Positions 1 to 64,000 of a stretch of 64,000 nucleotides of DNA are shown here, piece after piece. A model generated the notes under the pieces. That model saw only the letters and a list, made by a program, of their open reading frames with translations. It was not told where the DNA came from and ran no database searches. Source of the stretch: Asparagopsis taxiformis (Eukaryota > Rhodophyta > Florideophyceae > Bonnemaisoniales > Bonnemaisoniaceae); assembly GCA_030407315.1 (NCBI GenBank), contig JALQPE010000644.1, forward strand, positions 1-64,000, written 5' to 3'. Positions within the stretch are counted from its first letter, which is position 1. Each line of letters begins with the position of its first letter. The position numbers and the translations under genes were made by a program.

Positions 1-1115
1 TTCTCCGAAGCGCGCAACAGCGAAAAGCGCAGGTTTTTAAGCCGAGAAGCGCGGCAGCGAAGTCGAAGCGCATCTCGCACGGACTGTCGAGCCATCATAA
101 CAACACCGTTACAACAGCATGAAGTTGTGCCATGTGTTGACATTGCTCCTATCGCGACGCTAACATCGTCGTCGAATATACCGTCGTATAATGACAAGCG
201 ACCCAGCGTTGACGAAGAAACTATCCAGCATTCTCTCACGACAGGGTTTCTGCGCGCATGTCCCAGTCGCTGTGTGCGACGCGGACGCGCGCGAAGGTTC
301 TGCAGAAGGTTCTGCGCGCGGGATTGTGTCGTGATTGAAGATTTCAACTGTCGCAGATTTGCGCGTAGGTTCGATGTGTACCTCGACCGTCGCAGAGAAC
401 GCCGACTCCCGACACCGACGACCGACGACACCGGTTTCCACCGACACCAGAACCGCCGACACCAACGCCGAATATGCCGGTCTGTTCGTTGATGATGGTC
501 GGCGAGGCGGGACAGCCGGGGTCAGGGCTGTTTTGTACGTGTGGTAATTCGAGAAGTATGTGCTTCTTCTACAGCCGTCGAACCGCCGCCTCCGCGTATC
601 GGATGTCTGAATAGATGCTACGAGGGATTGCTGGGGACGATTTGTAATGAAGATGAGTTTGCAGAGTTTGTGTCGAGAGGTAATATGGATGTGGATCAAT
701 GCTGTGAGCGTTGTAGGGGAACTGTGAACCGCGTTCGCGACAATGTATTTGACGCTTGGTTGACATCTGGAGCGCTAGTTTGGGACAAATGCCAGTCGCG
801 TGCTGACGTCCCGCCGCGGGCGGACGGAGCGATAGGTCATGAGATGGGGAAACAGCGTTTCCACAAGCCGCGCTCCTGAAACAGTTGTAGGAATCTATAT
901 GCGTTAGTTGATCGGTGGGAAAACTCGAGTCGAATAAAAATTGGTTTCAACCATTTTCAAAAGTTTAATATTATGCACTTGGCCTCCACCACGTGAATAA
1001 TTACTCTCGACACGGCCCGGGTAGTGTCCCTGCGATATGTAAATAACGAGGCGGCAGAAACTGTTCCGATGACGACTCGGAACCAGTCGCAAACGAAATA
1101 AGCTTGGGCTCGACG
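1..1115. other. No supported gene; GC-rich, repeat-like sequence
   Basis: Several overlapping open frames occur on both strands, but their translations are arginine- or serine-rich low-complexity products of a CG-rich stretch with short internal repeats (for example the doubled GAAGGTTCTGC around 293-318). None contains a recognisable domain. I see no RNA gene here. Confidence 0.5.
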
Positions 1116-3905
1116 CTATGAATCGCTAGCCGAGCACAGACGAAAATGCAACGCACGCACTATTCTCAGTCCGACCTTGTGGAACAGACTCTGCACAGCT
1201 TTCAGAAACTCGTCCCGATCGATCCGGTCATTGCCATCATCATCAAACCCACGTATGACGTCAACAACAGCGTTGAGATCTTGGTGTCGTTTCGAATTCA
1301 AATATCCGCCCTCCCAACATTTCCTTCTCCAAGTTGCGAAACAGCTTGGCTGCCATTCGAATACTCAGCAAGCCCGTCGGTCTTGAACATCTTCGAACCG
1401 CTTGCCAAACTCCTCCAGCATCTGATTGGTTTCATTGTGCGAGCATTGCTCCTCGTAGATGCTCCGAAAAATTTCTACAAATACGTCTTCACTAACCGCC
1501 CTCCGCCTCTTCCGCCGCGAGATTCAAAAACAGTTCCTCGACCCTTTCCTCGCTACTTGTGCATGCGTCGCATCGCTCCAGTAAATTGTTGATCTCGATG
1601 GTCGCTTCTCCAATGCTCAATTCCGCCGCCGTTTTGCAGCTGGTCACATATTGAAAGCACTTGCGTGCCCTTTCATCAATTGAGCTGCCGTCGAATCCGT
1701 CTGTGCTCCTCGACACTTTGCCGCTGCCTGTGCCCGCCACCCACTCGGAGGAGCCGACGTCCCAGCATCGCTAGTGGGACACTTTCTGATGACGATTTCG
1801 AGATTTCGCTCTGCAGCTTCCGCCATATCTTCCGCTCCCCTAAATCCGCTTTCCTTGATGCTGCACATCACCGCGCGATATGCCGTCGGTTCCATAAGTT
1901 TCATTGCCTTCTTGAAAATAGGTAACTCGCAATCTGGAAATTGCTCAGATCAACATGCGCTAGTCGGTCATTGCTTGCCTTTGCAGTGTCCACACCGAAC
2001 GGCACCAAATCTTCCGCCGTCATGCTCATTATTATATCCGTCGCCGTGTATGCTGCTTGGCCGATTGCCATGCCGACCAAAGGGATGAAACTCAGCATAC
2101 ATTTTGCAAATATTGCGTTCTCTGCAGTTTGTTCCCTTTTCGATGGATTTCTTCAGATGCGCCAAAGAGTCCGATAGTCCAATCACCGCTGTTTGCAGCG
2201 TTTCTTGGTTCACAGACAAATCACCAACCATTGCGTGGATCATCTTCACATCGTGTGCCAGTGTGGACGTGTCCTTTTCAATGGCAGTCACTCTTCGTTC
2301 GACCTGAATCACCGTTTCGGAAAGCACGGCAACACTTCGCCCACTTTTCTTAGACGTTGGTTCAAATCAGTGTTGATCTCTCTGGCAATCTTGAAATAAA
2401 TCCGTCGGTGATAATTCCAATATCTTCGGCGTGATGGAACACCGCATCAAGCATCGCTGAATTTCATCCGTCAACCTACTTGCGGGTAAGGTACAAATTA
2501 TCGCGGAGATACCAACTTGACCCGCCGAGAGTATGTATATTGTCACGGGTGATCACGCCGCAGCGAATGGCTAGCAGAACAATGTTATGACCCACTAGCA
2601 AATCTGATGCTGATTTCACGTTGTCCGCCTTGATGTGCTTCACATGAACGCCTCGTCGAGGATATCGGGCTTACTGAAAATCTTTATCAGGGCATTTTCC
2701 ATGACGAGCGCTTGTTCACTTGTACATCCTTGGGCACTATCCATTTGCATGCCCATCGTCTTGACCGACAGAGAATATTGAATTTCCACAAGAAGATATT
2801 GCACATGCAATGGCGGCGCGTTATGCCTTACCAATGACGCAATTCTAGTCCAAGAAGGAATATCCCAAAGCGCCAAACAGTTTGCGGCAATCGCAGCCAC
2901 TACCTTTTTGCCATCTCTAGAGATAGCGCATGGACCGATGGACGACTTGGCAGCCGACGAAGATGCTGTATCGGGTGTATAGACGGAAGGATTGAAAGCT
3001 GTTGTTCAGGCGGTGTATATTCCATATTCTCAGTGACGAGCCGTCGCAATCACCACATTGTCAGCGGTCAAGTCGGACGCTATCCTCGGCAAAGCGGTAT
3101 CATCGCCTTCACCCTGTAAATCGAGATTGGCAATAATCTCACCAGTGCGGTGTTTCTCACAATGATTCTCGTACCATCATCTCCATTCGATCCTATACAC
3201 AGAAACACAAAGCGGCCATCCGGCGAAAACGACATATCCGCCGCAGACACGGGTAAGACCACGACCACAACAGCTTGGAGCCCTTTTGCTCATAGATAGA
3301 ACACCACGAAAACGGCATGTCAGCGCCACGAAGACAACGGCCAGAAGCGCGCTCCGCGGACAAAGAGGCAGCTGACGGCGTCGAAACGGACTTTTCGCCG
3401 CAAGGAGAGGCCCTTCGAAATCTGAATTTTGGCGGTATCGAAGCGACGAAGGACGCATGGCCGTCGAGACTGGTCGTTGCAACGACATCTTTTTGCTTGC
3501 GCGCACACATGGTTTATGTTCCTGCTTTTGACTCGTGGGTTGGAATTTGTAGTGAGGATGCGGTGAGTAGATTGTGCACAATGGTGGCATTATCGCCACA
3601 TGTGTAGACAACGTTCTCGGCGTCAGCGTCAATGTGCGCGAAGCGAAGGGTCGTTGGCCGCATGCAGCATTTGGACATATTTCGGCCCTGAGGTTTGTTT
3701 CCATGGCTGGCCATTGTGGCGGTCACAGGTGCGTTGGACTTGGCGGGGGCGCGGTGCGTGTCGCAGTTGAGACATCGTTGACGGGATGGAGTGACTTTCT
3801 GGAATTTACTTGCGCTGTACTTGGGTACACGTTCACGACAATTTGGTGAATATTTAAATTCTTGACTTTACCTGAGATCCAGCGAGTATCATATATTTTT
3901 AACAT
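1116..3905 (-). pseudogene. Decayed WD40-repeat / EF-hand protein gene
   Basis: Successive minus-strand fragments in different frames read like one multidomain protein. At 3905-3870 a fragment reads LKIYDTRW. At 3650-3540 another reads FAHIDADAENVVYTCGDN, and near 3240-3190 there is FSPDGRFVFLCIGSN. Around 2915-2840 there is RDGKKVVAAIAANCLALWD. These are WD40 beta-propeller blade signatures. A helical segment follows (2327-2130, heptad-like, AIEKDTSTLAHDVKMIHAMV). The 3' end (1301-1170) holds a near-perfect EF-hand loop, DDDGNDRIDRDE. A GT-AG intron may explain the break after ISG near 3870. Further downstream the frames change repeatedly and stops intervene, so most of the gene looks dead. 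It is a host-like remnant, not part of an element I can delimit. The exact ends and the single-gene interpretation are inference. Confidence 0.42.
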
Positions 3906-4143
3906 TTCTCGTAGTTGTGATTTGGATTTGTAATCGGATCATTCCACACTTTGGTTTTGTGATCGAATAATTCCTCGACACCGTCATATTGAATATCGTG
4001 TTTAATCTAGGGTTAGATGGCGTCCAATCGGCTACAGACTGCCAGCGCCTTGGAATACCACACAAGCCACGTATCACACATGTCACACGTTGAATCGTTT
4101 GATAACCGAGTTATGGAACGCGTCATCCATCCACTCTGGTTTC

Positions 4144-6025
4144 TCAACTCCATATTCGTGATACAACGCTTCTCTCAGCACTATTCAGAGAAGAAGATTC
4201 AGCCCATGCACCACTCTGTCCCCAAGCCTCATTCACCAAAGAAATGTCCAGGTCCGCGACAGGTTTTGTAAATCGCTGCAGCGACATTATGTCACCCCTA
4301 GGCTGACCAATTTCAACATGCGCGCCCACATCCAACCATGTCCGATTCCGCCGCCACACAGCCTACCGGTGCAGGGATAGCTTCCCTTACATCCAAACCC
4401 ACGTCCTCGACCGAGATCGATGCACTTTCCGCACCTGGCTTAGCACGTCGTTGAAATAAACTTGCTCACTCTTGCTCAATCTGTCCGGGATCAATCGTTG
4501 CGGATTGTCCGCATTTGTCAATGGCGTATAAGCCACCTGGTTGAAAGCATGCAGATAGATTCCACTTCCGGTTCCCGTGTCGTCACCGACCAATATGAGA
4601 TCAGAAGGCCCCCTCGCAACTTTCAGCTCGGTTGAATCTTGCATGTTACATGGCCATCATGATAACGAGTGGATAGTAAATCATCGATTGCATCCGAGTG
4701 CGTCCAGATGTGAATTTTAGTTTCGATAGCCCACATGCATCCTCCCAGAAGCATAAGTCTTCCCATTCCGACCACAAACATCCTCTCCACAGACCGTCGA
4801 AACTTACAGATCCACTTCTCATATAGGCTCGGATTCCAGACCAGCGCAATCAGATCAGGCTTCCCAATGTTCAAAAAGACTTTCTTCGTCAGCACAAAAC
4901 CGCCGTCGAAAAATCCAATGCGAAGTGGTTTAGACTCTGCTCTTCGCACCGAACTCACTTTCCGTTTGAAAAACACTCGAACACCAGCTTGAATGGACTG
5001 TTGCAACATCTTATCAATCATCGTTCTCATGCCTGATCTTCGCAACACACCATCACGCATTTCTGCCGGTGTCACCATTGCTTTCAGACCAATCGGTTTC
5101 GGAAAGAAGGGCGAAGAAACGTGTATACAAACTGACCTTGGCGCAATAAACTGATCCTTGTCAGAAACTGTTCACCAGCACTCAGCAGTATCGAATATAG
5201 AGCCCTTTCCTCTCGAGTAAGTACTGCTTTCATGGCAGCGTCCAAGTGGGAGATGTCCCGAATATGGAATGCCACGAAAAGTGCCATTTCTCATCGCAAC
5301 AATAATCTCATCAGCAATAACCATTGCCTTCTCATAGTCCGTCTCACTGTCAGTTCGTCCCATGCTCTCCAAGCTCCTTGATGATTGAATTCGGCCCGAA
5401 CAGGAAGTCGTATGGGTCGCGTGGCTTGTCAAAGGAAGTCCCTGGACCCAGTGATACTGCGGAGGAATGTTGTACGGAATACGGTCTGTGTATCGCGAAA
5501 ACTTATCTCAGCATCGCGACCGTTCGTTGTACCGAATATAGAGCCACGAGCTGTGATGATGTTGCGAACTTCTGCACCACAGGGTCATCACCGCGTTGTA
5601 ATGGATCTGTGTAACAGAGCGTGTCCGATCTTGAGAGCGATTTTGTCAATTGTCGAATGTGATGATGATGGATCGATGGAATCTGCGGATATATGAAGGG
5701 TTTTTGGTTAGTGATATAGAGATGAATGTATTGAATTGAATTGAGAACTTGAATATCGAACCTGTATGCTCCTAAATCGACGGTATATCCATCGAATCCT
5801 GGGACAGGATCATCCACGGAGAGTATTCTTCCACCAGGCCGTCCCTTGGCCTCGAAGATACATATTTGATGAGCGTGAACTACAGCCGCATCTACAGCTA
5901 GACGCCATGCTGTGTACACCCCGCCAATACCGGCACTACTATGGAGATGTCGCAGTCATGCTGGGCGAGGACGGGAGTGGATGTGAGGATGAAGGTGAGA
6001 AGGAAGAAAGTTGTTGGTGAGAGGT
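4144..6025 (-). pseudogene. Decayed secreted FAD-dependent amine oxidase
   Basis: The minus strand begins with a hydrophobic signal-peptide-like stretch (FFLLTFILTSTPVLAQ, about 5995-5945). A Rossmann dinucleotide-binding region follows: GIGGVYTAWRLA, then CIFEAKGRPGGRI and YTVDLGAYRF. One base appears to be missing just before the glycine motif, because the signal peptide and the FAD motif lie in different frames. An intron with GT and CGCAG borders (about 5745-5695) fits the break after the YRFDI segment. Downstream pieces match the family: MVTPAEMRDGVLRRSGM with a GV..FF substrate/FAD region at 5078-4840, and PVADLDISLVNEAWG plus AESSLNSAER at 4290-4170, the usual C-terminal FAD contact. 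Amine oxidases of this family oxidise amines or amino acids with release of H2O2. With at least two frame breaks this copy is probably non-functional. Confidence 0.6.
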
Positions 6026-6359
6026 CATAGTTTGATGGGTATGCGAGTATCAGGAGTGTGAGAGATTGAAGTCGTGCATCCGGATTAAAGCCCTAGCTCG
6101 TCAAGGGGTGGACCTGTTGAGGTCAAAAACGTGGATATTGGAAATCAACTGACGTGTGCAGATATGGCTAGAGTAATACTGCTAGTGTATATTTAAAATG
6201 CGAGTACAGATAGATACTTGGGCGCATGTGGAATTGACTTTTCTAGGTAAAATTCTACAGGTTAAATTGTACCAGAATTTTAGGGTTGGATGGACGTTGG
6301 AAAGTTCGGGACGTCCAATCGGCTAAGACATTCTAGTGGGCAATATCTGATGGATCTAG

Positions 6360-9300
6360 TGTCTATCGGACAAGTGGCCTCATATGAGGCCACTTTTACC
6401 CCCTAATAGCTGTAAATTTCTTCTGAGATGTAAACTTTTTTGTCGGAAAGACGCCTCAGCGAGTTTAATGATTTTGGCGGAGCTGAACACTGTAAGTCAA
6501 ACTTTGCAGCCGCTAGTGTCTATCGACAAGTGGCCTCATATGAGGTCAAATGACCTCATATGAGGCCACTTTTTACCACTGTAGTTTAAATTGAAAAAAT
6601 AAACGAATAGCTCCAATTTTACCACTAGAAGACTCGCCGGCGAGATTAATGATATGGCAGGGCAGAGTGAATGCTGAAATTTTAATCCTTTCCATCAGCA
6701 AACTACGTCAACTCAATCTCGATCCTGAAATCACAAAAATGGTGAAACCAGTTGATTGTCCGCCAAGTTGTCGGAAACAGGGTTTCTCGCCCCTGCCAGA
6801 CAACTGAGATCTATCTCCAATGTCGCAGGATGTATGGCGCGGGATGGAAGACAAAGATGATATCCGGAACTGTCATTCGAGTCATTAAGGAGAGAGGCAA
6901 CAAGCGAATGATGACATCTATCGAGGCTGAGTGGGAGCTGGCCGATGGTAACAAGGTGACATCCCTGCGTCTCTGCAGTGTGAAGGCACCTGCAGGTGAT
7001 GAAGAAGACCGTGTGACCGAAGGGGGGATCAAGCTCAAGACACCGGGAGTGACGGGAATGAGGCCCGAAAAATCAGATGCAGTCACGCCGCAAGAGCGTG
7101 ACTTGAGTACGAGTGTTTATACTCAGCCATGTGACACTGGGTCAACCATGAGCCGGTTGTCATATGCAATGACGTGGAATGGATTGTATCTGATGTATCT
7201 ATGCAAATGAATGGTTGGCGCCCCAATCGGTCGTGGAGGGTGATTGGCCATTGGATGAGATAATATCTGAGGGGCACGGTCCATCAGATATGACACCATA
7301 TGACTATTTACAGTGGATGTTTCCGATGGGATTTTTAAGTACTATCGTGTCATACTCCATTACGAGCTGGAAAGCGGAATCTCAATCGACCTCGCTGGGA
7401 GAGATTTTGAAGTATTTTGGAGTCATTGTACTCATGTCACGATTTGAGTTCAGTGGTAGGCGCTCTCTCTGGAGTAGTCAATCCGGACTAAATACATCCC
7501 CACACCAATGCTCGGGCACATCATGTCACGCAAACGGTTGAAGAGCTGAGGCAATACGTGACATACTCCAAGGTTCGTGACGAAACTAACCGGTGGGGTG
7601 TCATATTTGAGTTTATCACCGCCATCAATGACCACAGAAGCTCTCAGGTATTCCTTCAGATTCTATATGTGTGGATGAGAGTATGTCAATGTGGTATGGT
7701 CTTGGAGGTGACTGGATCGACATCGGACTCCCACATTACGTCGCGATGGACCGTAAGCCTGAGAATGGATGTGAGCTGAAAACTGCATCATGTGGCAATA
7801 GTGGCATCATTCTCAGGATGGATGTTGTGATATCAGCTGAGGAGACCCGTGGAAAAGCATTCGAGTCCGAAACGACGCATGGTGCTGCCGTCACATTAAG
7901 GCTCGTCGAACCATGGTTTTATACTCATCGCCTCGTGTGTGCCGATTCATACTTTTCCTCTGTTGAAACGGCAGAAATACTCTTCAAGCATGGGCTACGT
8001 TTTCACTGGTGTAGTCAAGAATGCTACAAAGGGATACCCGCTCCAGCATTTGTCCCACTTGGAAGTCACTGGAAAGGGTGAACACGTGTCTATGGTTGCT
8101 AAAGATAGAGATGGTCCGGATCTGATGGCAGTGATGTGGATCGACACGTGACAGAAGGTACTTTATTAGTACAGCCGGTACTACTCAGCCTGGGACGCCA
8201 ATATTCCGAGAGCGTTATCGAAGCAGGAATGGCAGGACATGGAAGGAGGAAATTGACATTCAGATCCCGCAAGTATGTGAAACATATTATGCGACGTGTC
8301 GCAGGTTGACCGTCACAACCGATGTCGCCAAGATGACCTTATGCTGGAGAAGAAATTTGGTCAAAGAATGGTCGGCACGTGTCAACACGTCACTTTTGGC
8401 CATATGGCGTCGTGGATGCCTGGAAGCTGTACTGTGGAGCCATGCACAACAGGGGCAGGATGACACCTCATCAGTTTCTATACCCAATTGGCTGAAGGAC
8501 TGATTGACAACTCCATGGATGCAATTGGATTACGTCAGCGACAATCAGATGCACCTGATGTAGAAGAGATGGAGAGCGGTAGTGGATTGGAACTCATTTG
8601 ACGCCGACTACTCGCACTCGCAGGACTTCCAATGGTAGGGATAGCAATGCTATCTATCAAGGTCGTTGCGATATTTGCAAGGGAACGAAGAAGTCGAAGT
8701 TCGTATGCTCCACTTGCAAACGACTATACCGAAAGGACGTCTTTATCTGTCACATCAGACAGGTCGTGATTGCTTTAAAAAGCATGTCGAGATGTGTCAC
8801 GATCTTTCCTACGAAGGTCCTTTTTACTAAGTATGCTCTCTCTATGGGTGCTTAAAACGCCCTTTAGTCACGCATTGATATCCAAAATAGAAAAATGAGA
8901 TACTCCTTTAGGCCCCTCCGATTCTGACTGGCGTCTCGACTTGCCAGTAAACTTCTGCTTATGGCGGAATTCCCCTTTATGAAAATGTCACCTTATACTG
9001 TCTCATGTTCAAGTGGGCGCGTAAGCATCCTAAAGCAGAAGTTGCAACTAAGAATCGGCGAGTTCTCCGAAGAGAATTTTCGAGCTGCCAAGCAACTCAG
9101 CGAGGAGGAAGTCGACCTCCGCCCTCTGGCTTTCCCGAGAGGTGCCAACCACTCAGCCATATGAGGACATGTGTCCGAAAGGCAAGCAATGCTTTATACA
9201 ATGCAATGCTTGCGTTAGAAGTTTTATAAAAGCGATATAAAGAGGGAATGCTAAATTCTAATAATTTCTAGTAGTATTTTTTTTCTGCCTCATATGAGGC

Positions 9301-9509
9301 CAGGGTTGACCTCATATGAGAAATTTTAATGTCCGAGACACTAGATCACATCATCGTTCTTCTATCTTTATGGCTTCCTGAACACATTAAAGGCAAAAAA
9401 GTTGCAAAATTTTTTTTGAAGTTGAACCGCCAGAACAAAGGCTGTTTTTTCGTAATTTTAGGCCAATTTTCTCGGCCTCATATGAGGAAATTTGCTTGTC
9501 CGATAGACA
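6360..9509 (+). mobile_element. piggyBac-like DNA transposon nested in a short relative, TSD CTAG
   Basis: The outer ends are inverted: TGTCTATCGGACAAG at 6360 and its reverse complement ending at 9509. Both are flanked by CTAG (6356-6359 and 9510-9513). A second inverted pair lies inside, starting TGTCTATCGACAAG at 6517 and ending at 9340, again flanked by CTAG (6513-6516 and 9341-9344). The simplest reading is an autonomous element (6517-9340) inserted into a roughly 320-bp MITE-like relative. All four ends carry one or two copies of the palindrome CCTCATATGAGG, the likely transposase-binding site. Canonical piggyBac targets TTAA; here the tetranucleotide is CTAG, still palindromic. Confidence 0.75.
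6739..8855 (+). pseudogene. piggyBac-like (PGBD) transposase, frameshifted
   Basis: Fragments in several frames together give the family's order. The N-terminus near 6739 (MVKPVDCPPSCRKQGF) breaks at a stop. A beta-rich domain follows at 6830-6990 (YGAGWKTKMISGTVIRV). The catalytic DDE_Tnp_1_7 core starts at 7215 (PYDYLQWMFPMGFLSTIV). Candidate catalytic acids are in WMDESMSMWYGLGG (about 7670), LVCADSYFSSVE (about 7940) and AVMWIDT (about 8130). The C-terminus (about 8650-8760) is a cysteine pair region, CDICKGT then CSTCKRLY, like the PGBD C-terminal zinc finger. Stops and frame changes near 6801, 7541, 8081 and 8503 mean this copy cannot make a full protein. Introns could remove a few of the breaks but not obviously all. 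Confidence 0.7.
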
Positions 9510-9513
9510 CTAG

Positions 9514-9731
9514 GTCTACTGGGGCGTGCGGTAACACACCTGTAAGCCATGCACGTCGCTCATTCTAGATCTTAAATATTGAAATATATTTTATTGTAGT
9601 ATACGTGGCCAATTCGAAAAAGGCAAATATTGACGAATAACTTACACCATTTACAGTAGTCAATACATATTTAAGTTCTGCGGCGAACCAGTGAAACAAT
9701 AAACAAGGCAAGGAACCTGAGTTCTTTCACA
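9514..9731 (+). repeat. Probable 3' part of the copia 5' LTR, with primer-binding site next to it
   Basis: The stretch ends TTCACA at 9731. Immediately after is GGTTATGAGCCCAG (9732-9745), which resembles the half-initiator-tRNA primer-binding site used by many copia elements. A gag-like reading follows. The matching 3' LTR is missing from the window, so the LTR start cannot be set by comparison. AT-rich sequence at 9560-9680 would fit a promoter/polyadenylation region. Confidence 0.4.
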
Positions 9732-9984
9732 GGTTATGAGCCCAGACTCTTTCCACTGCAACCCGCCATCCTTCCACAACTTTCCGCCTGATCTCCAATC
9801 AAACTCGCCTCCTTCTTACGGCGACACGTTCTAAAAAAAATGTGCCTCCATTTTACGGCGACAGCGTACACTTCTCAGACCCACACTAACCCGTTTGCAC
9901 TCCACTTTCACAGTGAATCACTCTGCGATGGCCAACTTCAGTTCTCCTCAACCTACACCCCTCCCATGCCAGTCCTATAAAACA

Positions 9985-10868
9985 TCAATTTGAAATTCCT
10001 GCTCTCACAGCAGACAACTTCATCCCATGGAAAATCACTATGGAACACTTGCAAAAAGTCAAGGAGTTTTTCCGTACCTCACTAGTGCAGCTCGCTCCAC
10101 GCTCTTCGGATGCGGCAACTAACGAGGCACATGAGACAAAACATGCACAAGCACAGCTACTGGTACTATCCTCCATTTCTCCTGACATCATACAACAATT
10201 CACAGATTCCGAACTCAGTGGTCCCATCCACATATTATACGCCAAGATTCATTCCAAAATCACCGCTGTAAGTCCTGAAAACAAACCTGAAACCTTCGAC
10301 GCCGTGCACGTGAGATACAATGGAACCCTTCAATCCCAATATCAAACTATTTGAGAAACACAGACACCTACGCACGGTGATGATACGCTCTTCCTATCCT
10401 GAATAGAACAAGATACCACCACGATCCAATTTCTCTTGAAGGACTCGAGAATCATACAGAATGGACTTCGTTCTTACAAAACATCAGCACACACGGTGAT
10501 ATTTACCCAAAAAAGCCACTATCACTGGATCATGTCATCACGATGATGCTCAAACTTGACCATATCTCCGCATACGCTCCCACAAACCCTCCTCCAATCA
10601 CAACACTACTATGTCACCCCCTAATCATGGTTTCCGCAAGTTTCCCCCCGTCGAAATTTCCAACCATACCACACTTACACATCCTCGCATGTATTCCATC
10701 CAGATAACAACATTCCACGCCCAAAAGGACATCGTGGCCGCTGGTGCAAATTCCATGGCTTGAGATCGCATGACACAGCATACTGCAAAATGCACAAAAC
10801 ATATATGAGATCCAACCACTCAAACAATCCCAAACCACCCTCCCGTGCCAACCACACGGATACACAAG
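9985..10868 (+). pseudogene. copia gag, frameshifted
   Basis: The frame from about 9985 reads FEIPALTADNFIPW and continues through the coding stretch 10040-10354, typical of copia Gag (UBN2-like: L..NF..W...M, then helices with QAQLLVLSSI and ELSGPIHILYAKI). It breaks at the stop near 10354 and resumes in other frames. At 10735-10865 a zinc-knuckle-like segment reads RWCKFHGLRSHDTAYCK, with Cys, His, His and Cys spacing like copia Gag knuckles. The reading continues in phase across the solo LTR into the protease. The reading of a separate ATG near 9928 (MANFSSPQ) is in another frame, so the N-terminus is also shifted. Confidence 0.6.
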
Positions 10869-10873
10869 AAATC

Positions 10874-12946
10874 TGTACTGAAATGGCTTGGTCGATTCGA
10901 CAACGGGCAGCCTTGGCTGTAAGCCGAATCGGCGAGCCACCGCGAGGTGTTCGAGCCCTCCTGTCTCGGTAGTCAGGCTCGGGTTGAGTGTGGAAGAGCA
11001 AAGGCGAATCGCCTGACTTAGTGTGAGTTGTAAGGCCACACAGACGATCCGTCTAGAATCCTGTGGTAACATGGTGAGTCATGGTGGTGCACCAAAAGGA
11101 TGGTGGTTCACCAACCCTAACAGGGAAGAAGGGAGAACACCAGGCACAAAAGGGATGAGTGACTTGTATAAGAAGCAAAAGGGAAGAAGAAGAGGGAGCC
11201 CTGGAGAGTAGGGCGGCCGCTGGTACAGCGATACATACAGAGATACGCTGGTACAGAGGGAGAGGGGCAGTGGCTCAAGAGCCGGGCACCAGGCACCCGA
11301 AGATACCTGATCGAAGGGCACGCGCACCACCGGTGACGCGTGGTATCGGGGAAAAGGAAAGCTGATCCAGCAGAGTAACCAGTCACAGACTGAATCAGTT
11401 GAGTGACCAGTGTCGGCGCGGTCCGCGCTATAGCCAAAGAAGAAGCAGCTTCCATGAGACTGAAAAACGATAGATGGGAGCACATCAATAACCAATTCCG
11501 ATGGTCGGCGGGGGGGGGGGTTGCTGAACTAGCACGACGGCCAGGACAGAAAGCTGATACAGCGGGGAATGAGTTCCAGAAGCAGGCCAGACACTATAGC
11601 CAAAGTCGAAGCAGGCTGCAATGAGACTGCGAAACGCAGTTGGGAGTGGCTCGCAACCATACCTCCGGATGGGCACCAGGCGGCCGAAGATACCTGATTG
11701 AGGGGCACGCGCACCACCGGTGACGCGTGGTAGGGGCAATGCTGATACAGCGTCCCGACATTGAGAAGCTGATTCAGCGAAAAGGGACACCGGAAGAGTG
11801 CCAAGCACCATTGTCAAGGGAGAATCACACTGAATTGTCATACCGCCTGGCGGTCCTCTCAACAAGAGTCGTGTCGCTTCCCTATTGGGTGCCCACTTAA
11901 GGGATGTGCCAATCACAAGGCACCAGCCAACTGGGCGTGTTTCCTGTAATTAGGACAAGCGCAAGGCTGTAGACACCCTATTCGGGCCTATCGGCCCCGG
12001 CCAAGACCCCACAAGGGACAAATTTCTAACTTAGCTAACCAGCTGTACATTATAATGTAAGCCTAACTGGCAATAACCTCGCGGGTAGGCGAGCGCCAGT
12101 AATTGGGTTCTGATTGGTCACTAACTGGATATTTATTCCTAACCACTAACCCTAGCTTACAGTAGACTTAGTATAAAACTGCCACTGGACTAGCCAGTAG
12201 GCACGGTTTCTAGAGTAACGTAAACTCAAGTGGAATTACGACCCACAGGAACAGTGTTCGCATACCTATTGTTCAACCCCTCTCCGGGAAAACCTTAGGG
12301 TTAGCCAACAGCTCGACGGATTACGTTCATCTTGCTCCATTAATACGCACCTCGCGTGAGCGCTATAATCGCACAACCCCTCCGGGTAGCGATCCCTTCT
12401 CTCATACGAGACAACCCGCTGGGTATACTATAAGGTTCATCTGCTCTACCACTTCCTCTACCGAGGCTCGGGACACCTGTCGGGTGGTTTGCCGCTCTAG
12501 CGGATTTTCTACCTGCTACATGAATCAGTAGGCAAAACGCACCCTGGGGGTAGATTGGACACCGAGCTTCCGGCTAGCTTTTACAATCAAAGGACATGGC
12601 GGTTCGCCTCTAGTTAAATTCTAAATTATATGTGGCTTGTAGCCCTAATTGTCCTTGTGGTTGGTGTCCAATAGGTAGGCTAAATACTGATACAGTAGGG
12701 TGGTCGAAAAACCCTAAGTGACGGGTGCGCCGGCGGCGCTGGCACACTGTAAATACAGTGTAAAATGTTAGCTGTAGTGTATAGTTCAGTGTATCACTGG
12801 TGTCACGTGCCACGTGTTCAGTGATTGCACTGCTGTTAGAATAGATAGTTCAAAATAGTTTCGAAATAAAAGAATTGGGTAAAGTGCCCAAAATTGGAGG
12901 TGAAACACCTAGCTGTAAGCGCTTCGCCAAGTGGTATTGCACTACA
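10874..12946. mobile_element. Solo LTR (family 1), TSD AAATC, itself interrupted
   Basis: The sequence begins TGTACTGAAATGG and ends GTATTGCACTACA, so it has TG...CA ends. It is flanked by exact 5-bp duplications AAATC at 10869-10873 and 12947-12951. It contains no protein-coding domain. Removing the nested solo LTR at 11836-12520 leaves about 1.38 kb. The interior holds degenerate repeats, including two related blocks at about 11288-11380 and 11668-11760 that share a GCACGCGCACCACCGGTGAC core, and several GCTGATNCAGC words. Confidence 0.8.
11836..12520 (+). mobile_element. Solo LTR (family 2), TSD TGAAT, nested inside solo LTR 1
   Basis: A 685-bp unit starting TGTCATACCGCC and ending ACCTGCTACA, flanked by TGAAT at 11831-11835 and 12521-12525. 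It is homologous, in opposite orientation, to the LTR at 62321-63003, which still has a gag gene next to it. That pair identifies this copy as a solo LTR left by LTR-LTR recombination. Confidence 0.88.
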
Positions 12947-12951
12947 AAATC

Positions 12952-15222
12952 CAAGACTCATTCTCTGACATTCATCCTTCCACAATCATGTCGGATTCCG
13001 ATGTACGTCCATCACCTCACTCGTCTTACATCTTAGACTCTGGCGCCAACAAGACTCATCTAACTCATCCAATACCAGGCGTCTCTATGACTGTCTCGGA
13101 TACGTTGTGTGCCGATGGGCATCCGGCAAAAATTACACACCATGGAAATACCGAAGTCCCCATCAATCCATCCACTACATTACCACCCCATGATGTTGTA
13201 GTCACACCGACACTGGCTAACAATCTCCTTTCCGCCGGCCAAATTGCCAATACCCATGATGTACTCTTTCAAAAAGATCACGCTTACGTAAAGAAACGAT
13301 CCACACCTCCACCAAACTCCGACATAGTCATCTCCGCACCCAAAACAAAGGATGGATTATTTCATATTATCATTCCCAAACGATTTCCCAACAATCTCAA
13401 ACACAAGAGACGCCCTAACCGCCGATCCCATTCTTCTACTATCAAAACTAAACCCACACTCACTCATGCAGCACGAGCTTTTCCCTCCACCTCCACCCTA
13501 AAACCAAAAAAAACTGCGAAATACAAATGAGCCACCTGCACAAGCACCCAATTACCCAAAAGACCACTTCAAAAATCTAAGTCTACACGTCCAAGCCAGC
13601 CAGCAGCTTTTCTGAAGAAGATCATCTCAAAGAAACCACATACACCAAAACCAGCCCCACAACCACGCACACGTACCAGAATGAAACCTGATCTACCTTC
13701 GACAATTCGGGATTACCATGATTGGCACTTAAAACTCAATCATATCCATCCATCCAAATTACATTACATGGCTAAGAACGGCCTTGTTCCAAATATGCCA
13801 CGGTCTCTACTTCGCACACCTCCCAAAATATTCTCGTGCTCTGGCTGTGCAATGGGAAAGCAACATGCTGCACCCTTCAAACGCCGTAAACGACTGCCCC
13901 AATAGGAACACACATTCATACCGATGTCTGTGGTCCTTCCCTACTGTTTCCCTTACCAAGAAGAGATTCTTTGTCACCTTCTTAGACGAAGGCAGCCGCT
14001 ACCTCACTCTTCAATCTATGCCGACCAAGTCAACAGTCGGCCAACTTCTCATGCAGCACATCAACTCAACCGCAACTCATACACTGCACCGTGTTACACA
14101 CATCACTGTTGACAACGCTCTTGAGTATCACACGACAGACCTCAAAAAGTTTTACGAATCACATAACATTCACACTCATCCCTCCGTACCACATACACCA
14201 CAAGAAAATTCACTCGCTGAACGAGTCAATCGTACAATAATGGATACTGCCCGCGCTTCACTACTATCCAGTGGACTGCCAAACACCCCTTGGGATTTTG
14301 CTGCAATCGCAGTAGCTGACGCCCTACAATCATACACCCCATAACGCACACGGTCAACTACCCATTGCTCTCTACCATAATTGCACCCCGATGTCCGAAC
14401 TCTCCTACCATTTGGCACTACCGGTCATGTACTCGATCCTGCTCCCCGCAACAAACTGGAACCACGCGCAAAACTAGTTCACTACATAGGACGTGCAGAT
14501 TATCGTCACTACCACATCTTTGACAGTGCCACCAATCGTGTTTCACGATGCAGAGCAGCTGACTTTTCCATTTATGAGCCACTTCATGATCCCGTTCACA
14601 CTTCGTTCCACACTTCCGCTTACACTGCCACAGATCCGCTCATCTTCACTGAACCAAAAACGTTGAAACAAGCTCAACGTGCACCTGATTCCAAATCATG
14701 GGAATTGGCATGGAATTCTGAGCTTTATAGTCTTGAAGAAAGAGGAGTACTCACGTTTGTACCCAAATCAGAAATTCCCACAGACACCAAACTCCTTTCC
14801 GTTCAAACCATTCTGAAACTCAAAAAGGATAATACCGGAAACCAATCTATACGCAAAGTACGCTGCACAGTTCGCGGTGACCGACAAATTCCTGGACTGC
14901 ACTACGATCCCGATGAATTGTCCAGTCCTTTAGCCAGCAGGGATGCCATTAGAACAGCATTGGCACTAGCAGCTGCGAACAATCTACACACCTCCCACTG
15001 GGACCTCGAGTCCGCATTTCTACATGAACTTTTTCCTGCAGAGAAAAACATCTTCCTGCACCAACCCAAACGGTTTGATGGCTCCGTCAAGTTTCCCCAT
15101 CACGTAACCACAAACTAACGGGTAAATGTATGGCAGCAAGCAGCATGCAAAATCTTCACCGAAGGCTTAGCTGATTTTCTCATCGCCTCCGACTTTCTCC
15201 CGTATGACATCTCGCACCTGCT
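12952..15222 (+). pseudogene. copia pol, N-terminal half: protease, integrase, first part of RT
   Basis: Protease: YILDSGANKTHLTHPIPG at about 13030-13080, with the DSGA active-site triad motif. Gag-pre-integrase region: 13710-13890 (WHLKLNHIHPSKLHYMAKNG then CSGCAMGKQHAAPF). Integrase core: about 13970-14340, with FLDEGSRYLTL, ITVDNALEYHTTDLKKF and PHTPQENSLAERVNRT giving D, D and E. RT N-terminus: about 14640-15100, with APDSKSWELAWNSELYSLEE and HWDLESAFLHELFP. The reading frame shifts after 13530, near 13905, at 14344 and after 15118, so this is a dead copy. The sequence stops in the RT fingers at ADFLIASDFLPYD and is cut by element A; the catalytic VDD box follows at 45029. Confidence 0.8.
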
Positions 15223-15236
15223 CACAGGATAAGCAA
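15223..15236 (+). repeat. Left terminal inverted repeat of element A
   Basis: CACAGGATAAGCAA, preceded by CT, which is also the first dinucleotide after the right end. Confidence 0.8.
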
Positions 15237-16906
15237 AAATAGAGAATATTCCATGGAAAATGCCGTATTGTACAGTAGAACTAGTCACCATATTTTAGCG
15301 GAACGCCCATCCCCAACGTTTGGATAAGGCCCATCGAAAAAAATGTAAAAAATCATGGGCTGAGACCAGCACGGCGATTTTGTTTTACAGTAGGCAGGAA
15401 CCAAGCAGAACTATGGTGTGGCCGTGAGGTGATGGCTGAACCATGTACGGAAGGACACGTAGGGATGGAAATGAACCACGTCCATATATGAGCAGGACGG
15501 CGGGTTGACTAGAACGGGCCAAGTCACGCAGGCACGGACTGTTGGAATGGAACCAGTACTGTATATGGGTATAGTTAGATATGGGGTGCACCGTGACTGC
15601 GATATGTGGTGGAAGGTGCAGAGCGATTCGTAGAAATAAACTATAAAATATAATGGGCACACCGTGACGGTCCGGTGTCTGAAACCAGGCGTAAGCAGCA
15701 CTCGCTGAATGGACGGTGACCAAAGTATGATTATTGTATTCATTGGAATAATTCCAGAGTAGGTGACTTTTTGCTTATGGGACGTGACCAAGCTGACTTG
15801 TGGAACTGGTCAAACGATAATCTGGAAAGGGACCATTGACTGGGCATGTACGGCCCAAGGCAAAGCGCGGTTAGTTTCCAAACTACAGTACTGTGTAAAG
15901 CCCGGATATATTCTATTATAACACCTGCTCGTGACACTGGTATTATTCCACCGTGGAGCACTGTAATGGGTACGGTTCACTTCCACTGGATGTAGTGGTT
16001 GTACCGTCGGGTTGGCGTGGACCATGTTCACTGGGTAGAGTAGTTGTACCGTCGGGTGGGCGTGGACCATGTCCACTGGGTAGAGTGGTTGTACCGTCGA
16101 GTGGGCGTGGACCATGTCCACTGGGTAGAGTGGTTGCACCGGTGGGCGCTCTGGGTAGAAACTGAAAGGTAGAACGGGCGGCACATCGCACTTTTGCGGA
16201 GAAACTGCAGGACGGATAGGTCTGACTGAAACGATATCTAGGTAGAATGGAAATCGGCATAGGGACAATGAATTAGACTAGGTTGCAGCCAGTAGCGGGT
16301 ACGCAAGATTTACGATATAGTGTAGTGGATATGGAATAGGTAAATGGGCAGCTAACGCCAAAAGTTTAACGACATGAAGATCATCTGTACACTGCACTAC
16401 GGAACTATGAACTATGCCACCATGGCAGATACTAAACGGCAAAACACTAGCTCTACATAAAGTAACTACAAATACATATAGGCATGAAAAGAGAGATGAG
16501 GGGAAGCCAGAAATTTCTGTTGGCACCTGGAAGGAAAAGAATAGATGAATCAATGGTTAGTGCTAGGAATGTAACTTCATCAACGCTAGAAGCATGGTTA
16601 GAAGCGAGAGAACATACCGTTGATAGTGGAGCCAGAGCTTGAGTAAGCGGATTGTAGAGAACCCAGAAACTTCTGCTGGCACATAGATGGAAAGAAGTGG
16701 ATGACACAGTGGTTAGTGCTGGAAACGGTATGCCAAAAGCTCGATTAGAAGTGAGAAAACGTAGTAATGACAGTAGCCCTGGAGAAAGACGAAACAGAAA
16801 GTAGGAAAGGCAGAAAAGTATGTTAGCAGAAGAACAACGAAGAACCGCAGAAAAAGAGAATGGGAGGAATGGCTAAAAGACTAAATGAGCAGGAAAACCT
16901 TATCGT
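15237..16906. other. Left subterminal region of element A, no gene
   Basis: No open frame here has a domain. GTGAC words (for example CACCGTGAC near 15590 and 15660) are scattered and may be transposase sites. A 45-bp tandem array (15991-16146) accounts for a spurious glycine/proline-rich open frame. Two related blocks starting AGAAAYTTCTGYTGGCAC at about 16508 and 16668 form a diverged direct repeat of roughly 160-bp spacing. Confidence 0.5.
15991..16146 (+). repeat. 45-bp tandem repeat, about 3.4 units
   Basis: The unit begins GTTGTACCGTCGGGTGGGCG, continues through GGACCATGTCCACTGGGTAG, and recurs at 45-bp spacing with few changes. The period is a multiple of three, so it creates a repetitive open frame (VVVPSGGRGPCPLGR) that I do not believe is a gene. 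Confidence 0.85.
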
Positions 16907-16971
16907 AGGATGGAGGCGGCGGGGCACAATCACATCCGTAGGGATGTGATTGCACTCCGCCGCCCCATCCT
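16907..16971. repeat. Imperfect palindrome, arms about 30 bp
   Basis: The arms start AGGATGGAGGCGGCGG and are answered by CCGCCGCCCCATCCT; the centre is AATCACATCC gta GGGATGTGATT. It lies in the noncoding stretch downstream of the transposase 3' end. Confidence 0.8.
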
Positions 16972-17190
16972 GCGTAGGTGGTGTGCTCCGAGCGACAGGT
17001 GCTGGCGATGTTGCCCGGCGTGACGCAAGGCTTAAATACTGCTGCAGAGTGAGCCCAGAGGTCGCGTATTTCACTTGCGTAGTGAGAAAGCGCGCGCTTT
17101 TCGTACTGACAAATCAGAAACAAATCATCGATGATCTATGAACACGTCATGGACACGTCATGGACTCGAGATGGACTCGTCATGAATACG

Positions 17191-17228
17191 TAATGAAATA
17201 GAACACTAGGTAGTGTTCTATTTCATTA
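17191..17228. repeat. Perfect 18-bp-arm palindrome
   Basis: Arms TAATGAAATAGAACACTA and TAGTGTTCTATTTCATTA are separated by 2 bp. Near it are a second small palindrome (GCGTGCAGCTGCACGC, 17235-17250) and a run of ATGGACWCG words. Confidence 0.9.
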
Positions 17229-17314
17229 CAGCTGGCGTGCAGCTGCACGCTTGTGAGCGGAAACGTGTATTGCAGGCTGAGGAGCCAATGATGAAAAATT
17301 AGAAAAAATGACTA

Positions 17315-17425
17315 GTTACTGCAGTAAAAAGTGATCTAGGAAGATGCATTTGGTAGATCACTTTTTACTGCAGTAAGAAGTGATCTAGGAAGATGCATTT
17401 GGTAGATCAGTTTTTACTGCAGTAA
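17315..17425. repeat. Doubled CTGCAG-type palindrome downstream of transposase A
   Basis: Two overlapping copies of the CTGCAG-type palindrome share their middle arm. Each copy has arms of the type ACTGCAGTAAAAAGTGATCT around a centre containing ATGCAT. The same family occurs inside the composite palindromes at 22551, 27371, 32018 and 32529. Confidence 0.88.
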
Positions 17426-17698
17426 AAAAAACTTAATTTGCCTTTAATTTATTGTGGTACGTTCCGCCCTGAGGAAGCTGGTTCAGGCTTGAGGCAGTTC
17501 AAGGAATGGATAAGCTCTGGAAGAAGCATGAATGGGGTATAGACGAGGAATTAGAGATGGTTACATAAAATATAACATAGTGTCTGACAGTTTTTGGGAC
17601 AAGGGACATAAGTATGGCCAATGTCAAGGTGGATGTATGTGACGGAAAGGCTACAATATGAGGAAGTTTGTTTACGGGAAGTAATATGGTAGAGAAGC

Positions 17699-20600
17699 TT
17701 ATGTACTAGACCCTAGAGTATTATGCAGTCCTTGGCGGATATCCATCTTCTCTTGCAAAGATAGAGAAGGAACCACCATCCATAAACGAAGGACCTCCAT
17801 GCGTAATTCCTCCATTCGAAGTGCCTTGCTCCACAGAACATAATGAAGGGCTACAATTGTGGAGGAGACCAACCTTACGAACCCCTGAAGTGAGAGGGAG
17901 AAACCAGGAGCCGGAATCGGTGTTCGGAGCAAACGTAGTGGGGGGACGACTTCTGCTTGATAACTGGAAGAACAATAGCGTGTGGTGGAGACAGGTTTTC
18001 CTGGTGAGATTCGTGTATGCAAACGTTTTCCAGGTGAAGCAATGTTTCCATCAATAGTCAGGTCAAACACGGTGGTAACAGCCCAAAAAGAAGGCGAACA
18101 GGTCTTCTGTAGAATTCTAGAAGACGGGGAAGCTGAGTAGCAAGCTTGTACTACACAGCCAGAAGCTATTTCTTGTGGCTTTGAAAAGTCCCGAGACGCA
18201 GCAGAGGGCGAAGCTGCACAGGCAGGGTGGGCAGAACTGAGACGTGCTCCCTTGCATGGTTTTCCACGAAGCATGACTGCATCCGAATTCTGCCCACAGG
18301 AAAAATCCTGCTGTGGTAATGAAGAGGGAACTCCTGTCCACGAGTAATATGAATATGGAGAAGAGAAGAATGGTAAAGAAGACCTATTCAAATGTTCGAG
18401 AAGAGGTTCTTGACAGAGGTCATGCAGCGTACTAGCCGGGAGGTTCTCCATGGATTTACAGTGCTCCCGTCCGAATAGAACACGAAGGAGAAACCGTTTA
18501 GAACGTTGTCTCTCCACAGATGCTGGAGTAGAATTGGAGAAACTTTTCAAAGCAAGATGGAGGCTTCCTTTCCAATAGTTTCCGAGTGCCGCTAACATAG
18601 CATCCAACTGTCTGTCAGCACCTCCGGAATGCTCTAGACCTCGTTTCATTTGTTGATGTGTTGCTTCGAATGATAGCTCAGCTACCTGGCGAGCGTGTCC
18701 GAGCAGAGGAACAGTGTGTTCAAATGCCTCAATGAGACGGTGCAAGTTTGGCTTATTGTCAAGAATCTTCCTTGCCCGGAATCCAGCAGTCTTGTTTTCC
18801 ATCTCAATGTGGTCATTATCATTCGTTACTATACCTTCTGTCTGCATCTTCCGTTTCTTCGAGACCGCTGTGCTCCGCTGTCTGGTAGGAACAGTCTTGA
18901 GCAGGTCATCCACTAGAGTAGCATATTCTTTCGATAGCTGCTGCAGACGACGGAGACCGTTGTGCGCAGAATTCCCTGTAGCTCTCTGTACTGCCTCAGA
19001 ACCGTCGATATTTTTTCGTGGTAGGAAGTATGTAGCTGCAGATATAGAGGACAGGAGACGAACAAGTTCTAGAGACAGATGGCGTTGCTCTTCAGAAGCC
19101 TGGAGTGACCTTGAACCGCTACCTTCGGATGACCTTGTAGTCTGCGATTGGAATTTCAGAGAAGACCTGAAGCAGTGTTCGGCGACGAGGAGAACTGCAA
19201 ATCTGTCCGAGATTCCCATTGTATGAGTTTCACCTGCGTTGAAGTTATATATCCTGTTCTGATTTGCGAGGCCCAATACACGGAGGGCATCCACCATGAA
19301 CCTGTCGGCCAGCCTTCTCACACCATCATTAGGCAAGCTTGAAAAAGCATTGTCCAGAGCATCCTTTGCCAGTCCATGGAGGAGATGGTCAATTCCAACA
19401 AACGTCGAACGGTATGGGTCCAGAATAGCAGGCACGACAGGGATTCGTAGACCATCGTTTCCGAGTGGTGTCCCGGTTGGAACCAGCCCTTTGGACCTAG
19501 CTTCATGAAGTAGTCTTTCAATGAGATGCAATGGAGTGTCTGTGATATTTTGCACTGTTCTCAAACCCAGATACTTCAAGATGTTTGCAGAACTTTCCGA
19601 TGACTGAACAGCAGCTGTTCGCTCGGATGTGCGAAAGTGTGTATCAGAGCTCGAATGTAAACGGGTGTCGTAGCCAAACTGCGAGTTCTTCCCATATTTC
19701 CCCCCTCTTACAAAGAAACACAAATGGCATGGGCAGTCTGCGTTGTGCCCCATGACATCCAGCACATGAGAACAGGCAGGATAATCCGATACGAAACCAA
19801 TAAAGTCCAGGAAAATTAGACATTCATTGCCGTCTGGATCGACATCACGAAACCCCGACGTACATCCTTGAATAATGTCTCTAGAGATATGTCGAAGGAT
19901 ATGGTTTGTACTAACACCAGGACCTGTGACACCGATAACGCGCACAGCAGAACTGTTCCGGCGACAGTCCAGCGGAAGACCCATTGGGAGCATATAGCAT
20001 CCTCCAGCACTCCCTTTCTTACCAGAGGCTTCATTGAAGTCATCGCAGTATAAAAGAAATGGATAGACGTAGTATGTGGTACCGCAGCTGAGAACCCCAC
20101 GGAGATGTGTAGGATGAAAGGGGCTGGGGCTCGTGCCTGGTTTCAATAACTTGACATTATTGATTGCACGAGTTCCGCCGACAACTTTGTAATGCCCTTC
20201 AGAGTTGACGAGAAAGAGCAGTTTTTGTGATGGGCCTGGCGGTCCGGGAGAGCTGACGACAAGCCCAATGAAGAACTGTATACCACAATTTTGAGTAGGG
20301 TTACACTCAGGACTGGGTGATAAAACTGTCAGGTGATCACCCGGCCGAGCATATTCCCGGAACGACTCTTTCTGAAGGATGAAGGCGGACCCATATGAAT
20401 GCGGGGAGACCGAAAGCCTACTATGAAATGTGGCACCGGAGTTTATCCATGAAGAAGATGTGATAGCTTTGAACGACTCATGGCTGGAAGATAGTGATTC
20501 ATGTTGGAAAAGGGAACTGAGAGTAGGATCTAGAGAAGAGGCGTGCTGCCCTGATGTGACATGCAGTTCCACAATACTACCACCGAAAGCAGAAACGGGA

Positions 20601-21883
20601 AAGCCGTCTTTTACCGCCTCCGCCCTCATCGTGTAGTTTTGTCCTTTTAAGGAGTACTCTCTGAATTTTCCTAGCTTCGACTTGCACACGTTACCATGTA
20701 AACTTAGTATGTCATCCGAGTCGGAAGCATCCAATTGTGTGTTATCACGCCACGCAAGGTCGAATATATGTGGTGCAGTAATGTCTGCTCGTGCATATTC
20801 GCTTGGTGGAACGATAAGTACAGGTGCTGATTGACTAGCTTTGTTTTGTTCGACCTTGCTTCTTCGTAGAATTGCAGAAGAGGCAACACGAGCTGCACTA
20901 CGCTCTGCGTTTACAGGGAAGTATACGGTTTCCGAACGTAACCATGCGTTGAAGAACAGCCACGGTCTTACCTTCCGCATAATTGTCGAATAATGGGGTA
21001 GACTTCGCTGAACGTGTTTGTTCGTGGAACCTTGTCTAGCGAAATCGAACAACACGCGATCTTCCTGAAGGTTTGCTGCGGTGCATTTCGTCGACCCTGT
21101 CAGTTTGGCGACAGCGTACAACGTTGTCCATTCTGTCATGTAATTGCGAGCTTTGTCTGGATTGGACGTGTTCATGATAAAGGGAGAAGAGATTAGGAGC
21201 TTCGCTTCTGCCTCCTCCTGTAGAAACAGGTCGTTGTCATCCGAATCGGAGTCGTTTGTTGCGGTGACGTTCTCATGATGGTCGGAAGCAGCGGGATGGC
21301 ACAGTTTAGGAACTGTCGCAGCAGAAGTGACGGGGTCTCTGCCGGAGGATAGTACAATATCATCGTCGCTAGGAGTAATACAAGCTTTTTGAACTTCTGG
21401 AACAATTGTTCCAGAAGTATACTTGAGTATATTGTTCTGCTGCCCACTATTGGCGTACGTCAAAGGGAGGGTGGTATCCACAGAATTGCTCCCAGGTCTG
21501 AAGATATCCTGTGAAGACGAGGAAGGGAGGACTGGATCTGGATCTGGGGTCTGCGAATTGGTAGCTATGGGAGCATGGGGAGGGTTCGAAGTGCTACCAT
21601 ACTCTGTTGCCGGGCGAGGATGATGGGTTTCTGGTGTATTGCAGTCCATTTCCTGAACGGCAAAAGGATTTGAGACTGTTCTGGATGTCGAGCGTCTAGT
21701 CCGATTGCGGACAGGGGCTACATAGTTGAAACGGAGCCTCGGGCCATTCCTAGACTTTCTCGGTCTAGCCATATCTCGATAACCTGGATTGAGGTAGCAC
21801 CTAGGTGCAAACAGCTGTTTGGAAGGGAGGGAAACGCTGTACGCCTCTATATTATGAGGATACAAATCTCTATAGTCTATCAA
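17699..21883 (-). CDS. Plavaka/CACTA-like transposase A (about 1,394 aa)
   Basis: One uninterrupted reading frame. The ATG at 21772 (MARPRKSRNGPRLRF) is a good alternative start, giving about 1,357 aa. It has a disordered serine/threonine-rich N-terminus of about 230 residues. A catalytic region follows, with an acidic pair in YPFLLYCDDFN (about residue 612), the segment GGCYMLPMGLPLD, then IFLDFIGFVSDYP (about 693) and a zinc-binding-like HNADCPCHLCFF (about 718). A helical segment SFEATHQQMKRGLEH (about 1071) is in the position of the third acid of the DDE triad. This order resembles Tnp2/Plavaka-type transposases, which cut at CACTA-like ends, and matches the CACAG ends of element A. The triad assignment is my inference. 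It is convergent with nothing and divergent from the dioxygenase gene, and palindromes lie at both ends. The frame is intact, so it may be active. A KDZ-type transposase is the main alternative family. Confidence 0.7.
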   Translation of the reverse strand: MIDYRDLYPHNIEAYSVSLPSKQLFAPRCYLNPGYRDMARPRKSRNGPRLRFNYVAPVRNRTRRSTSRTVSNPFAVQEMDCNTPETHHPRPATEYGSTSNPPHAPIATNSQTPDPDPVLPSSSSQDIFRPGSNSVDTTLPLTYANSGQQNNILKYTSGTIVPEVQKACITPSDDDIVLSSGRDPVTSAATVPKLCHPAASDHHENVTATNDSDSDDNDLFLQEEAEAKLLISSPFIMNTSNPDKARNYMTEWTTLYAVAKLTGSTKCTAANLQEDRVLFDFARQGSTNKHVQRSLPHYSTIMRKVRPWLFFNAWLRSETVYFPVNAERSAARVASSAILRRSKVEQNKASQSAPVLIVPPSEYARADITAPHIFDLAWRDNTQLDASDSDDILSLHGNVCKSKLGKFREYSLKGQNYTMRAEAVKDGFPVSAFGGSIVELHVTSGQHASSLDPTLSSLFQHESLSSSHESFKAITSSSWINSGATFHSRLSVSPHSYGSAFILQKESFREYARPGDHLTVLSPSPECNPTQNCGIQFFIGLVVSSPGPPGPSQKLLFLVNSEGHYKVVGGTRAINNVKLLKPGTSPSPFHPTHLRGVLSCGTTYYVYPFLLYCDDFNEASGKKGSAGGCYMLPMGLPLDCRRNSSAVRVIGVTGPGVSTNHILRHISRDIIQGCTSGFRDVDPDGNECLIFLDFIGFVSDYPACSHVLDVMGHNADCPCHLCFFVRGGKYGKNSQFGYDTRLHSSSDTHFRTSERTAAVQSSESSANILKYLGLRTVQNITDTPLHLIERLLHEARSKGLVPTGTPLGNDGLRIPVVPAILDPYRSTFVGIDHLLHGLAKDALDNAFSSLPNDGVRRLADRFMVDALRVLGLANQNRIYNFNAGETHTMGISDRFAVLLVAEHCFRSSLKFQSQTTRSSEGSGSRSLQASEEQRHLSLELVRLLSSISAATYFLPRKNIDGSEAVQRATGNSAHNGLRRLQQLSKEYATLVDDLLKTVPTRQRSTAVSKKRKMQTEGIVTNDNDHIEMENKTAGFRARKILDNKPNLHRLIEAFEHTVPLLGHARQVAELSFEATHQQMKRGLEHSGGADRQLDAMLAALGNYWKGSLHLALKSFSNSTPASVERQRSKRFLLRVLFGREHCKSMENLPASTLHDLCQEPLLEHLNRSSLPFFSSPYSYYSWTGVPSSLPQQDFSCGQNSDAVMLRGKPCKGARLSSAHPACAASPSAASRDFSKPQEIASGCVVQACYSASPSSRILQKTCSPSFWAVTTVFDLTIDGNIASPGKRLHTRISPGKPVSTTRYCSSSYQAEVVPPLRLLRTPIPAPGFSLSLQGFVRLVSSTIVALHYVLWSKALRMEELRMEVLRLWMVVPSLSLQEKMDIRQGLHNTLGSST

Positions 21884-22075
21884 TCTGTAGAAGAACGAAA
21901 TTGGAAGGGGAGATCTCAGAGCTGACCGTTACAGTCGTTGCAGAGAACATGTTCTCTATTTCCATGGAAGCCAGGAAATAGTGCAAAGTACTGATGAGTA
22001 TACATGAAGACTGAAAACTTCAAAGAATGACATAGTTTTTACCAGAATCGTAATTCATCCTATAGTGTTTACTTA

Positions 22076-22139
22076 GCAAGAAACACTGTCAAGTAGTGAA
22101 GGAGATGCCTCTCCTTCACTACTCGACAGTGTTTCTTGC
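22076..22139. repeat. Palindrome with 30-bp arms upstream of transposase A
   Basis: Arms start GCAAGAAACACTGTC and end GACAGTGTTTCTTGC with one mismatch and a 4-bp loop. An outer pair, TATAGTGTTT and AAACACTATA, surrounds it, so several palindromic layers occupy the transposase promoter side. Confidence 0.9.
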
Positions 22140-22218
22140 AGCTTCGCAACTGCAGACAGAGCACTCAGTGCAAACACTATACTCCATGGAGTGGCACGGA
22201 GAAGTTCCAGACTAGTCT

Positions 22219-22259
22219 AAAATTTGGTAATTTTTGAGCCCAAAAAATTACCAAATTTT
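22219..22259. repeat. Simple GGTAATTTTT palindrome
   Basis: A palindrome of about 41 bp with arms AAAATTTGGTAATTTTT and its complement around GAGCCC. This is the unit form without the CTGCAG insert. It lies between transposase A and the inverted repeat of the dioxygenase unit. Confidence 0.9.
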
Positions 22260-22526
22260 GTGCCCCACTCGTAGTGACCGTATGGCTCGTACACCGCCCT
22301 GCTTTGTGCTCCCGTCCATATTCCATGAAACACTCACCACCATCGGTCAGCACCACGTGGGCAGCACCTTCTATAGTTCCTTTCAAATACGTTTCTGGAC
22401 TGCTGGTGCACAACAGTCTCAATGTACTACGACGAACACCGTCGGAATATTCAGAAACATACATCATTAAAGCATCGAATGCGACGACTAGACGAATGTG
22501 GAGCAGGAGCGGTTGTCCAAATCTGG
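22260..22526 (+). repeat. Diverged third copy of the dioxygenase-flanking repeat
   Basis: This stretch starts GTGCCCCACTCGTAGTGACC and is a diverged direct copy of about 22654-23072. It shares blocks such as AGCACCACGTGGGCAGCACC. Its divergence contrasts with the near identity of the two inverted copies around the dioxygenase gene. Confidence 0.75.
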
Positions 22527-23112
22527 TGCAGACGGTCGCCAGACTAGTCTAAAATTTGGTAGGGCACTGCAGTAAAACTGATCTAGCAAAGTGCACTTTG
22601 GTAGATCAGTTTTTACTGCAGTAATTTTTGAGCCCAAAAAATTACCAAATTTTATGCCCCACTCGTAGTGACCGTATGGCTCGTACTCCGTCCTACTTTG
22701 TACCAGCGACCTTATGCCATGGGACACTCACCACCACGAGTAAGCACCACGTGGGCAGCACCTTCTATAGTTCGGTGCAATTATGTTTATCGACTATTGG
22801 TGCACAATTGTCTGGATGCATCACGATGACTAGATGTTCAAGATTGTATGAGGAGAGAAGTAGACGGACATAGATGCACGTCATGGTAATACCGGTTCGG
22901 TTTTGAACAGAGCTGCAATGCGCCGTCAATGTTCGTCAACGACCATCCAGCGAAGAAGCGTAGCATTTGGAATGTTTAGAAACATCAGTAAAGCATGGAA
23001 TGTATGAACTTGACGTAGCCTGGGGCAGGAGCGGTTGTCCAAATCTGGAACAGGTGGGCGCCGGACGGGTCTAAAATTTGGTAATTTTTTGGGCTCAAAA
23101 ATTACCAAATTT
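22527..23112 (+). repeat. Left inverted repeat flanking the ParB/2OG gene
   Basis: About 0.58 kb, matched in reverse at 27371-27974. I saw no mismatch in the roughly 420-bp core by eye. The repeat is bounded on each side by a GGTAATTTTT palindrome. The outer palindrome (22551-22653) carries the CTGCAG hairpin insert and the inner one (23073-23112) does not. Confidence 0.88.
22551..22653. repeat. Composite palindrome (CTGCAG hairpin inside GGTAATTTTT palindrome)
   Basis: The left outer arm is shortened (AAAATTTGGTAGGGC), then comes ACTGCAGTAAAACTGATC, a GTGCAC centre, the returning arm GATCAGTTTTTACTGCAGT, and the complete outer arm ending CCAAATTTT. The palindrome at 27903-27942 is the equivalent site in the opposite repeat and lacks the insert. 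Confidence 0.9.
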
Positions 23113-23568
23113 CACGCCCCTTCTTGTACTCTCTTCACGACTGTTCATTGGGTACTGATTGATTTGAACGCAACCGGTGAGTCTTTTGGCGCGTGGGCGC
23201 GAATTTATTCGCACCCCTTCAGTTAACCTTCCAAACGTTACGTCTACACGATTTCCTGTCACTCTCCTCTGCTACTCATCTACTACTCCTTGTAGTACTC
23301 CAGCACCTCAAAGGCAATTCAGATCGTGCATCTCCCTGCTTCAGCCCAACTCCCCCTGCTTTCCAAGCTTCGCTCTTCGCATCTCTCTCTGCTTCTCCCG
23401 CTTTGCATCCATCTGTCTCCCCACAGTGACAGTGTCCCATCCCTCTCTCTCTCTTCAATCCTTGCTCTCCCGTGCCCTCTCTTTCTCTTCACTCCCTGCC
23501 CTTTTCGTGCCCACTTCACCTCTATACACCGTTCAGAGTTCAAGAGCTTGTTTATCCCACCCACAAAC

Positions 23569-26500
23569 ATGTTTCATCGTCAACGCTCTCGTCTCGCAGC
23601 TGCATCTTCCCGCGCTCCAGCTCGGGAGCTGACAGTCCCCGCGATGCCCCGGGCTGGTAGCACGCTTGCGAACTACGAGTTCCGGCAGATGACACTTCCG
23701 ATTGCGGACATTCATGTCACGGAAGAAACATCGCGCGAGGTTGATGAGTCGCATGTAGATGTGTTGTTTCAGAAGATGGTTCTTGAAGGCTTTCAGACCT
23801 CTTCCGTGGGCTCCGTGACTGTCGTTGGTCTAGCCCACGAGTCCGACGAAACACGCTTCTACATCGCGGATGGTCTCCATCGTCGTGGCGCTCTTGTCCG
23901 AGCCAAAGCGGAAGGAGTTGAACGTCTGGCTTCTATTGTGGACAGCGTTCCTGTTCAGGAAGCGTTCAGGCCAGATGGACAAGCCATGACGATGGAAGAC
24001 GTGCTCTACCTGAGTCAGCGGCTGAACGAACTGGTGCACACGGTTTTACCGACCACCATCCGCGACCGTATTCATGCTATCATCAGCATATACAACTGCA
24101 ACTTGAAGTACGCGAAGGAAGGGGAAAGGAAACTCTCCAGTATGACAGCTTCGCAGCTGTGCAACTGGTTCTTCCAGCGTCACTTCAGTGGCATACTCAG
24201 GAAGAGTACGGTGACGTCTATCGTCAATGTGGCTCTGAACATGAGACGTTCACCACGCACGTACGAGGCGTACAAGATGGCCTCTGGTAGGAAGGAAAAT
24301 GAGGTTGGAATCAGCCTTCTAGTGCTGAAGGACACCGCGTTCACAAAGGCTGAGGACCGTGCCAGTGAGCTGATGGTTAGGTGCATTCACTACCGCTCTG
24401 TGAAATTGCTCCAGTCCTTTGGTCGCATCCCAGGTCTCCAGCTCAGGGTGTATCTCAATTACATCAGAGATTTCTACCTGGTAATCCGTGAAGTCGCACC
24501 CAAGGTTGGGATGACTACGGACGAGCTGACAGACCTGGAGGACCTCGAACCGGATGAAACGGACATGATCCCGACCTGGAAATCCGTGTTCAAGCGCATG
24601 GTTCAATATGAAGAACCTGTGCCGAAACAGGAGAAGAACCACGAGCGTCGCCGAGAAGATTTCCGAACCGTCATCCTGCAACGTTTCAACATTGCACCGG
24701 ATCGTGAGACTCCGCCCCCTCCTCCCGGAGCATCTGGCGATGCAGTGCTTGCCACTGCGGCCAGTCAAGGCGCAAAAGATGTGGGGAAGGAGAGCGAGAA
24801 AGCGGCAGAGAGCGTTCCTGCTCCTGCCCCTGTGGCATCAGCCACTCCTCCGAAGTCACCATCACAGGTGACTCGGCAGGCTCGCTCTCCGACCCAATTC
24901 GGGGAGAATATCATGGAACCTCTCCCCGTTCCCCTTCCCTCACAACCCCTTCCTGAGGACGAAATCAATCCGATGGACATTTCTCCTCCTGACTCCCAAG
25001 CCAAGCCGGACTCAACAGCCCGCGCCCCTTCCCCCTCGAAGCCCAACTCTCCTCCCCCTTCCCCCTCCAAACCCAACTCTCCCCCCCCTCCCCCTTCCCC
25101 CTCACAACCCGACTCACCCCCCCGCTCCCCCATGGCCGTCTCCCCACCCACGTCTGCTCCTGTTCCCGACTCTGCTATCGCCACGGAACAGCAGAACCCC
25201 GAAACCTCGGTTGAAGCTTCTCAACCGCAGGGGGGTGGTGGGGGGACAGTAGTTTCACGCTCTGTGCGCATTCCGCCCGATGAAACTACGCCACGCCCCT
25301 TTCCCTGCTCGCTTGGATCACACTGTCGCTTCCCCGGCTATGCCGCTGTGCACAAATGCACAGCGTGCAACATTCAGCCAGTACACAACCTGTGCGACTA
25401 TCCTCGAGTATATCACCTCATCCCCATCAAGTACCTCAACAACGGTGAGCGAGACATGGTGTTCGTCTGCTCCCGTGAGTGCTACGATGGCCGTCAACCG
25501 GATGACCCCCCTTCTTGGACCCCTCCTGCAGGGGTCACGTTACAAGAAGCGTGGGAAGGTGATGCGTACAATCCTTTCGAAAAGGACGCGTCCTCTACCG
25601 AGTCTGCTGAAGAAAAGGATAAGCAGACCGGTGAGGCTCCGCGGAGTACGATGGGAGGGAAGGCGCCCATATCCCGGGAACCAGCCAAGAAAACTGCCTC
25701 TGGAACACCGCGGCGGGGAGAAAAGAGGAGGAGAGAGCCGACCACTCCTCCTCCGACTCGGATGACTCGGTCCAAGACCAGAAGTGCCGCTATCGCAGAG
25801 CAACTCATCGCTCTCGGTAGCCCGTCTTCTCCCCCTGTCTCCCTTCCGCTTCCTGCACAGCCACCCTCATCTGGCGAAAAGGAGCGTGAAGGTGAGATAG
25901 AAGACGGCGAAACCCCTACAAAGACGAAGGTGACTTCCAAGGGGTTTCGGGTACACAGGTATGAGGACGAGCAGCCACCGCCACCTTCCTTTCTCACGGA
26001 GCAGACCACGCTTGCCCAAGCTGCTACGTTCGTGCGTTCAATTTCGGGTCTGCTCCATCCTGAACACCGCTCTGGGTTCATCATGACGAGTGGGGAGGTG
26101 GAGGAGATCAGGGAGGATATCAACTCCGCGGCTGGTGGTACATCCGAGGAGAGGATTGTTTATTGGGAGCGGGCAAGGGCTAGTATTGATTTCGATGGAT
26201 ACATCGTCCTCGAAGACATACTAGGAGCTTCCGATGTACGGTCTGCAATCCACGAACTGCTCTCTGGGTTTGCCCAAAAGTTCGATGACAATGTGGAAGG
26301 GGCGTGGGGCACGATTCTGAACTCCGGTTCAGCTGCCCAGGATGCCCGGGGTGGCGCGTCTCGCCAGCGGTACATGACCCCCCGCTCGGCTGTCATTGAA
26401 GACCTCGACGGGGAGCAATCCATGTCGCTGGCTCATGACAAGGTTTCCGTGGATGTCATCCTCGCAATTATAGCGGAAATGTTGCACTTGGAGGATTCCG

Positions 26501-27105
26501 TTTCATCTTTGAACGGATTCAAGAAAGGCTCCAAGCTGCGCTTTGGGAGGACAGGACTTCGGATGCTCCTGACGGGTTCCAACTGTACTCGTCAGATCCC
26601 GCATCTCGACTTCACGTACCCAGGACCGCCACGCGAGGAACCGAACCGCTATTGTGGGACCCCTGCACCAGACCCAGACTATTCTTTCATAGCTACTGGT
26701 GCAGTTGGGTCCCCAATTCTGGTACGACCGCGGAGTCATGCCTTCCTCAACGCCCCTCGTGATGCCTTCCTGGCTATCTGGCCCCATCTCCATCCAAAAT
26801 TGGTTTGGATTCCACCCTTCTCTGTTCTCGTGACTCGTGGTGACGTAGAGCACGCTGGTGCGGGATGGCAGGATTACGACTTCGTGAAGGACAAAATTTC
26901 TAAGACTGGAGTACAATACGGTCATCACATTCGAGTCCATAGCATGGCTGTACGTGATTCTTCCGAGCTAGTCAATGATCTCGTCTACGCACCGGTGCAG
27001 AGTGACGACCCCAATCGTCTGCCGAAACCTTACGAGTTCGCACACGACTTTGAGTCGGACGATGAGGTACCGGATAGTAGTGAAGATTACATCACAGTTG
27101 AGTAG
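23569..27105 (+). CDS. ParB-like / Cys-rich zinc-finger / 2-oxoglutarate-Fe(II) dioxygenase-like fusion
   Basis: An open frame runs from 23326, but I prefer the ATG at 23569 (MFHRQRSRLAAAS, 1,178 aa) because upstream is a pyrimidine-rich leader. Residues about 40-125 look like a ParB-like N-terminal domain: IADIHVTEETSREV, then YIADGLHRRGALVRA, the G-HR-A signature. A helical domain extends to about 380, followed by a long Pro/Ser linker (about 440-570). Residues about 575-640 form a Cys/His cluster (CSLGSHC, HKCTACNI, HNLC, CSRECY), like a PHD- or MYND-type zinc fold. The C-terminal part (about 880-1130) has HLDF (H1012, D1014), then DVEHAGAGW (H1095) and HHIRVHS. This is the HxD...H...R pattern of Fe(II)/2OG dioxygenases. 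ParB-like domains often accompany DNA methyltransferases in phages; 2OG enzymes oxidise or demethylate bases. A role in oxidising a DNA or histone mark is inference. No introns are needed. Confidence 0.62.
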   Translation: MFHRQRSRLAAASSRAPARELTVPAMPRAGSTLANYEFRQMTLPIADIHVTEETSREVDESHVDVLFQKMVLEGFQTSSVGSVTVVGLAHESDETRFYIADGLHRRGALVRAKAEGVERLASIVDSVPVQEAFRPDGQAMTMEDVLYLSQRLNELVHTVLPTTIRDRIHAIISIYNCNLKYAKEGERKLSSMTASQLCNWFFQRHFSGILRKSTVTSIVNVALNMRRSPRTYEAYKMASGRKENEVGISLLVLKDTAFTKAEDRASELMVRCIHYRSVKLLQSFGRIPGLQLRVYLNYIRDFYLVIREVAPKVGMTTDELTDLEDLEPDETDMIPTWKSVFKRMVQYEEPVPKQEKNHERRREDFRTVILQRFNIAPDRETPPPPPGASGDAVLATAASQGAKDVGKESEKAAESVPAPAPVASATPPKSPSQVTRQARSPTQFGENIMEPLPVPLPSQPLPEDEINPMDISPPDSQAKPDSTARAPSPSKPNSPPPSPSKPNSPPPPPSPSQPDSPPRSPMAVSPPTSAPVPDSAIATEQQNPETSVEASQPQGGGGGTVVSRSVRIPPDETTPRPFPCSLGSHCRFPGYAAVHKCTACNIQPVHNLCDYPRVYHLIPIKYLNNGERDMVFVCSRECYDGRQPDDPPSWTPPAGVTLQEAWEGDAYNPFEKDASSTESAEEKDKQTGEAPRSTMGGKAPISREPAKKTASGTPRRGEKRRREPTTPPPTRMTRSKTRSAAIAEQLIALGSPSSPPVSLPLPAQPPSSGEKEREGEIEDGETPTKTKVTSKGFRVHRYEDEQPPPPSFLTEQTTLAQAATFVRSISGLLHPEHRSGFIMTSGEVEEIREDINSAAGGTSEERIVYWERARASIDFDGYIVLEDILGASDVRSAIHELLSGFAQKFDDNVEGAWGTILNSGSAAQDARGGASRQRYMTPRSAVIEDLDGEQSMSLAHDKVSVDVILAIIAEMLHLEDSVSSLNGFKKGSKLRFGRTGLRMLLTGSNCTRQIPHLDFTYPGPPREEPNRYCGTPAPDPDYSFIATGAVGSPILVRPRSHAFLNAPRDAFLAIWPHLHPKLVWIPPFSVLVTRGDVEHAGAGWQDYDFVKDKISKTGVQYGHHIRVHSMAVRDSSELVNDLVYAPVQSDDPNRLPKPYEFAHDFESDDEVPDSSEDYITVE

Positions 27106-27370
27106 GTAGGATTTCACCTATAGGTTGCTCTCAACTAAAGTTTCTATTGTTTTCTTAATGTTCCTCCATTGCTTCACCTGTAGCATAGTATACTATATAC
27201 TAACAGTATACTCTTCCCCATTGCTTACTGACAACTTGTGACATTCTGTGATCTACGATATTGTTTTCCTCTCAACCCAGACTAACGAGTGCGTATCCAT
27301 GAGCTAAGAGCGCTCCCGACCTCAGCAGTACCTCTACTTTGTCTTTTCCAGCTGCTATTCAGGTCCTAAC
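27106..27370. other. 3' flank of the dioxygenase gene
   Basis: AT-rich noncoding sequence with a small inverted repeat of GTATAC words (about 27188-27212). It probably holds the 3' UTR and polyadenylation region. No gene is seen. Confidence 0.4.
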
Positions 27371-27483
27371 ATTTGGTAATTTTTTGGGCTCAAAAATTAC
27401 TGCAGTAAAAACTGATCTAGCCAAGTGCACTTTGCTAGATCATTTTACCAGTAATTTTTGAGCCCAAAAAATTACCAAATTTT
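27371..27483. repeat. Composite palindrome between dioxygenase and methyltransferase genes
   Basis: Outer arms of about 31 bp (ATTTGGTAATTTTTTGGGCT and onward) surround an inner palindrome, CTGCAGTAAAAACTGATCTA, with a GTGCAC centre. One inner arm has lost a few bases (ATCATTTTACCAGT). Confidence 0.9.
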
Positions 27484-27902
27484 AGACCCGTCCGGCGCCC
27501 ACCTGTTCCAGATTTGGACAACCGCTCCTGCCCCAGGCTACGTCAAGTTCATACATTCCATGCTTTACTGATGTTTCTAAACATTCCAAATGCTACGCTT
27601 CTTCGCTGGATGGTCGTTGACGAACATTGACGGCGCATTGCAGCTCTGTTCAAAACCGAACCGGTATTACCATGACGTGCATCTATGTCCGTCTACTTCT
27701 CTCCTCATACAATCTTGAACATCTAGTCATCGTGATGCATCCAGACAGTTGTGCACCAATAGTCGATAAACATAATTGCACCGAACTATAGAAGGTGCTG
27801 CCCACGTGGTGCTTACTCGTGGTGGTGAGTGTCCCATGGCATAAGGTCGCTGGTACAAAGTAGGACGGAGTACGAGCCATACGGTCACTACGAGTGGGGC
27901 AT

Positions 27903-27942
27903 AAAATTTGGTAATTTTTGTGCCCAAAAATTACCAAATTTT
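27903..27942. repeat. Simple GGTAATTTTT palindrome at outer edge of right inverted repeat
   Basis: AAAATTTGGTAATTTTT and its complement around GTGCCC, with no CTGCAG insert. Confidence 0.9.
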
Positions 27943-28320
27943 AGACTAGTCTGGCGACCGTCTGTAGCTAATGGGGCTTGAATTTAGGTGCAGTGTCTCT
28001 GTATTATTAGTGAAGCTAGCTCAAGGTTGTGGAGATTTTGTTTAATGCACTGTCATGATACAGAATGCGCCCAAGCTGCATACCCGTTCAAAACATTGCA
28101 CCCCTTCACCAATCTTCAACAACAAAACTCCAAACTCTTTCATCATCCCGCGACCCCTCGTCAGAAATCGGGGCTTCCATAAATTCCAATTTCAAATTTT
28201 GCGGGCGCGCGGAAAAATCTCCTTGCCGTCCTGTCAGGCACATGTGCCGGATTGCATTGCAATCTTCTCTACCAATCTATCGCATTCTCTCTTCTCCCTC
28301 GTTCCCGAGCATCCCCTGAA

Positions 28321-31300
28321 ATGGCGCAGCCACAACCCCGGCACGGGCTTGTCGAAACGTACAGCGAAGATGGGCCGATGCATCCATCTGACAAGTACGG
28401 AAACGGAACCATTCTATGGGTTGATCCCGCTCGCGTTGTTTCAATTCCTGCTATCGCAGGGGCTAGCACCCCAGCCTCCGATGTCACATCCGTAGTGCAT
28501 CTGGATTTCGAACGTCTCTATCTGTACGGTAGCATTGCGGACAATGGTGACGTAACCTTGGTGGGAGGCATGGACGTGTGCGAGGAGGTGTGGTCGCGCC
28601 CCCGACGGAACACATCGAGATATTTACTTCGCATGAGCTACGAATCTATTACTACCAAACCACATACGCTTGCCTCTATTCTCTTTCATCTCCTGGAGAG
28701 GGAAAGGATTATTCCGTTCTACGAAAGTGTAGCAATAGTCGCTCACATGCGAGACTGTTGGCATGAAGCTGAGAAGAAAGAGGATCATGTGCCCCTTGCA
28801 GAACGTTCGCTCACAGCGTTTCGAAGGGCTGTGAGCAGTATGTACAAGTTTGACCTGCCAGCGAATGCTTCAATCGTTCTGGATAAATGGTTCTCGTATG
28901 CCTACCATCGTCACACCTTTAACATTGTGCAAGCAGTCCGAAACTTCACCATTTCTGCTGGTGAAGATGGTAGTGTAGATATAGACACACGGGTATGGGA
29001 TCTATTCCTCACGAGCTGTGGGTTGCTGGATTTATCCGTATCCTTCTTTATTCCCGTGTTTGTCCATGAGCGTGATGAGCAATCAGCAGAGGATCCACTC
29101 AAAAACTCTCAGAGTCCTGGACCACCACTTCCAGTTCAGAAAGAGTTCTACACCGAGCATAACTTCTCCCAGTCCGCGATTGGTCGAGATGCCTTCTCAA
29201 GACAATCACTAGCATGTCAATTCTTCGTTTCACAGACCCAGGAGCGCGCTTCGCATCAAGATAGCTGGACAACTCCGAGAATTACCACAACTTTCGAGAG
29301 GGTTGTATTTCTCATGGCATTGATACAAATGGACCGAGACTGGAAGTTGCAGGCAGAATCCCGGCCACGCTCACGTACAAGAACGAGGTCTTCGAATAGA
29401 CCCACGCCGCTTCTCAAGAAGGATAGTCCGTGGACTGCCCAGCGTCTTGGATATGGTATTCATGTGATTCTGAAGTCATGGGATGTATTGGCCAAGTCGC
29501 TAGGGGCTACTAATACCGAGGAGCTCTTGCAACCGTACCTTCTGTACGACCAGAGAGTATTCACGTACCACGTCCTGGACTCGGAAAATAGGGGCTTCGC
29601 ACCGCTTCGAGAGCTGAAGACTTTGTTGCACGGCAGAGGAGCTGTTCGAAGAGTGCAGCACTCGGCAAGCATCTCGAGTGCGGCTGTCCATCGTACGATG
29701 GATAGCCGCACTCGAGATAGCGTACGTACGCTGCTGCAAGATGCTCAGATGCGCCTCTGCGCAACGTCCTTCTGGGAGCACATAATGACGATCTGTCGGC
29801 ACAAAGAATTGTTCGACCAAACCGTTTCTTCACCGCGAGCAATACCTTTCCTACAGGGCTTCCAGGCGTCGACTGGTTCCCCAGATGCTGGGAGGTTTAC
29901 GACTATTCGGGCTCTGGGTATGGTTGAAAGGCAACTCACGGCATTCAGCCTCACAGAAGAGCCACAATCAACGCCCGACCCTAATGAGGAGCTGTTCGGA
30001 GACACTGAGAGAACAGCTTCTCCAGTACGGGATTCTCCGCCCGGCGGGAACGGAACGAGCCCGAATGCTAAACGCAGACGACTAGATGAAAGCCCTTCTG
30101 GTGCAGGAAGCTCGAGCAGGAATAGCGGTAACAGCGGTACCGCCGAAGCGGCCAGAGCTGATATAAAATCCATGCGTGCAGAAGATGAAGTGTTGATTCC
30201 TCCAGAAATGGACAACATGAAAGGATCTGTCCTGCATACTTTCAACTGCAGCTTCAGAGACCTTTTGAAGAACTATGACGCTGTTGACAATCCTCCAAAG
30301 CCGCAAATCCGGGAAGGTGCTCAGTTGGTACTCACTGACCCGCCGTACAATACTAGGCGTATGTCTGGCAGAGGAAACTCTGGTTACGATGTCCTCCGTC
30401 AGGAAGAAATCGAAGACACGGTAGCTGAAATTTCCAAGGTGACGCGCAAGGGTGGTCATGTTCTCATATTCACATCTGCTGCTCTGTTCTACAATTGGGT
30501 ATACGAGCTTCGCAAAGTGAAATACTCTACGGGTAGTCCTATGTTCGCGGTTGATTCGCAGCCTATCGTCTGTACTCGGAGCCCCACCCATTTTACTTCG
30601 CCTCCGTATAGGATTACGACCAGTTTGTTAAATATGGTCGAGCTGGTTGTACATGCTACGAAGCTGGGTAAGGGTAAAGAAGGCTGGGGGATGGTGAACT
30701 ACCGAAATGCAGGATACATCCCTTCTAGGTTCAAGGCTTGGACAAATGTCATCGACAACATCCCGCGCATCAAAGCATCGGAGACAGTGAAATATTTGGA
30801 CAAGGACAAGAAAAAGGTTACGTTGCGCCCCGAGCAGAAGACCGTAGCTCTCATGCAAGAGCTCATTGGACGTTTCTCAAACCAGGGAGACTTGGTCGTG
30901 GACATGTTTGCTGGCACTTTCTCTACTGCAGTTGCATGCCTTACTATGCACCACGGTCAGTACAGGAGGTTTGTGGGGTGTGAGAAGTTCACGGACTGCT
31001 TTGAACTATCCCTTCCTAGAGTCAATCTTGCATTTCTGCAGCAGGTCTCCATTGGGAACTTTGCTCAACAGTCCACGCCCGCCCTGCAGCAGCTGGCCAC
31101 TTCTCAACTCGGAACTTCCGATGACGATTCCCACTCGAAGAACCCCTCCAGTTTACCAAGTTCGACACAACTTCCACCCCACCTCATCAGCTTTCTGACC
31201 GCCATTTGGTGCATCCCAGACCAGCACAATGACTTGATAGACCTTCCTATTCACAAATGGCCACAATCACTGCTGGGCTTGTTGTCCACCATGGATAGTA

Positions 31301-31827
31301 AAACCCTGCTATCAATTGATGCAATGGCACACAATGTATACGTTGCAACTTCAACTATACCTGCAGCTGGTGATGGACTCTTCGCAAGAGTAGATATTGA
31401 TCCAGGAGATATCGTCGGGTACTATTTTGGGGCAGTGGTTTACAAGGATCTCTACCAAGCAAAACTGAAGACGTTTGGTACGGGTCCGACTTCGTTCTCG
31501 ATTGAGCGCTTCCAGAAGTACGCAGTTCAAATCAAGGACCCAAATATCACCTGCTTGCTTCCGTCTACGTCTAGCCGCCCCATCTTCATTGTTCCATTCG
31601 AGTATTGCGCTGCTTCGAAAATCAACGACCCAACGTTCGTGGATCCAGCAGAGGGAACCGATCGCCCGTCGCGAACTGCTAATGTTAGTTTCTCCTCCCC
31701 TGTACAAGAACTCATCAGTGAGAGCTCTGTGTCTAGCTACGAAGTTGTATGTGTTACAGCTAACGAGGCTATCTCAGCTGGATCCGAGCTGTTTATCGAA
31801 TACGGTCATGATTACTTCACTGTCTAG
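28321..31827 (+). CDS. DPPY (beta-class) DNA methyltransferase fused to a SET domain, copy A
   Basis: The frame opens at 28252, but the ATG at 28321 (MAQPQPRHG, context CTGAAATGG) is the likelier start, giving 1,168 aa. The N-terminal region (to about 560) is a conserved helical domain shared with copy B, including EELLQPYLLYDQ and VLDSENRGFAPL. A disordered, NLS-bearing stretch (KRRRLDES) follows. The methyltransferase has motif IV LVLTDPPYNTRR (D673) before motif I, VVDMFAGTF (D861), the permuted order of beta-class amino-methyltransferases. DPPY usually means N6-adenine, less often N4-cytosine. Residues about 1002-1165 are a SET domain: GDGLFA, VGYYFGAVVY, KINDP in place of NHSCxPN, and ELFIEYGHDY. 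SET domains methylate protein lysines. It is unlike the MT-A70 (DPPW) enzymes of most eukaryotes. A 48-bp palindrome lies inside the coding region at 29671. The frame is intact. Confidence 0.85.
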   Translation: MAQPQPRHGLVETYSEDGPMHPSDKYGNGTILWVDPARVVSIPAIAGASTPASDVTSVVHLDFERLYLYGSIADNGDVTLVGGMDVCEEVWSRPRRNTSRYLLRMSYESITTKPHTLASILFHLLERERIIPFYESVAIVAHMRDCWHEAEKKEDHVPLAERSLTAFRRAVSSMYKFDLPANASIVLDKWFSYAYHRHTFNIVQAVRNFTISAGEDGSVDIDTRVWDLFLTSCGLLDLSVSFFIPVFVHERDEQSAEDPLKNSQSPGPPLPVQKEFYTEHNFSQSAIGRDAFSRQSLACQFFVSQTQERASHQDSWTTPRITTTFERVVFLMALIQMDRDWKLQAESRPRSRTRTRSSNRPTPLLKKDSPWTAQRLGYGIHVILKSWDVLAKSLGATNTEELLQPYLLYDQRVFTYHVLDSENRGFAPLRELKTLLHGRGAVRRVQHSASISSAAVHRTMDSRTRDSVRTLLQDAQMRLCATSFWEHIMTICRHKELFDQTVSSPRAIPFLQGFQASTGSPDAGRFTTIRALGMVERQLTAFSLTEEPQSTPDPNEELFGDTERTASPVRDSPPGGNGTSPNAKRRRLDESPSGAGSSSRNSGNSGTAEAARADIKSMRAEDEVLIPPEMDNMKGSVLHTFNCSFRDLLKNYDAVDNPPKPQIREGAQLVLTDPPYNTRRMSGRGNSGYDVLRQEEIEDTVAEISKVTRKGGHVLIFTSAALFYNWVYELRKVKYSTGSPMFAVDSQPIVCTRSPTHFTSPPYRITTSLLNMVELVVHATKLGKGKEGWGMVNYRNAGYIPSRFKAWTNVIDNIPRIKASETVKYLDKDKKKVTLRPEQKTVALMQELIGRFSNQGDLVVDMFAGTFSTAVACLTMHHGQYRRFVGCEKFTDCFELSLPRVNLAFLQQVSIGNFAQQSTPALQQLATSQLGTSDDDSHSKNPSSLPSSTQLPPHLISFLTAIWCIPDQHNDLIDLPIHKWPQSLLGLLSTMDSKTLLSIDAMAHNVYVATSTIPAAGDGLFARVDIDPGDIVGYYFGAVVYKDLYQAKLKTFGTGPTSFSIERFQKYAVQIKDPNITCLLPSTSSRPIFIVPFEYCAASKINDPTFVDPAEGTDRPSRTANVSFSSPVQELISESSVSSYEVVCVTANEAISAGSELFIEYGHDYFTV
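29671..29718. repeat. 48-bp palindrome inside the copy A methyltransferase-SET coding region
   Basis: Arms of 24 bp start ATCTCGAGTGCGGCT and are answered by AGCCGCACTCGAGAT, with the centre TCCATCGT/ACGATGGA and one mismatched pair. It is 16 codons long and keeps the frame (SSAAVHRTMDSRTRD). Confidence 0.95.
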
Positions 31828-32017
31828 CTGTTACCCTCTCACAGTCAAATTTCACTAGTAAATCCTTCTCCATTAATGTTCTCACTCTGTTTCCCATACC
31901 TTCAATTTATTTTTATCGTAATGTACTCTTTCCCCCCAAGCAAGCAATGCGTAGAAGAATTTCCCGTTTGGTACGTAATGCGTCTGCATAAGGTTGGACA
32001 AGGTATATTCTGTGCGT

Positions 32018-32137
32018 AAAATTTGGTAATTTTTTGGGCTCAAAAATTACTGCAGTAAAAACTGATCTACCCGAGTGCACTTTGCTAGATCAGTTTTTAC
32101 TGCAGTAATTTTAGAGCCCAAAAAATTACCAAATTTT
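32018..32137. repeat. Composite palindrome downstream of methyltransferase-SET A
   Basis: The most complete copy of the composite. Outer arms AAAATTTGGTAATTTTTTGG and onward close at CCAAATTTT. The inner CTGCAG palindrome has full arms (TAAAAACTGATCTA / TAGATCAGTTTTTA) around GTGCAC. Confidence 0.92.
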
Positions 32138-32528
32138 ACGCTGCCTTGTATGTGTTCTGGCATACCCACGGGCACCACACAACCCTACATGGCATGTCGA
32201 AGGCTGAGGTTTGGATACCAGCCGTTCTTAGTTGTTTGGCTTGTTCCACATGCGGACGGTCTCCGCTTGTTTTTCAGCACAATGACAATGTAGAGAGAAA
32301 TGCAGGTACCACAACTGTCTTGTACATTGTACATCCATTCTCGCATTTCGTACATCATGCATGTACCACACGCAGGAAAAGCTGCTCAATGTACATTCTA
32401 TGTGGTATGAAGTTTAACGCTTCTATAATTATAGCGTTAACGCTCCTAGCAACAAAACAGCCCGGAAGAACAAACTGAACCGTGGTCATCTACATAGTCA
32501 GCTAGTGCTGCTTACATAGTGCTGAGAT

Positions 32529-32648
32529 TAAATTTCGGTAATTTTTCTAGCTATGAAATTACTGCAGTAAAAACTGATCTACCTATGTGCACTTGGGTAG
32601 ATCACTCTTTACTGCAGCAATTTCAGCGCAAAAAAGATTACCAATTTC
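32529..32648. repeat. Diverged composite palindrome upstream of the coiled-coil gene
   Basis: Same architecture as 32018-32137, but the outer arms have decayed (AAATTTCGGTAATTTTTCTA / AAAAAAGATTACCAATTTCC). The inner CTGCAG hairpin is nearly intact. Confidence 0.82.
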
Positions 32649-32946
32649 CTTGCCCCGAATATACCTTAGCCTACGTTCTGCAAACACATAGAGATGTAAC
32701 CAAAATAACTTCTCTGGCTGATTGCATTGCTGGCTCCATTGCTTTTGGGTATGCCCAGGACCGTTACTGCCCGCAGCTTTTGTAACGGCCGTACCAATGT
32801 CCTTATCCGTTACATCTTCCGTCCATGCTCGAGACAAGTTTCCCCCTGGTCTCTTCTACTTATCCTTCCCTTCTCCTCAGCAACGTTTCCAGTTCTACTC
32901 AAGTACTCTATCCTGGGCGTGAACCATTCAACGGTTTCCAGCAAAA

Positions 32947-34624
32947 ATGAGAGATGATTTATCTTTGACTAGGTTTGCAAAGTTCGAAGAACGGTTGGCA
33001 TCCCTCGAACAGTACATGCGCGATTCCCTTTCGTCTATTCAATTGGAGCTGGCGTGTATTCGATACATGGCCTCCGCTGCTGCCGGAACAAACACAGTCC
33101 CTTCAGTTGTTCTGGATGAGAGATCAAGAAAAGCAGGTCAAATTGCCACGCTGGTGTCTTCTCTGTTCAACAACAGGCAGGTGACATCTCGATTCGTCGC
33201 TTTCAGAACTGTTGCAGAGCTTGTTAAAACCTTTGTTGACGCCAATTTGCTCAACAATTGTAATTCGAGGTCTGCAACATCACCACAGGTGGATTCCTGC
33301 ACAACGTTGCTTCTTGCTGCCCTGTCGTTTTCGCAGACTTCAAGTTCAAATTCTGAGGTAAGGCAATCTAAGAGATATCTTATCGGAACGGCAGTAGGGA
33401 AACGGCATGTGTTCTTAAAACGCTATATTATCGGAACTGCGTTTATTTCAATGGCAAATGACAGAATTGTGCGATGGAAGGACTCGACGAGCAGGAATGC
33501 TGGGGTCCTCGATCCTGGGGAGGAGGAGGACTTGAGCAGCAATACTCTATCTCGAGACTATGCACTACGCAATGCTACAGTAGTTAGTGCCCATCGAAAA
33601 GCCGTCTTGGCTGCACATTTCCCAACGAGCTCTTTTCCATGCCATGGATATTTCGATGCCCACGGAGGCAGAACGAAACGTGGAACAGTCTACGCATTTG
33701 CAGGTTACTCTTTCAAAGCGTCGCCGACTGTCTGGTTCGAAAGAAGCACGCCGTACTGGTACATCCTCTTCATCTTCTTCCGCTGTATCCAACCTTTCTC
33801 CGTCTGACTTACAGTCTATTCCGATTATTACCTCTGCACTACGGCAGCTTACACAGTTCTTCAACACTTCCCGGAAACAGATGAAAATGGAATTGGTCAA
33901 ACAAGCATTCTTCCTCATCCACCGAGATATGAAGGCAACTGTGGATGTTTCTCCTGCCCATGCTGTTTCCACAACAGAAATGTGTCCACCTGACTCTATT
34001 CAGACAACTTCGAGAGCTTACGGAACAGGAGAAGAAGCTCTCGAAGTGTATTCAAAAAATGATTCCATCTTCTCAAATTTCATTCTGAGCCGTCCTGAGC
34101 TTCACATTCAGGTTACTTACATAGTTCAGGTGAGCGGTGATATCGATGGTGAAAACATTGCGAGTACGCGAGTGGAGAAGTTGGCTGTCTGTTCATTCTC
34201 CTTTCTTACTCTAGCTATGATATTGTTATGCAGTTTTTGCCAATGTACACAACTGGAGATGCTCTGTCATGAACCTCATGCTATTCAAGCATGTTATAAG
34301 ATTGCAATATGCCTCCAAGGTTTATTTAACGAAGCCCTGAAACAACAGCCTACATCTCATTTTGGGAAGGATGGATTCCCCTTGCGCGTTACATGGGGAC
34401 ATCTTGAGCTCCGGGACTACCTCATGGGAGGTGACTGCCTCACGGGGATCATTAGAAAGAAGAGAAACCTAACAGCACAAGAATACGAGTCCGTCCGTTT
34501 CGTTTCAGGCTTCAGACATACTGAGCGCTCAGAAGATAACCCACCAAACAGACCAGTTTCCAATCATGATTGTGTACCTCTCGAGGAGGATGATGAACTT
34601 GGTATTTCTTTAATTGGCATGTAG
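32947..34624 (+). CDS. Coiled-coil / NLS protein of element A, one intron
   Basis: Two overlapping frames are best joined by an intron. Exon 1 is 32947-33357, ending GAG before GTAAGG, and exon 2 starts at about 33584 after an ACAGTAG acceptor. The two exons are then in phase and give about 483 aa. Exon 1 starts with a short heptad-rich helix (FAKFEERLASLEQYMRDSL) and a helical domain. Exon 2 has a basic NLS-like KRRRLSG and a Ser-rich linker. A helical C-terminal part follows (HAIQACYKIAICLQGLF, PLRVTWGHLELRDYL), ending in an acidic tail (EEDDELGISLIGM). I recognise no family. It follows methyltransferase-SET A on the same strand, with two palindromes between them. A nuclear partner or DNA-binding accessory is a guess from position and NLS. 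Fully unspliced reading would truncate it at 33807. Confidence 0.55.
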
Positions 34625-34688
34625 AACTGTTCTAGCTGGAACACCGCCGTTTTCATGTGACTGTAGTAGTTCCCATTGCTTGCCTCTG

Positions 34689-35449
34689 TGTGGGGGTTAA
34701 GGCACAACTTGGGAGAAGGTGTTCCGGTCGAAGGTACCTCCGAATCCCTGAGGTGGGGAGCGGAGGGTAGTTTATATAGACTAGGAGGTAGCTCTAGGAG
34801 GGGTAAAATGAAGGGTAACTACGAGGAGCTACGAGGAGTAGGCATCGGGAGATCAACCAATAGGAGAGGAGAATGGGAGATATTGTTGGTGGTGGCGGAT
34901 CTGGAAACGGTCATAAGGAGAGTGTGACAGGGAGGGCCACGTGTAAGAGTCCAGCAATGTTCGGCAGGAACCCCTGACACGTGGAAACCTGGAGCCGGGC
35001 GCGACCGGGCCCCGCAGTGCGGCGTACAGTGTAAGCTTACATTTCTTACATGTAAGCTTACAGTTGAAATTTCATTGAAAAAACGAGGTTTCCGTCAGTT
35101 ACAGTTGTAAGTTACCTGTCATACGGGCGTATGTGTGTAAGTAACCCTGTAAGTGGGGCGAAAGTGGCTGAAAAAGCCATGTAATCTTGTAAGTAACCGT
35201 GTCAGTCACATGACAGGTGTTGTAAGTCTATCATAACATGTAAGTAGCCTGCTCAAGTGTCTCCTAGGTGGTGTAAGGTATGTGGAAAGCTGTAAGTAGC
35301 CTCGTAGGAGTGGTTACTGTAAGCTTCCCTTGTAGTTGGGAGCTTTGGTCTCTGTGGAATGGTACTATCTTATTGGTTGGTCGGGGTATGGTGTTATAAG
35401 AACAGGAATCTAGTGTTTACCATGAGGTCTAGAGGGCTGATCCCTGACA
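34689..35449 (-). repeat. 3' LTR of the gypsy element
   Basis: 761 bp, the same as 41456-42216. The part at about 35025-35330 contains at least ten CTTACA words in the sense of the element (TGTAAG on the plus strand), some paired as palindromes such as TGTAAGCTTACA. Confidence 0.95.
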
Positions 35450-35504
35450 TCACTCCTTCCTCTGAATAAGAGTCGTGCTCGACTCGAGACTGAAGGGGAG
35501 GATA

Positions 35505-35963
35505 CTAACCGTTGAAGACTGTTGGGAAGGGGAACACGGTGTGTGTCGGCCTAGGGATTAGGATGAGTGATACGTCCATTTGTTCTTCTTCAGCCAAAGC
35601 TGTGACGATATTGCGGATCTCATCCGCATAGGACTGGTCGGGGGAGAGGTGCCCATAGGCACCAACTACCCAGTGGTACAGATAACAGATAAAGTTGTAT
35701 CCTATGGCTTCGGAGAGAGGAGCCGGTAAATTTTCGACGTTCGGCGAGAGTTCAATTCGATCTATGATCACAGACAGTAGGTCGAAATCTTCCGCTGTTA
35801 CACAGAAGGGGCCAAAGGCATGATAGTATCCATAGCATGAGTGGATTAGGGCCCAGCAAAGTACACTTCGTGCATAAGGTTCTGGGGTAACGTCTTGTAA
35901 CCATGTAGTCAATGTCTCGCCAGCGATAACAAGCTGGAGGTAAAACTCAGAAGAGGTGGCCAT
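35505..35963 (-). CDS. Extra ORF downstream of gypsy pol (152 aa), unknown
   Basis: It begins with MATSSEFYLQLVIAGETL, ends at 35505, and lies wholly between the pol stop (36053) and the 3' LTR. The protein is acidic, aromatic and helical, with one mildly hydrophobic segment (YNFICYLYHWVVGAYGHL). There is no signal peptide or clear membrane anchor, so it does not look like an envelope protein. I recognise no domain. The intact frame in a young element suggests it is used. It is most likely expressed from a spliced or separate mRNA, but no signal is visible. Confidence 0.55.
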   Translation of the reverse strand: MATSSEFYLQLVIAGETLTTWLQDVTPEPYARSVLCWALIHSCYGYYHAFGPFCVTAEDFDLLSVIIDRIELSPNVENLPAPLSEAIGYNFICYLYHWVVGAYGHLSPDQSYADEIRNIVTALAEEEQMDVSLILIPRPTHTVFPFPTVFNG

Positions 35964-36052
35964 GGTGGAGAGGGGATATGGATGGGAAGGGGATGTCCAA
36001 ACGAGGTTGTGGACTGAAAGGAATTTATAGAGCTGAAAGGGAGACCGGGAGT

Positions 36053-39000
36053 CTAATTCTGATGATATTTGTCAAGAAGTTCCTGACAATTTTTAAGGTT
36101 TTCTATGGAAAGCCAGGAATTTTCGTGATCTGGATAACCTTTCCATTTCACGAGATATTGGAGTTTCCTGTGTCTTTTTCTGTGGTGAAGAATTCTCTCA
36201 ACTTCATATTCGTCAGAGTTTGTTGAAAGTTTGATCGGTGGCGGTGGTACTGGTTTTCGCTCGAATGTGTCCTCTACGTAAGGTTTGAGGAGGCTAGAGT
36301 GAAATGCATTGTGGATTTTGCGATCGATCATTGGTTGGGGAAGGTTCAATCGAAAAGTAACTTCATTGATCTTCTCAGTGATTTCGAATGGTCCACAAAA
36401 CTTTGGGTGAAGCTTTCTTGTACCCGATCCATCTTCAAGGGTTAGGTTTGCTGTGGACAGCATGACCTTGTCATTGACCTTGAATGGAGTCGGTAAACGC
36501 TTCCTATTGGCTTGCTTTGCCATTGATTCATTTGCTTTCTTTATGTTTTCGATGGCTTGTTTGGTAGCTTTTCCTATGGTGGATATGAATTTTTCTGCAG
36601 TCGGGTTTTCTGTTTCTAAGGTTTCTATGGGAAGGGTCCTAGGGTGTTGCCCATATGTGAGGAAGAAGGGTGTGAAACTAGTGGCAGCATGTATTGAAGA
36701 GTTGTAAGCTACTTCAAAGTGGGCTAAGTATTCGTCCCAGTTGGTTTTGTTGTAGTTAGCGAAGGCTCTAATCATTTCCTCAATCTTTCGATTAAGTATC
36801 TCTGTTTGTCCATCCGTTTGTGGATGGTATGCGGACGATGGTGATATCTTGGTTTTCAAGGTATGGAAAAGAGACTTCCAGAATTTGCTCATAAATACTG
36901 GATCGCGGTCACTAATGATTACTGAGGGGAGTCCATGGTGTCGATAAATGTTCTCGAAGAATAACTTTGCTGTTTCAACAGCGTTTGGGTCTCTTTCATA
37001 CGGGATGATTCGGAGTAGCTTAGATAATCGATCAACTACAACGAACATTCCGGTGTTGCCTTTCCTGGTTTTGGGTAGAGGTGTCACAAAGTCCATGGTG
37101 ATGTGTGTCCACTTCCCCGAAGGGGGTTCTAATGGTTGAAGTAGTCCGAATGGTTTATGGTTTGGAGCCTTAGTTCTTTGGCATGTATCACATGAAGTGA
37201 CATATTCTCTAATGGTTTGTTTCATTTTCTTCCAGTAATATTTTGTAGCTATTCTGTGGCAAGTTTTCTTTATTCCAAGGTGACCAGATTGTGGGGTATC
37301 ATGATGATCATGTAGTAATTGAAGTCGATAGGTCCCTTTCGGTACACATAATCGTTCTTTGTAGTACAGAAGGTTGTTTTCTTTTCGGAAGGAGTTCTTC
37401 GGTGATTTGTATACTTCTTGGAACTCAGGATCCTTGGTATAATCTTCTTCTTTTATCTTTGCGTTGCCGTCTGATGCAAAGTACGTAGCATTGGTTTCAA
37501 ACTGTGATGTTATTGATATTGCTTTCGTCAGAAGAGAGTGGTCTCTAGGGGCGGTTGGTTCTTTGTTCAGAAATTGTCTGGAGAGTGCGTCAGCTACTTT
37601 GTTTGTTTTCCCTTTTATTGGAATTATTTTGAAGTCGAACGAGACAATTGATTCAAGCCATCTTACTTGTCTTTGGGATAGTTGCTTTTGGGTTTCCAAA
37701 TATCTGAGGGGATAGTGATCAGTGTAAACGGTAAATGGTCTACCATGGAGATATGCTCTCCATGTTCGAAGTGTATCGATGATGGCCAGGAGCTCTCTTT
37801 CATGAGCTGCATACTTTTGTTCGGCTGCATTGAGAGTTCTGGAGTAGAATGCAACAGGTCGGTATCTATTTGTGTCCTTTTGTTCCAGGACAGCACCAAT
37901 TGCAAATTGAGAAGCATCGGTTGTGACAACTATGTCCTTTTCTGGGTGGAAGGGCATTAGTACTGGGGTTCGAGTCATCACTGTTTTCAGTGTGGTAAAG
38001 GATTGTTCGGCGGAGGGGTTCCACGTGAATGGAGCATTTTTCGTGAGTTCTGTGAGTGGTTTTGCTATGGCTGAGCAGTTTCCGATGAATCTGCGATAAT
38101 AATTGACTAGGCCCAGGAAAGACTGGACGTCTCGTTTGTTCCTTGGCCTTGGCCATTCTTTGATGGTTTTGATCTTGGTTTCTTCAACTGATATTCCTCC
38201 TGGTGTGAGAACATGTCCTAAGTATTCTATCTCTTGTACTGCGAAAGAACACTTTGACATTTTTGCGTACAACTGATTCTTGCGGAGTCTCTGCAGAACT
38301 AGCTCAATGTGGTGAAGATGATCGGTAAATGAGGAGCTATAAATGAGTATATCATCCAGATATACTATAACAAAGTGATCTAGGTAATCTCTGAAAAGAT
38401 CATTCATCAACGTCATGAACGTTGCAGGAGCATTGGATAATCCGAAGGGAAGCACAAGGAACTCGAAGTGTCCGTACCGGGTTCGGAACGCGGTTAGTGG
38501 GATAGAGTCCTTTTCTAAGCGTACTTGATGGTATCCGGATCTTAGGTCGATTTTACTGAAGTATTTGGCGTCCTTCAGCTGGTCAAAGATATCATCAATT
38601 CTAGGGAGCGGGTAGCTGTTCTTCACAGTGAGGCGATTGAGGGCTCGATAATCGATACACATACGTAGTGCACCGTCTTTTTTACTCACAAATAGAACTG
38701 GAGCACCCCAAGGGCTGCAACTTGGCTGGATAAATCCTGCTTCCAGGAGTTCATCGAGTTGTTTCTTAAGCTCTCTGAGTTCAGGTGGGGACATCCGATA
38801 CAGACCTCTTTTCTGTGGAATACTTTCGGGAACTAGGTCTATTCGGAAGTCAATTTTTCTTTGGGGAGGTAATCCTTTGGGCAACGTTTCTGGGAAAACG
38901 TCATTGTACTTTCCTAGAATTTGTTCGACATGTTTAGGAAGTTTTTGTTCGGAGGTCTCTGGTTTATTTGGGTTCAATACGACTGCAAACAAAGGGAAAT

Positions 39001-39613
39001 TTTCTTCGTAGTCTCGGGTCATTGCGCTTAGTGAAATACTTTCGCAAAGATGAAATTCATTTGCGTAGATGGTAAATTTTTTGTTTCGGTGGGAGAATGA
39101 GATTTGGTTCGAGTGGTTATCAATGGTGGCAAAATGGTTGGAGTGCCAATCCTTGCCGAGGATGGCATCATGATTTAACGGGCAGACAGCGAATGACAAC
39201 TGCTCTGTGTACCCTTGAATCTGTAGACTGATAGTAGACTTGGTTTGTTCTAAGGTTTGTGTATTCTTGTTGGCCATGGTGGCTAGGTGATTTGTGTCCT
39301 TGATCGGAATTTTGTTCGATAAGCAAAACGATCTGTTCACGTAACTGATCTCGGAACCAGGGTCAAACATGAGTTTTGCTCTAACCCCATTTATTTTTCC
39401 AGACGACACTAGTAATCCTATACCAGCTCGTTTGAATGGATCTGGAGTTGTTTCAAAGGGAACTAGGGGAGGGCTTCTTACCATAGTAGGAATTTCTATG
39501 GGGTTCTGGACGTCTTGGGACGGAGATTCGGCTAGTTCCGTTTGCCTTTTGGGCAGTTTTTGGCAATATGCCCTGGTTGGCGACAGCGGAGGCAAAGCCC
39601 TTTCTTCATGCAT
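36053..39613 (-). CDS. pol: gypsy Pol: protease, RT, RNase H, integrase, chromodomain
   Basis: An intact frame of 1,186 codons counted from the first ATG; true translation probably enters by -1 frameshift from gag. Protease: [12 protein letters not shown], about residue 83, with DPG instead of the usual D-S/T-G. Reverse transcriptase: [15 protein letters not shown] and YLDDILIYS (about 418). RNase [15 protein letters not shown] (about 563). Integrase zinc domain: [14 protein letters not shown] then CDTCQR (about 765). Integrase core with D, D and E in [21 protein letters not shown] and [14 protein letters not shown] (about 830-945). Chromodomain: [18 protein letters not shown] and [14 protein letters not shown] at the C-terminus (about 1140-1183). 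Chromodomains direct integration to marked chromatin (known for chromoviruses), notable given the SET-bearing host element. Confidence 0.95.
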
Positions 39614-40401
39614 TGTTCTCTTTCTTCTTTGGTTAACTTTTTGATTTGAATGTTTCCAAGTTCCATGGGGACGGGCCTTGAGGAATTTCCTTCTGGTTTA
39701 CGGCCATAGTCCTTATTTTTTGAAATACCCCCGTTGGGTCCAAGGCGGCGGTGAGCAGCTTCAACGCGTTCAGCGTCACGCATTGCCTCGGCAAGGTCAC
39801 GATAATCTTTGGTACAAAGTTCTTTCCAGATATATTGCTTTAAACCCCTGGTATATCGGTCAATTTGTTCTGCCATACTTATAGTTGGGATGTCAAGGAG
39901 AATTCTTTGGAAATCATCGTTGAATGATGATACGTCGCGTACCTGTCTCCAGCGAGCCAATTTATCGCGAGCTACCTTTTCTTTGTTAAGCGTTTCAAAA
40001 CGAGAGATAATAGCCTTTCTTAAGCAGTTCCATGTTTTTATTTCGCTTCCATCATCGGTTTTTTGATAAACAATCCACCACTCATGAGCAGCTCCAGATA
40101 AATAGCTAACAGCTAGCTGGAGTGAGTCGTCGTCGGTAGCGTTGGCCAGGTAGTTGTCCATGTGCGTAGCCCAGCTTGTGATCGATCCTCTGCCAGAGAA
40201 CTTTTCAGGTTGGTGTTTCTTTGGTTTAGGATTGTCTGATGTTTTAATACTCTGGAGCTCTTCCCTTATACGATCATACGATGCAGCGGCATCGTTTAGG
40301 GAGTTCTGCTGGTTATTGATCTGGGAGTTGGCTGCCTGGAGTTGAGTTTGTAGATCCTGGACAACCTGGGCAAGGTTTTCAATGGTGATGGGATTACTCA
40401 T
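39532..40401 (-). CDS. gag: gypsy Gag with CCHC zinc knuckle (289 aa)
   Basis: It starts [17 protein letters not shown], a heptad-rich helix. A retrotransposon Gag core follows ([46 protein letters not shown]), and a CCHC knuckle, [14 protein letters not shown], near the end. It forms the particle and binds RNA. The frame ends at 39532, overlapping pol by at least 82 nt. A heptamer CCCAAAA in the correct phase (Gag codons TGC CCA AAA) lies at 39547-39553. The start is 46 nt after the ORF1 stop. Confidence 0.92.
39547..39553 (-). promoter_or_regulatory. Candidate -1 ribosomal frameshift site CCCAAAA
   Basis: It matches X XXY YYZ in the Gag reading phase, five codons before the Gag stop and inside the Gag/Pol overlap. 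Pol lies in the -1 frame relative to Gag. I have not established a downstream stem or pseudoknot. Confidence 0.55.
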
Positions 40402-40447
40402 TTTTTTGTTTTTGAGGAAGAGAGAGAGTGTGTGTGTTTACTACGTT

Positions 40448-41365
40448 CTAATGGTTCACTCCAAGTCCTACGCGCTCACGATGCTTAGCACTCTTGATGT
40501 GACGAGTATAGTCTTCGATAGAGACGAAGGAACGATCACACGGGCGACAGTTTAATTCGACTTGATGGTTTCGAACTCGGCGCTTGTGCTTTTCGGAATC
40601 GATGTGGGCTAGAAATTGAGCCCTGGTCTTGGCTGATTTTCGGCAAAGTGTGCAGTCGAAACTTCTTGTGGGAGTCTTTGGTTTAGGGTTCCTCTTGGCT
40701 TCTTTGTATGTTGCGGTTCGGAGAAGATGCTGCGAGGAACGGTCGTCGATTGGCAACAAGGTGCGCTGCGGAGGGATAGTGGTCGAAGCAGAGGCGCGAT
40801 GTGAGCTAGGAGTTGCTCTGGGGGCCGGTATGTTTTGTCGGGAGACCGTCTTTCCGAGAATACGATGAGTATTGCCGACCTTCTTGGGCGTGTTCGGAGC
40901 GTCCGACTTGGGTGCCACCGTGAATCGAGGGAAAGCAGCCCGGGGCGGTTGAGCACGAGGGGCGGGTCGAAGACGTGGGGTAGGAAGAATGGTCTTCTTC
41001 GTGATCGGAGGGCGAATGGCGAGGCGAAGGGTCACTCTCGGCACGAAGGCGGGGAGAACCGCTTTAGGCTTGGCGATAGCAGGAGGTAAAGGGCGGAAGT
41101 CGTCGTCAAGGTCGATGGCGGTCGGCGGCGGAGCGGGCGGAGTATCGACGGTGGGGGTCTGTGGGGTGGTGTCGGCTCTAAGGGCGACGATCCCAAACGG
41201 CGGAGTCTGCGGGGGCCGAGTGAGGGGGGAACTCGGGAATGCGGCACTATCGTCGGAGCGGTATTCCGACGGGGAGTCTGGGGTTCTGTGGGAAAAAGAT
41301 CGTGGTCCGGCCACTGTCCAACAGGAAAAATCCTCAAGATGGTTAGTCAAGTCGTAGTCAGTCAC
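40448..41365 (-). CDS. ORF1 upstream of gag: Pro-rich protein with two U1-type C2H2 zinc fingers (305 aa)
   Basis: It starts MTDYDLTNHLEDFSCW, 90 nt after the 5' LTR, and ends 46 nt before gag. The first about 225 residues are proline/serine/arginine-rich and look disordered. The C-terminus has two fingers with the C-x2-C-x12-H-x5-H spacing typical of U1-type / RNA-binding zinc fingers: FDCTLCRKSAKTRAQFLAH then EKH (about 230-255), and LNCRPCDRSFVSIEDYTRH then AKH (about 268-293). Gypsy elements normally start with gag, so an extra ORF here is unusual. Possible roles are RNA packaging, chromatin targeting or countering silencing; these are guesses. It sits in a frame different from gag, so gag needs reinitiation, splicing or an IRES. 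Confidence 0.75.
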   Translation of the reverse strand: MTDYDLTNHLEDFSCWTVAGPRSFSHRTPDSPSEYRSDDSAAFPSSPLTRPPQTPPFGIVALRADTTPQTPTVDTPPAPPPTAIDLDDDFRPLPPAIAKPKAVLPAFVPRVTLRLAIRPPITKKTILPTPRLRPAPRAQPPRAAFPRFTVAPKSDAPNTPKKVGNTHRILGKTVSRQNIPAPRATPSSHRASASTTIPPQRTLLPIDDRSSQHLLRTATYKEAKRNPKPKTPTRSFDCTLCRKSAKTRAQFLAHIDSEKHKRRVRNHQVELNCRPCDRSFVSIEDYTRHIKSAKHRERVGLGVNH

Positions 41366-41455
41366 ACAACAGCGTAGACTCGATAGGAGAACTAGACTGC
41401 TGTGTGAAGCCAGAGATGGAGAAGTGGCGGGAACTTACTTGCGATGCTACCAAGC

Positions 41456-42216
41456 TGTGGGGGTTAAGGCACAACTTGGGAGAAGGTGTTCCGGTCGAAG
41501 GTACCTCCGAATCCCTGAGGTGGGGAGCGGAGGGTAGTTTATATAGACTAGGAGGTAGCTCTAGGAGGGGTAAAATGAAGGGTAACTACGAGGAGCTACG
41601 AGGAGTAGGCATCGGGAGATCAACCAATAGGAGAGGAGAATGGGAGATATTGTTGGTGGTGGCGGATCTGGAAACGGTCATAAGGAGAGTGTGACAGGGA
41701 GGGCCACGTGTAAGAGTCCAGCAATGTTCGGCAGGAACCCCTGACACGTGGAAACCTGGAGCCGGGCGCGACCGGGCCCCGCAGTGCGGCGTACAGTGTA
41801 AGCTTACATTTCTTACATGTAAGCTTACAGTTGAAATTTCATTGAAAAAACGAGGTTTCCGTCAGTTACAGTTGTAAGTTACCTGTCATACGGGCGTATG
41901 TGTGTAAGTAACCCTGTAAGTGGGGCGAAAGTGGCTGAAAAAGCCATGTAATCTTGTAAGTAACCGTGTCAGTCACATGACAGGTGTTGTAAGTCTATCA
42001 TAACATGTAAGTAGCCTGCTCAAGTGTCTCCTAGGTGGTGTAAGGTATGTGGAAAGCTGTAAGTAGCCTCGTAGGAGTGGTTACTGTAAGCTTCCCTTGT
42101 AGTTGGGAGCTTTGGTCTCTGTGGAATGGTACTATCTTATTGGTTGGTCGGGGTATGGTGTTATAAGAACAGGAATCTAGTGTTTACCATGAGGTCTAGA
42201 GGGCTGATCCCTGACA
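41456..42216 (-). repeat. 5' LTR of the gypsy element
   Basis: 761 bp, matching 34689-35449 with no difference noticed by eye. It is followed on the minus strand by the primer-binding site TTGGTAGCATCGC. Confidence 0.95.
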
Positions 42217-42283
42217 CTCTGCTCCGCAATGTATGCTTCAGAATAATTAAACTAGTTCTTCCATGTTCATCTCACTACCTGTA

Positions 42284-43978
42284 TCATTTTATGTACTCCT
42301 CTGCCCTTTTCTCTGACACACTATACCCCACCACATCATTGACCACATCTTCCGATATTAACTTGCCTATTCTACATGGTTCTTCCACACCACGGAATAT
42401 GACATACGGCATATGCACTCTCATTGTTCCCCACAACATGTCACCAGCCCTTCCTCTTTTCCTTTGCGTCGTAAGTTCCCATTCAATGCGGAAACATTTC
42501 TTTCTTTCGCTTCTCCATCCTTCTAGACCCCCGTCACCATCGAACCCCCCGTGCACGCCACATATCGAGGTACATTCCTGCAGCTCCATTCCGTTCACAT
42601 ATTCACCTTGGACTACAGCACTACCGTTGCGAGCCAGACACCATACGTTCGATTTAGATCCGGCAATGCAGAACGAGCTACTGCCAATTGCAACAGATGT
42701 CGACTGTGCTTCCATCGTTTCCGAGCACAATATCGTACCAAACAACCGCAGAGCACATGGCCTCGCTGTTCCGTTCATGTCACCACACTCTTCATTCTCC
42801 TCCCCTTCCGAGTTGCTTATGTTACGCCTATGAACCAGAGACTCAGTTCGCCATCTGTGCCCCAATCCTAGCAGATCCGATAGTGTGGAAAAACTGGAAC
42901 ACGTAATGTTCACAGCTTCTCCGCCATTTCCAGCCACTGCCGCGTGAAGCCCTGGGTACACTTTGTAATACCCCCCTCGATAGGTTTCTGCTGTTCCCTT
43001 TAGCATTTCCCGGAATAGCTCAGTGCTCAATGAGATTGGAATCTGGACAGGTCCGCTAATAGCCGTTCCACTCGTGCATGCACCGTCAATCTCACCATGT
43101 GGGTAGCCACCCCCTGGGGTTGACAAAGTGCATCGATTAACCTGTTCCACAACTTTCTCTACCGCACGCTGCAAGAGCATTAACAAAATCTTACCAGCCG
43201 ATACTGTTGATGCACAATTTAGAACTCTTTCGTTCCAACCAAGCCGAATCTCGCTAGCATTTCCAGAAAGCATTATATTTTCTAGTGTTCTCAGCCTTGT
43301 CTCCATACCACTGTATGTTTTGAAGTCAAGTCCTGATTCCACTTTTGGCTTCTTCCTCTGCGGTGATATCGCTTCAGATTCTCTATCTGATTGGTCATGA
43401 CATTCTACTCTCTCCGCTTCGTAATCCACAGCCTCTCCATTGCTCGTTCGCCACGGTGTCGGGGGCTGGCCCCCCGACATCAACTTATTTCCGAGCAGAA
43501 ACTTTACGTTTTCGTAGGCGACACAAGGATAATTCATTTCAGGAATAGCATCGTATAACAATCTGCCTTCTGCCACTGCCATTTCATTATGACTCGGCTT
43601 CACAGCGTTCGAATGCCGCCACGTAGTGACTTCCAAGACTGAAATCTCCTTTTCCTCCCTCGTCAACCTCACGATTGTATCATCCACATCCTTTCCATTC
43701 TGCTCCACCACACCAGGCGTGTACATTCCATCTCCTCTGTCTACGTCGATGCGGTCTCCCACTGACGGCTTACCACTGCAGATAGGATACTGCTCAGGAA
43801 GTTTCATTTCCACAACCGTAGCCTTCCACCATATTGCGTCATCGCCAACTTGGAACCATACGTCTATTTCCGTTCCGACACATGGGAGTGCATCTACGGC
43901 AGCTGCCCGCTCACGCTCACGACCAGCTTTCGCTTTTTCGCTCTGTCGCCTAATTCGCAATGATTCACGCCTCGTCAT
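42284..43978 (-). CDS. Tudor/SH3-like protein of element A (564 aa)
   Basis: Intact frame starting MTRRESLRIRRQSEKAKAG, a basic N-terminus. Residues about 35-125 contain two SH3/Tudor-like strands-and-turns units. The first is GTEIDVWFQVGDDAIWWKAT, followed by VVEM. The second is SVGDRIDVDRGDGMYTPGVV, ending in EVTTWR. Such folds bind methylated lysine or arginine, or DNA, in chromatin proteins. An NLS-like PQRKKPKVE is near 212, then a short heptad stretch METRLRTLENIML. The rest (about 290-564) is not recognised. It is encoded convergently with the coiled-coil gene, and the gypsy element lies between them. A reader of the marks written by the methyltransferase-SET protein is an attractive but unproven role. 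Confidence 0.5.
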   Translation of the reverse strand: MTRRESLRIRRQSEKAKAGRERERAAAVDALPCVGTEIDVWFQVGDDAIWWKATVVEMKLPEQYPICSGKPSVGDRIDVDRGDGMYTPGVVEQNGKDVDDTIVRLTREEKEISVLEVTTWRHSNAVKPSHNEMAVAEGRLLYDAIPEMNYPCVAYENVKFLLGNKLMSGGQPPTPWRTSNGEAVDYEAERVECHDQSDRESEAISPQRKKPKVESGLDFKTYSGMETRLRTLENIMLSGNASEIRLGWNERVLNCASTVSAGKILLMLLQRAVEKVVEQVNRCTLSTPGGGYPHGEIDGACTSGTAISGPVQIPISLSTELFREMLKGTAETYRGGYYKVYPGLHAAVAGNGGEAVNITCSSFSTLSDLLGLGHRWRTESLVHRRNISNSEGEENEECGDMNGTARPCALRLFGTILCSETMEAQSTSVAIGSSSFCIAGSKSNVWCLARNGSAVVQGEYVNGMELQECTSICGVHGGFDGDGGLEGWRSERKKCFRIEWELTTQRKRGRAGDMLWGTMRVHMPYVIFRGVEEPCRIGKLISEDVVNDVVGYSVSEKRAEEYIK

Positions 43979-44952
43979 AGTTCCTCCACGAAATAAAGAT
44001 ACTACAACGCACTATCTGCAATTTTGTTTAGGACAAGTCTTCGTCGACTTCTTCACTAGATACTACTTCACCCATGTCTGTAACGTCCAATTTTTCATTT
44101 TTATCGTATGATACGAATTCACTACCTTGTTCCCTACTGCCGCACAAGTTTTCAAATCCACTAATACTGCGTTTAAGATACTAGTAACGCTTAAAGCCAG
44201 GGCGGAACTCACTATTCAGGTCAATCTTGTGTATGCGGGAGTGACTTTATTACAAAATTTTGCGACTTCGACAGTAACTATGCCGTAGTATCTGTGCTAA
44301 AAATCAACATAGATGGTGCCATTCTTTACTAAGTAATACTACAGAAACTAAACTCAAGTACAATTATCTACTCTTTCGACCGTACCCTACCTATGGTAGA
44401 ACAATGACCATAACGAGATTAGCTAGTTCACGTCATACACTATGTATCTCGCCTCTTTCATATGATTCTGCATGGACGTCCAAAACGTGACGTCATCGAA
44501 GCGTATGGCGCGTTGGAACAGTCAGTACCACTCCATCCCTCTACCATCACTACATTGCTACGACTACCACCAGTACCTCAGACCGGCGTGACCATCAATG
44601 TTCATGGTTCGAGTCCAACATGGTACTGTCATACATATGGTTCCCTCGTCTCGTGATTCCAGCAAGTAAATTCTAAAAATAATGGAATATGCCACCTCCG
44701 GTCACCGTCATGACCAACGCGACGTGTCTTTGTCCTTTCCAATGTTATTTTTCCGTACAGTAGTGGAAAATTCCACCATGTCACGGTGCTTATACCCACT
44801 CCCACGGCGCAGTTTCATTCCACTCTATTCTTTACGGTATTTCCACTACTTATCTATGGCACGGCGCCGGTAATTTCTGCGATTTTTTATGGTTTGCCAT
44901 TCCACTAATTTCTAATGGTCCAGACCATAAAATTTACTGGTTTTTCAAAAAA
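43979..44952. other. Right subterminal region of element A, no gene
   Basis: AT-rich, no convincing open frame. Several CCGTCATGACC / TCACGG words and repeats of TTCCACTA and GGAATGGCA type occur near 44690-44930, plausible transposase-binding sites comparable with the GTGAC words at the left end. Confidence 0.45.
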
Positions 44953-44966
44953 TTGCTTTTCCTGTG
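44953..44966 (-). repeat. Right terminal inverted repeat of element A
   Basis: Reading inward it is CACAGGAAAAGCAA, against CACAGGATAAGCAA at the left end. One mismatch in 14. Confidence 0.8.
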
Positions 44967-45969
44967 CTCTTTCATCCTTCGAGATCGATCCGACCCATCA
45001 CTATTTGTACTACTGGTTATAACAGTGGACGACTTCTTAGTTGTCACAAACAATCTACTGCTCACGACAAAAGTCAAAAATCGCCTCCGTCAAAAATATA
45101 AGCTCAAAGATTTGGGAACAGTCGAGTATGTTCTCGCCTGGAAAGTAACTCACTCTACTGCTGGAATCAGCATTTTACAGCCTGCATATGTCAATTCCCT
45201 CTTCAAACGATTCGGCCAATCTGATTCCAAACCTGCCAAATCACCAATAGCTACTGAACTACTATCGGACAAACCACAGCACAGTGCACCACTGGACACC
45301 TCAAAATTTGACTACAAAAGCCTGATTGTATCACTCCGATACTTATGTGACTCCACTAGACCTGATCTTTCATTCATTGTTGGTCTCCTCGGCCGATATT
45401 CTCAGTCTCCTACCCAACACCATTGGAAAGCCGCCATACGCGTCGTTCGTCACCTGAAAGACACTGCTGACACAGGCATCCTCTACCCCCGGGGCAATCA
45501 TGCCGGCCTTGTCGCTTACTCTGACTCGGACTTTGCCGCTTATCCTGACACACGCAGCTCTACATCCGGTTCCCTCATATTCTTCAACAATGCTCCAGTT
45601 GCTTGGCAGTCAAGAAGACAACGAAATGTGGTAACGTCCACACACGCAGCCGAATTTGTCGCTGGTTTTCAAACAACACTACTTTTACGTGCCATATCTG
45701 GTATACTCTCTGAAATCGGACTCACCGTCAATCATCCCATCCCACTTTACATTGACAACACTGCAGCAATCAGCACTGCGAAAGCTAAATACCCTACTCC
45801 CATGTCAAGACATATAGATGTCAAATTTCATTGGCTCCGCGAACAAGTTAATCAAGGGTTTATCATGCCAAATCACATCGCTTCTACAGAGAACACAGCG
45901 GACGTACTAACCAAGGCTCTCAAACCTACCCCTTTCACAACGCAAGTGAAACTACTTCACCTCAACTCA
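44967..45969 (+). pseudogene. copia pol, C-terminal half: RT palm and RNase H
   Basis: Continues the copia element cut at 15222. It starts CSFILRDRSD, then the catalytic box VITVDDFLVVTNN (TVDD in place of the usual YVDD), KLKDLGTVEYVLAWKV, and LRYLCDSTRPDLSFIVGLL. The RNase H region has YSDSDFAAYPDTRSSTSGSL, STHAAEFVAG, LYIDNTAAISTAKA and HIASTENTADVLTKAL. The frame is open throughout this piece. After HLNSR the sequence changes to the end of element B at 45970, and no copia 3' LTR follows. The apparent start in element A sequence is an artefact of the junction. Confidence 0.88.
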
Positions 45970-46003
45970 CGTCTGTGTTCTCGGAAATGGACGCGGACGT
46001 CCA
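45970..46003 (+). repeat. Left inverted end of element B
   Basis: Starts CGTCTGTGTTCTCGG and ends GGACGCGGACGTCCA. Beyond it CTAGTAC, CTAGTATTACTAGG and GGACGTCCA words recur to about 46130. Confidence 0.72.
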
Positions 46004-46299
46004 CAACCTCTAGTACACCTAGTATTACTAGGCGGACGTCCATGTTCTCCAGTATTTTTGGATGTCCGCCTAGAACCGGACGTCCATGCAGTCTAGTACG
46101 TCTAGTATTACTAGGACGACATTCATTGTTTCTAGTACCACGGATTTCCCCCTCGGGATGGAATTCCACCATGTCTATGTCAACCTAGGACGGGCGCCGG
46201 TTCAGAAATTCAAAAATTTCGAGCCCAGAAATTTTTGCCGCCTTGCTCGACATGGATGTCCGCATCCATCACGGCGACCACTCTAATTTTCCTTGTCGG

Positions 46300-47300
46300 T
46301 CGACTCCAATTTCGTCTTTAATTTTTTCATCCTCTCGCTCACACCCCCTTCCTGTTGGTGCTCACCTCCCCCGTACTGTACCTCATACACCCCCAATACC
46401 ACTCTAGCACGCATTTTCAGCTACCTATCCCCGCTTCCACGGTGCATACCTCCATTCCATAAATCCTTTTCTGCTCTACCGTACAGATTTCGTATAACCA
46501 GTCCTCATACTACCTCAGAATAAGGAAAAACACCCCCTATCTCCTCGACCATGGTCTTCTCCATCATCTTTGCAACGTATTATTCTTCAATACCCTCTCT
46601 CCTCTACCTTCAACCCCTCTCCTTCGCCCTCTCCACAAACTTCCCCTGCAGCTTACTCTTCCAAAACCTCTCACTCCCCATCCCGTACCCGACCTGCTCT
46701 ACCCCTCCCTCCCTCAGCTGCTCCATGACCCCCATGCCATCCGCATCTTCGATACCGTATACAGCACCACCACCGGCCCACGCTCCCGCTCCCCCGCCGT
46801 CTCCCCAGAAACCTCCCCGCTCTGAACCACCTATCAACCCCCCACTTCGCACCCATCCTCCCACTCCCCTCCCTCCCCAAATACAATAACCCCCTTCTTC
46901 TCCATCACATCCCCACTCACCACAGCCAGAACAGACGCCACCCCCTTCCCGCCTCTTTCCCCTCACTTTCCTAAAAAAACCCTCCTCACAGCGCCTTCAA
47001 CCGCACCCTCCTACGGTCCCACCTAAATACCTCTTCCGCCCTCACTACCCCAACACCCCGCAGCGTCTCCCCAATCCCCATAATATGCTCGTCGGCACTC
47101 CTCTCCGAATCACACTCCAATCTAAACCCACACTCCGTACATTTCTACCTCCCCCTGTATCATCCCAAGATTCCATCCACCCCCCACAGAACACATCCTC
47201 ATACCACAGAAGAATTTTCTTCCTCTCATACCTCATCCTTAAAACCTCCATCTGCTCCATGTAAATTTCGATGGAAATATTTTCTCCACTATGCAATCTC
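46300..47300. other. About 1 kb with strong strand asymmetry (C/T-rich plus strand), no supported gene
   Basis: The plus strand is pyrimidine-rich with many CCC and CTC runs. Open frames on both strands are proline-rich or glycine-rich low complexity. A minus-strand reading at 47300-47045 (KILLWYEDVFCGGWMESWDD) looks less random and might be a decayed gene, but I cannot name it. Confidence 0.35.
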
Positions 47301-47577
47301 AAACATGTATAAGCGTATGCCTTTCCGCTTCGTCAACCCTGAATATTTGTATTCATGTATTCATAAAATAGGGCCACCCACATCCCTATCTCGTTCTGCA
47401 AGCTTTACAAACCACCAGACGCATACTCCACAACTATACAACAAACACTACTCGCTATTTCAGACGACGCTGTACACAAGTAGCGTAGTCTCAACTTTCC
47501 GTGAAGCCTTCCCTGATGCGTACAAGTGCGAAACACGTCTAGACGCATATCATAAGTGAGTGCGGGAATTTTCGGCA

Positions 47578-48433
47578 CAGGAGATGCTGGGCCACCAAAT
47601 TGATTTTTCGGAAATTTTAGAATTTCTGGGCTGGCCAGCAGTGCAATCGAGCTGGACATCCAGCAGACGTCCAGTAGTGTTCGTCGTGAGAGAGTGGGGC
47701 GGGACCATGATGAAACAAGGACCAAGACCTGTCCTCGGCGTATTGAGCCTGAAATCGACCTTTCGTAAGACGCGATTTTGGCTTACAGTTAGTGCTTACA
47801 GAAGCCAGTGATGACCCCGCTCGGGGCGGCGGCTCCGGTTCCTGGGGCCGTTGTGGCCAAATTAGACACCCTGATTTGAATTAAAATTTGGGCTATTCTC
47901 AAAAACATGCACATGTGAACATGTTTTTGAGATGGGGGTGTGCCGTACGGCACAATCCACCCGCTGAAATCGATGTTTTTTGCAATTTTTTTGTGCCCGA
48001 AATTTTAGAATTTCTGGGCTGGCCAGCAGTGCAATCGAGCTGGACATCCACCGGACGTCCATTTCAGGTTGGTCGTGAGAGAGTGAGGCGGGACCATGAT
48101 GGAACAAGGACCAAGACCTGTCCCTGGCGTATTGAGCCTGAAATCGACCCGTCGTGAGACGCCATTTAGCCTTACAGTTAGTGCCTACAGAAGCCAGTGA
48201 CAACCCCACTCGGGGCGGCGGCCGGTGCCTGGTGCCGTTCTGGCCAAATTAGACACCCTGATTTGAATTAAAATTTGGGCTATTCTCAAAAACATGCACA
48301 TTTGAACATGTTTTTGAGATGGGGGTGTGCCGTACGGCACTTTCGACCGCCTAAATCGATAAAATTTTGCAATTTTTTTCCTGCCCGAAATTCTACAAGT
48401 TCTGGGCTGGCCAGTAATGCATTAGCTATCTCC
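47578..48433 (+). repeat. Tandem repeats of about 390 bp carrying two palindromes
   Basis: Two full units (starting at about 47600 and 47990) and a partial third share the blocks GGGCTGGCCAGCAGTGCAAT, GGACCAAGACCTGTCC and GGCCAAATTAGACACCCTG. Each unit contains the hairpin CTCAAAAACATG...CATGTTTTTGAG (around 47900 and 48285) and the perfect palindrome GTGCCGTACGGCAC. The same 0.2-kb palindromic segment forms the inverted repeats around methyltransferase-SET B. Confidence 0.8.
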
Positions 48434-48912
48434 TCTAAACCGATTCTAACAAGCAGAAAGAATCCTCTCCTTCATGACGATGCTCTCCATCGTCTTTTCG
48501 AAGCCATTTCCGTACGAAAAATAATCGAAAAACATATTTGACTTTAACCTAACGGCTATCGCGAGCACCGTACTCAGCTATATTTCCTCTGTAATTTCCT
48601 TCCTCCAACCAATCAATAGCCGCTTGGTCACAGGCTTAAAAGCCTTCCACTATCTGTCCTATCCATCGAAGACCCTCGGAGGGTTCGATCCAGGCCTTGA
48701 TCACCCATGATGGGTGTGCAACCCGAGAAATTGAAAATGGAACATATTGCGACAGGGACGAGATATCATTCCATGAAAGAGAACTTCTCTTTCGTTTACT
48801 TTTTTCTAACAAGATTCTAAACGTCTACAAACCCTATGTCGTCCGTCCGTTTTCATCCCGGAGAGATGTGGATGTGAGGTAAGACGCAGTGGTGATATTG
48901 TGTTGATTCCCA
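48434..48912. other. No supported gene
   Basis: Short open frames only, without domains. Nothing recognised. Confidence 0.4.
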
Positions 48913-49100
48913 CAGACGGAGGTGGAGGAGGTGGCTACGGAGGAAGCCTGGAGAACTTCTCCGGTACTGACATCTCACATGTTGAGAACATGTGAGATGT
49001 CAGTACCCATGGATGGGAAGAAACACATGTTCAGGTCCGGTTCGGATATTCGATCCATTAACGGAGGTGGTGGAGGAGGCTATGGTGGAAGCCAGGAGAA
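48913..49100 (+). repeat. Glycine-rich direct repeat around a 45-bp perfect hairpin
   Basis: Two copies of ACGGAGGTGGNGGAGG followed by GGCTAYGGNGGAAGCC lie at about 48915-48949 and 49061-49096, both able to encode GGGGGGYGGS. Between them is a perfect hairpin at 48963-49007 with 21-bp arms, starting GGTACTGACATCTC and ending GAGATGTCAGTACC with a 3-bp loop. It may be a remnant of a glycine-rich exon duplicated together with a MITE-like hairpin. Confidence 0.6.
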
Positions 49101-49396
49101 GAATAGAGCAGTCCTATACCCATGGATCACAAGAAGACGTTGTTGGGCTCCTTTTCGAAGCCCATTCGTCTCTTGAATAAATTTAGCACCCGAATCATAT
49201 ACGATTGCCGAGTTGACACCCCGTATGTCCCGTTGGTAGAAATAGCAGGGGTTCCACCACTCAGCTGGCGGGAATTAGTTACTGATTATATGAGATATGG
49301 CTTAGCTCCTGCCAAAACCGATAGCTCTGGGCTCAGATTCTCCAAATGTGGTTATACGAATGTGTTCTGACAATGCTAGAAGACGAATATCTGCAT

Positions 49397-49600
49397 CCTG
49401 ATTTGAATTAAAATTTGGGCTATTCTCAAAAACATGCACATGTGAACATGTTTTTGAGATGGGGGTGTGCCGTACGGCACAATCGACCGCCCAAATCGAT
49501 GTTTTTTTGCAATATTTTTTCTGCCCGAAATTGTAGAATTTCTGGTCTGGCCAGCAATGCATCTGAGCTGGACATCCCCATGTCCAGTGGCCGTCCGGAT
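49397..49600 (+). repeat. Left inverted repeat flanking methyltransferase-SET B
   Basis: Starts CCTGATTTGAATTAAAATTT, contains the CTCAAAAACATG hairpin and GTGCCGTACGGCAC, and ends near GAGCTGGACATCC. Matches 53355-53550 in reverse. Confidence 0.88.
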
Positions 49601-49927
49601 GTCGCTCACCTGGTAAGCGTGATGCACCTGTGACAACCTATGTGACTGCAGTCACAGCCGCCATGGCGGCCGTGCAGTACAACCCTCAAAGACAGGGAAT
49701 CACAATCTTTTTAAAATTTTTGTCTACCACGTATCCGTCACAACTTATTAACTACACCGGTTACGGGTTTCAAGACCTTTCCAGTGCTGTGTACCCGTAT
49801 ACTCTGTTCCGTTCGATATCAACCAGTGTTCCTCACGAAAGAGTGCAAACGTCACGAGATACGTCGTCAAATTTGACTGTCTCGCCGAGCGGTCGCCATC
49901 CTGTACCGAATTTCCACTCATTCCATT
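49601..49927 (+). promoter_or_regulatory. 5' flank of methyltransferase-SET B
   Basis: Noncoding sequence between the inverted repeat and the ATG. It contains a small palindromic GC-rich spot (CAGCCGCCATGGCGGCCG, about 49655). It probably includes the promoter and leader; no specific element is identified. Confidence 0.35.
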
Positions 49928-52900
49928 ATGACGAATAAGCGCAGGCGCAACAGCAATCCGATCGTTGACGACGCAACCGTGCCAATTCTGCGCGAACCCG
50001 CTAGCCCTTGGGAGGATTCTAGTGACATGGGTACACGTCGAAACGTAGGTCGCGCCGCCCGCGAAACTACTCTCGCTGGCAAAGACTTCCTCCGCCTCTT
50101 GCTGGATTTGTTCGCCCACTCAAGTTTCGCAGACTTGACGGACAAGCCGGGAGGTTTCACATACGCGGACCTTGGCGCTTGGGTTGCGCAGGGCACGGAA
50201 GAACAATTTCTGGCGCTGCAAGGTCGACTCAGCATGGCCTTCAGCGGTCGTTCGAAGAATGCTGGAGTCGAGGCGGATGTTGCCGAAATCGTCATGGCAG
50301 AGATGAACGTTGAGCGAGCCAAGCAGATTGTTCGTCTGGCATTACCCATTGCCGAGTTTTCAAGACAGGATGAGCGTATCGGGCAATGGGTTGAGCACTG
50401 CATCCTTTCTGGGATCGTGCCGCAGACCTTCCTTATTGGATGTAACATGCTTCCTTTGCCACTACAGGCGCCGCAGCGCGGGGAACCAAGCGCCTTCGTT
50501 CTTGCTCCACCGGAAACGTTCGAGGTATTGATGTATTTCCAAGCGTTGTCTATCATCCGAAATCACAACAAGAACCTGCCGCGTCGCCGAATAGGCGACG
50601 CGGCCGAGGAGGGGAACGAAGCCGCACGCGTCCCAGCCCATCGGAAAAGCACTAATCGAGCTTGTTACGTGGTTCAAGTTTTATACCATGCTTGGACCGA
50701 TGTGGCCTTCGCCGCAAAGTTTTCCAGCTTCGAAGAGTTGATGGCGCCGTACATCATTTTCGACAGCAGTGAGCATTGGTTTGACGTGCTCGATGAAGGT
50801 CTATTCGCACCGATAGAGCAGAAGCTAGATCTCTACCACGACAAAGCTCCCCTATCTCATCCTGATGGATATGGTGGAAAAGTAGAGACAAGAACCAGTG
50901 CGCAGCACAGTGTATTTAGGGACCTTGTGAGGAAGTTCTTCGACCGGTTGCAGTTTCTTATCGTCAACCCGGACCTGTACACCTGGCCGGAGTCCGACCG
51001 CTGGGGGGCGCTGGAAATATACTTGTCAAGCGGAAATCCGGACAAGCTGCCAGCGTACTTTGACACCCTCGACGAAGACGTTATGGCTGTCCTCCGCCCG
51101 GCACCACAAGCCGCGGACGCAGAAAAGGTCCCCAAGCCGGTTGATGACACTCCCACTCGTCGCAACACAGGAGGGAGAGGTTTGGTTCCGTCGACAAGAC
51201 ACACAACCAGGCTTCAACTTGGACCTGGGAGGACCAGTCTTACTGCCCAAGGGCCGTCTCCCCCGTCACCGTCACCCCATGCGACAGAAGAGCAGGAAAG
51301 TGAAGGGCAGGCTCTCACAAAGGACTTTCTTTCGAAAAGGAGTCAATATTGCCGGGTGTACGACGTCCCTTTCGAAGATTTGGTCAGTGCCGACGAGAGC
51401 CGAGAACACGTGCCCATCACGGGCAACGTTCAGCTCATTCTGACTGATCCGCCCTACAATGTTCGTCGTAAGAGGAACGATTCCAACTCTTCGTACGACA
51501 GGCTAACTGCAGAAGATATGCAGGCTAGCATCGAAGTGTTTGACGAGCTGTTGCGCCCCGGTGGCCACGGCATCGTGTTCTGCTCCGTTTTGCAGTTCTA
51601 CGAATGGTTCCATTACTTGGAAACGTACAAAGGACCGCAGTCAGAAGGCCCAACCGATGCTGCTGCCAGTGATGACGGGTCGGATGAAGAAGAGGTTACG
51701 TCCATGAATTCAGACTCCGAAGCATCGCAGCACAGTGGCGAAGAAAGTGCGGATGACGAGGATGACGAGGACGAGGAGGACGTCGTTCGGAATTCAGTTT
51801 TCTTCGTTGACGAGGTACCTCTGTTGTTTGTCCGACTACCTGGGCACCTCTATCAAATGCCGGGGCGGAAGAGGTACCAACGCACGAACATGGCAGAGGT
51901 CGCTATCCACTTCTGGAAGCGAGGTGTTCCGTTCAAGACTGGAAGCGCGATGGTGGCCTATAGGAACCACGGATACATGGACGGCGCGTACCCGGCGTGG
52001 TGCAACGTCACCATCAATATGCCCGCCATCGATTCGAATGAGATGGTGTGGCGAACAAGGAGCACAACCGGTGCTACGGTCAGAGTTCGTGCAGAGCAGA
52101 AGAGCGTCGCTCTCATGATGGAGTTGATCAGCCAGCATTCACAGCCTGGTGATATTGTTGTCGATCCATTCTCTGGCACTTTCGCAACGGGAAAAGAAGC
52201 TATGAGCTTGCCTGAGCACCGTGTTTTTGTCGGCAGTGACATGGACAAATTGTGTGTGGCACGATCGCTTCCAAAGCTGTGTGCAGTCATGTCACGTGTA
52301 ATTCTTTCAAACAACACTGACATGAGGGTCACGACAGAAGCGAAACAGAGTGCTGAGAAGTTCTTGGCGTCCCCCTCTGTCACGATGCGTACACAGAGGG
52401 AACGCAGGATCATCGAACCCCCACCTGGCCTTCCCCTGTACCAGAGGTTCCCGAAATATATTCGGCAGTACCTCTGGCAGCTGTGCCCAGAGTCGATTGC
52501 GTCGCACGAGCACATGGAAAAACCGGTACATTATTGGCCACCTTCCCTGCGCCGCTGGTTGCAAACTGAAAACCCTCGCGTGATGCGGGCACACGATTGT
52601 GTTGCGAAAAAATTGAGCGTTCGACCATCGCTGATTAAGCATCCAAATGCAGGAAGAGGGCTCTTCGCTGAACAGACATTTAATGTTGGCGACGAAGTAT
52701 GTGCATACTACGGAACTGTTGTGTACTCTGATATGAGCAAGGAGTCGATGAGGTTCGCGTACGGAGAGGGTCACATGGCGATAACGAAGGAAACATTCTT
52801 GATGTATGCCATCAAGCTGTATGCAACAGCGGAGGACGACGAAAACATCGAGCATCCAATTTGGATTGTTCCGGCTCCGTTCTGTTCGGCGCAGTTCATC

Positions 52901-53125
52901 AACGACCCGCGGTATTTGCGAGGTGAGGACACTCCGGCGGAAGACACCAGGCGGATGGCCAACGTCGAGTTTGTCGAGAACTACAGCAGCGGTTCGACGG
53001 GGAAGAAGCTCAAGGCGAAGGACCTAGAAAATCCGAAGATCATTGTAGTACGTGCAATCCGCGATATCCGTCCGGGGCAGGAGCTCTACGTTCATTATGG
53101 GACAGCGTTTAGAGCATGGAATTAG
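49928..53125 (+). CDS. DPPY (beta-class) DNA methyltransferase fused to a SET domain, copy B
   Basis: Intact frame of 1,065 aa starting MTNKRRRNSNPIVDD, a basic NLS-like start. The N-terminal helical domain aligns with copy A (FEELMAPYIIFDSSE, VLDEGLFAPIE, TFEVLMYFQAL). Methyltransferase: motif IV LILTDPPYNVRRK (D507), then an acidic insert (DEDDEDEEDVV, about 600-620), and RAEQKSVALMMELI before motif I, VVDPFSGTFATG (D746). This is beta-class order, with a more canonical motif I than copy A. The SET domain occupies about 895-1060: GRGLFAEQTF, VCAYYGTVVY, FINDP, ANVEFVENYS and ELYVHYGTAF. As in A, the usual NHSCxPN is FINDP...ANV. Predicted roles are amino-methylation of DNA (probably N6-adenine) and lysine methylation of a protein. 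It lies between inverted repeats and is followed on the same strand by the coiled-coil gene. Confidence 0.86.
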   Translation: MTNKRRRNSNPIVDDATVPILREPASPWEDSSDMGTRRNVGRAARETTLAGKDFLRLLLDLFAHSSFADLTDKPGGFTYADLGAWVAQGTEEQFLALQGRLSMAFSGRSKNAGVEADVAEIVMAEMNVERAKQIVRLALPIAEFSRQDERIGQWVEHCILSGIVPQTFLIGCNMLPLPLQAPQRGEPSAFVLAPPETFEVLMYFQALSIIRNHNKNLPRRRIGDAAEEGNEAARVPAHRKSTNRACYVVQVLYHAWTDVAFAAKFSSFEELMAPYIIFDSSEHWFDVLDEGLFAPIEQKLDLYHDKAPLSHPDGYGGKVETRTSAQHSVFRDLVRKFFDRLQFLIVNPDLYTWPESDRWGALEIYLSSGNPDKLPAYFDTLDEDVMAVLRPAPQAADAEKVPKPVDDTPTRRNTGGRGLVPSTRHTTRLQLGPGRTSLTAQGPSPPSPSPHATEEQESEGQALTKDFLSKRSQYCRVYDVPFEDLVSADESREHVPITGNVQLILTDPPYNVRRKRNDSNSSYDRLTAEDMQASIEVFDELLRPGGHGIVFCSVLQFYEWFHYLETYKGPQSEGPTDAAASDDGSDEEEVTSMNSDSEASQHSGEESADDEDDEDEEDVVRNSVFFVDEVPLLFVRLPGHLYQMPGRKRYQRTNMAEVAIHFWKRGVPFKTGSAMVAYRNHGYMDGAYPAWCNVTINMPAIDSNEMVWRTRSTTGATVRVRAEQKSVALMMELISQHSQPGDIVVDPFSGTFATGKEAMSLPEHRVFVGSDMDKLCVARSLPKLCAVMSRVILSNNTDMRVTTEAKQSAEKFLASPSVTMRTQRERRIIEPPPGLPLYQRFPKYIRQYLWQLCPESIASHEHMEKPVHYWPPSLRRWLQTENPRVMRAHDCVAKKLSVRPSLIKHPNAGRGLFAEQTFNVGDEVCAYYGTVVYSDMSKESMRFAYGEGHMAITKETFLMYAIKLYATAEDDENIEHPIWIVPAPFCSAQFINDPRYLRGEDTPAEDTRRMANVEFVENYSSGSTGKKLKAKDLENPKIIVVRAIRDIRPGQELYVHYGTAFRAWN

Positions 53126-53354
53126 GGTCACGAAAGATGTTTTCATTTCGACTACAAATAAAGCTACGTTCCAGAGTTGAAGTATATCATATAATGCAGC
53201 ATGTCCAGCCACCATTACTCCAGGGTGAAACCTTGAGCAGTACTCGCCTGTCAAAAACCAATCGTTCACACTCTAGATGCACTTCGTCCGAGCAGTGAAC
53301 CTGACTGCTTGGATGCTGTTATGCGTGCAGATGCAAAATACACGACCAAGTTGA

Positions 53355-53550
53355 AATGGACGCCCGGTGGATGTCCAGCTCAGTTGCATTGCTGTCCGGC
53401 CCAGAAATTCTACAATTCAGGGCAGAAAAAAATATTGCAAAAAACATCGATTTCAGCGGGTCGATTGTGCCGTACGGCACACCCCCATCTCAAAAACATG
53501 TTCACATGTGCATGTTTTTGAGAATAGCCCAAATTTTAATTCAAATCAGG
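53355..53550 (-). repeat. Right inverted repeat flanking methyltransferase-SET B
   Basis: Reverse complement of 49397-49600 with a few differences. It contains the same hairpin and GTGCCGTACGGCAC. Confidence 0.88.
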
Positions 53551-53783
53551 ACGTCTTCCGGACATAGGGGTGCTCGCGGCCTAGCTCTACAGCTGTAATT
53601 GTACCTCATTAAATACTGTTGATGACTGCCTACCGTATACAATCTGGGCTGTTGGCGTATTATCCGGTACTTGACCTGACCTGAACGTTCATCGCAGACC
53701 GTTGTGGTTACCGACACTATACAGCAATCTTTTTTGTATCTCGTGCAACTCAATCGTTCCATCGCTTCCGGGAAAGCTTCATT

Positions 53784-56069
53784 ATGCCGCCGCGTATTGC
53801 GAAGAAAGCTCCAAAGCCTCCGGGCCTCCAGAAAACCCGGTCAGCAGCTGCTGTATCGAGTGCCCGACAATCCCGTGCGAAGAAGCGGTCTGGGCCTACC
53901 GGCAGCATTGAACCGCGGTCCGGTAGTCGCAAGACGGACCGGCGCAGAACTGGGGATCCGCAGCGAGAAAGTGAGGAAGGAGGAACGGCGCGGAGAGAGA
54001 TGGGGCTTGACCGAGGCAAGCGTGCTCGCAGGGACAGTGAACATCATGATGATGACATGATAGTGGCTCAAAACATGTTGGAATTGCGGCAGAGTGCTAT
54101 GGCAAAGGTAGTTTCTCCCGGGTTGGCAGATGCGGAGGTGCTGCAGACGGAGTCCCAGCCGGGGGTTCGCGAGACACTGGAGGCTGTGACCCCCACTGCG
54201 CCAACTATGCCGAGTACATCAGCCCCAGCAGGTAATGCAGTCAGGGACCCGAGGATAGCGGCAAGGGATGTTGTTTCTGAGCAACGTTCACAGGATGCCA
54301 ACTATCATCGGCGGTCAGGTGGTACTGAGGGGAGAGAGCAGCCGGAGTGCGGGCCTCGTCACAACAGACTGTCATTGGTGCCAAATATGCGCGTAACGCC
54401 CCCGCGACGTCAGGCTATTGCCGATGGAGGACATCATATTCCCGATAGCGTGGGAGATGGGGGGACGGTGAGGGCAGAGAGGTTGCATCCGCCGGAATCC
54501 ATCGATTTAATGGCGAGTCGCATCAATGCGCAGAAGAAGAAGATCGCGGAGCTGGAAAAAAAAGTGTTTAGCCAGGACATAGCAAACAAGGCGCTCACCA
54601 CGGAGATTGTTGCGTTGGAGGCTAAGGTGAAGACTCTGCAGGCGGAAAATGCCAGCCTTACTGCAATTGCGAGAACAGGTAGAATCAGTGATCACGGTGG
54701 CGGTAAGTCGAAAATACAGAAAGCCATTCCTGTGAAATACCTTGGAGTTCTTAGGGCGGTTGAGGAAAACCTGACAAAGTGGTGCAAGAACGAGACTATG
54801 GAGCTGGACCCTATAGCGGAACAAACGCAGAGACGTTGGACTGGACGTACCATCGAGGTAGAGCCGGTAGAAGGGACACTTTGGAGCGAAAACGGTGTAG
54901 GATATATTGCTACCCCTCCGGGCTATATCATCAAGAATCTGCAGTGGTATACACCTTCGTACAGAGACGAGAGTGATCTGCTGAATGACTTGGTGCGACA
55001 CGTACTGCGTCAAAGTCCGTGGTGTGATGTGTTTTCCGATGAGGAGCAGCGTGTGTGCTGTCAAGAGGCTGTGGCGGGGAGCAAGGAATTGAAAGTGAAG
55101 GTGACGCAGAAACTGTCCGACGTGATGAGTGCACGGAAGCGTAATGCGAGGGACAGATTGTTCGGTTCGCTGGGGTACACGAAATTAATGTCTAGATGCA
55201 CGATGCTGACGACGCGAGCTGAGATGGACGAGCGAGAGGAACAAAAGCGCGAAGCGTCTGAGAAGCTTTTGAAACGGGAAAGTAACGGTGATTTGGATAT
55301 GGGGAGGTGGCGAACGGCACCGTTCTCAGAGCTGCGATACAGCAAAGGCTTGGTTCCTGACAGCTTCGAAATGGAAGTGAATGGTGATGCATGGTTTAAC
55401 AACCGAGTAGCTGTGAATGTGCTGGACATCTTCAGGGGGTATTCGATACGACCAGAACAAGTAATGGACATAGAGACGAGCATACTAACGCTGGCGCGCC
55501 TGGATGCTTGGCTAGTGACTACTGTGGAGTGTTTGGATGAACCGAAGGGGAAAGGAGGTGCACGGCAGAAGGAGTTTACAAGGCGGTACAGTCAATATGT
55601 GGGGGTAGCTTTTCAGCAATTAGTTGGTATGGTGGTGTACTGCATGTCTTGTCTCCAAGGCTCGCAAGCAAGGGAAGAAACGGACGTTGTCGAGAGCGAA
55701 CAGCGGACTAGTGCACAGTCACGGCATGTGTTTGCAAGCCGTACTGTGACGAGAGAGGCTGTTGAAGTGTGGCAAAGCGGAGAGGGGTCTGGAATTGTTC
55801 ATGTCGTTGATGATGTAAACCGCTGCTCATCACTTGTTCTAGTGTCCGAGGATTGGATTCAATCGCATATTACGTCAAACCTCGGTGCTGTAATGGATTG
55901 TGTGATTGCGCAAGGACTAATTGGCGCAGAACTTTTCGTCGTTGACCCATATGCTGGACACCTGAGTGCAAACCTGAATGTCGAAATCAATGCCCCACAG
56001 TATGGGGGCATGGAGCGGCGCCATGCAGCCACTGCTGATAACGGTTTTGGCGTAATGGAGGATGGTTGA
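53784..56069 (+). CDS. Coiled-coil protein of element B (761 aa), unknown
   Basis: Intact frame starting MPPRIAKKAPKPPGLQK. The first about 230 residues are basic, serine/arginine-rich and disordered, with NLS-like runs. A clear coiled coil spans about 242-295 (KKKIAELEKKVFSQDIANKA, then VALEAKVKTLQAENASL). A folded part follows (about 310-660), with NLTKWCKNETMELDPIAE, DESDLLNDLVRHVLRQSPWC and LFGSLGYTKLMSRCTML. I recognise no family, and no convincing sequence match to the coiled-coil protein of element A, although the position (directly after methyltransferase-SET, same strand) and the NLS/coiled-coil layout agree. It ends 78 bp from the end of the convergent transposase gene. A DNA-binding or dimerising accessory for transposition or modification is a guess. 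Confidence 0.6.
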   Translation: MPPRIAKKAPKPPGLQKTRSAAAVSSARQSRAKKRSGPTGSIEPRSGSRKTDRRRTGDPQRESEEGGTARREMGLDRGKRARRDSEHHDDDMIVAQNMLELRQSAMAKVVSPGLADAEVLQTESQPGVRETLEAVTPTAPTMPSTSAPAGNAVRDPRIAARDVVSEQRSQDANYHRRSGGTEGREQPECGPRHNRLSLVPNMRVTPPRRQAIADGGHHIPDSVGDGGTVRAERLHPPESIDLMASRINAQKKKIAELEKKVFSQDIANKALTTEIVALEAKVKTLQAENASLTAIARTGRISDHGGGKSKIQKAIPVKYLGVLRAVEENLTKWCKNETMELDPIAEQTQRRWTGRTIEVEPVEGTLWSENGVGYIATPPGYIIKNLQWYTPSYRDESDLLNDLVRHVLRQSPWCDVFSDEEQRVCCQEAVAGSKELKVKVTQKLSDVMSARKRNARDRLFGSLGYTKLMSRCTMLTTRAEMDEREEQKREASEKLLKRESNGDLDMGRWRTAPFSELRYSKGLVPDSFEMEVNGDAWFNNRVAVNVLDIFRGYSIRPEQVMDIETSILTLARLDAWLVTTVECLDEPKGKGGARQKEFTRRYSQYVGVAFQQLVGMVVYCMSCLQGSQAREETDVVESEQRTSAQSRHVFASRTVTREAVEVWQSGEGSGIVHVVDDVNRCSSLVLVSEDWIQSHITSNLGAVMDCVIAQGLIGAELFVVDPYAGHLSANLNVEINAPQYGGMERRHAATADNGFGVMEDG

Positions 56070-56146
56070 AATTAGTGCAGTAAATGTGACGTTGACTAGA
56101 AGGCTTATCATGTAGTACATTATCAATAGAGTGCTGCGATTTAGAT

Positions 56147-59100
56147 TTATTCTTCTTCATTATCATCTGTGAACTGGTAATCAGTGTTGGTGTAGAAGCG
56201 GTTGAGATAGAAACGGTGGTCCGACCAGTGCATTTGTTTCGTAAATGGCTTGACTGGAAAGTTACTTCGTACGATGTGCACGGTGCCAGATATAGTAGAT
56301 GCAGGAATGAGGTCAAACCAAGGACCACCTGCACTGTGGGATGCAGTGTCATTGCTGTCAACGGATCCGTTGTCCGGGTCCCATGTGGACCACTTTAAAC
56401 AAATGCACCCAAGTGATTTTTCCACAGCGGTTTTTGGGGCAAAGCAGGTCATATACTGAACGAAAGCGAGTTCTACAGGTTGAAACAGGTTTGGAGACTG
56501 CAGGCGTACCAGTGCCAGGACGCGCCCTACCCATATGGTTCTGTAGTCATCGGCAGTTCCGGAGATGACGACAAAGGAGTACTGCGATCTCTTTGCGGGG
56601 CCGAATGATGAAGTTGCAAAGACGCGCTGCTGCTTGTGCCTCGACACGTTTGTGGGGCGAAGCATGCCACTGTGCGGGTCAAAGTCGTCGGCATCTGGGA
56701 CGTACCCTCCCATGACGTAGGCGGACTTTACCACGGTGACGGAAATGTCCATGTCATGTATTGGAGGGCCTTCTGCCGTGGCGCGCAGTCTAGCGAGGGT
56801 GAGGAACGCTTGTGCAGCTGTGTCACCGAGTTGCTGGAATAGCGTTATGGTGCCAGACGGGAACGAGGAGTTGTGCAGAGGCAAAAGAGTGGCAGGATCG
56901 GGCTGTCCGTCGATATCTGCAACGAGGAGGGTTGCATCGGGCAGCAGGGAGGCAAAGTCGTGCAGTGCAACGGTGAATCCGTCGCGAACGAGTACTGCAC
57001 CGTCTGTGGGCGATATCATGCGTGCGTTTCCCAATGTGTTCGATGGGGTATGACCAGTTGGAGTGGCCAAGGAGAATTCCATGTGGCGAATAGTCTCTTC
57101 CATGGCTGTGGAGCGCCTTCGAGAGGTTTTCCTATAACTCTGTTTGAACAGAAGATGCGAGTGTTCGTAGGGGCCTGCATCAATGTGTTCCAGGGCGCCA
57201 TATCTCTGCAAGTCACCGGGAAGATGGTCTAGAAGATGGAACTTGAAAGTTTTGAGACCTGTGGTGTGGAATGGGCCGAGGGTGGAGAGCATTGATTGTT
57301 TGAAATAGGAAATGGAGTTTTGGAGGCTTTCTAGTTCGGCGGCAGTCCAGTGCTTGATGCGACCGCGTTTCATGACCCATGCGACGAGGTCAGAGTATTG
57401 CGTGCAGATGGAAGTGAGGGGGGCTGTCTCTACTTCGTCACAGCATGTGTCAATGAATGCTGCGATGAAAGGGAACACCATGTCGACATGGTGATAGTCT
57501 TTGGCTGCGAGCATGCCGCGTATGCCGTCCTCCGTGAAGAGGCCGTTCAAATTGGTGCCCTTCTCACCCTTGGAGAAGTCGACATGAAGACCGGTGATGT
57601 AGTAGTCGCGTTCGATAGCGGACAGAATGCTGTTTGAGCCGGCGAGGATGGATTTTTTCACCTTCTTGAAGGTGCGAGGTGTCCCGGAATGGGAGGCAGT
57701 GGTGGTGGTGAGGTCTGGGGAGCTGAGGCGGTGGACAATGCACTGTTTGATGAGCTTTGAGATGCCGAGGTGGAGATTGTGCAGAGGCTCGAAGGAGAAA
57801 ATGTTGTAGGGGTCTAGGGGACTGTTGGTGGGTAAAAGAGCGGTCGATTCGAGGACAGAGTGTTGTTCGAGGAGGGAGAGAGCTTCGAGCGGAGCAGTTG
57901 TATGCTCCTGAGCGCTCTCTTGGCGTGCAGAGCGTGTATCATCGAGGGAGCGGGGCTGGTGTGGCGCGCTGGATTCAAGTTGAGTGGCGGGGATGTAGCA
58001 GCGGTGGCAGGGATGTGTGGTGGTAGTGCTGTTGCGAGTGCATGACAGCTCTTTGGCCTCTGGAAAGTCGCAGCAATAATTGGCTAGGATGGGAAAGCAT
58101 TGGCGGGCAGTTGCAGTGGAGTCTGTGCAGGGGAACCCGGAAGAGAACGCGGTGGATAGGGACGAAAACACTTTTTCGAGTGCTTTATGAAGAATATCAA
58201 TTTTGCGAGCGCGACTAGCAGAACTAGAGGTTGTCGGCATTTCATCACCGAACAAGGCGTTGGACGAAGGGTTAACAATGTACGGAAGATACCCGACGAT
58301 GGTGAGGCCGGTACGGATGCAGTGGCGACGGAGGGGGGCGGAGAAGTTGAGCAGTGTGACGTGTATGGGGTATGCGACGATTGCGGAGCTCTTGAGGCTT
58401 GTGCTGCTCTTGTCGGAGTACACTTGGAGGAGGCCGGCAAAGGAGGAAGCGGTGGGATCATTTTCCTCTGCCCATACGACCTGTGGATCTTCCGAGAGCT
58501 GCACGCGCTGTCTAGTAACCTGGTGCAGCGTTTTCGCGAATTCTGTGTGTAGGGGATGAGAAAATATTGCGGTGCCGTCTGGGGCGGTCTGTGGGGAGGG
58601 GTGGAAGAGAGTATTTTGGTCGTTAGCCAGTGCTAACTGCCTGCGGAGCATGTCGACTGGGTCGCGGAGGTACAGCTGTGCCGAGTACTTACCAGTTTTG
58701 TCTGGAATGATGTGGCTCTTGTAACCTTCGGTGCGGAAATGTGTTTCGACCATGGAAGCGGTAACGTGGCGACATTCTTCTACGGTGCGAACGGCGCTGT
58801 TGAACTTTTCTAGGGAGAATGCGGGGTCTTGTAGGATGGTGATGACTTCGCTCACGCGGCCAGCGCCGGCCTTGTACTCGAGGGTTGTGAGACTGGCGGC
58901 GAGGGATTGCACGAGGAGGTCTGCGCGGGAGGGGGTTGAGGTTGGTGGCAGTGAAGCGTCACAGGGTGAGTCGCTGGAGGAAGCACGACCAGATTCTGGG
59001 TCTGGGGAGCTGGGTTGCGGGGAATCATGGTCGCCGTTTCGAGCAGGCTCATGGGTGACGGCAGGGACACGAGCGTTGTTGAAATGTTGGGGAGAGGGGT

Positions 59101-59188
59101 TGAAACGGTAGCGACACGTTCGCTCATGCAGCGCGAGCGCATAAGCATCTACGCAGTAGTAGAAGCACCCTTCATACTTGCATTCCAT
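56147..59188 (-). CDS. Plavaka-like transposase B (1,013 aa)
   Basis: Intact frame starting MECKYEGCFYYCVDAYALA with an N-terminal C2H2 finger (C3, C8 ... HERTC), typical of Plavaka transposases. The catalytic part has VYSDKSSTSLKSSAIVAYPI (first D about 257) and HVTLLNFSAPLRRHCI, then LTIVGYLPYI and YCCDFPEAKELS (second D about 376). A cysteine cluster, HPCHRCYIPA, follows. DPYNIFSFEPLHNLHLGISK and EHIDAGPYEHSHLLFKQSYR (about 690) include the likely third acid. Plavaka enzymes belong to the CACTA/Tnp2 group and move elements with short inverted ends. The triad assignment is inference. It is only distantly similar to transposase A. The frame is complete, so activity is possible. It faces the coiled-coil gene convergently. 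Confidence 0.8.
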   Translation of the reverse strand: MECKYEGCFYYCVDAYALALHERTCRYRFNPSPQHFNNARVPAVTHEPARNGDHDSPQPSSPDPESGRASSSDSPCDASLPPTSTPSRADLLVQSLAASLTTLEYKAGAGRVSEVITILQDPAFSLEKFNSAVRTVEECRHVTASMVETHFRTEGYKSHIIPDKTGKYSAQLYLRDPVDMLRRQLALANDQNTLFHPSPQTAPDGTAIFSHPLHTEFAKTLHQVTRQRVQLSEDPQVVWAEENDPTASSFAGLLQVYSDKSSTSLKSSAIVAYPIHVTLLNFSAPLRRHCIRTGLTIVGYLPYIVNPSSNALFGDEMPTTSSSASRARKIDILHKALEKVFSSLSTAFSSGFPCTDSTATARQCFPILANYCCDFPEAKELSCTRNSTTTTHPCHRCYIPATQLESSAPHQPRSLDDTRSARQESAQEHTTAPLEALSLLEQHSVLESTALLPTNSPLDPYNIFSFEPLHNLHLGISKLIKQCIVHRLSSPDLTTTTASHSGTPRTFKKVKKSILAGSNSILSAIERDYYITGLHVDFSKGEKGTNLNGLFTEDGIRGMLAAKDYHHVDMVFPFIAAFIDTCCDEVETAPLTSICTQYSDLVAWVMKRGRIKHWTAAELESLQNSISYFKQSMLSTLGPFHTTGLKTFKFHLLDHLPGDLQRYGALEHIDAGPYEHSHLLFKQSYRKTSRRRSTAMEETIRHMEFSLATPTGHTPSNTLGNARMISPTDGAVLVRDGFTVALHDFASLLPDATLLVADIDGQPDPATLLPLHNSSFPSGTITLFQQLGDTAAQAFLTLARLRATAEGPPIHDMDISVTVVKSAYVMGGYVPDADDFDPHSGMLRPTNVSRHKQQRVFATSSFGPAKRSQYSFVVISGTADDYRTIWVGRVLALVRLQSPNLFQPVELAFVQYMTCFAPKTAVEKSLGCICLKWSTWDPDNGSVDSNDTASHSAGGPWFDLIPASTISGTVHIVRSNFPVKPFTKQMHWSDHRFYLNRFYTNTDYQFTDDNEEE

Positions 59189-59850
59189 GTCGAGTTTTGA
59201 CGCAAAAGGGAGGATTGCGAGCTGAACAGGGGAGACTGTGCCGTCCAGATGCGACCAATTTTATTTTTGTGGTGCTTTCGAGACTTGGAATGTAACGTGT
59301 TCGTAGTTTTTTGGGTAGTAGTTTTGTGCTCACTCCAGCTGACATCCCAACGGTGGAATTTAACCGAGAGTTCAATCATTTCCAACTGTTACATCACATT
59401 GCGTGCTGGCAACGTGTGCATGGAAGGACGAACGACTGCCCTGGGAGATGAATTTTCAATTAATTCATTTGTAATAATAAACTTTTTTATTTCCAAACTT
59501 CGTGGAATCTGAATGTGCTTTACAGCGGATATGCCACAGATCATGTAAGGAAAGCAAATGGATTCTCATATATATGATTATATGTTTATATTCGTTGTTC
59601 TCGATCCGGATCTCTTTGTTCGGGGAATCAGAGACCATGGCTTGGGCCATACTCAATCTCACTGCCGGCGATGATTTCGAGTATGCACAGCAAGACTTAA
59701 GCGGACGCAGAAAGCTGTCCGGTCGACGCCGCAGGCTCCACTCCGCCCTCATCACCGACTGATATTCTTTGACCGCCTTTTCTTTGTACGTGCGGGAATC
59801 TTGATCAAGATTCGCGCACGTACCTTCGTTCCATCCTCTACCCTCGAGGG
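59189..59850. other. Upstream region of transposase B
   Basis: Noncoding or weakly coding. A short plus-strand frame ends at 59762 (KLSGRRRRLHSALITD); it has an arginine-rich tail but no domain and could be a terminal exon. I do not call it a gene. Confidence 0.35.
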
Positions 59851-60880
59851 TATGCGTTGAGGGAAGCGTGGGTTTTGAGTCTGACTATTTCCGTTGATGC
59901 GATATTTTTCATGGGAAGCCTGTTGACTGATGGTGTGTATTGAGCGGAGGATGGAAGAGAGGTACGTGAAGTTTTGAAAGTATGCTGTGAGGGAAGGTTG
60001 ATTTTGAGTCTGACTGTTGTGGTTGATTCCGATGTTGTGTAGATGATGCAGGAATGTTGATGACGGAAGGTAAGTTTCATTGAGTGCCAAGATGTGCTTT
60101 GCGAAGATATGGACTGCTGACTATGATTATTGTTAATTGCAAGGTTTTTGGATCATGGTTTGTATTGTGTGTAGGATGGATGAGAGGTACATTTGCGAGT
60201 TCTCAGGGTATGTAGCGAGGGAAACGTTGGTTTTCAATCTGACTGTTGCGATTGAATCCGATGTTGCGTAGGTGATGGAGGAATAGTGATGACGGAAGGT
60301 AAGTCACATTGGGCGCCCAGACCGGTTGTGCGAAGATGCGGAATGCTGACTACTTTTCTTGGCTACACGATTACGTGATTTATGGTTTTTATTGTGTGCA
60401 GGATGGAACAGGTAAAGTAAGTGTGCGAGTTTTGAAAGTAAGCAGCGAGGGAAGGTTGGTTTTGAGTCTGACTATTTCCGTTGATGCGATATTTTTCATT
60501 GGAAGCCTATTGAGTCATGGTGTGTATTGTGTGGAGCGAAGGTAAGTGTGCGAGTTTTGAAAGTATGCTGTGAGGGAGGGTTGGTTTTGAGTCTGACTGT
60601 TGTGGTTGATTCCGATGTTGTGTAGATGATGCAGGAATGTTGATGACAGAAGGTAAGTTTCACTGAGCACCAAGACTTGTTTTGCGAAGATATGGACTGC
60701 TGACTTTGATTATTCATTGCAAGGTTTTTGGATCATGGTTTGTATTTTGTGTAGGATGGATGATTCAGTCATCCTCTCGGAGAGGTAAGTAAGGGAGTTT
60801 CTAGGATATCTGTCGTGGTAAGCGTTGCTTTTGAATCTGACTGTTGGGGTTGATGTTTTTTGTATGTGATGCAGGAGTGG
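59850..60880 (+). repeat. Tandem intron-like repeats with micro-exon-sized spacers
   Basis: Diverged copies of about 0.2-0.25 kb alternate. One type contains TTTTGAGTCTGACTGTTG and ends GTTGTGTAG. The other contains GCAAGGTTTTTGGATCATGG and ends TGTGTGTAG. Between them are pieces of about 12-30 bp such as GATGGATGAGAG and a block ending GATGACGGAAG, each followed by GTAAG or GTAC. The borders look like GT-AG splice sites on the plus strand. Confidence 0.6.
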
Positions 60881-61227
60881 TGAAGCAGGAACGGCAGGAC
60901 TGAAGGAGAGTGAAGAAGGGATGTAGGAAGATGGGGAATGAAGCTGTGAGGTGTTTCTGGTATGTGTATATTTTGGGGCATACGATAGAAGTGAGAGTGC
61001 GTTTCAAGTGGTGTAAGATTTTGCTGACAATTTTCATGTTTGATGTCTTGATGATTTAATGGGCTGGGGTGGTGTCGAGGAAAGCGGGGATGGTATTGGG
61101 AAGGAGCGTATTTTTTGTAATCTAGGTCGTGAGGGTTCTTGAAGTATGTGCGGATGGTGGTGCATGGCGTTCGGATGGTGTGGAGAACGCGATAGTGAGG
61201 GAGATGGGTGATCGACGATATGCTGAC

Positions 61228-61413
61228 AGGTATTTTGTATTCTGGCTGGATACGTATTTCGTATTCTGGCTGGATACATATTCCGTATTCTGACTGGATA
61301 CGTATTTCGTATTCTGGCTGGATGCGTATTCCGTATTCTGGCTGGATACGTATTTCCTATTCTAACCGGGTATTTATTTCCTATTCTGACCAGATATGTA
61401 TTTCCTATTCTAG
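61228..61413 (+). repeat. 24-bp tandem repeat, about 7.5 units
   Basis: The unit is CGTATTCTGGCTGGATACGT plus ATTT, with drift towards CTATTCTAACCGG at the right end. It creates spurious repetitive frames on both strands. Confidence 0.88.
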
Positions 61414-61535
61414 AGAGACGTATTGTATACCAGCAATTTCGTAAATGAGAGAATAAAATACGGTCCGATATGGGCCCTGAATTTACCATCCGCTGTAATT
61501 TCTTCCCTCCCGGTTTTCGCTGATAAATTGTATAC

Positions 61536-61707
61536 TGGATGTCGGGTCCTAGTATTCCGCCATATGTACTATAGAAAGTGGATGTTGGGTCCTAGTATTC
61601 CGCCAAACGTACTAGAGAAAGTGGATGTCGGGTCCTAGTATTCCGCCATACGTACTAGAGAAAGTGGATGTCGGGCCCTAGTATTCCGCCATATGTACTA
61701 GAGAAAG
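61536..61707 (+). repeat. 43-bp tandem repeat, 4 units, subterminal in element B
   Basis: The unit starts TGGATGTCGGGTCCTAGTAT and ends with a GTACTAGAGAAAG-type word, repeated four times with few changes. CTAGTA words also occur next to the left end of element B, so this is a plausible transposase-binding array. Confidence 0.9.
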
Positions 61708-61805
61708 TGGACATCCGCATCCAAAATTTTTTTATTTTTTTTGGACGCGGACGTTCATTTGTTCTAGTAAATCTCGGGGACGAGTAGGACCCGTACTAGA
61801 GAGAC

Positions 61806-61839
61806 TGGACGTCCGCGTCCACTTCCGAAAACACAGACG
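61806..61839 (-). repeat. Right inverted end of element B
   Basis: Read inwards it starts CGTCTGTGTTTTCGG and ends GGACGTCCA, matching 45970-46003. Confidence 0.72.
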
Positions 61840-62243
61840 CTGGCATTAGAGCCGTGAATCGAAAGCTCTTCCAGACGAGTTTCCAAACGGGATACGCGTT
61901 TAGCGAATTCGGCTTTTGCCTGCATCCAGGTTTCCGCTAGGAACTCGGCGTCCCGATCTCGGCTGGCTTCTCGGCTGGCGGCCAGCAATTTTGGCTCGAC
62001 CAGTTCCATTACGGTTTCGACCGTGGCGTCTACGATCTCCGCCCTGCGGTCTTGAACAGTCTTCTCGACGACGGTGCTGAATCCAGCCTTGAACTCTTCC
62101 AACCGTTCGTTGAAGATTCGGTCAGCCCGATCTTGTAGGGTGTTGATCACCACGCCTTCTTCGGCGATCAGATCCGAATCGGATAAGTCGCTGGCAGGCG
62201 CTATGTCCTCACTAGAGGGCCCCGCTGTAGGGTTACGAGGCAT
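61840..62243 (-). pseudogene. gag-like N-terminal fragment
   Basis: It starts MPRNPTAGPSSEDIAPASD with a Ser/Asp-rich head. A long charged helical region follows (NTLQDRADRIFNERLEEF, AEIVDATVETVMELVEPK, WMQAKAEFAKRVSRLETRL), as in the N-terminal coiled coil of gypsy Gag proteins. The retroelement position, 77 nt after an LTR and primer site, supports gag more than the sequence does. It is truncated at element B; the open frame continues into the inverted end of B as an artefact (SVCVFGSGRGRP). Confidence 0.6.
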
Positions 62244-62320
62244 CGTGGAGATGATGTGAAAGGGGAATTTCTCCCAAGGAGAGTTACCAGAGGGTACAAA
62301 GTTCTAGGTCGAGAGACCAA

Positions 62321-63003
62321 TGTAGCAGGTAGAAATCCGCTAGAGCGGCAAACCACCCGACAGGTGTCCCGAGCCTCGGTAGAGGAAGTGGTAGAGCAGA
62401 TGAACCTTATAGGTACCCAGCGGGTAGTCTCGTAAGAGAGAAGGTGTCGTTACCCGGAGAAGGTTGTGCGACAAAGGGGTGCTCACGCGAGAGGCGTATG
62501 GATAGAGCGAGTGATGTAATCCGTCGAGCTGTTGGCTAACCCTAAGGTTTTCCCGGAGAGGGGTTGAACAATAGGTATGCGAACACTGTTCCAGTGGGTC
62601 GTAATTCCACGTGAGTTTACGTTACTCTAGAAACCGTGCCTACTGGCTATTCCAGTGGCAGTTTTATACTAAGTCTACTGTAAGCTAGGGTTAGTGGTTA
62701 GGAATAAATATCCAGTTAGTGATCAATCAGAACCCAATTACTGGCGCTCGCCTACCCGCGAGGTCATTGCCAATAGGCTTACATTGTAATGTATGGCTGA
62801 TCAGCCTAAGTTAAAATTTGCCCCTTGTGGGGTCTTGGCCGGGGCCGATAGGCCCAAGTGGGGTTATTTGTCAGCCTTAGCTTGTCCCAAGTATAGGAAA
62901 CACGCCAGTTGGCTGGTGCCTTCTGATTGGCACATCCCGTAATTGGGTACCCAATAGGGAAGCGACACGGCTCGATCAGCGAGGACCGCCAGGCGGTACG
63001 ACA
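62321..63003 (-). repeat. LTR (family 2), 683 bp
   Basis: Homologous to the solo LTR at 11836-12520 in opposite orientation, with scattered substitutions and small indels. Confidence 0.88.
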
Positions 63004-64000
63004 CATACCTTAGCTTTTTTACGTATTATGTTTAGTGCAATTGCAGAACACTGAAGACCCCTTTGCAGTGGCTGGAGAACTAGCAGGAATCGAGGAGCTG
63101 TTTGCAATGATGTTTTGATATTGCACATGTTCCCGACAGCTTCAATAGGTACAGAATTATGTTCTAGCCCATCAACTAAAATATATTGTTATTGCCTGCC
63201 ATGCTTCCGCACCGTTCATGTATATGGGACAAATTGTTCCTCTATCACTGCTCTAGGGATACTCCCTTATTTGCTGCCCAAATATGGAATGATGTTTTGC
63301 AGAGAATGCCATGATATCCGAAATGCACCTTTGATATCGATTCTGAATCGATGCGATTCCTTAAAGTCAGCGCCGATTACAGCGGTTTGAATGAGTTCTA
63401 ATCTACGTCAACTTTCATTGATTCTGATGATGTTCACTTGCTTTTGAGGCTCGGAAAAATAATATTTCGGGGAGCAATGTGCAACAGACGGATTACAATC
63501 GTGACTTACTCAAAGTTCATTTATTTGCTCAATTAAGAAGTACTTAAGTCCTCATGTGAGTGTAATGCTCACTCCTGCTTGGGGAACTGGCTGGGATATA
63601 ATTGAATGAGGTAGTACAGACAGCGCGTCTCCCCTCGGAGTCCCTGTTTCGGTTCCACGACGGTGAGGGGTGGAAATGGTACTTTCATGAGGCTTCAGAA
63701 GTTCGTACATGTCGCATACCGGCATTGCCGTTGTACCTACGTCATCCCATTTTCCCCAATTTTCGCTGCTACACCCCCAACAGATATATGTTCTGAGATT
63801 GCAACCGTTGTATGAAGTGCTCGCTGACGAACTGTACGATTCTGATGCATTATTGAGCACTAAACCTTCAATTCGTGCCGATGTACAACTTTTGAAAAAA
63901 AACTAGGACTCGTAATTGTAGCTGCTCGAAAGAACAGGTATTTTTGCATTCGTGAAACAGTTATGAGTTGGTTACGGGGGTTTCGGTGCATAGGTTGTGC
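63004..64000. other. No supported gene
   Basis: Short open frames without recognisable domains. The minus-strand frame 63860-63552 is serine/threonine-rich and has no identifiable domain. I see no RNA gene or repeat here. Confidence 0.4.

Follow-up and report, generated by a model that had tools for sequence, protein, structure and literature searches.

A ~22-kb transposon of Asparagopsis taxiformis carries a methyltransferase-SET fusion and a ParB-like protein that may act on its own chromatin

Element A, at positions 15223..44966 of the window analysed here (64,000 nucleotides of contig JALQPE010000644.1 of the red alga Asparagopsis taxiformis), is a real, mobile transposon, and one of its genes encodes a beta-class amino-methyltransferase fused to a SET domain, an identity that is solid at the level of sequence. 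We give about even chances to the fuller reading, in which element A is a recently active, ~22-kb cut-and-paste transposon of the CMCT type with a cargo that acts on the element's own chromatin.

The interval was delimited by boundaries that recur at other sites and by distances between its parts that are alike in many contigs. It begins with CACAGG at 15223 and ends with CCTGTG at 44966. Its termini are 14-bp inverted repeats, CACAGGATAAGCAA (left repeat 15223..15236, forward strand; right repeat 44953..44966, reverse strand), flanked by a 2-bp target duplication, CT (15221..15222 and 44967..44968). The left boundary was found at 19 distinct flanks. The right-end repeat had one mismatch in the window copy and in copy C1581 and was perfect in five plus five other copies read, while the right-end search pattern had no match in the stretches fetched from C2341 and C2382. 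The target duplication matched in four of five copies with both flanks readable (CT in the window and in C2066, CA in C1931, GT in C2263); the non-matching copy, C1726, has a left flank only 2 nt long. The ends and CT flanks named in the original prediction were read where expected, and the ends recurred in other copies. A 200-nt query that joined the two flanks with element A removed spanned the junction at six other places with 92–93% identity, and these six copia relatives are uninterrupted at the insertion point, which bears out the predicted clean interruption of a copia element. The unbroken sites found are those of copia relatives; an empty allele of element A's own locus was not found. 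The left end, the right end and the methyltransferase-SET gene each had at least 40 matches in the genome (sets of the best-scored 40 each, haplotype duplicates included), and copies are many and near-identical. Against this, seven of eight further copies tried lacked one or both ends within the stretch read. Abrupt inverted-repeat boundaries at differing sites, a constant 2-bp duplication and an unbroken site are as expected of a class II element.

A gypsy LTR retrotransposon (34689..42216, reverse strand) is nested in the interval and lies outside element A proper. It has two identical 761-nt LTRs (34689–35449 and 41456–42216) and a target duplication, CTCTG. As these 7.5 kb are a separate, later insertion, the length of element A is ~22.2 kb and not the ~29.7 kb initially proposed. 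In four contigs, or five if one with a separately read left end is counted, these ends enclose the transposase, the ParB-like gene, the methyltransferase-SET gene and the gene for a 564-aa protein in constant order. In a tally of the best 40 methyltransferase matches, with features counted within preset distance windows, orientation relative to the methyltransferase was constant for the left end (9/9), transposase (10/10), ParB-like gene (13/13) and right end (18/18), and held for the 564-aa gene in 19/21. The distance from the methyltransferase start to the right end was 9079–9145 nt in 15 of 18 copies and longer in the other three, including the window. For eleven of the 40 matches, these windows were empty of further features. 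Transposase and ParB-like gene were absent among the matches listed for C2382, C2494, both C215 copies and C1581, despite room on the contigs, and those listed for C2026 held only a distant transposase and no ParB-like gene.

The transposase gene (17702..21883, reverse strand) was present at no fewer than 33 loci of this genome (35 matches), and its relatives include P0001 (99%) and P0002 (66%). In the window copy, the final ~108 codons lie in a different frame from that of both these relatives and of 24 among the 33 listed loci. The protein had no Pfam match, the Plavaka profile included. CMCT transposases were defined by a DDE triad with C(2)C and H(3–4)H between the second D and the last E; by eye, we observed CPCHLC at 717–722, FEATHQQMK near 1073, and HLLH within DHLLHGLAKD, in which the spacing is 2 and not 3–4. 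In the passages of PMC12730594 used here, the CMCT hallmark is given as 5'-CA..TG-3' termini with a duplication of 2–5 bp, which element A fits; EnSpm/CACTA elements of Puccinia are described there with CAC..GTG termini, which also fit, and a 3-bp duplication, compared with 2 bp in element A. Plavaka termini are given in the same source as TGT..ACA (PlavakaA) and CATCA..TGATG (PlavakaB). Overall, the transposase that had been predicted does lie inside the mobile unit; its putative CACTA type is drawn from ends and motifs, and Plavaka membership is rejected, as the CACAGG..CCTGTG termini and the lack of a Plavaka profile match do not fit it.

The methyltransferase-SET fusion (28321..31824, forward strand) was recognised as predicted, with Pfam matches to N6_N4_Mtase (8e-14) and SET (1.5e-05; 25.8 bits, cut-off 22.4) and a PHROG match to the methyltransferase part (1.3e-25). 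In beta-class amino-methyltransferases the DPPY motif comes first and is followed by the FxGxxx SAM motif; the order here (DPPY at 673, FAGTFS at 863) fits this class, with either N6-adenine or N4-cytosine as possible target. The SET part has GDGLFA (1017), KINDP (1100), ANVSF (1120) and YGHDY (1161), motifs that presumably, by analogy, supply the catalytic Asn and Tyr. Among solved structures, the methyltransferase matched DpnA (5e-09) and, more weakly, MboIIA (0.0016) and CcrM (0.0052), while SET matches included KMT5A, an H4K20 enzyme (1.5e-04), and, more weakly, SETD7, an H3K4 enzyme (0.007); a structure model of the fusion (mean pLDDT 36) was too poor for a fold search. The gene was full-length, 99–100% identical and stop-free in 22 of the best 40 matches, and an 11-aa insertion in the window copy was absent from P0003–P0005 and from 29 other copies compared. 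Both domains are kept in P0004, a 65% relative (Pfam methyltransferase 1.9e-10, SET 7.4e-05). Within-family pN/pS was 0.60 overall and 0.41, 0.31 and 0.15 for variants in at least two, three and four copies, respectively (small numbers). A viral origin of the fusion was also considered; no relative was confirmed among 146 pattern matches in viral contigs, a weak result of limited reach.

A second transposon in the window, element B (45970..61839), has a left end that was found at 38 other places and a right end at 61839 that we infer from an inverted repeat. It carries its own methyltransferase-SET fusion (49928..53122, forward strand; Pfam 4.6e-15 and 1.1e-06), for which at least 43 genome matches were found, every one full-length and open, and a Plavaka transposase (56147..59188, reverse strand; Pfam Plavaka 1.6e-24). 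The two fusions are 26% identical over 874 aa (E 3e-74), and comparison of the two transposases gave no significant similarity. The same module is therefore present with two dissimilar transposases, and this sharing suggests that the fusion may be an exchangeable anti-silencing cassette.

The protein encoded between transposase and fusion (23569..27102, forward strand) combines a ParB-like domain, a Cys-His cluster and a putative 2OG dioxygenase, as judged from a PHROG match and motifs. The ParB-like part, supported by a PHROG partition profile (3.6e-05; 7.8e-05 in a 55% relative), stood as predicted. The dioxygenase part remains putative by its motifs (HxD at 1012, H1095 and R1122, invariant in the two sequences compared, this one and P0006) and had no family profile match. 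The whole protein had no Pfam match, and its alignment had no significant match against solved structures; searched in pieces, the best and non-significant values were E 0.072 to a TPR-like chain (dioxygenase) and E 0.68 (ParB). The structure model of the 2OG part (mean pLDDT 31) was too poor for a fold search. In this genome, 12 of 49 matches to the gene were full-length, at 97% or more, and stop-free.

Two further genes had been described as encoding a coiled-coil protein with an NLS and a Tudor/SH3-like protein. The first is a pair of overlapping ORFs, possibly one spliced gene (32947..34624, forward strand), for which profile searches gave nothing above family cut-off; the second, the 564-aa protein (42287..43978, reverse strand), likewise had no family profile match, and neither label gained support. 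Matches to the 564-aa protein in this genome numbered 77 and fell into three classes of identity; 59 were stop-free, and among those 59, 52 were full-length. A "complete" DNA/histone-modification kit is thus too strong a description, because the 2OG and Tudor parts had no family match and the models of the 2OG part and of the fusion were too poor to use; the part of that claim that stood is the fusion and the ParB-like domain inside one mobile unit. Palindromic repeats lie outside the genes: repeats with the palindrome TTACTGCAGTAA downstream of the transposase (17308..17425), and clusters in the gap between transposase and ParB-like gene (22207..23120), 5' of the fusion gene (27360..27965) and 3' of it (31978..32689). 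The 25-nt repeat motif was counted 378 times across the genome, against 0 for a backwards-read control. Among the first 100 places listed, 83 lay no more than 8 kb from an identified feature of element A, and ORF matches contained none; the other 17 were away from any such feature. These repeats could be nested miniature elements.

VANDAL elements are a plant MULE lineage and are not known to carry a methyltransferase fusion or a SET domain. What they share with the proposal for element A is anti-silencing encoded by the element itself, which in VANC is sequence-specific (PMC10398659, in part). Precedents for the separate parts do exist in the passages drawn on from the literature: some algal transposons encode ParB-methyltransferase proteins, fungal transposons carry TET, and HarbingerS carries SET. 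One is Sola1-1_Ec32 of Ectocarpus, likewise a giant DNA transposon (21.5 kb), which encodes an N4C/N6A-type methyltransferase together with a ParB-like domain; it and other algal ParB-methyltransferase transposons have been proposed to bind and modify their own DNA (PMC12477816), but it has a Sola transposase and both domains in one protein, and the passages used mention no SET or 2OG domain. Numerous DNA transposons of fungi, among them Kyakuja, Zisupton, EnSpm and Plavaka, carry TET/JBP genes (PMC12730594). These elements are also class II, partly CMCT, and have a DNA-modification enzyme that crosses unrelated transposon lineages, whereas TET/JBP is an oxidising eraser of 5mC and the element A fusion a predicted amino-methyltransferase-SET writer. 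The text of that paper contains "ParB" 0 times and "SET domain" once; HarbingerS and MuDR elements of Phytophthora resemble element A as DNA transposons with a SET histone methyltransferase gene, but belong to other superfamilies, with no fused DNA methyltransferase mentioned in the passages used. Retrotransposons of dinoflagellates and charophytes similarly encode a DNA methyltransferase whose presumed targets include the element itself, but are class I and have C5 cytosine enzymes (PMC5890265, in part). Across titles, abstract openings and passages, we found no description of a transposon-borne methyltransferase-SET fusion, including in the portions used of a giant-transposon review (PMC6431247) and of a review on DNA methylation in fungi (PMC13297926).

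On present sequence evidence, the cargo most likely serves self-marking. The putative ParB-like protein would recognise element A DNA, possibly its intergenic palindromic repeats; the fusion would write N6-methyladenine (or N4-methylcytosine) and a histone-lysine methyl mark on the element; and the possible 2OG domain may edit host marks. The net outcome would be a permissive state in which host silencing is resisted and transposase expression maintained. CpG transitions were seen at 24/390 sites vs 50/1410 other C/G sites, which gives no support for escape from host cytosine methylation. We regard as possible, though with clearly less confidence, the extended proposal of a private epigenome, in which the ParB-like protein on the palindromes (cf. 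ParB/parS) would recruit a dual DNA/histone writer, the module having been swapped between unrelated transposon superfamilies in one genome, to give a chromatin state not made by the host. The fusion would join in one protein two marks normally set by separate machines, inside a parasite present in many near-identical copies. If active, it would offer a natural test of whether 6mA (or 4mC) is a genuine and directed mark of eukaryotic chromatin, because a single genome allows copies that have the gene to be set against copies that lack it.

Dam methylation times transposition in bacterial Tn10/IS10, and the DNA methyl mark could play such a part here, with the element methylating its own ends and the transposase preferring one methylation state. 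We consider this unlikely: the methyltransferase is of a bacterial beta class (DpnA, 5e-09) and travels with a transposase, but the fused SET domain is left unexplained. Self-limitation, in which the SET and methyltransferase domains would write a silencing mark and the cargo would repress the element and keep copy-number damage low, has a similarly small chance. The SET matches to KMT5A and, more weakly, SETD7 are compatible with either sign of mark, yet the abundance of near-identical copies speaks for recent proliferation.

More improbable still is that the genes are passengers, captured by chance and riding along with no benefit to the element. Gene capture is a known habit of transposons and parts have been lost in several copies, but against this reading, the frames are open in many copies, relatives at 55–73% occur in other records, and the fusion is kept alongside a second, dissimilar transposase. 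Finally, a small element with CACAGG ends next to host genes at fixed loci, the case that would have undone the original prediction, has next to no likelihood even with some copies partial and the match sets restricted to the best-scored, because the order of the genes within these ends does not vary among the four or five contigs, their distances are fixed at different sites, and the copia relatives run through the insertion site without a break.

Element A, the transposon at 15223–44966, begins with CACAGG and finishes with CCTGTG, and comparison of both ends with other copies placed a 14-bp inverted repeat, CACAGGATAAGCAA, at its termini. At the right end this repeat was perfect in the 5 other copies read first and in 5 of 8 further copies; the window copy and that on C1581 (C plus a number denotes a contig of the same genome) had one mismatch each, and the pattern was not found within the stretch fetched for C2341 and C2382. 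A left boundary was readable at 29 of 30 left-end loci. Three of these had no flank, lying at a contig edge, and a fourth had a flank of just 2 nt; the remaining 25 gave 19 distinct flanking sequences, repeated flanks representing haplotypes or duplicated contigs (e.g., C644, C2235 and C2236). The break fell at CACAGG in 23 of the 25, the loci L051 and L060 having variant ends. For the 8 further copies, ends were sought in a single predicted stretch per copy and both were obtained for one, C2263, which is counted among the five copies with both flanks readable; a 2-bp target duplication matched in four of these five. The inverted repeat, the distinct flanks and the duplication bear out the CACAGG...CCTGTG ends of the original prediction.

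The interrupted copia element described there was also recovered. Frames flanking element A were read by eye as copia protease, integrase, reverse transcriptase and RNase H, and a 200-nt query of the joined flanks matched across the junction at six other places (92–93% identity; four covering positions 1–200, two covering 7–200) among 44 rows altogether, many at 68–78%. These six copia relatives run unbroken through the junction, but matches in the window, C2235 and C2236 end at it, indicating that the haplotypes seen all carry the insertion at this locus. The same flanks recur on C2235, C2236 and C1999, and two or more haplotypes seem to be present in the assembly, so that copy counts overstate independent insertions. 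Possible copia LTRs at 11836–12507 and 62333–63003, ~50 kb apart, bracket elements A and B (the adjoining transposon); since they are inverted to each other and a second direct copy was absent from the 18 direct-repeat families of the window, a rearranged copia is suggested.

The proposed search for other copies with the same ends and genes found such copies. Six features (both ends and the transposase, ParB-like, methyltransferase-SET and 564-aa genes) were collinear on C644, C2078, C134 and C1726, with C2263 a fifth once its separately read left end was added. The tally was based on preset distance windows, outside which rearranged copies therefore fall, and 11 of the 40 methyltransferase matches listed had no partner within them. 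Copies were 21.5 to 22.2 kb long; that of the window is longer because of a nested gypsy element (34689–42216; 7,528 nt; CTCTG duplication), a young insertion as its LTRs are identical. C2066 and C2909 were also enlarged, between the methyltransferase and the right end. Copies on C2382, C2494, C215 (two) and C1581 had the methyltransferase-SET gene, the 564-aa gene and the right end but, despite contig room, no transposase or ParB-like row among the best matches listed, which do not prove absence; they are possibly non-autonomous derivatives keeping the writer. On C2026, a transposase row was present only 22–26 kb upstream. Gene order differed in a diverged subfamily (methyltransferase 78–79%, ParB-like 72–74% and 564-aa 81–82% identical), with the 564-aa, methyltransferase and ParB-like genes on one strand in C1824. 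On C384 and C98, left ends almost identical to that of element A lay near diverged ParB-like genes (73–74%) in opposite orientation, which suggests end swapping or mosaic elements. The cargo thus persists through rearrangement.

The element A transposase occurred at 33 loci (35 rows) and had two outside relatives, P0001 and P0002. In most loci (24 of 33) the match ended at residue 1286–1287, where the window copy runs on in another frame; P0001 and P0002 side with those 24 on the C-terminal frame, and C510 and C1844 (85–86% relatives) with the window. Of the predicted CACTA/Plavaka-like assignment, a CMCT-like label was retained: the ends and duplication fit the clade as defined in PMC12730594, and its motifs fit partly by eye. 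The Plavaka label was dropped, as neither the Plavaka profile nor pairwise comparison with the element B transposase gave anything significant (local score 54 vs. 48 ± 6 for 200 shuffles, maximum 67).

The predicted methyltransferase-SET fusion (28321–31824) was confirmed by Pfam N6_N4_Mtase (8e-14) and SET (1.5e-05), each over cut-off, and by a DPPY motif upstream of the SAM motif, the order found in the beta class. PDB matches were DpnA (5e-09) and KMT5A (1.5e-04) and, more weakly, MboIIA, CcrM and SETD7 (0.0016 to 0.007). The fusion was full-length, 99–100% identical and open in 22 of the 40 genome matches listed, and pN/pS was 0.60 from variants among 30 copies, lower for shared variants. 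Element B (about 45970 to 61839) encodes a Plavaka transposase along with a methyltransferase-SET fusion of its own, which shares 26% identity with the element A fusion over 874 aa and is full-length and open in all 43 matches listed. Other element A proteins had no match to element B proteins at E below 0.3; two elements whose transposases are dissimilar have therefore both kept the fusion. With a left-end query of element B, 38 of the 40 matches listed start at 45955 to 45970 and continue inward; the other two, in the window and on C1999, are at one shared locus and so match along the whole query. An element B protein at 53784–56066 had coiled-coil-like matches below cut-off. Towards the right end of element B, short tandem repeats (24 and 43 nt) lie at 61206–61411 and 61536–61750.

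For the protein predicted as a ParB/2OG-dioxygenase fusion, the ParB-like part stood by PHROGs (3.6e-05; 7.8e-05 in the relative P0006), with no ParB assignment from Pfam; the 2OG part is putative, its HxD, distal H and R being conserved in two sequences only. Between the genes of element A lie palindromic repeats, which are candidate binding sites of the ParB-like protein. Their 25-nt core occurred 378 times in the genome at ≤1 mismatch (backwards-read control, 0), and of the 100 places listed first, 83 had a known element A feature no more than 8 kb away and not one fell inside an ORF match. The 77 listed matches of the 564-aa protein fall into three identity classes, reaching as low as 68%; 59 lack a stop and 52 of these are full-length, which suggests constraint. 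ORFs at 32947–34624, with no family score over cut-off, may be a single spliced gene.

The general idea is already known from precedents: algal transposons with ParB and a methyltransferase (PMC12477816), fungal DNA transposons carrying TET (PMC12730594), SET in HarbingerS (cited in PMC12730594) and retrotransposons with methyltransferases (PMC5890265). In element A the DNA methyltransferase is fused to SET and the ParB-like protein is separate. In literature searches covering titles, abstract openings and passages we did not find a report of such a fusion plus a separate ParB-like protein, nor of the same fusion on two transposons, and these features appear new. Our favoured reading, about as likely as not, is that element A would mark itself to escape silencing; the main rivals are that methylation times transposition or that the cargo serves self-repression of the element. 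6mA has been linked to permissive chromatin (PMC12695648). CpG observed/expected in element A without the gypsy was 0.84, a mild depletion much like that of the window (0.89).
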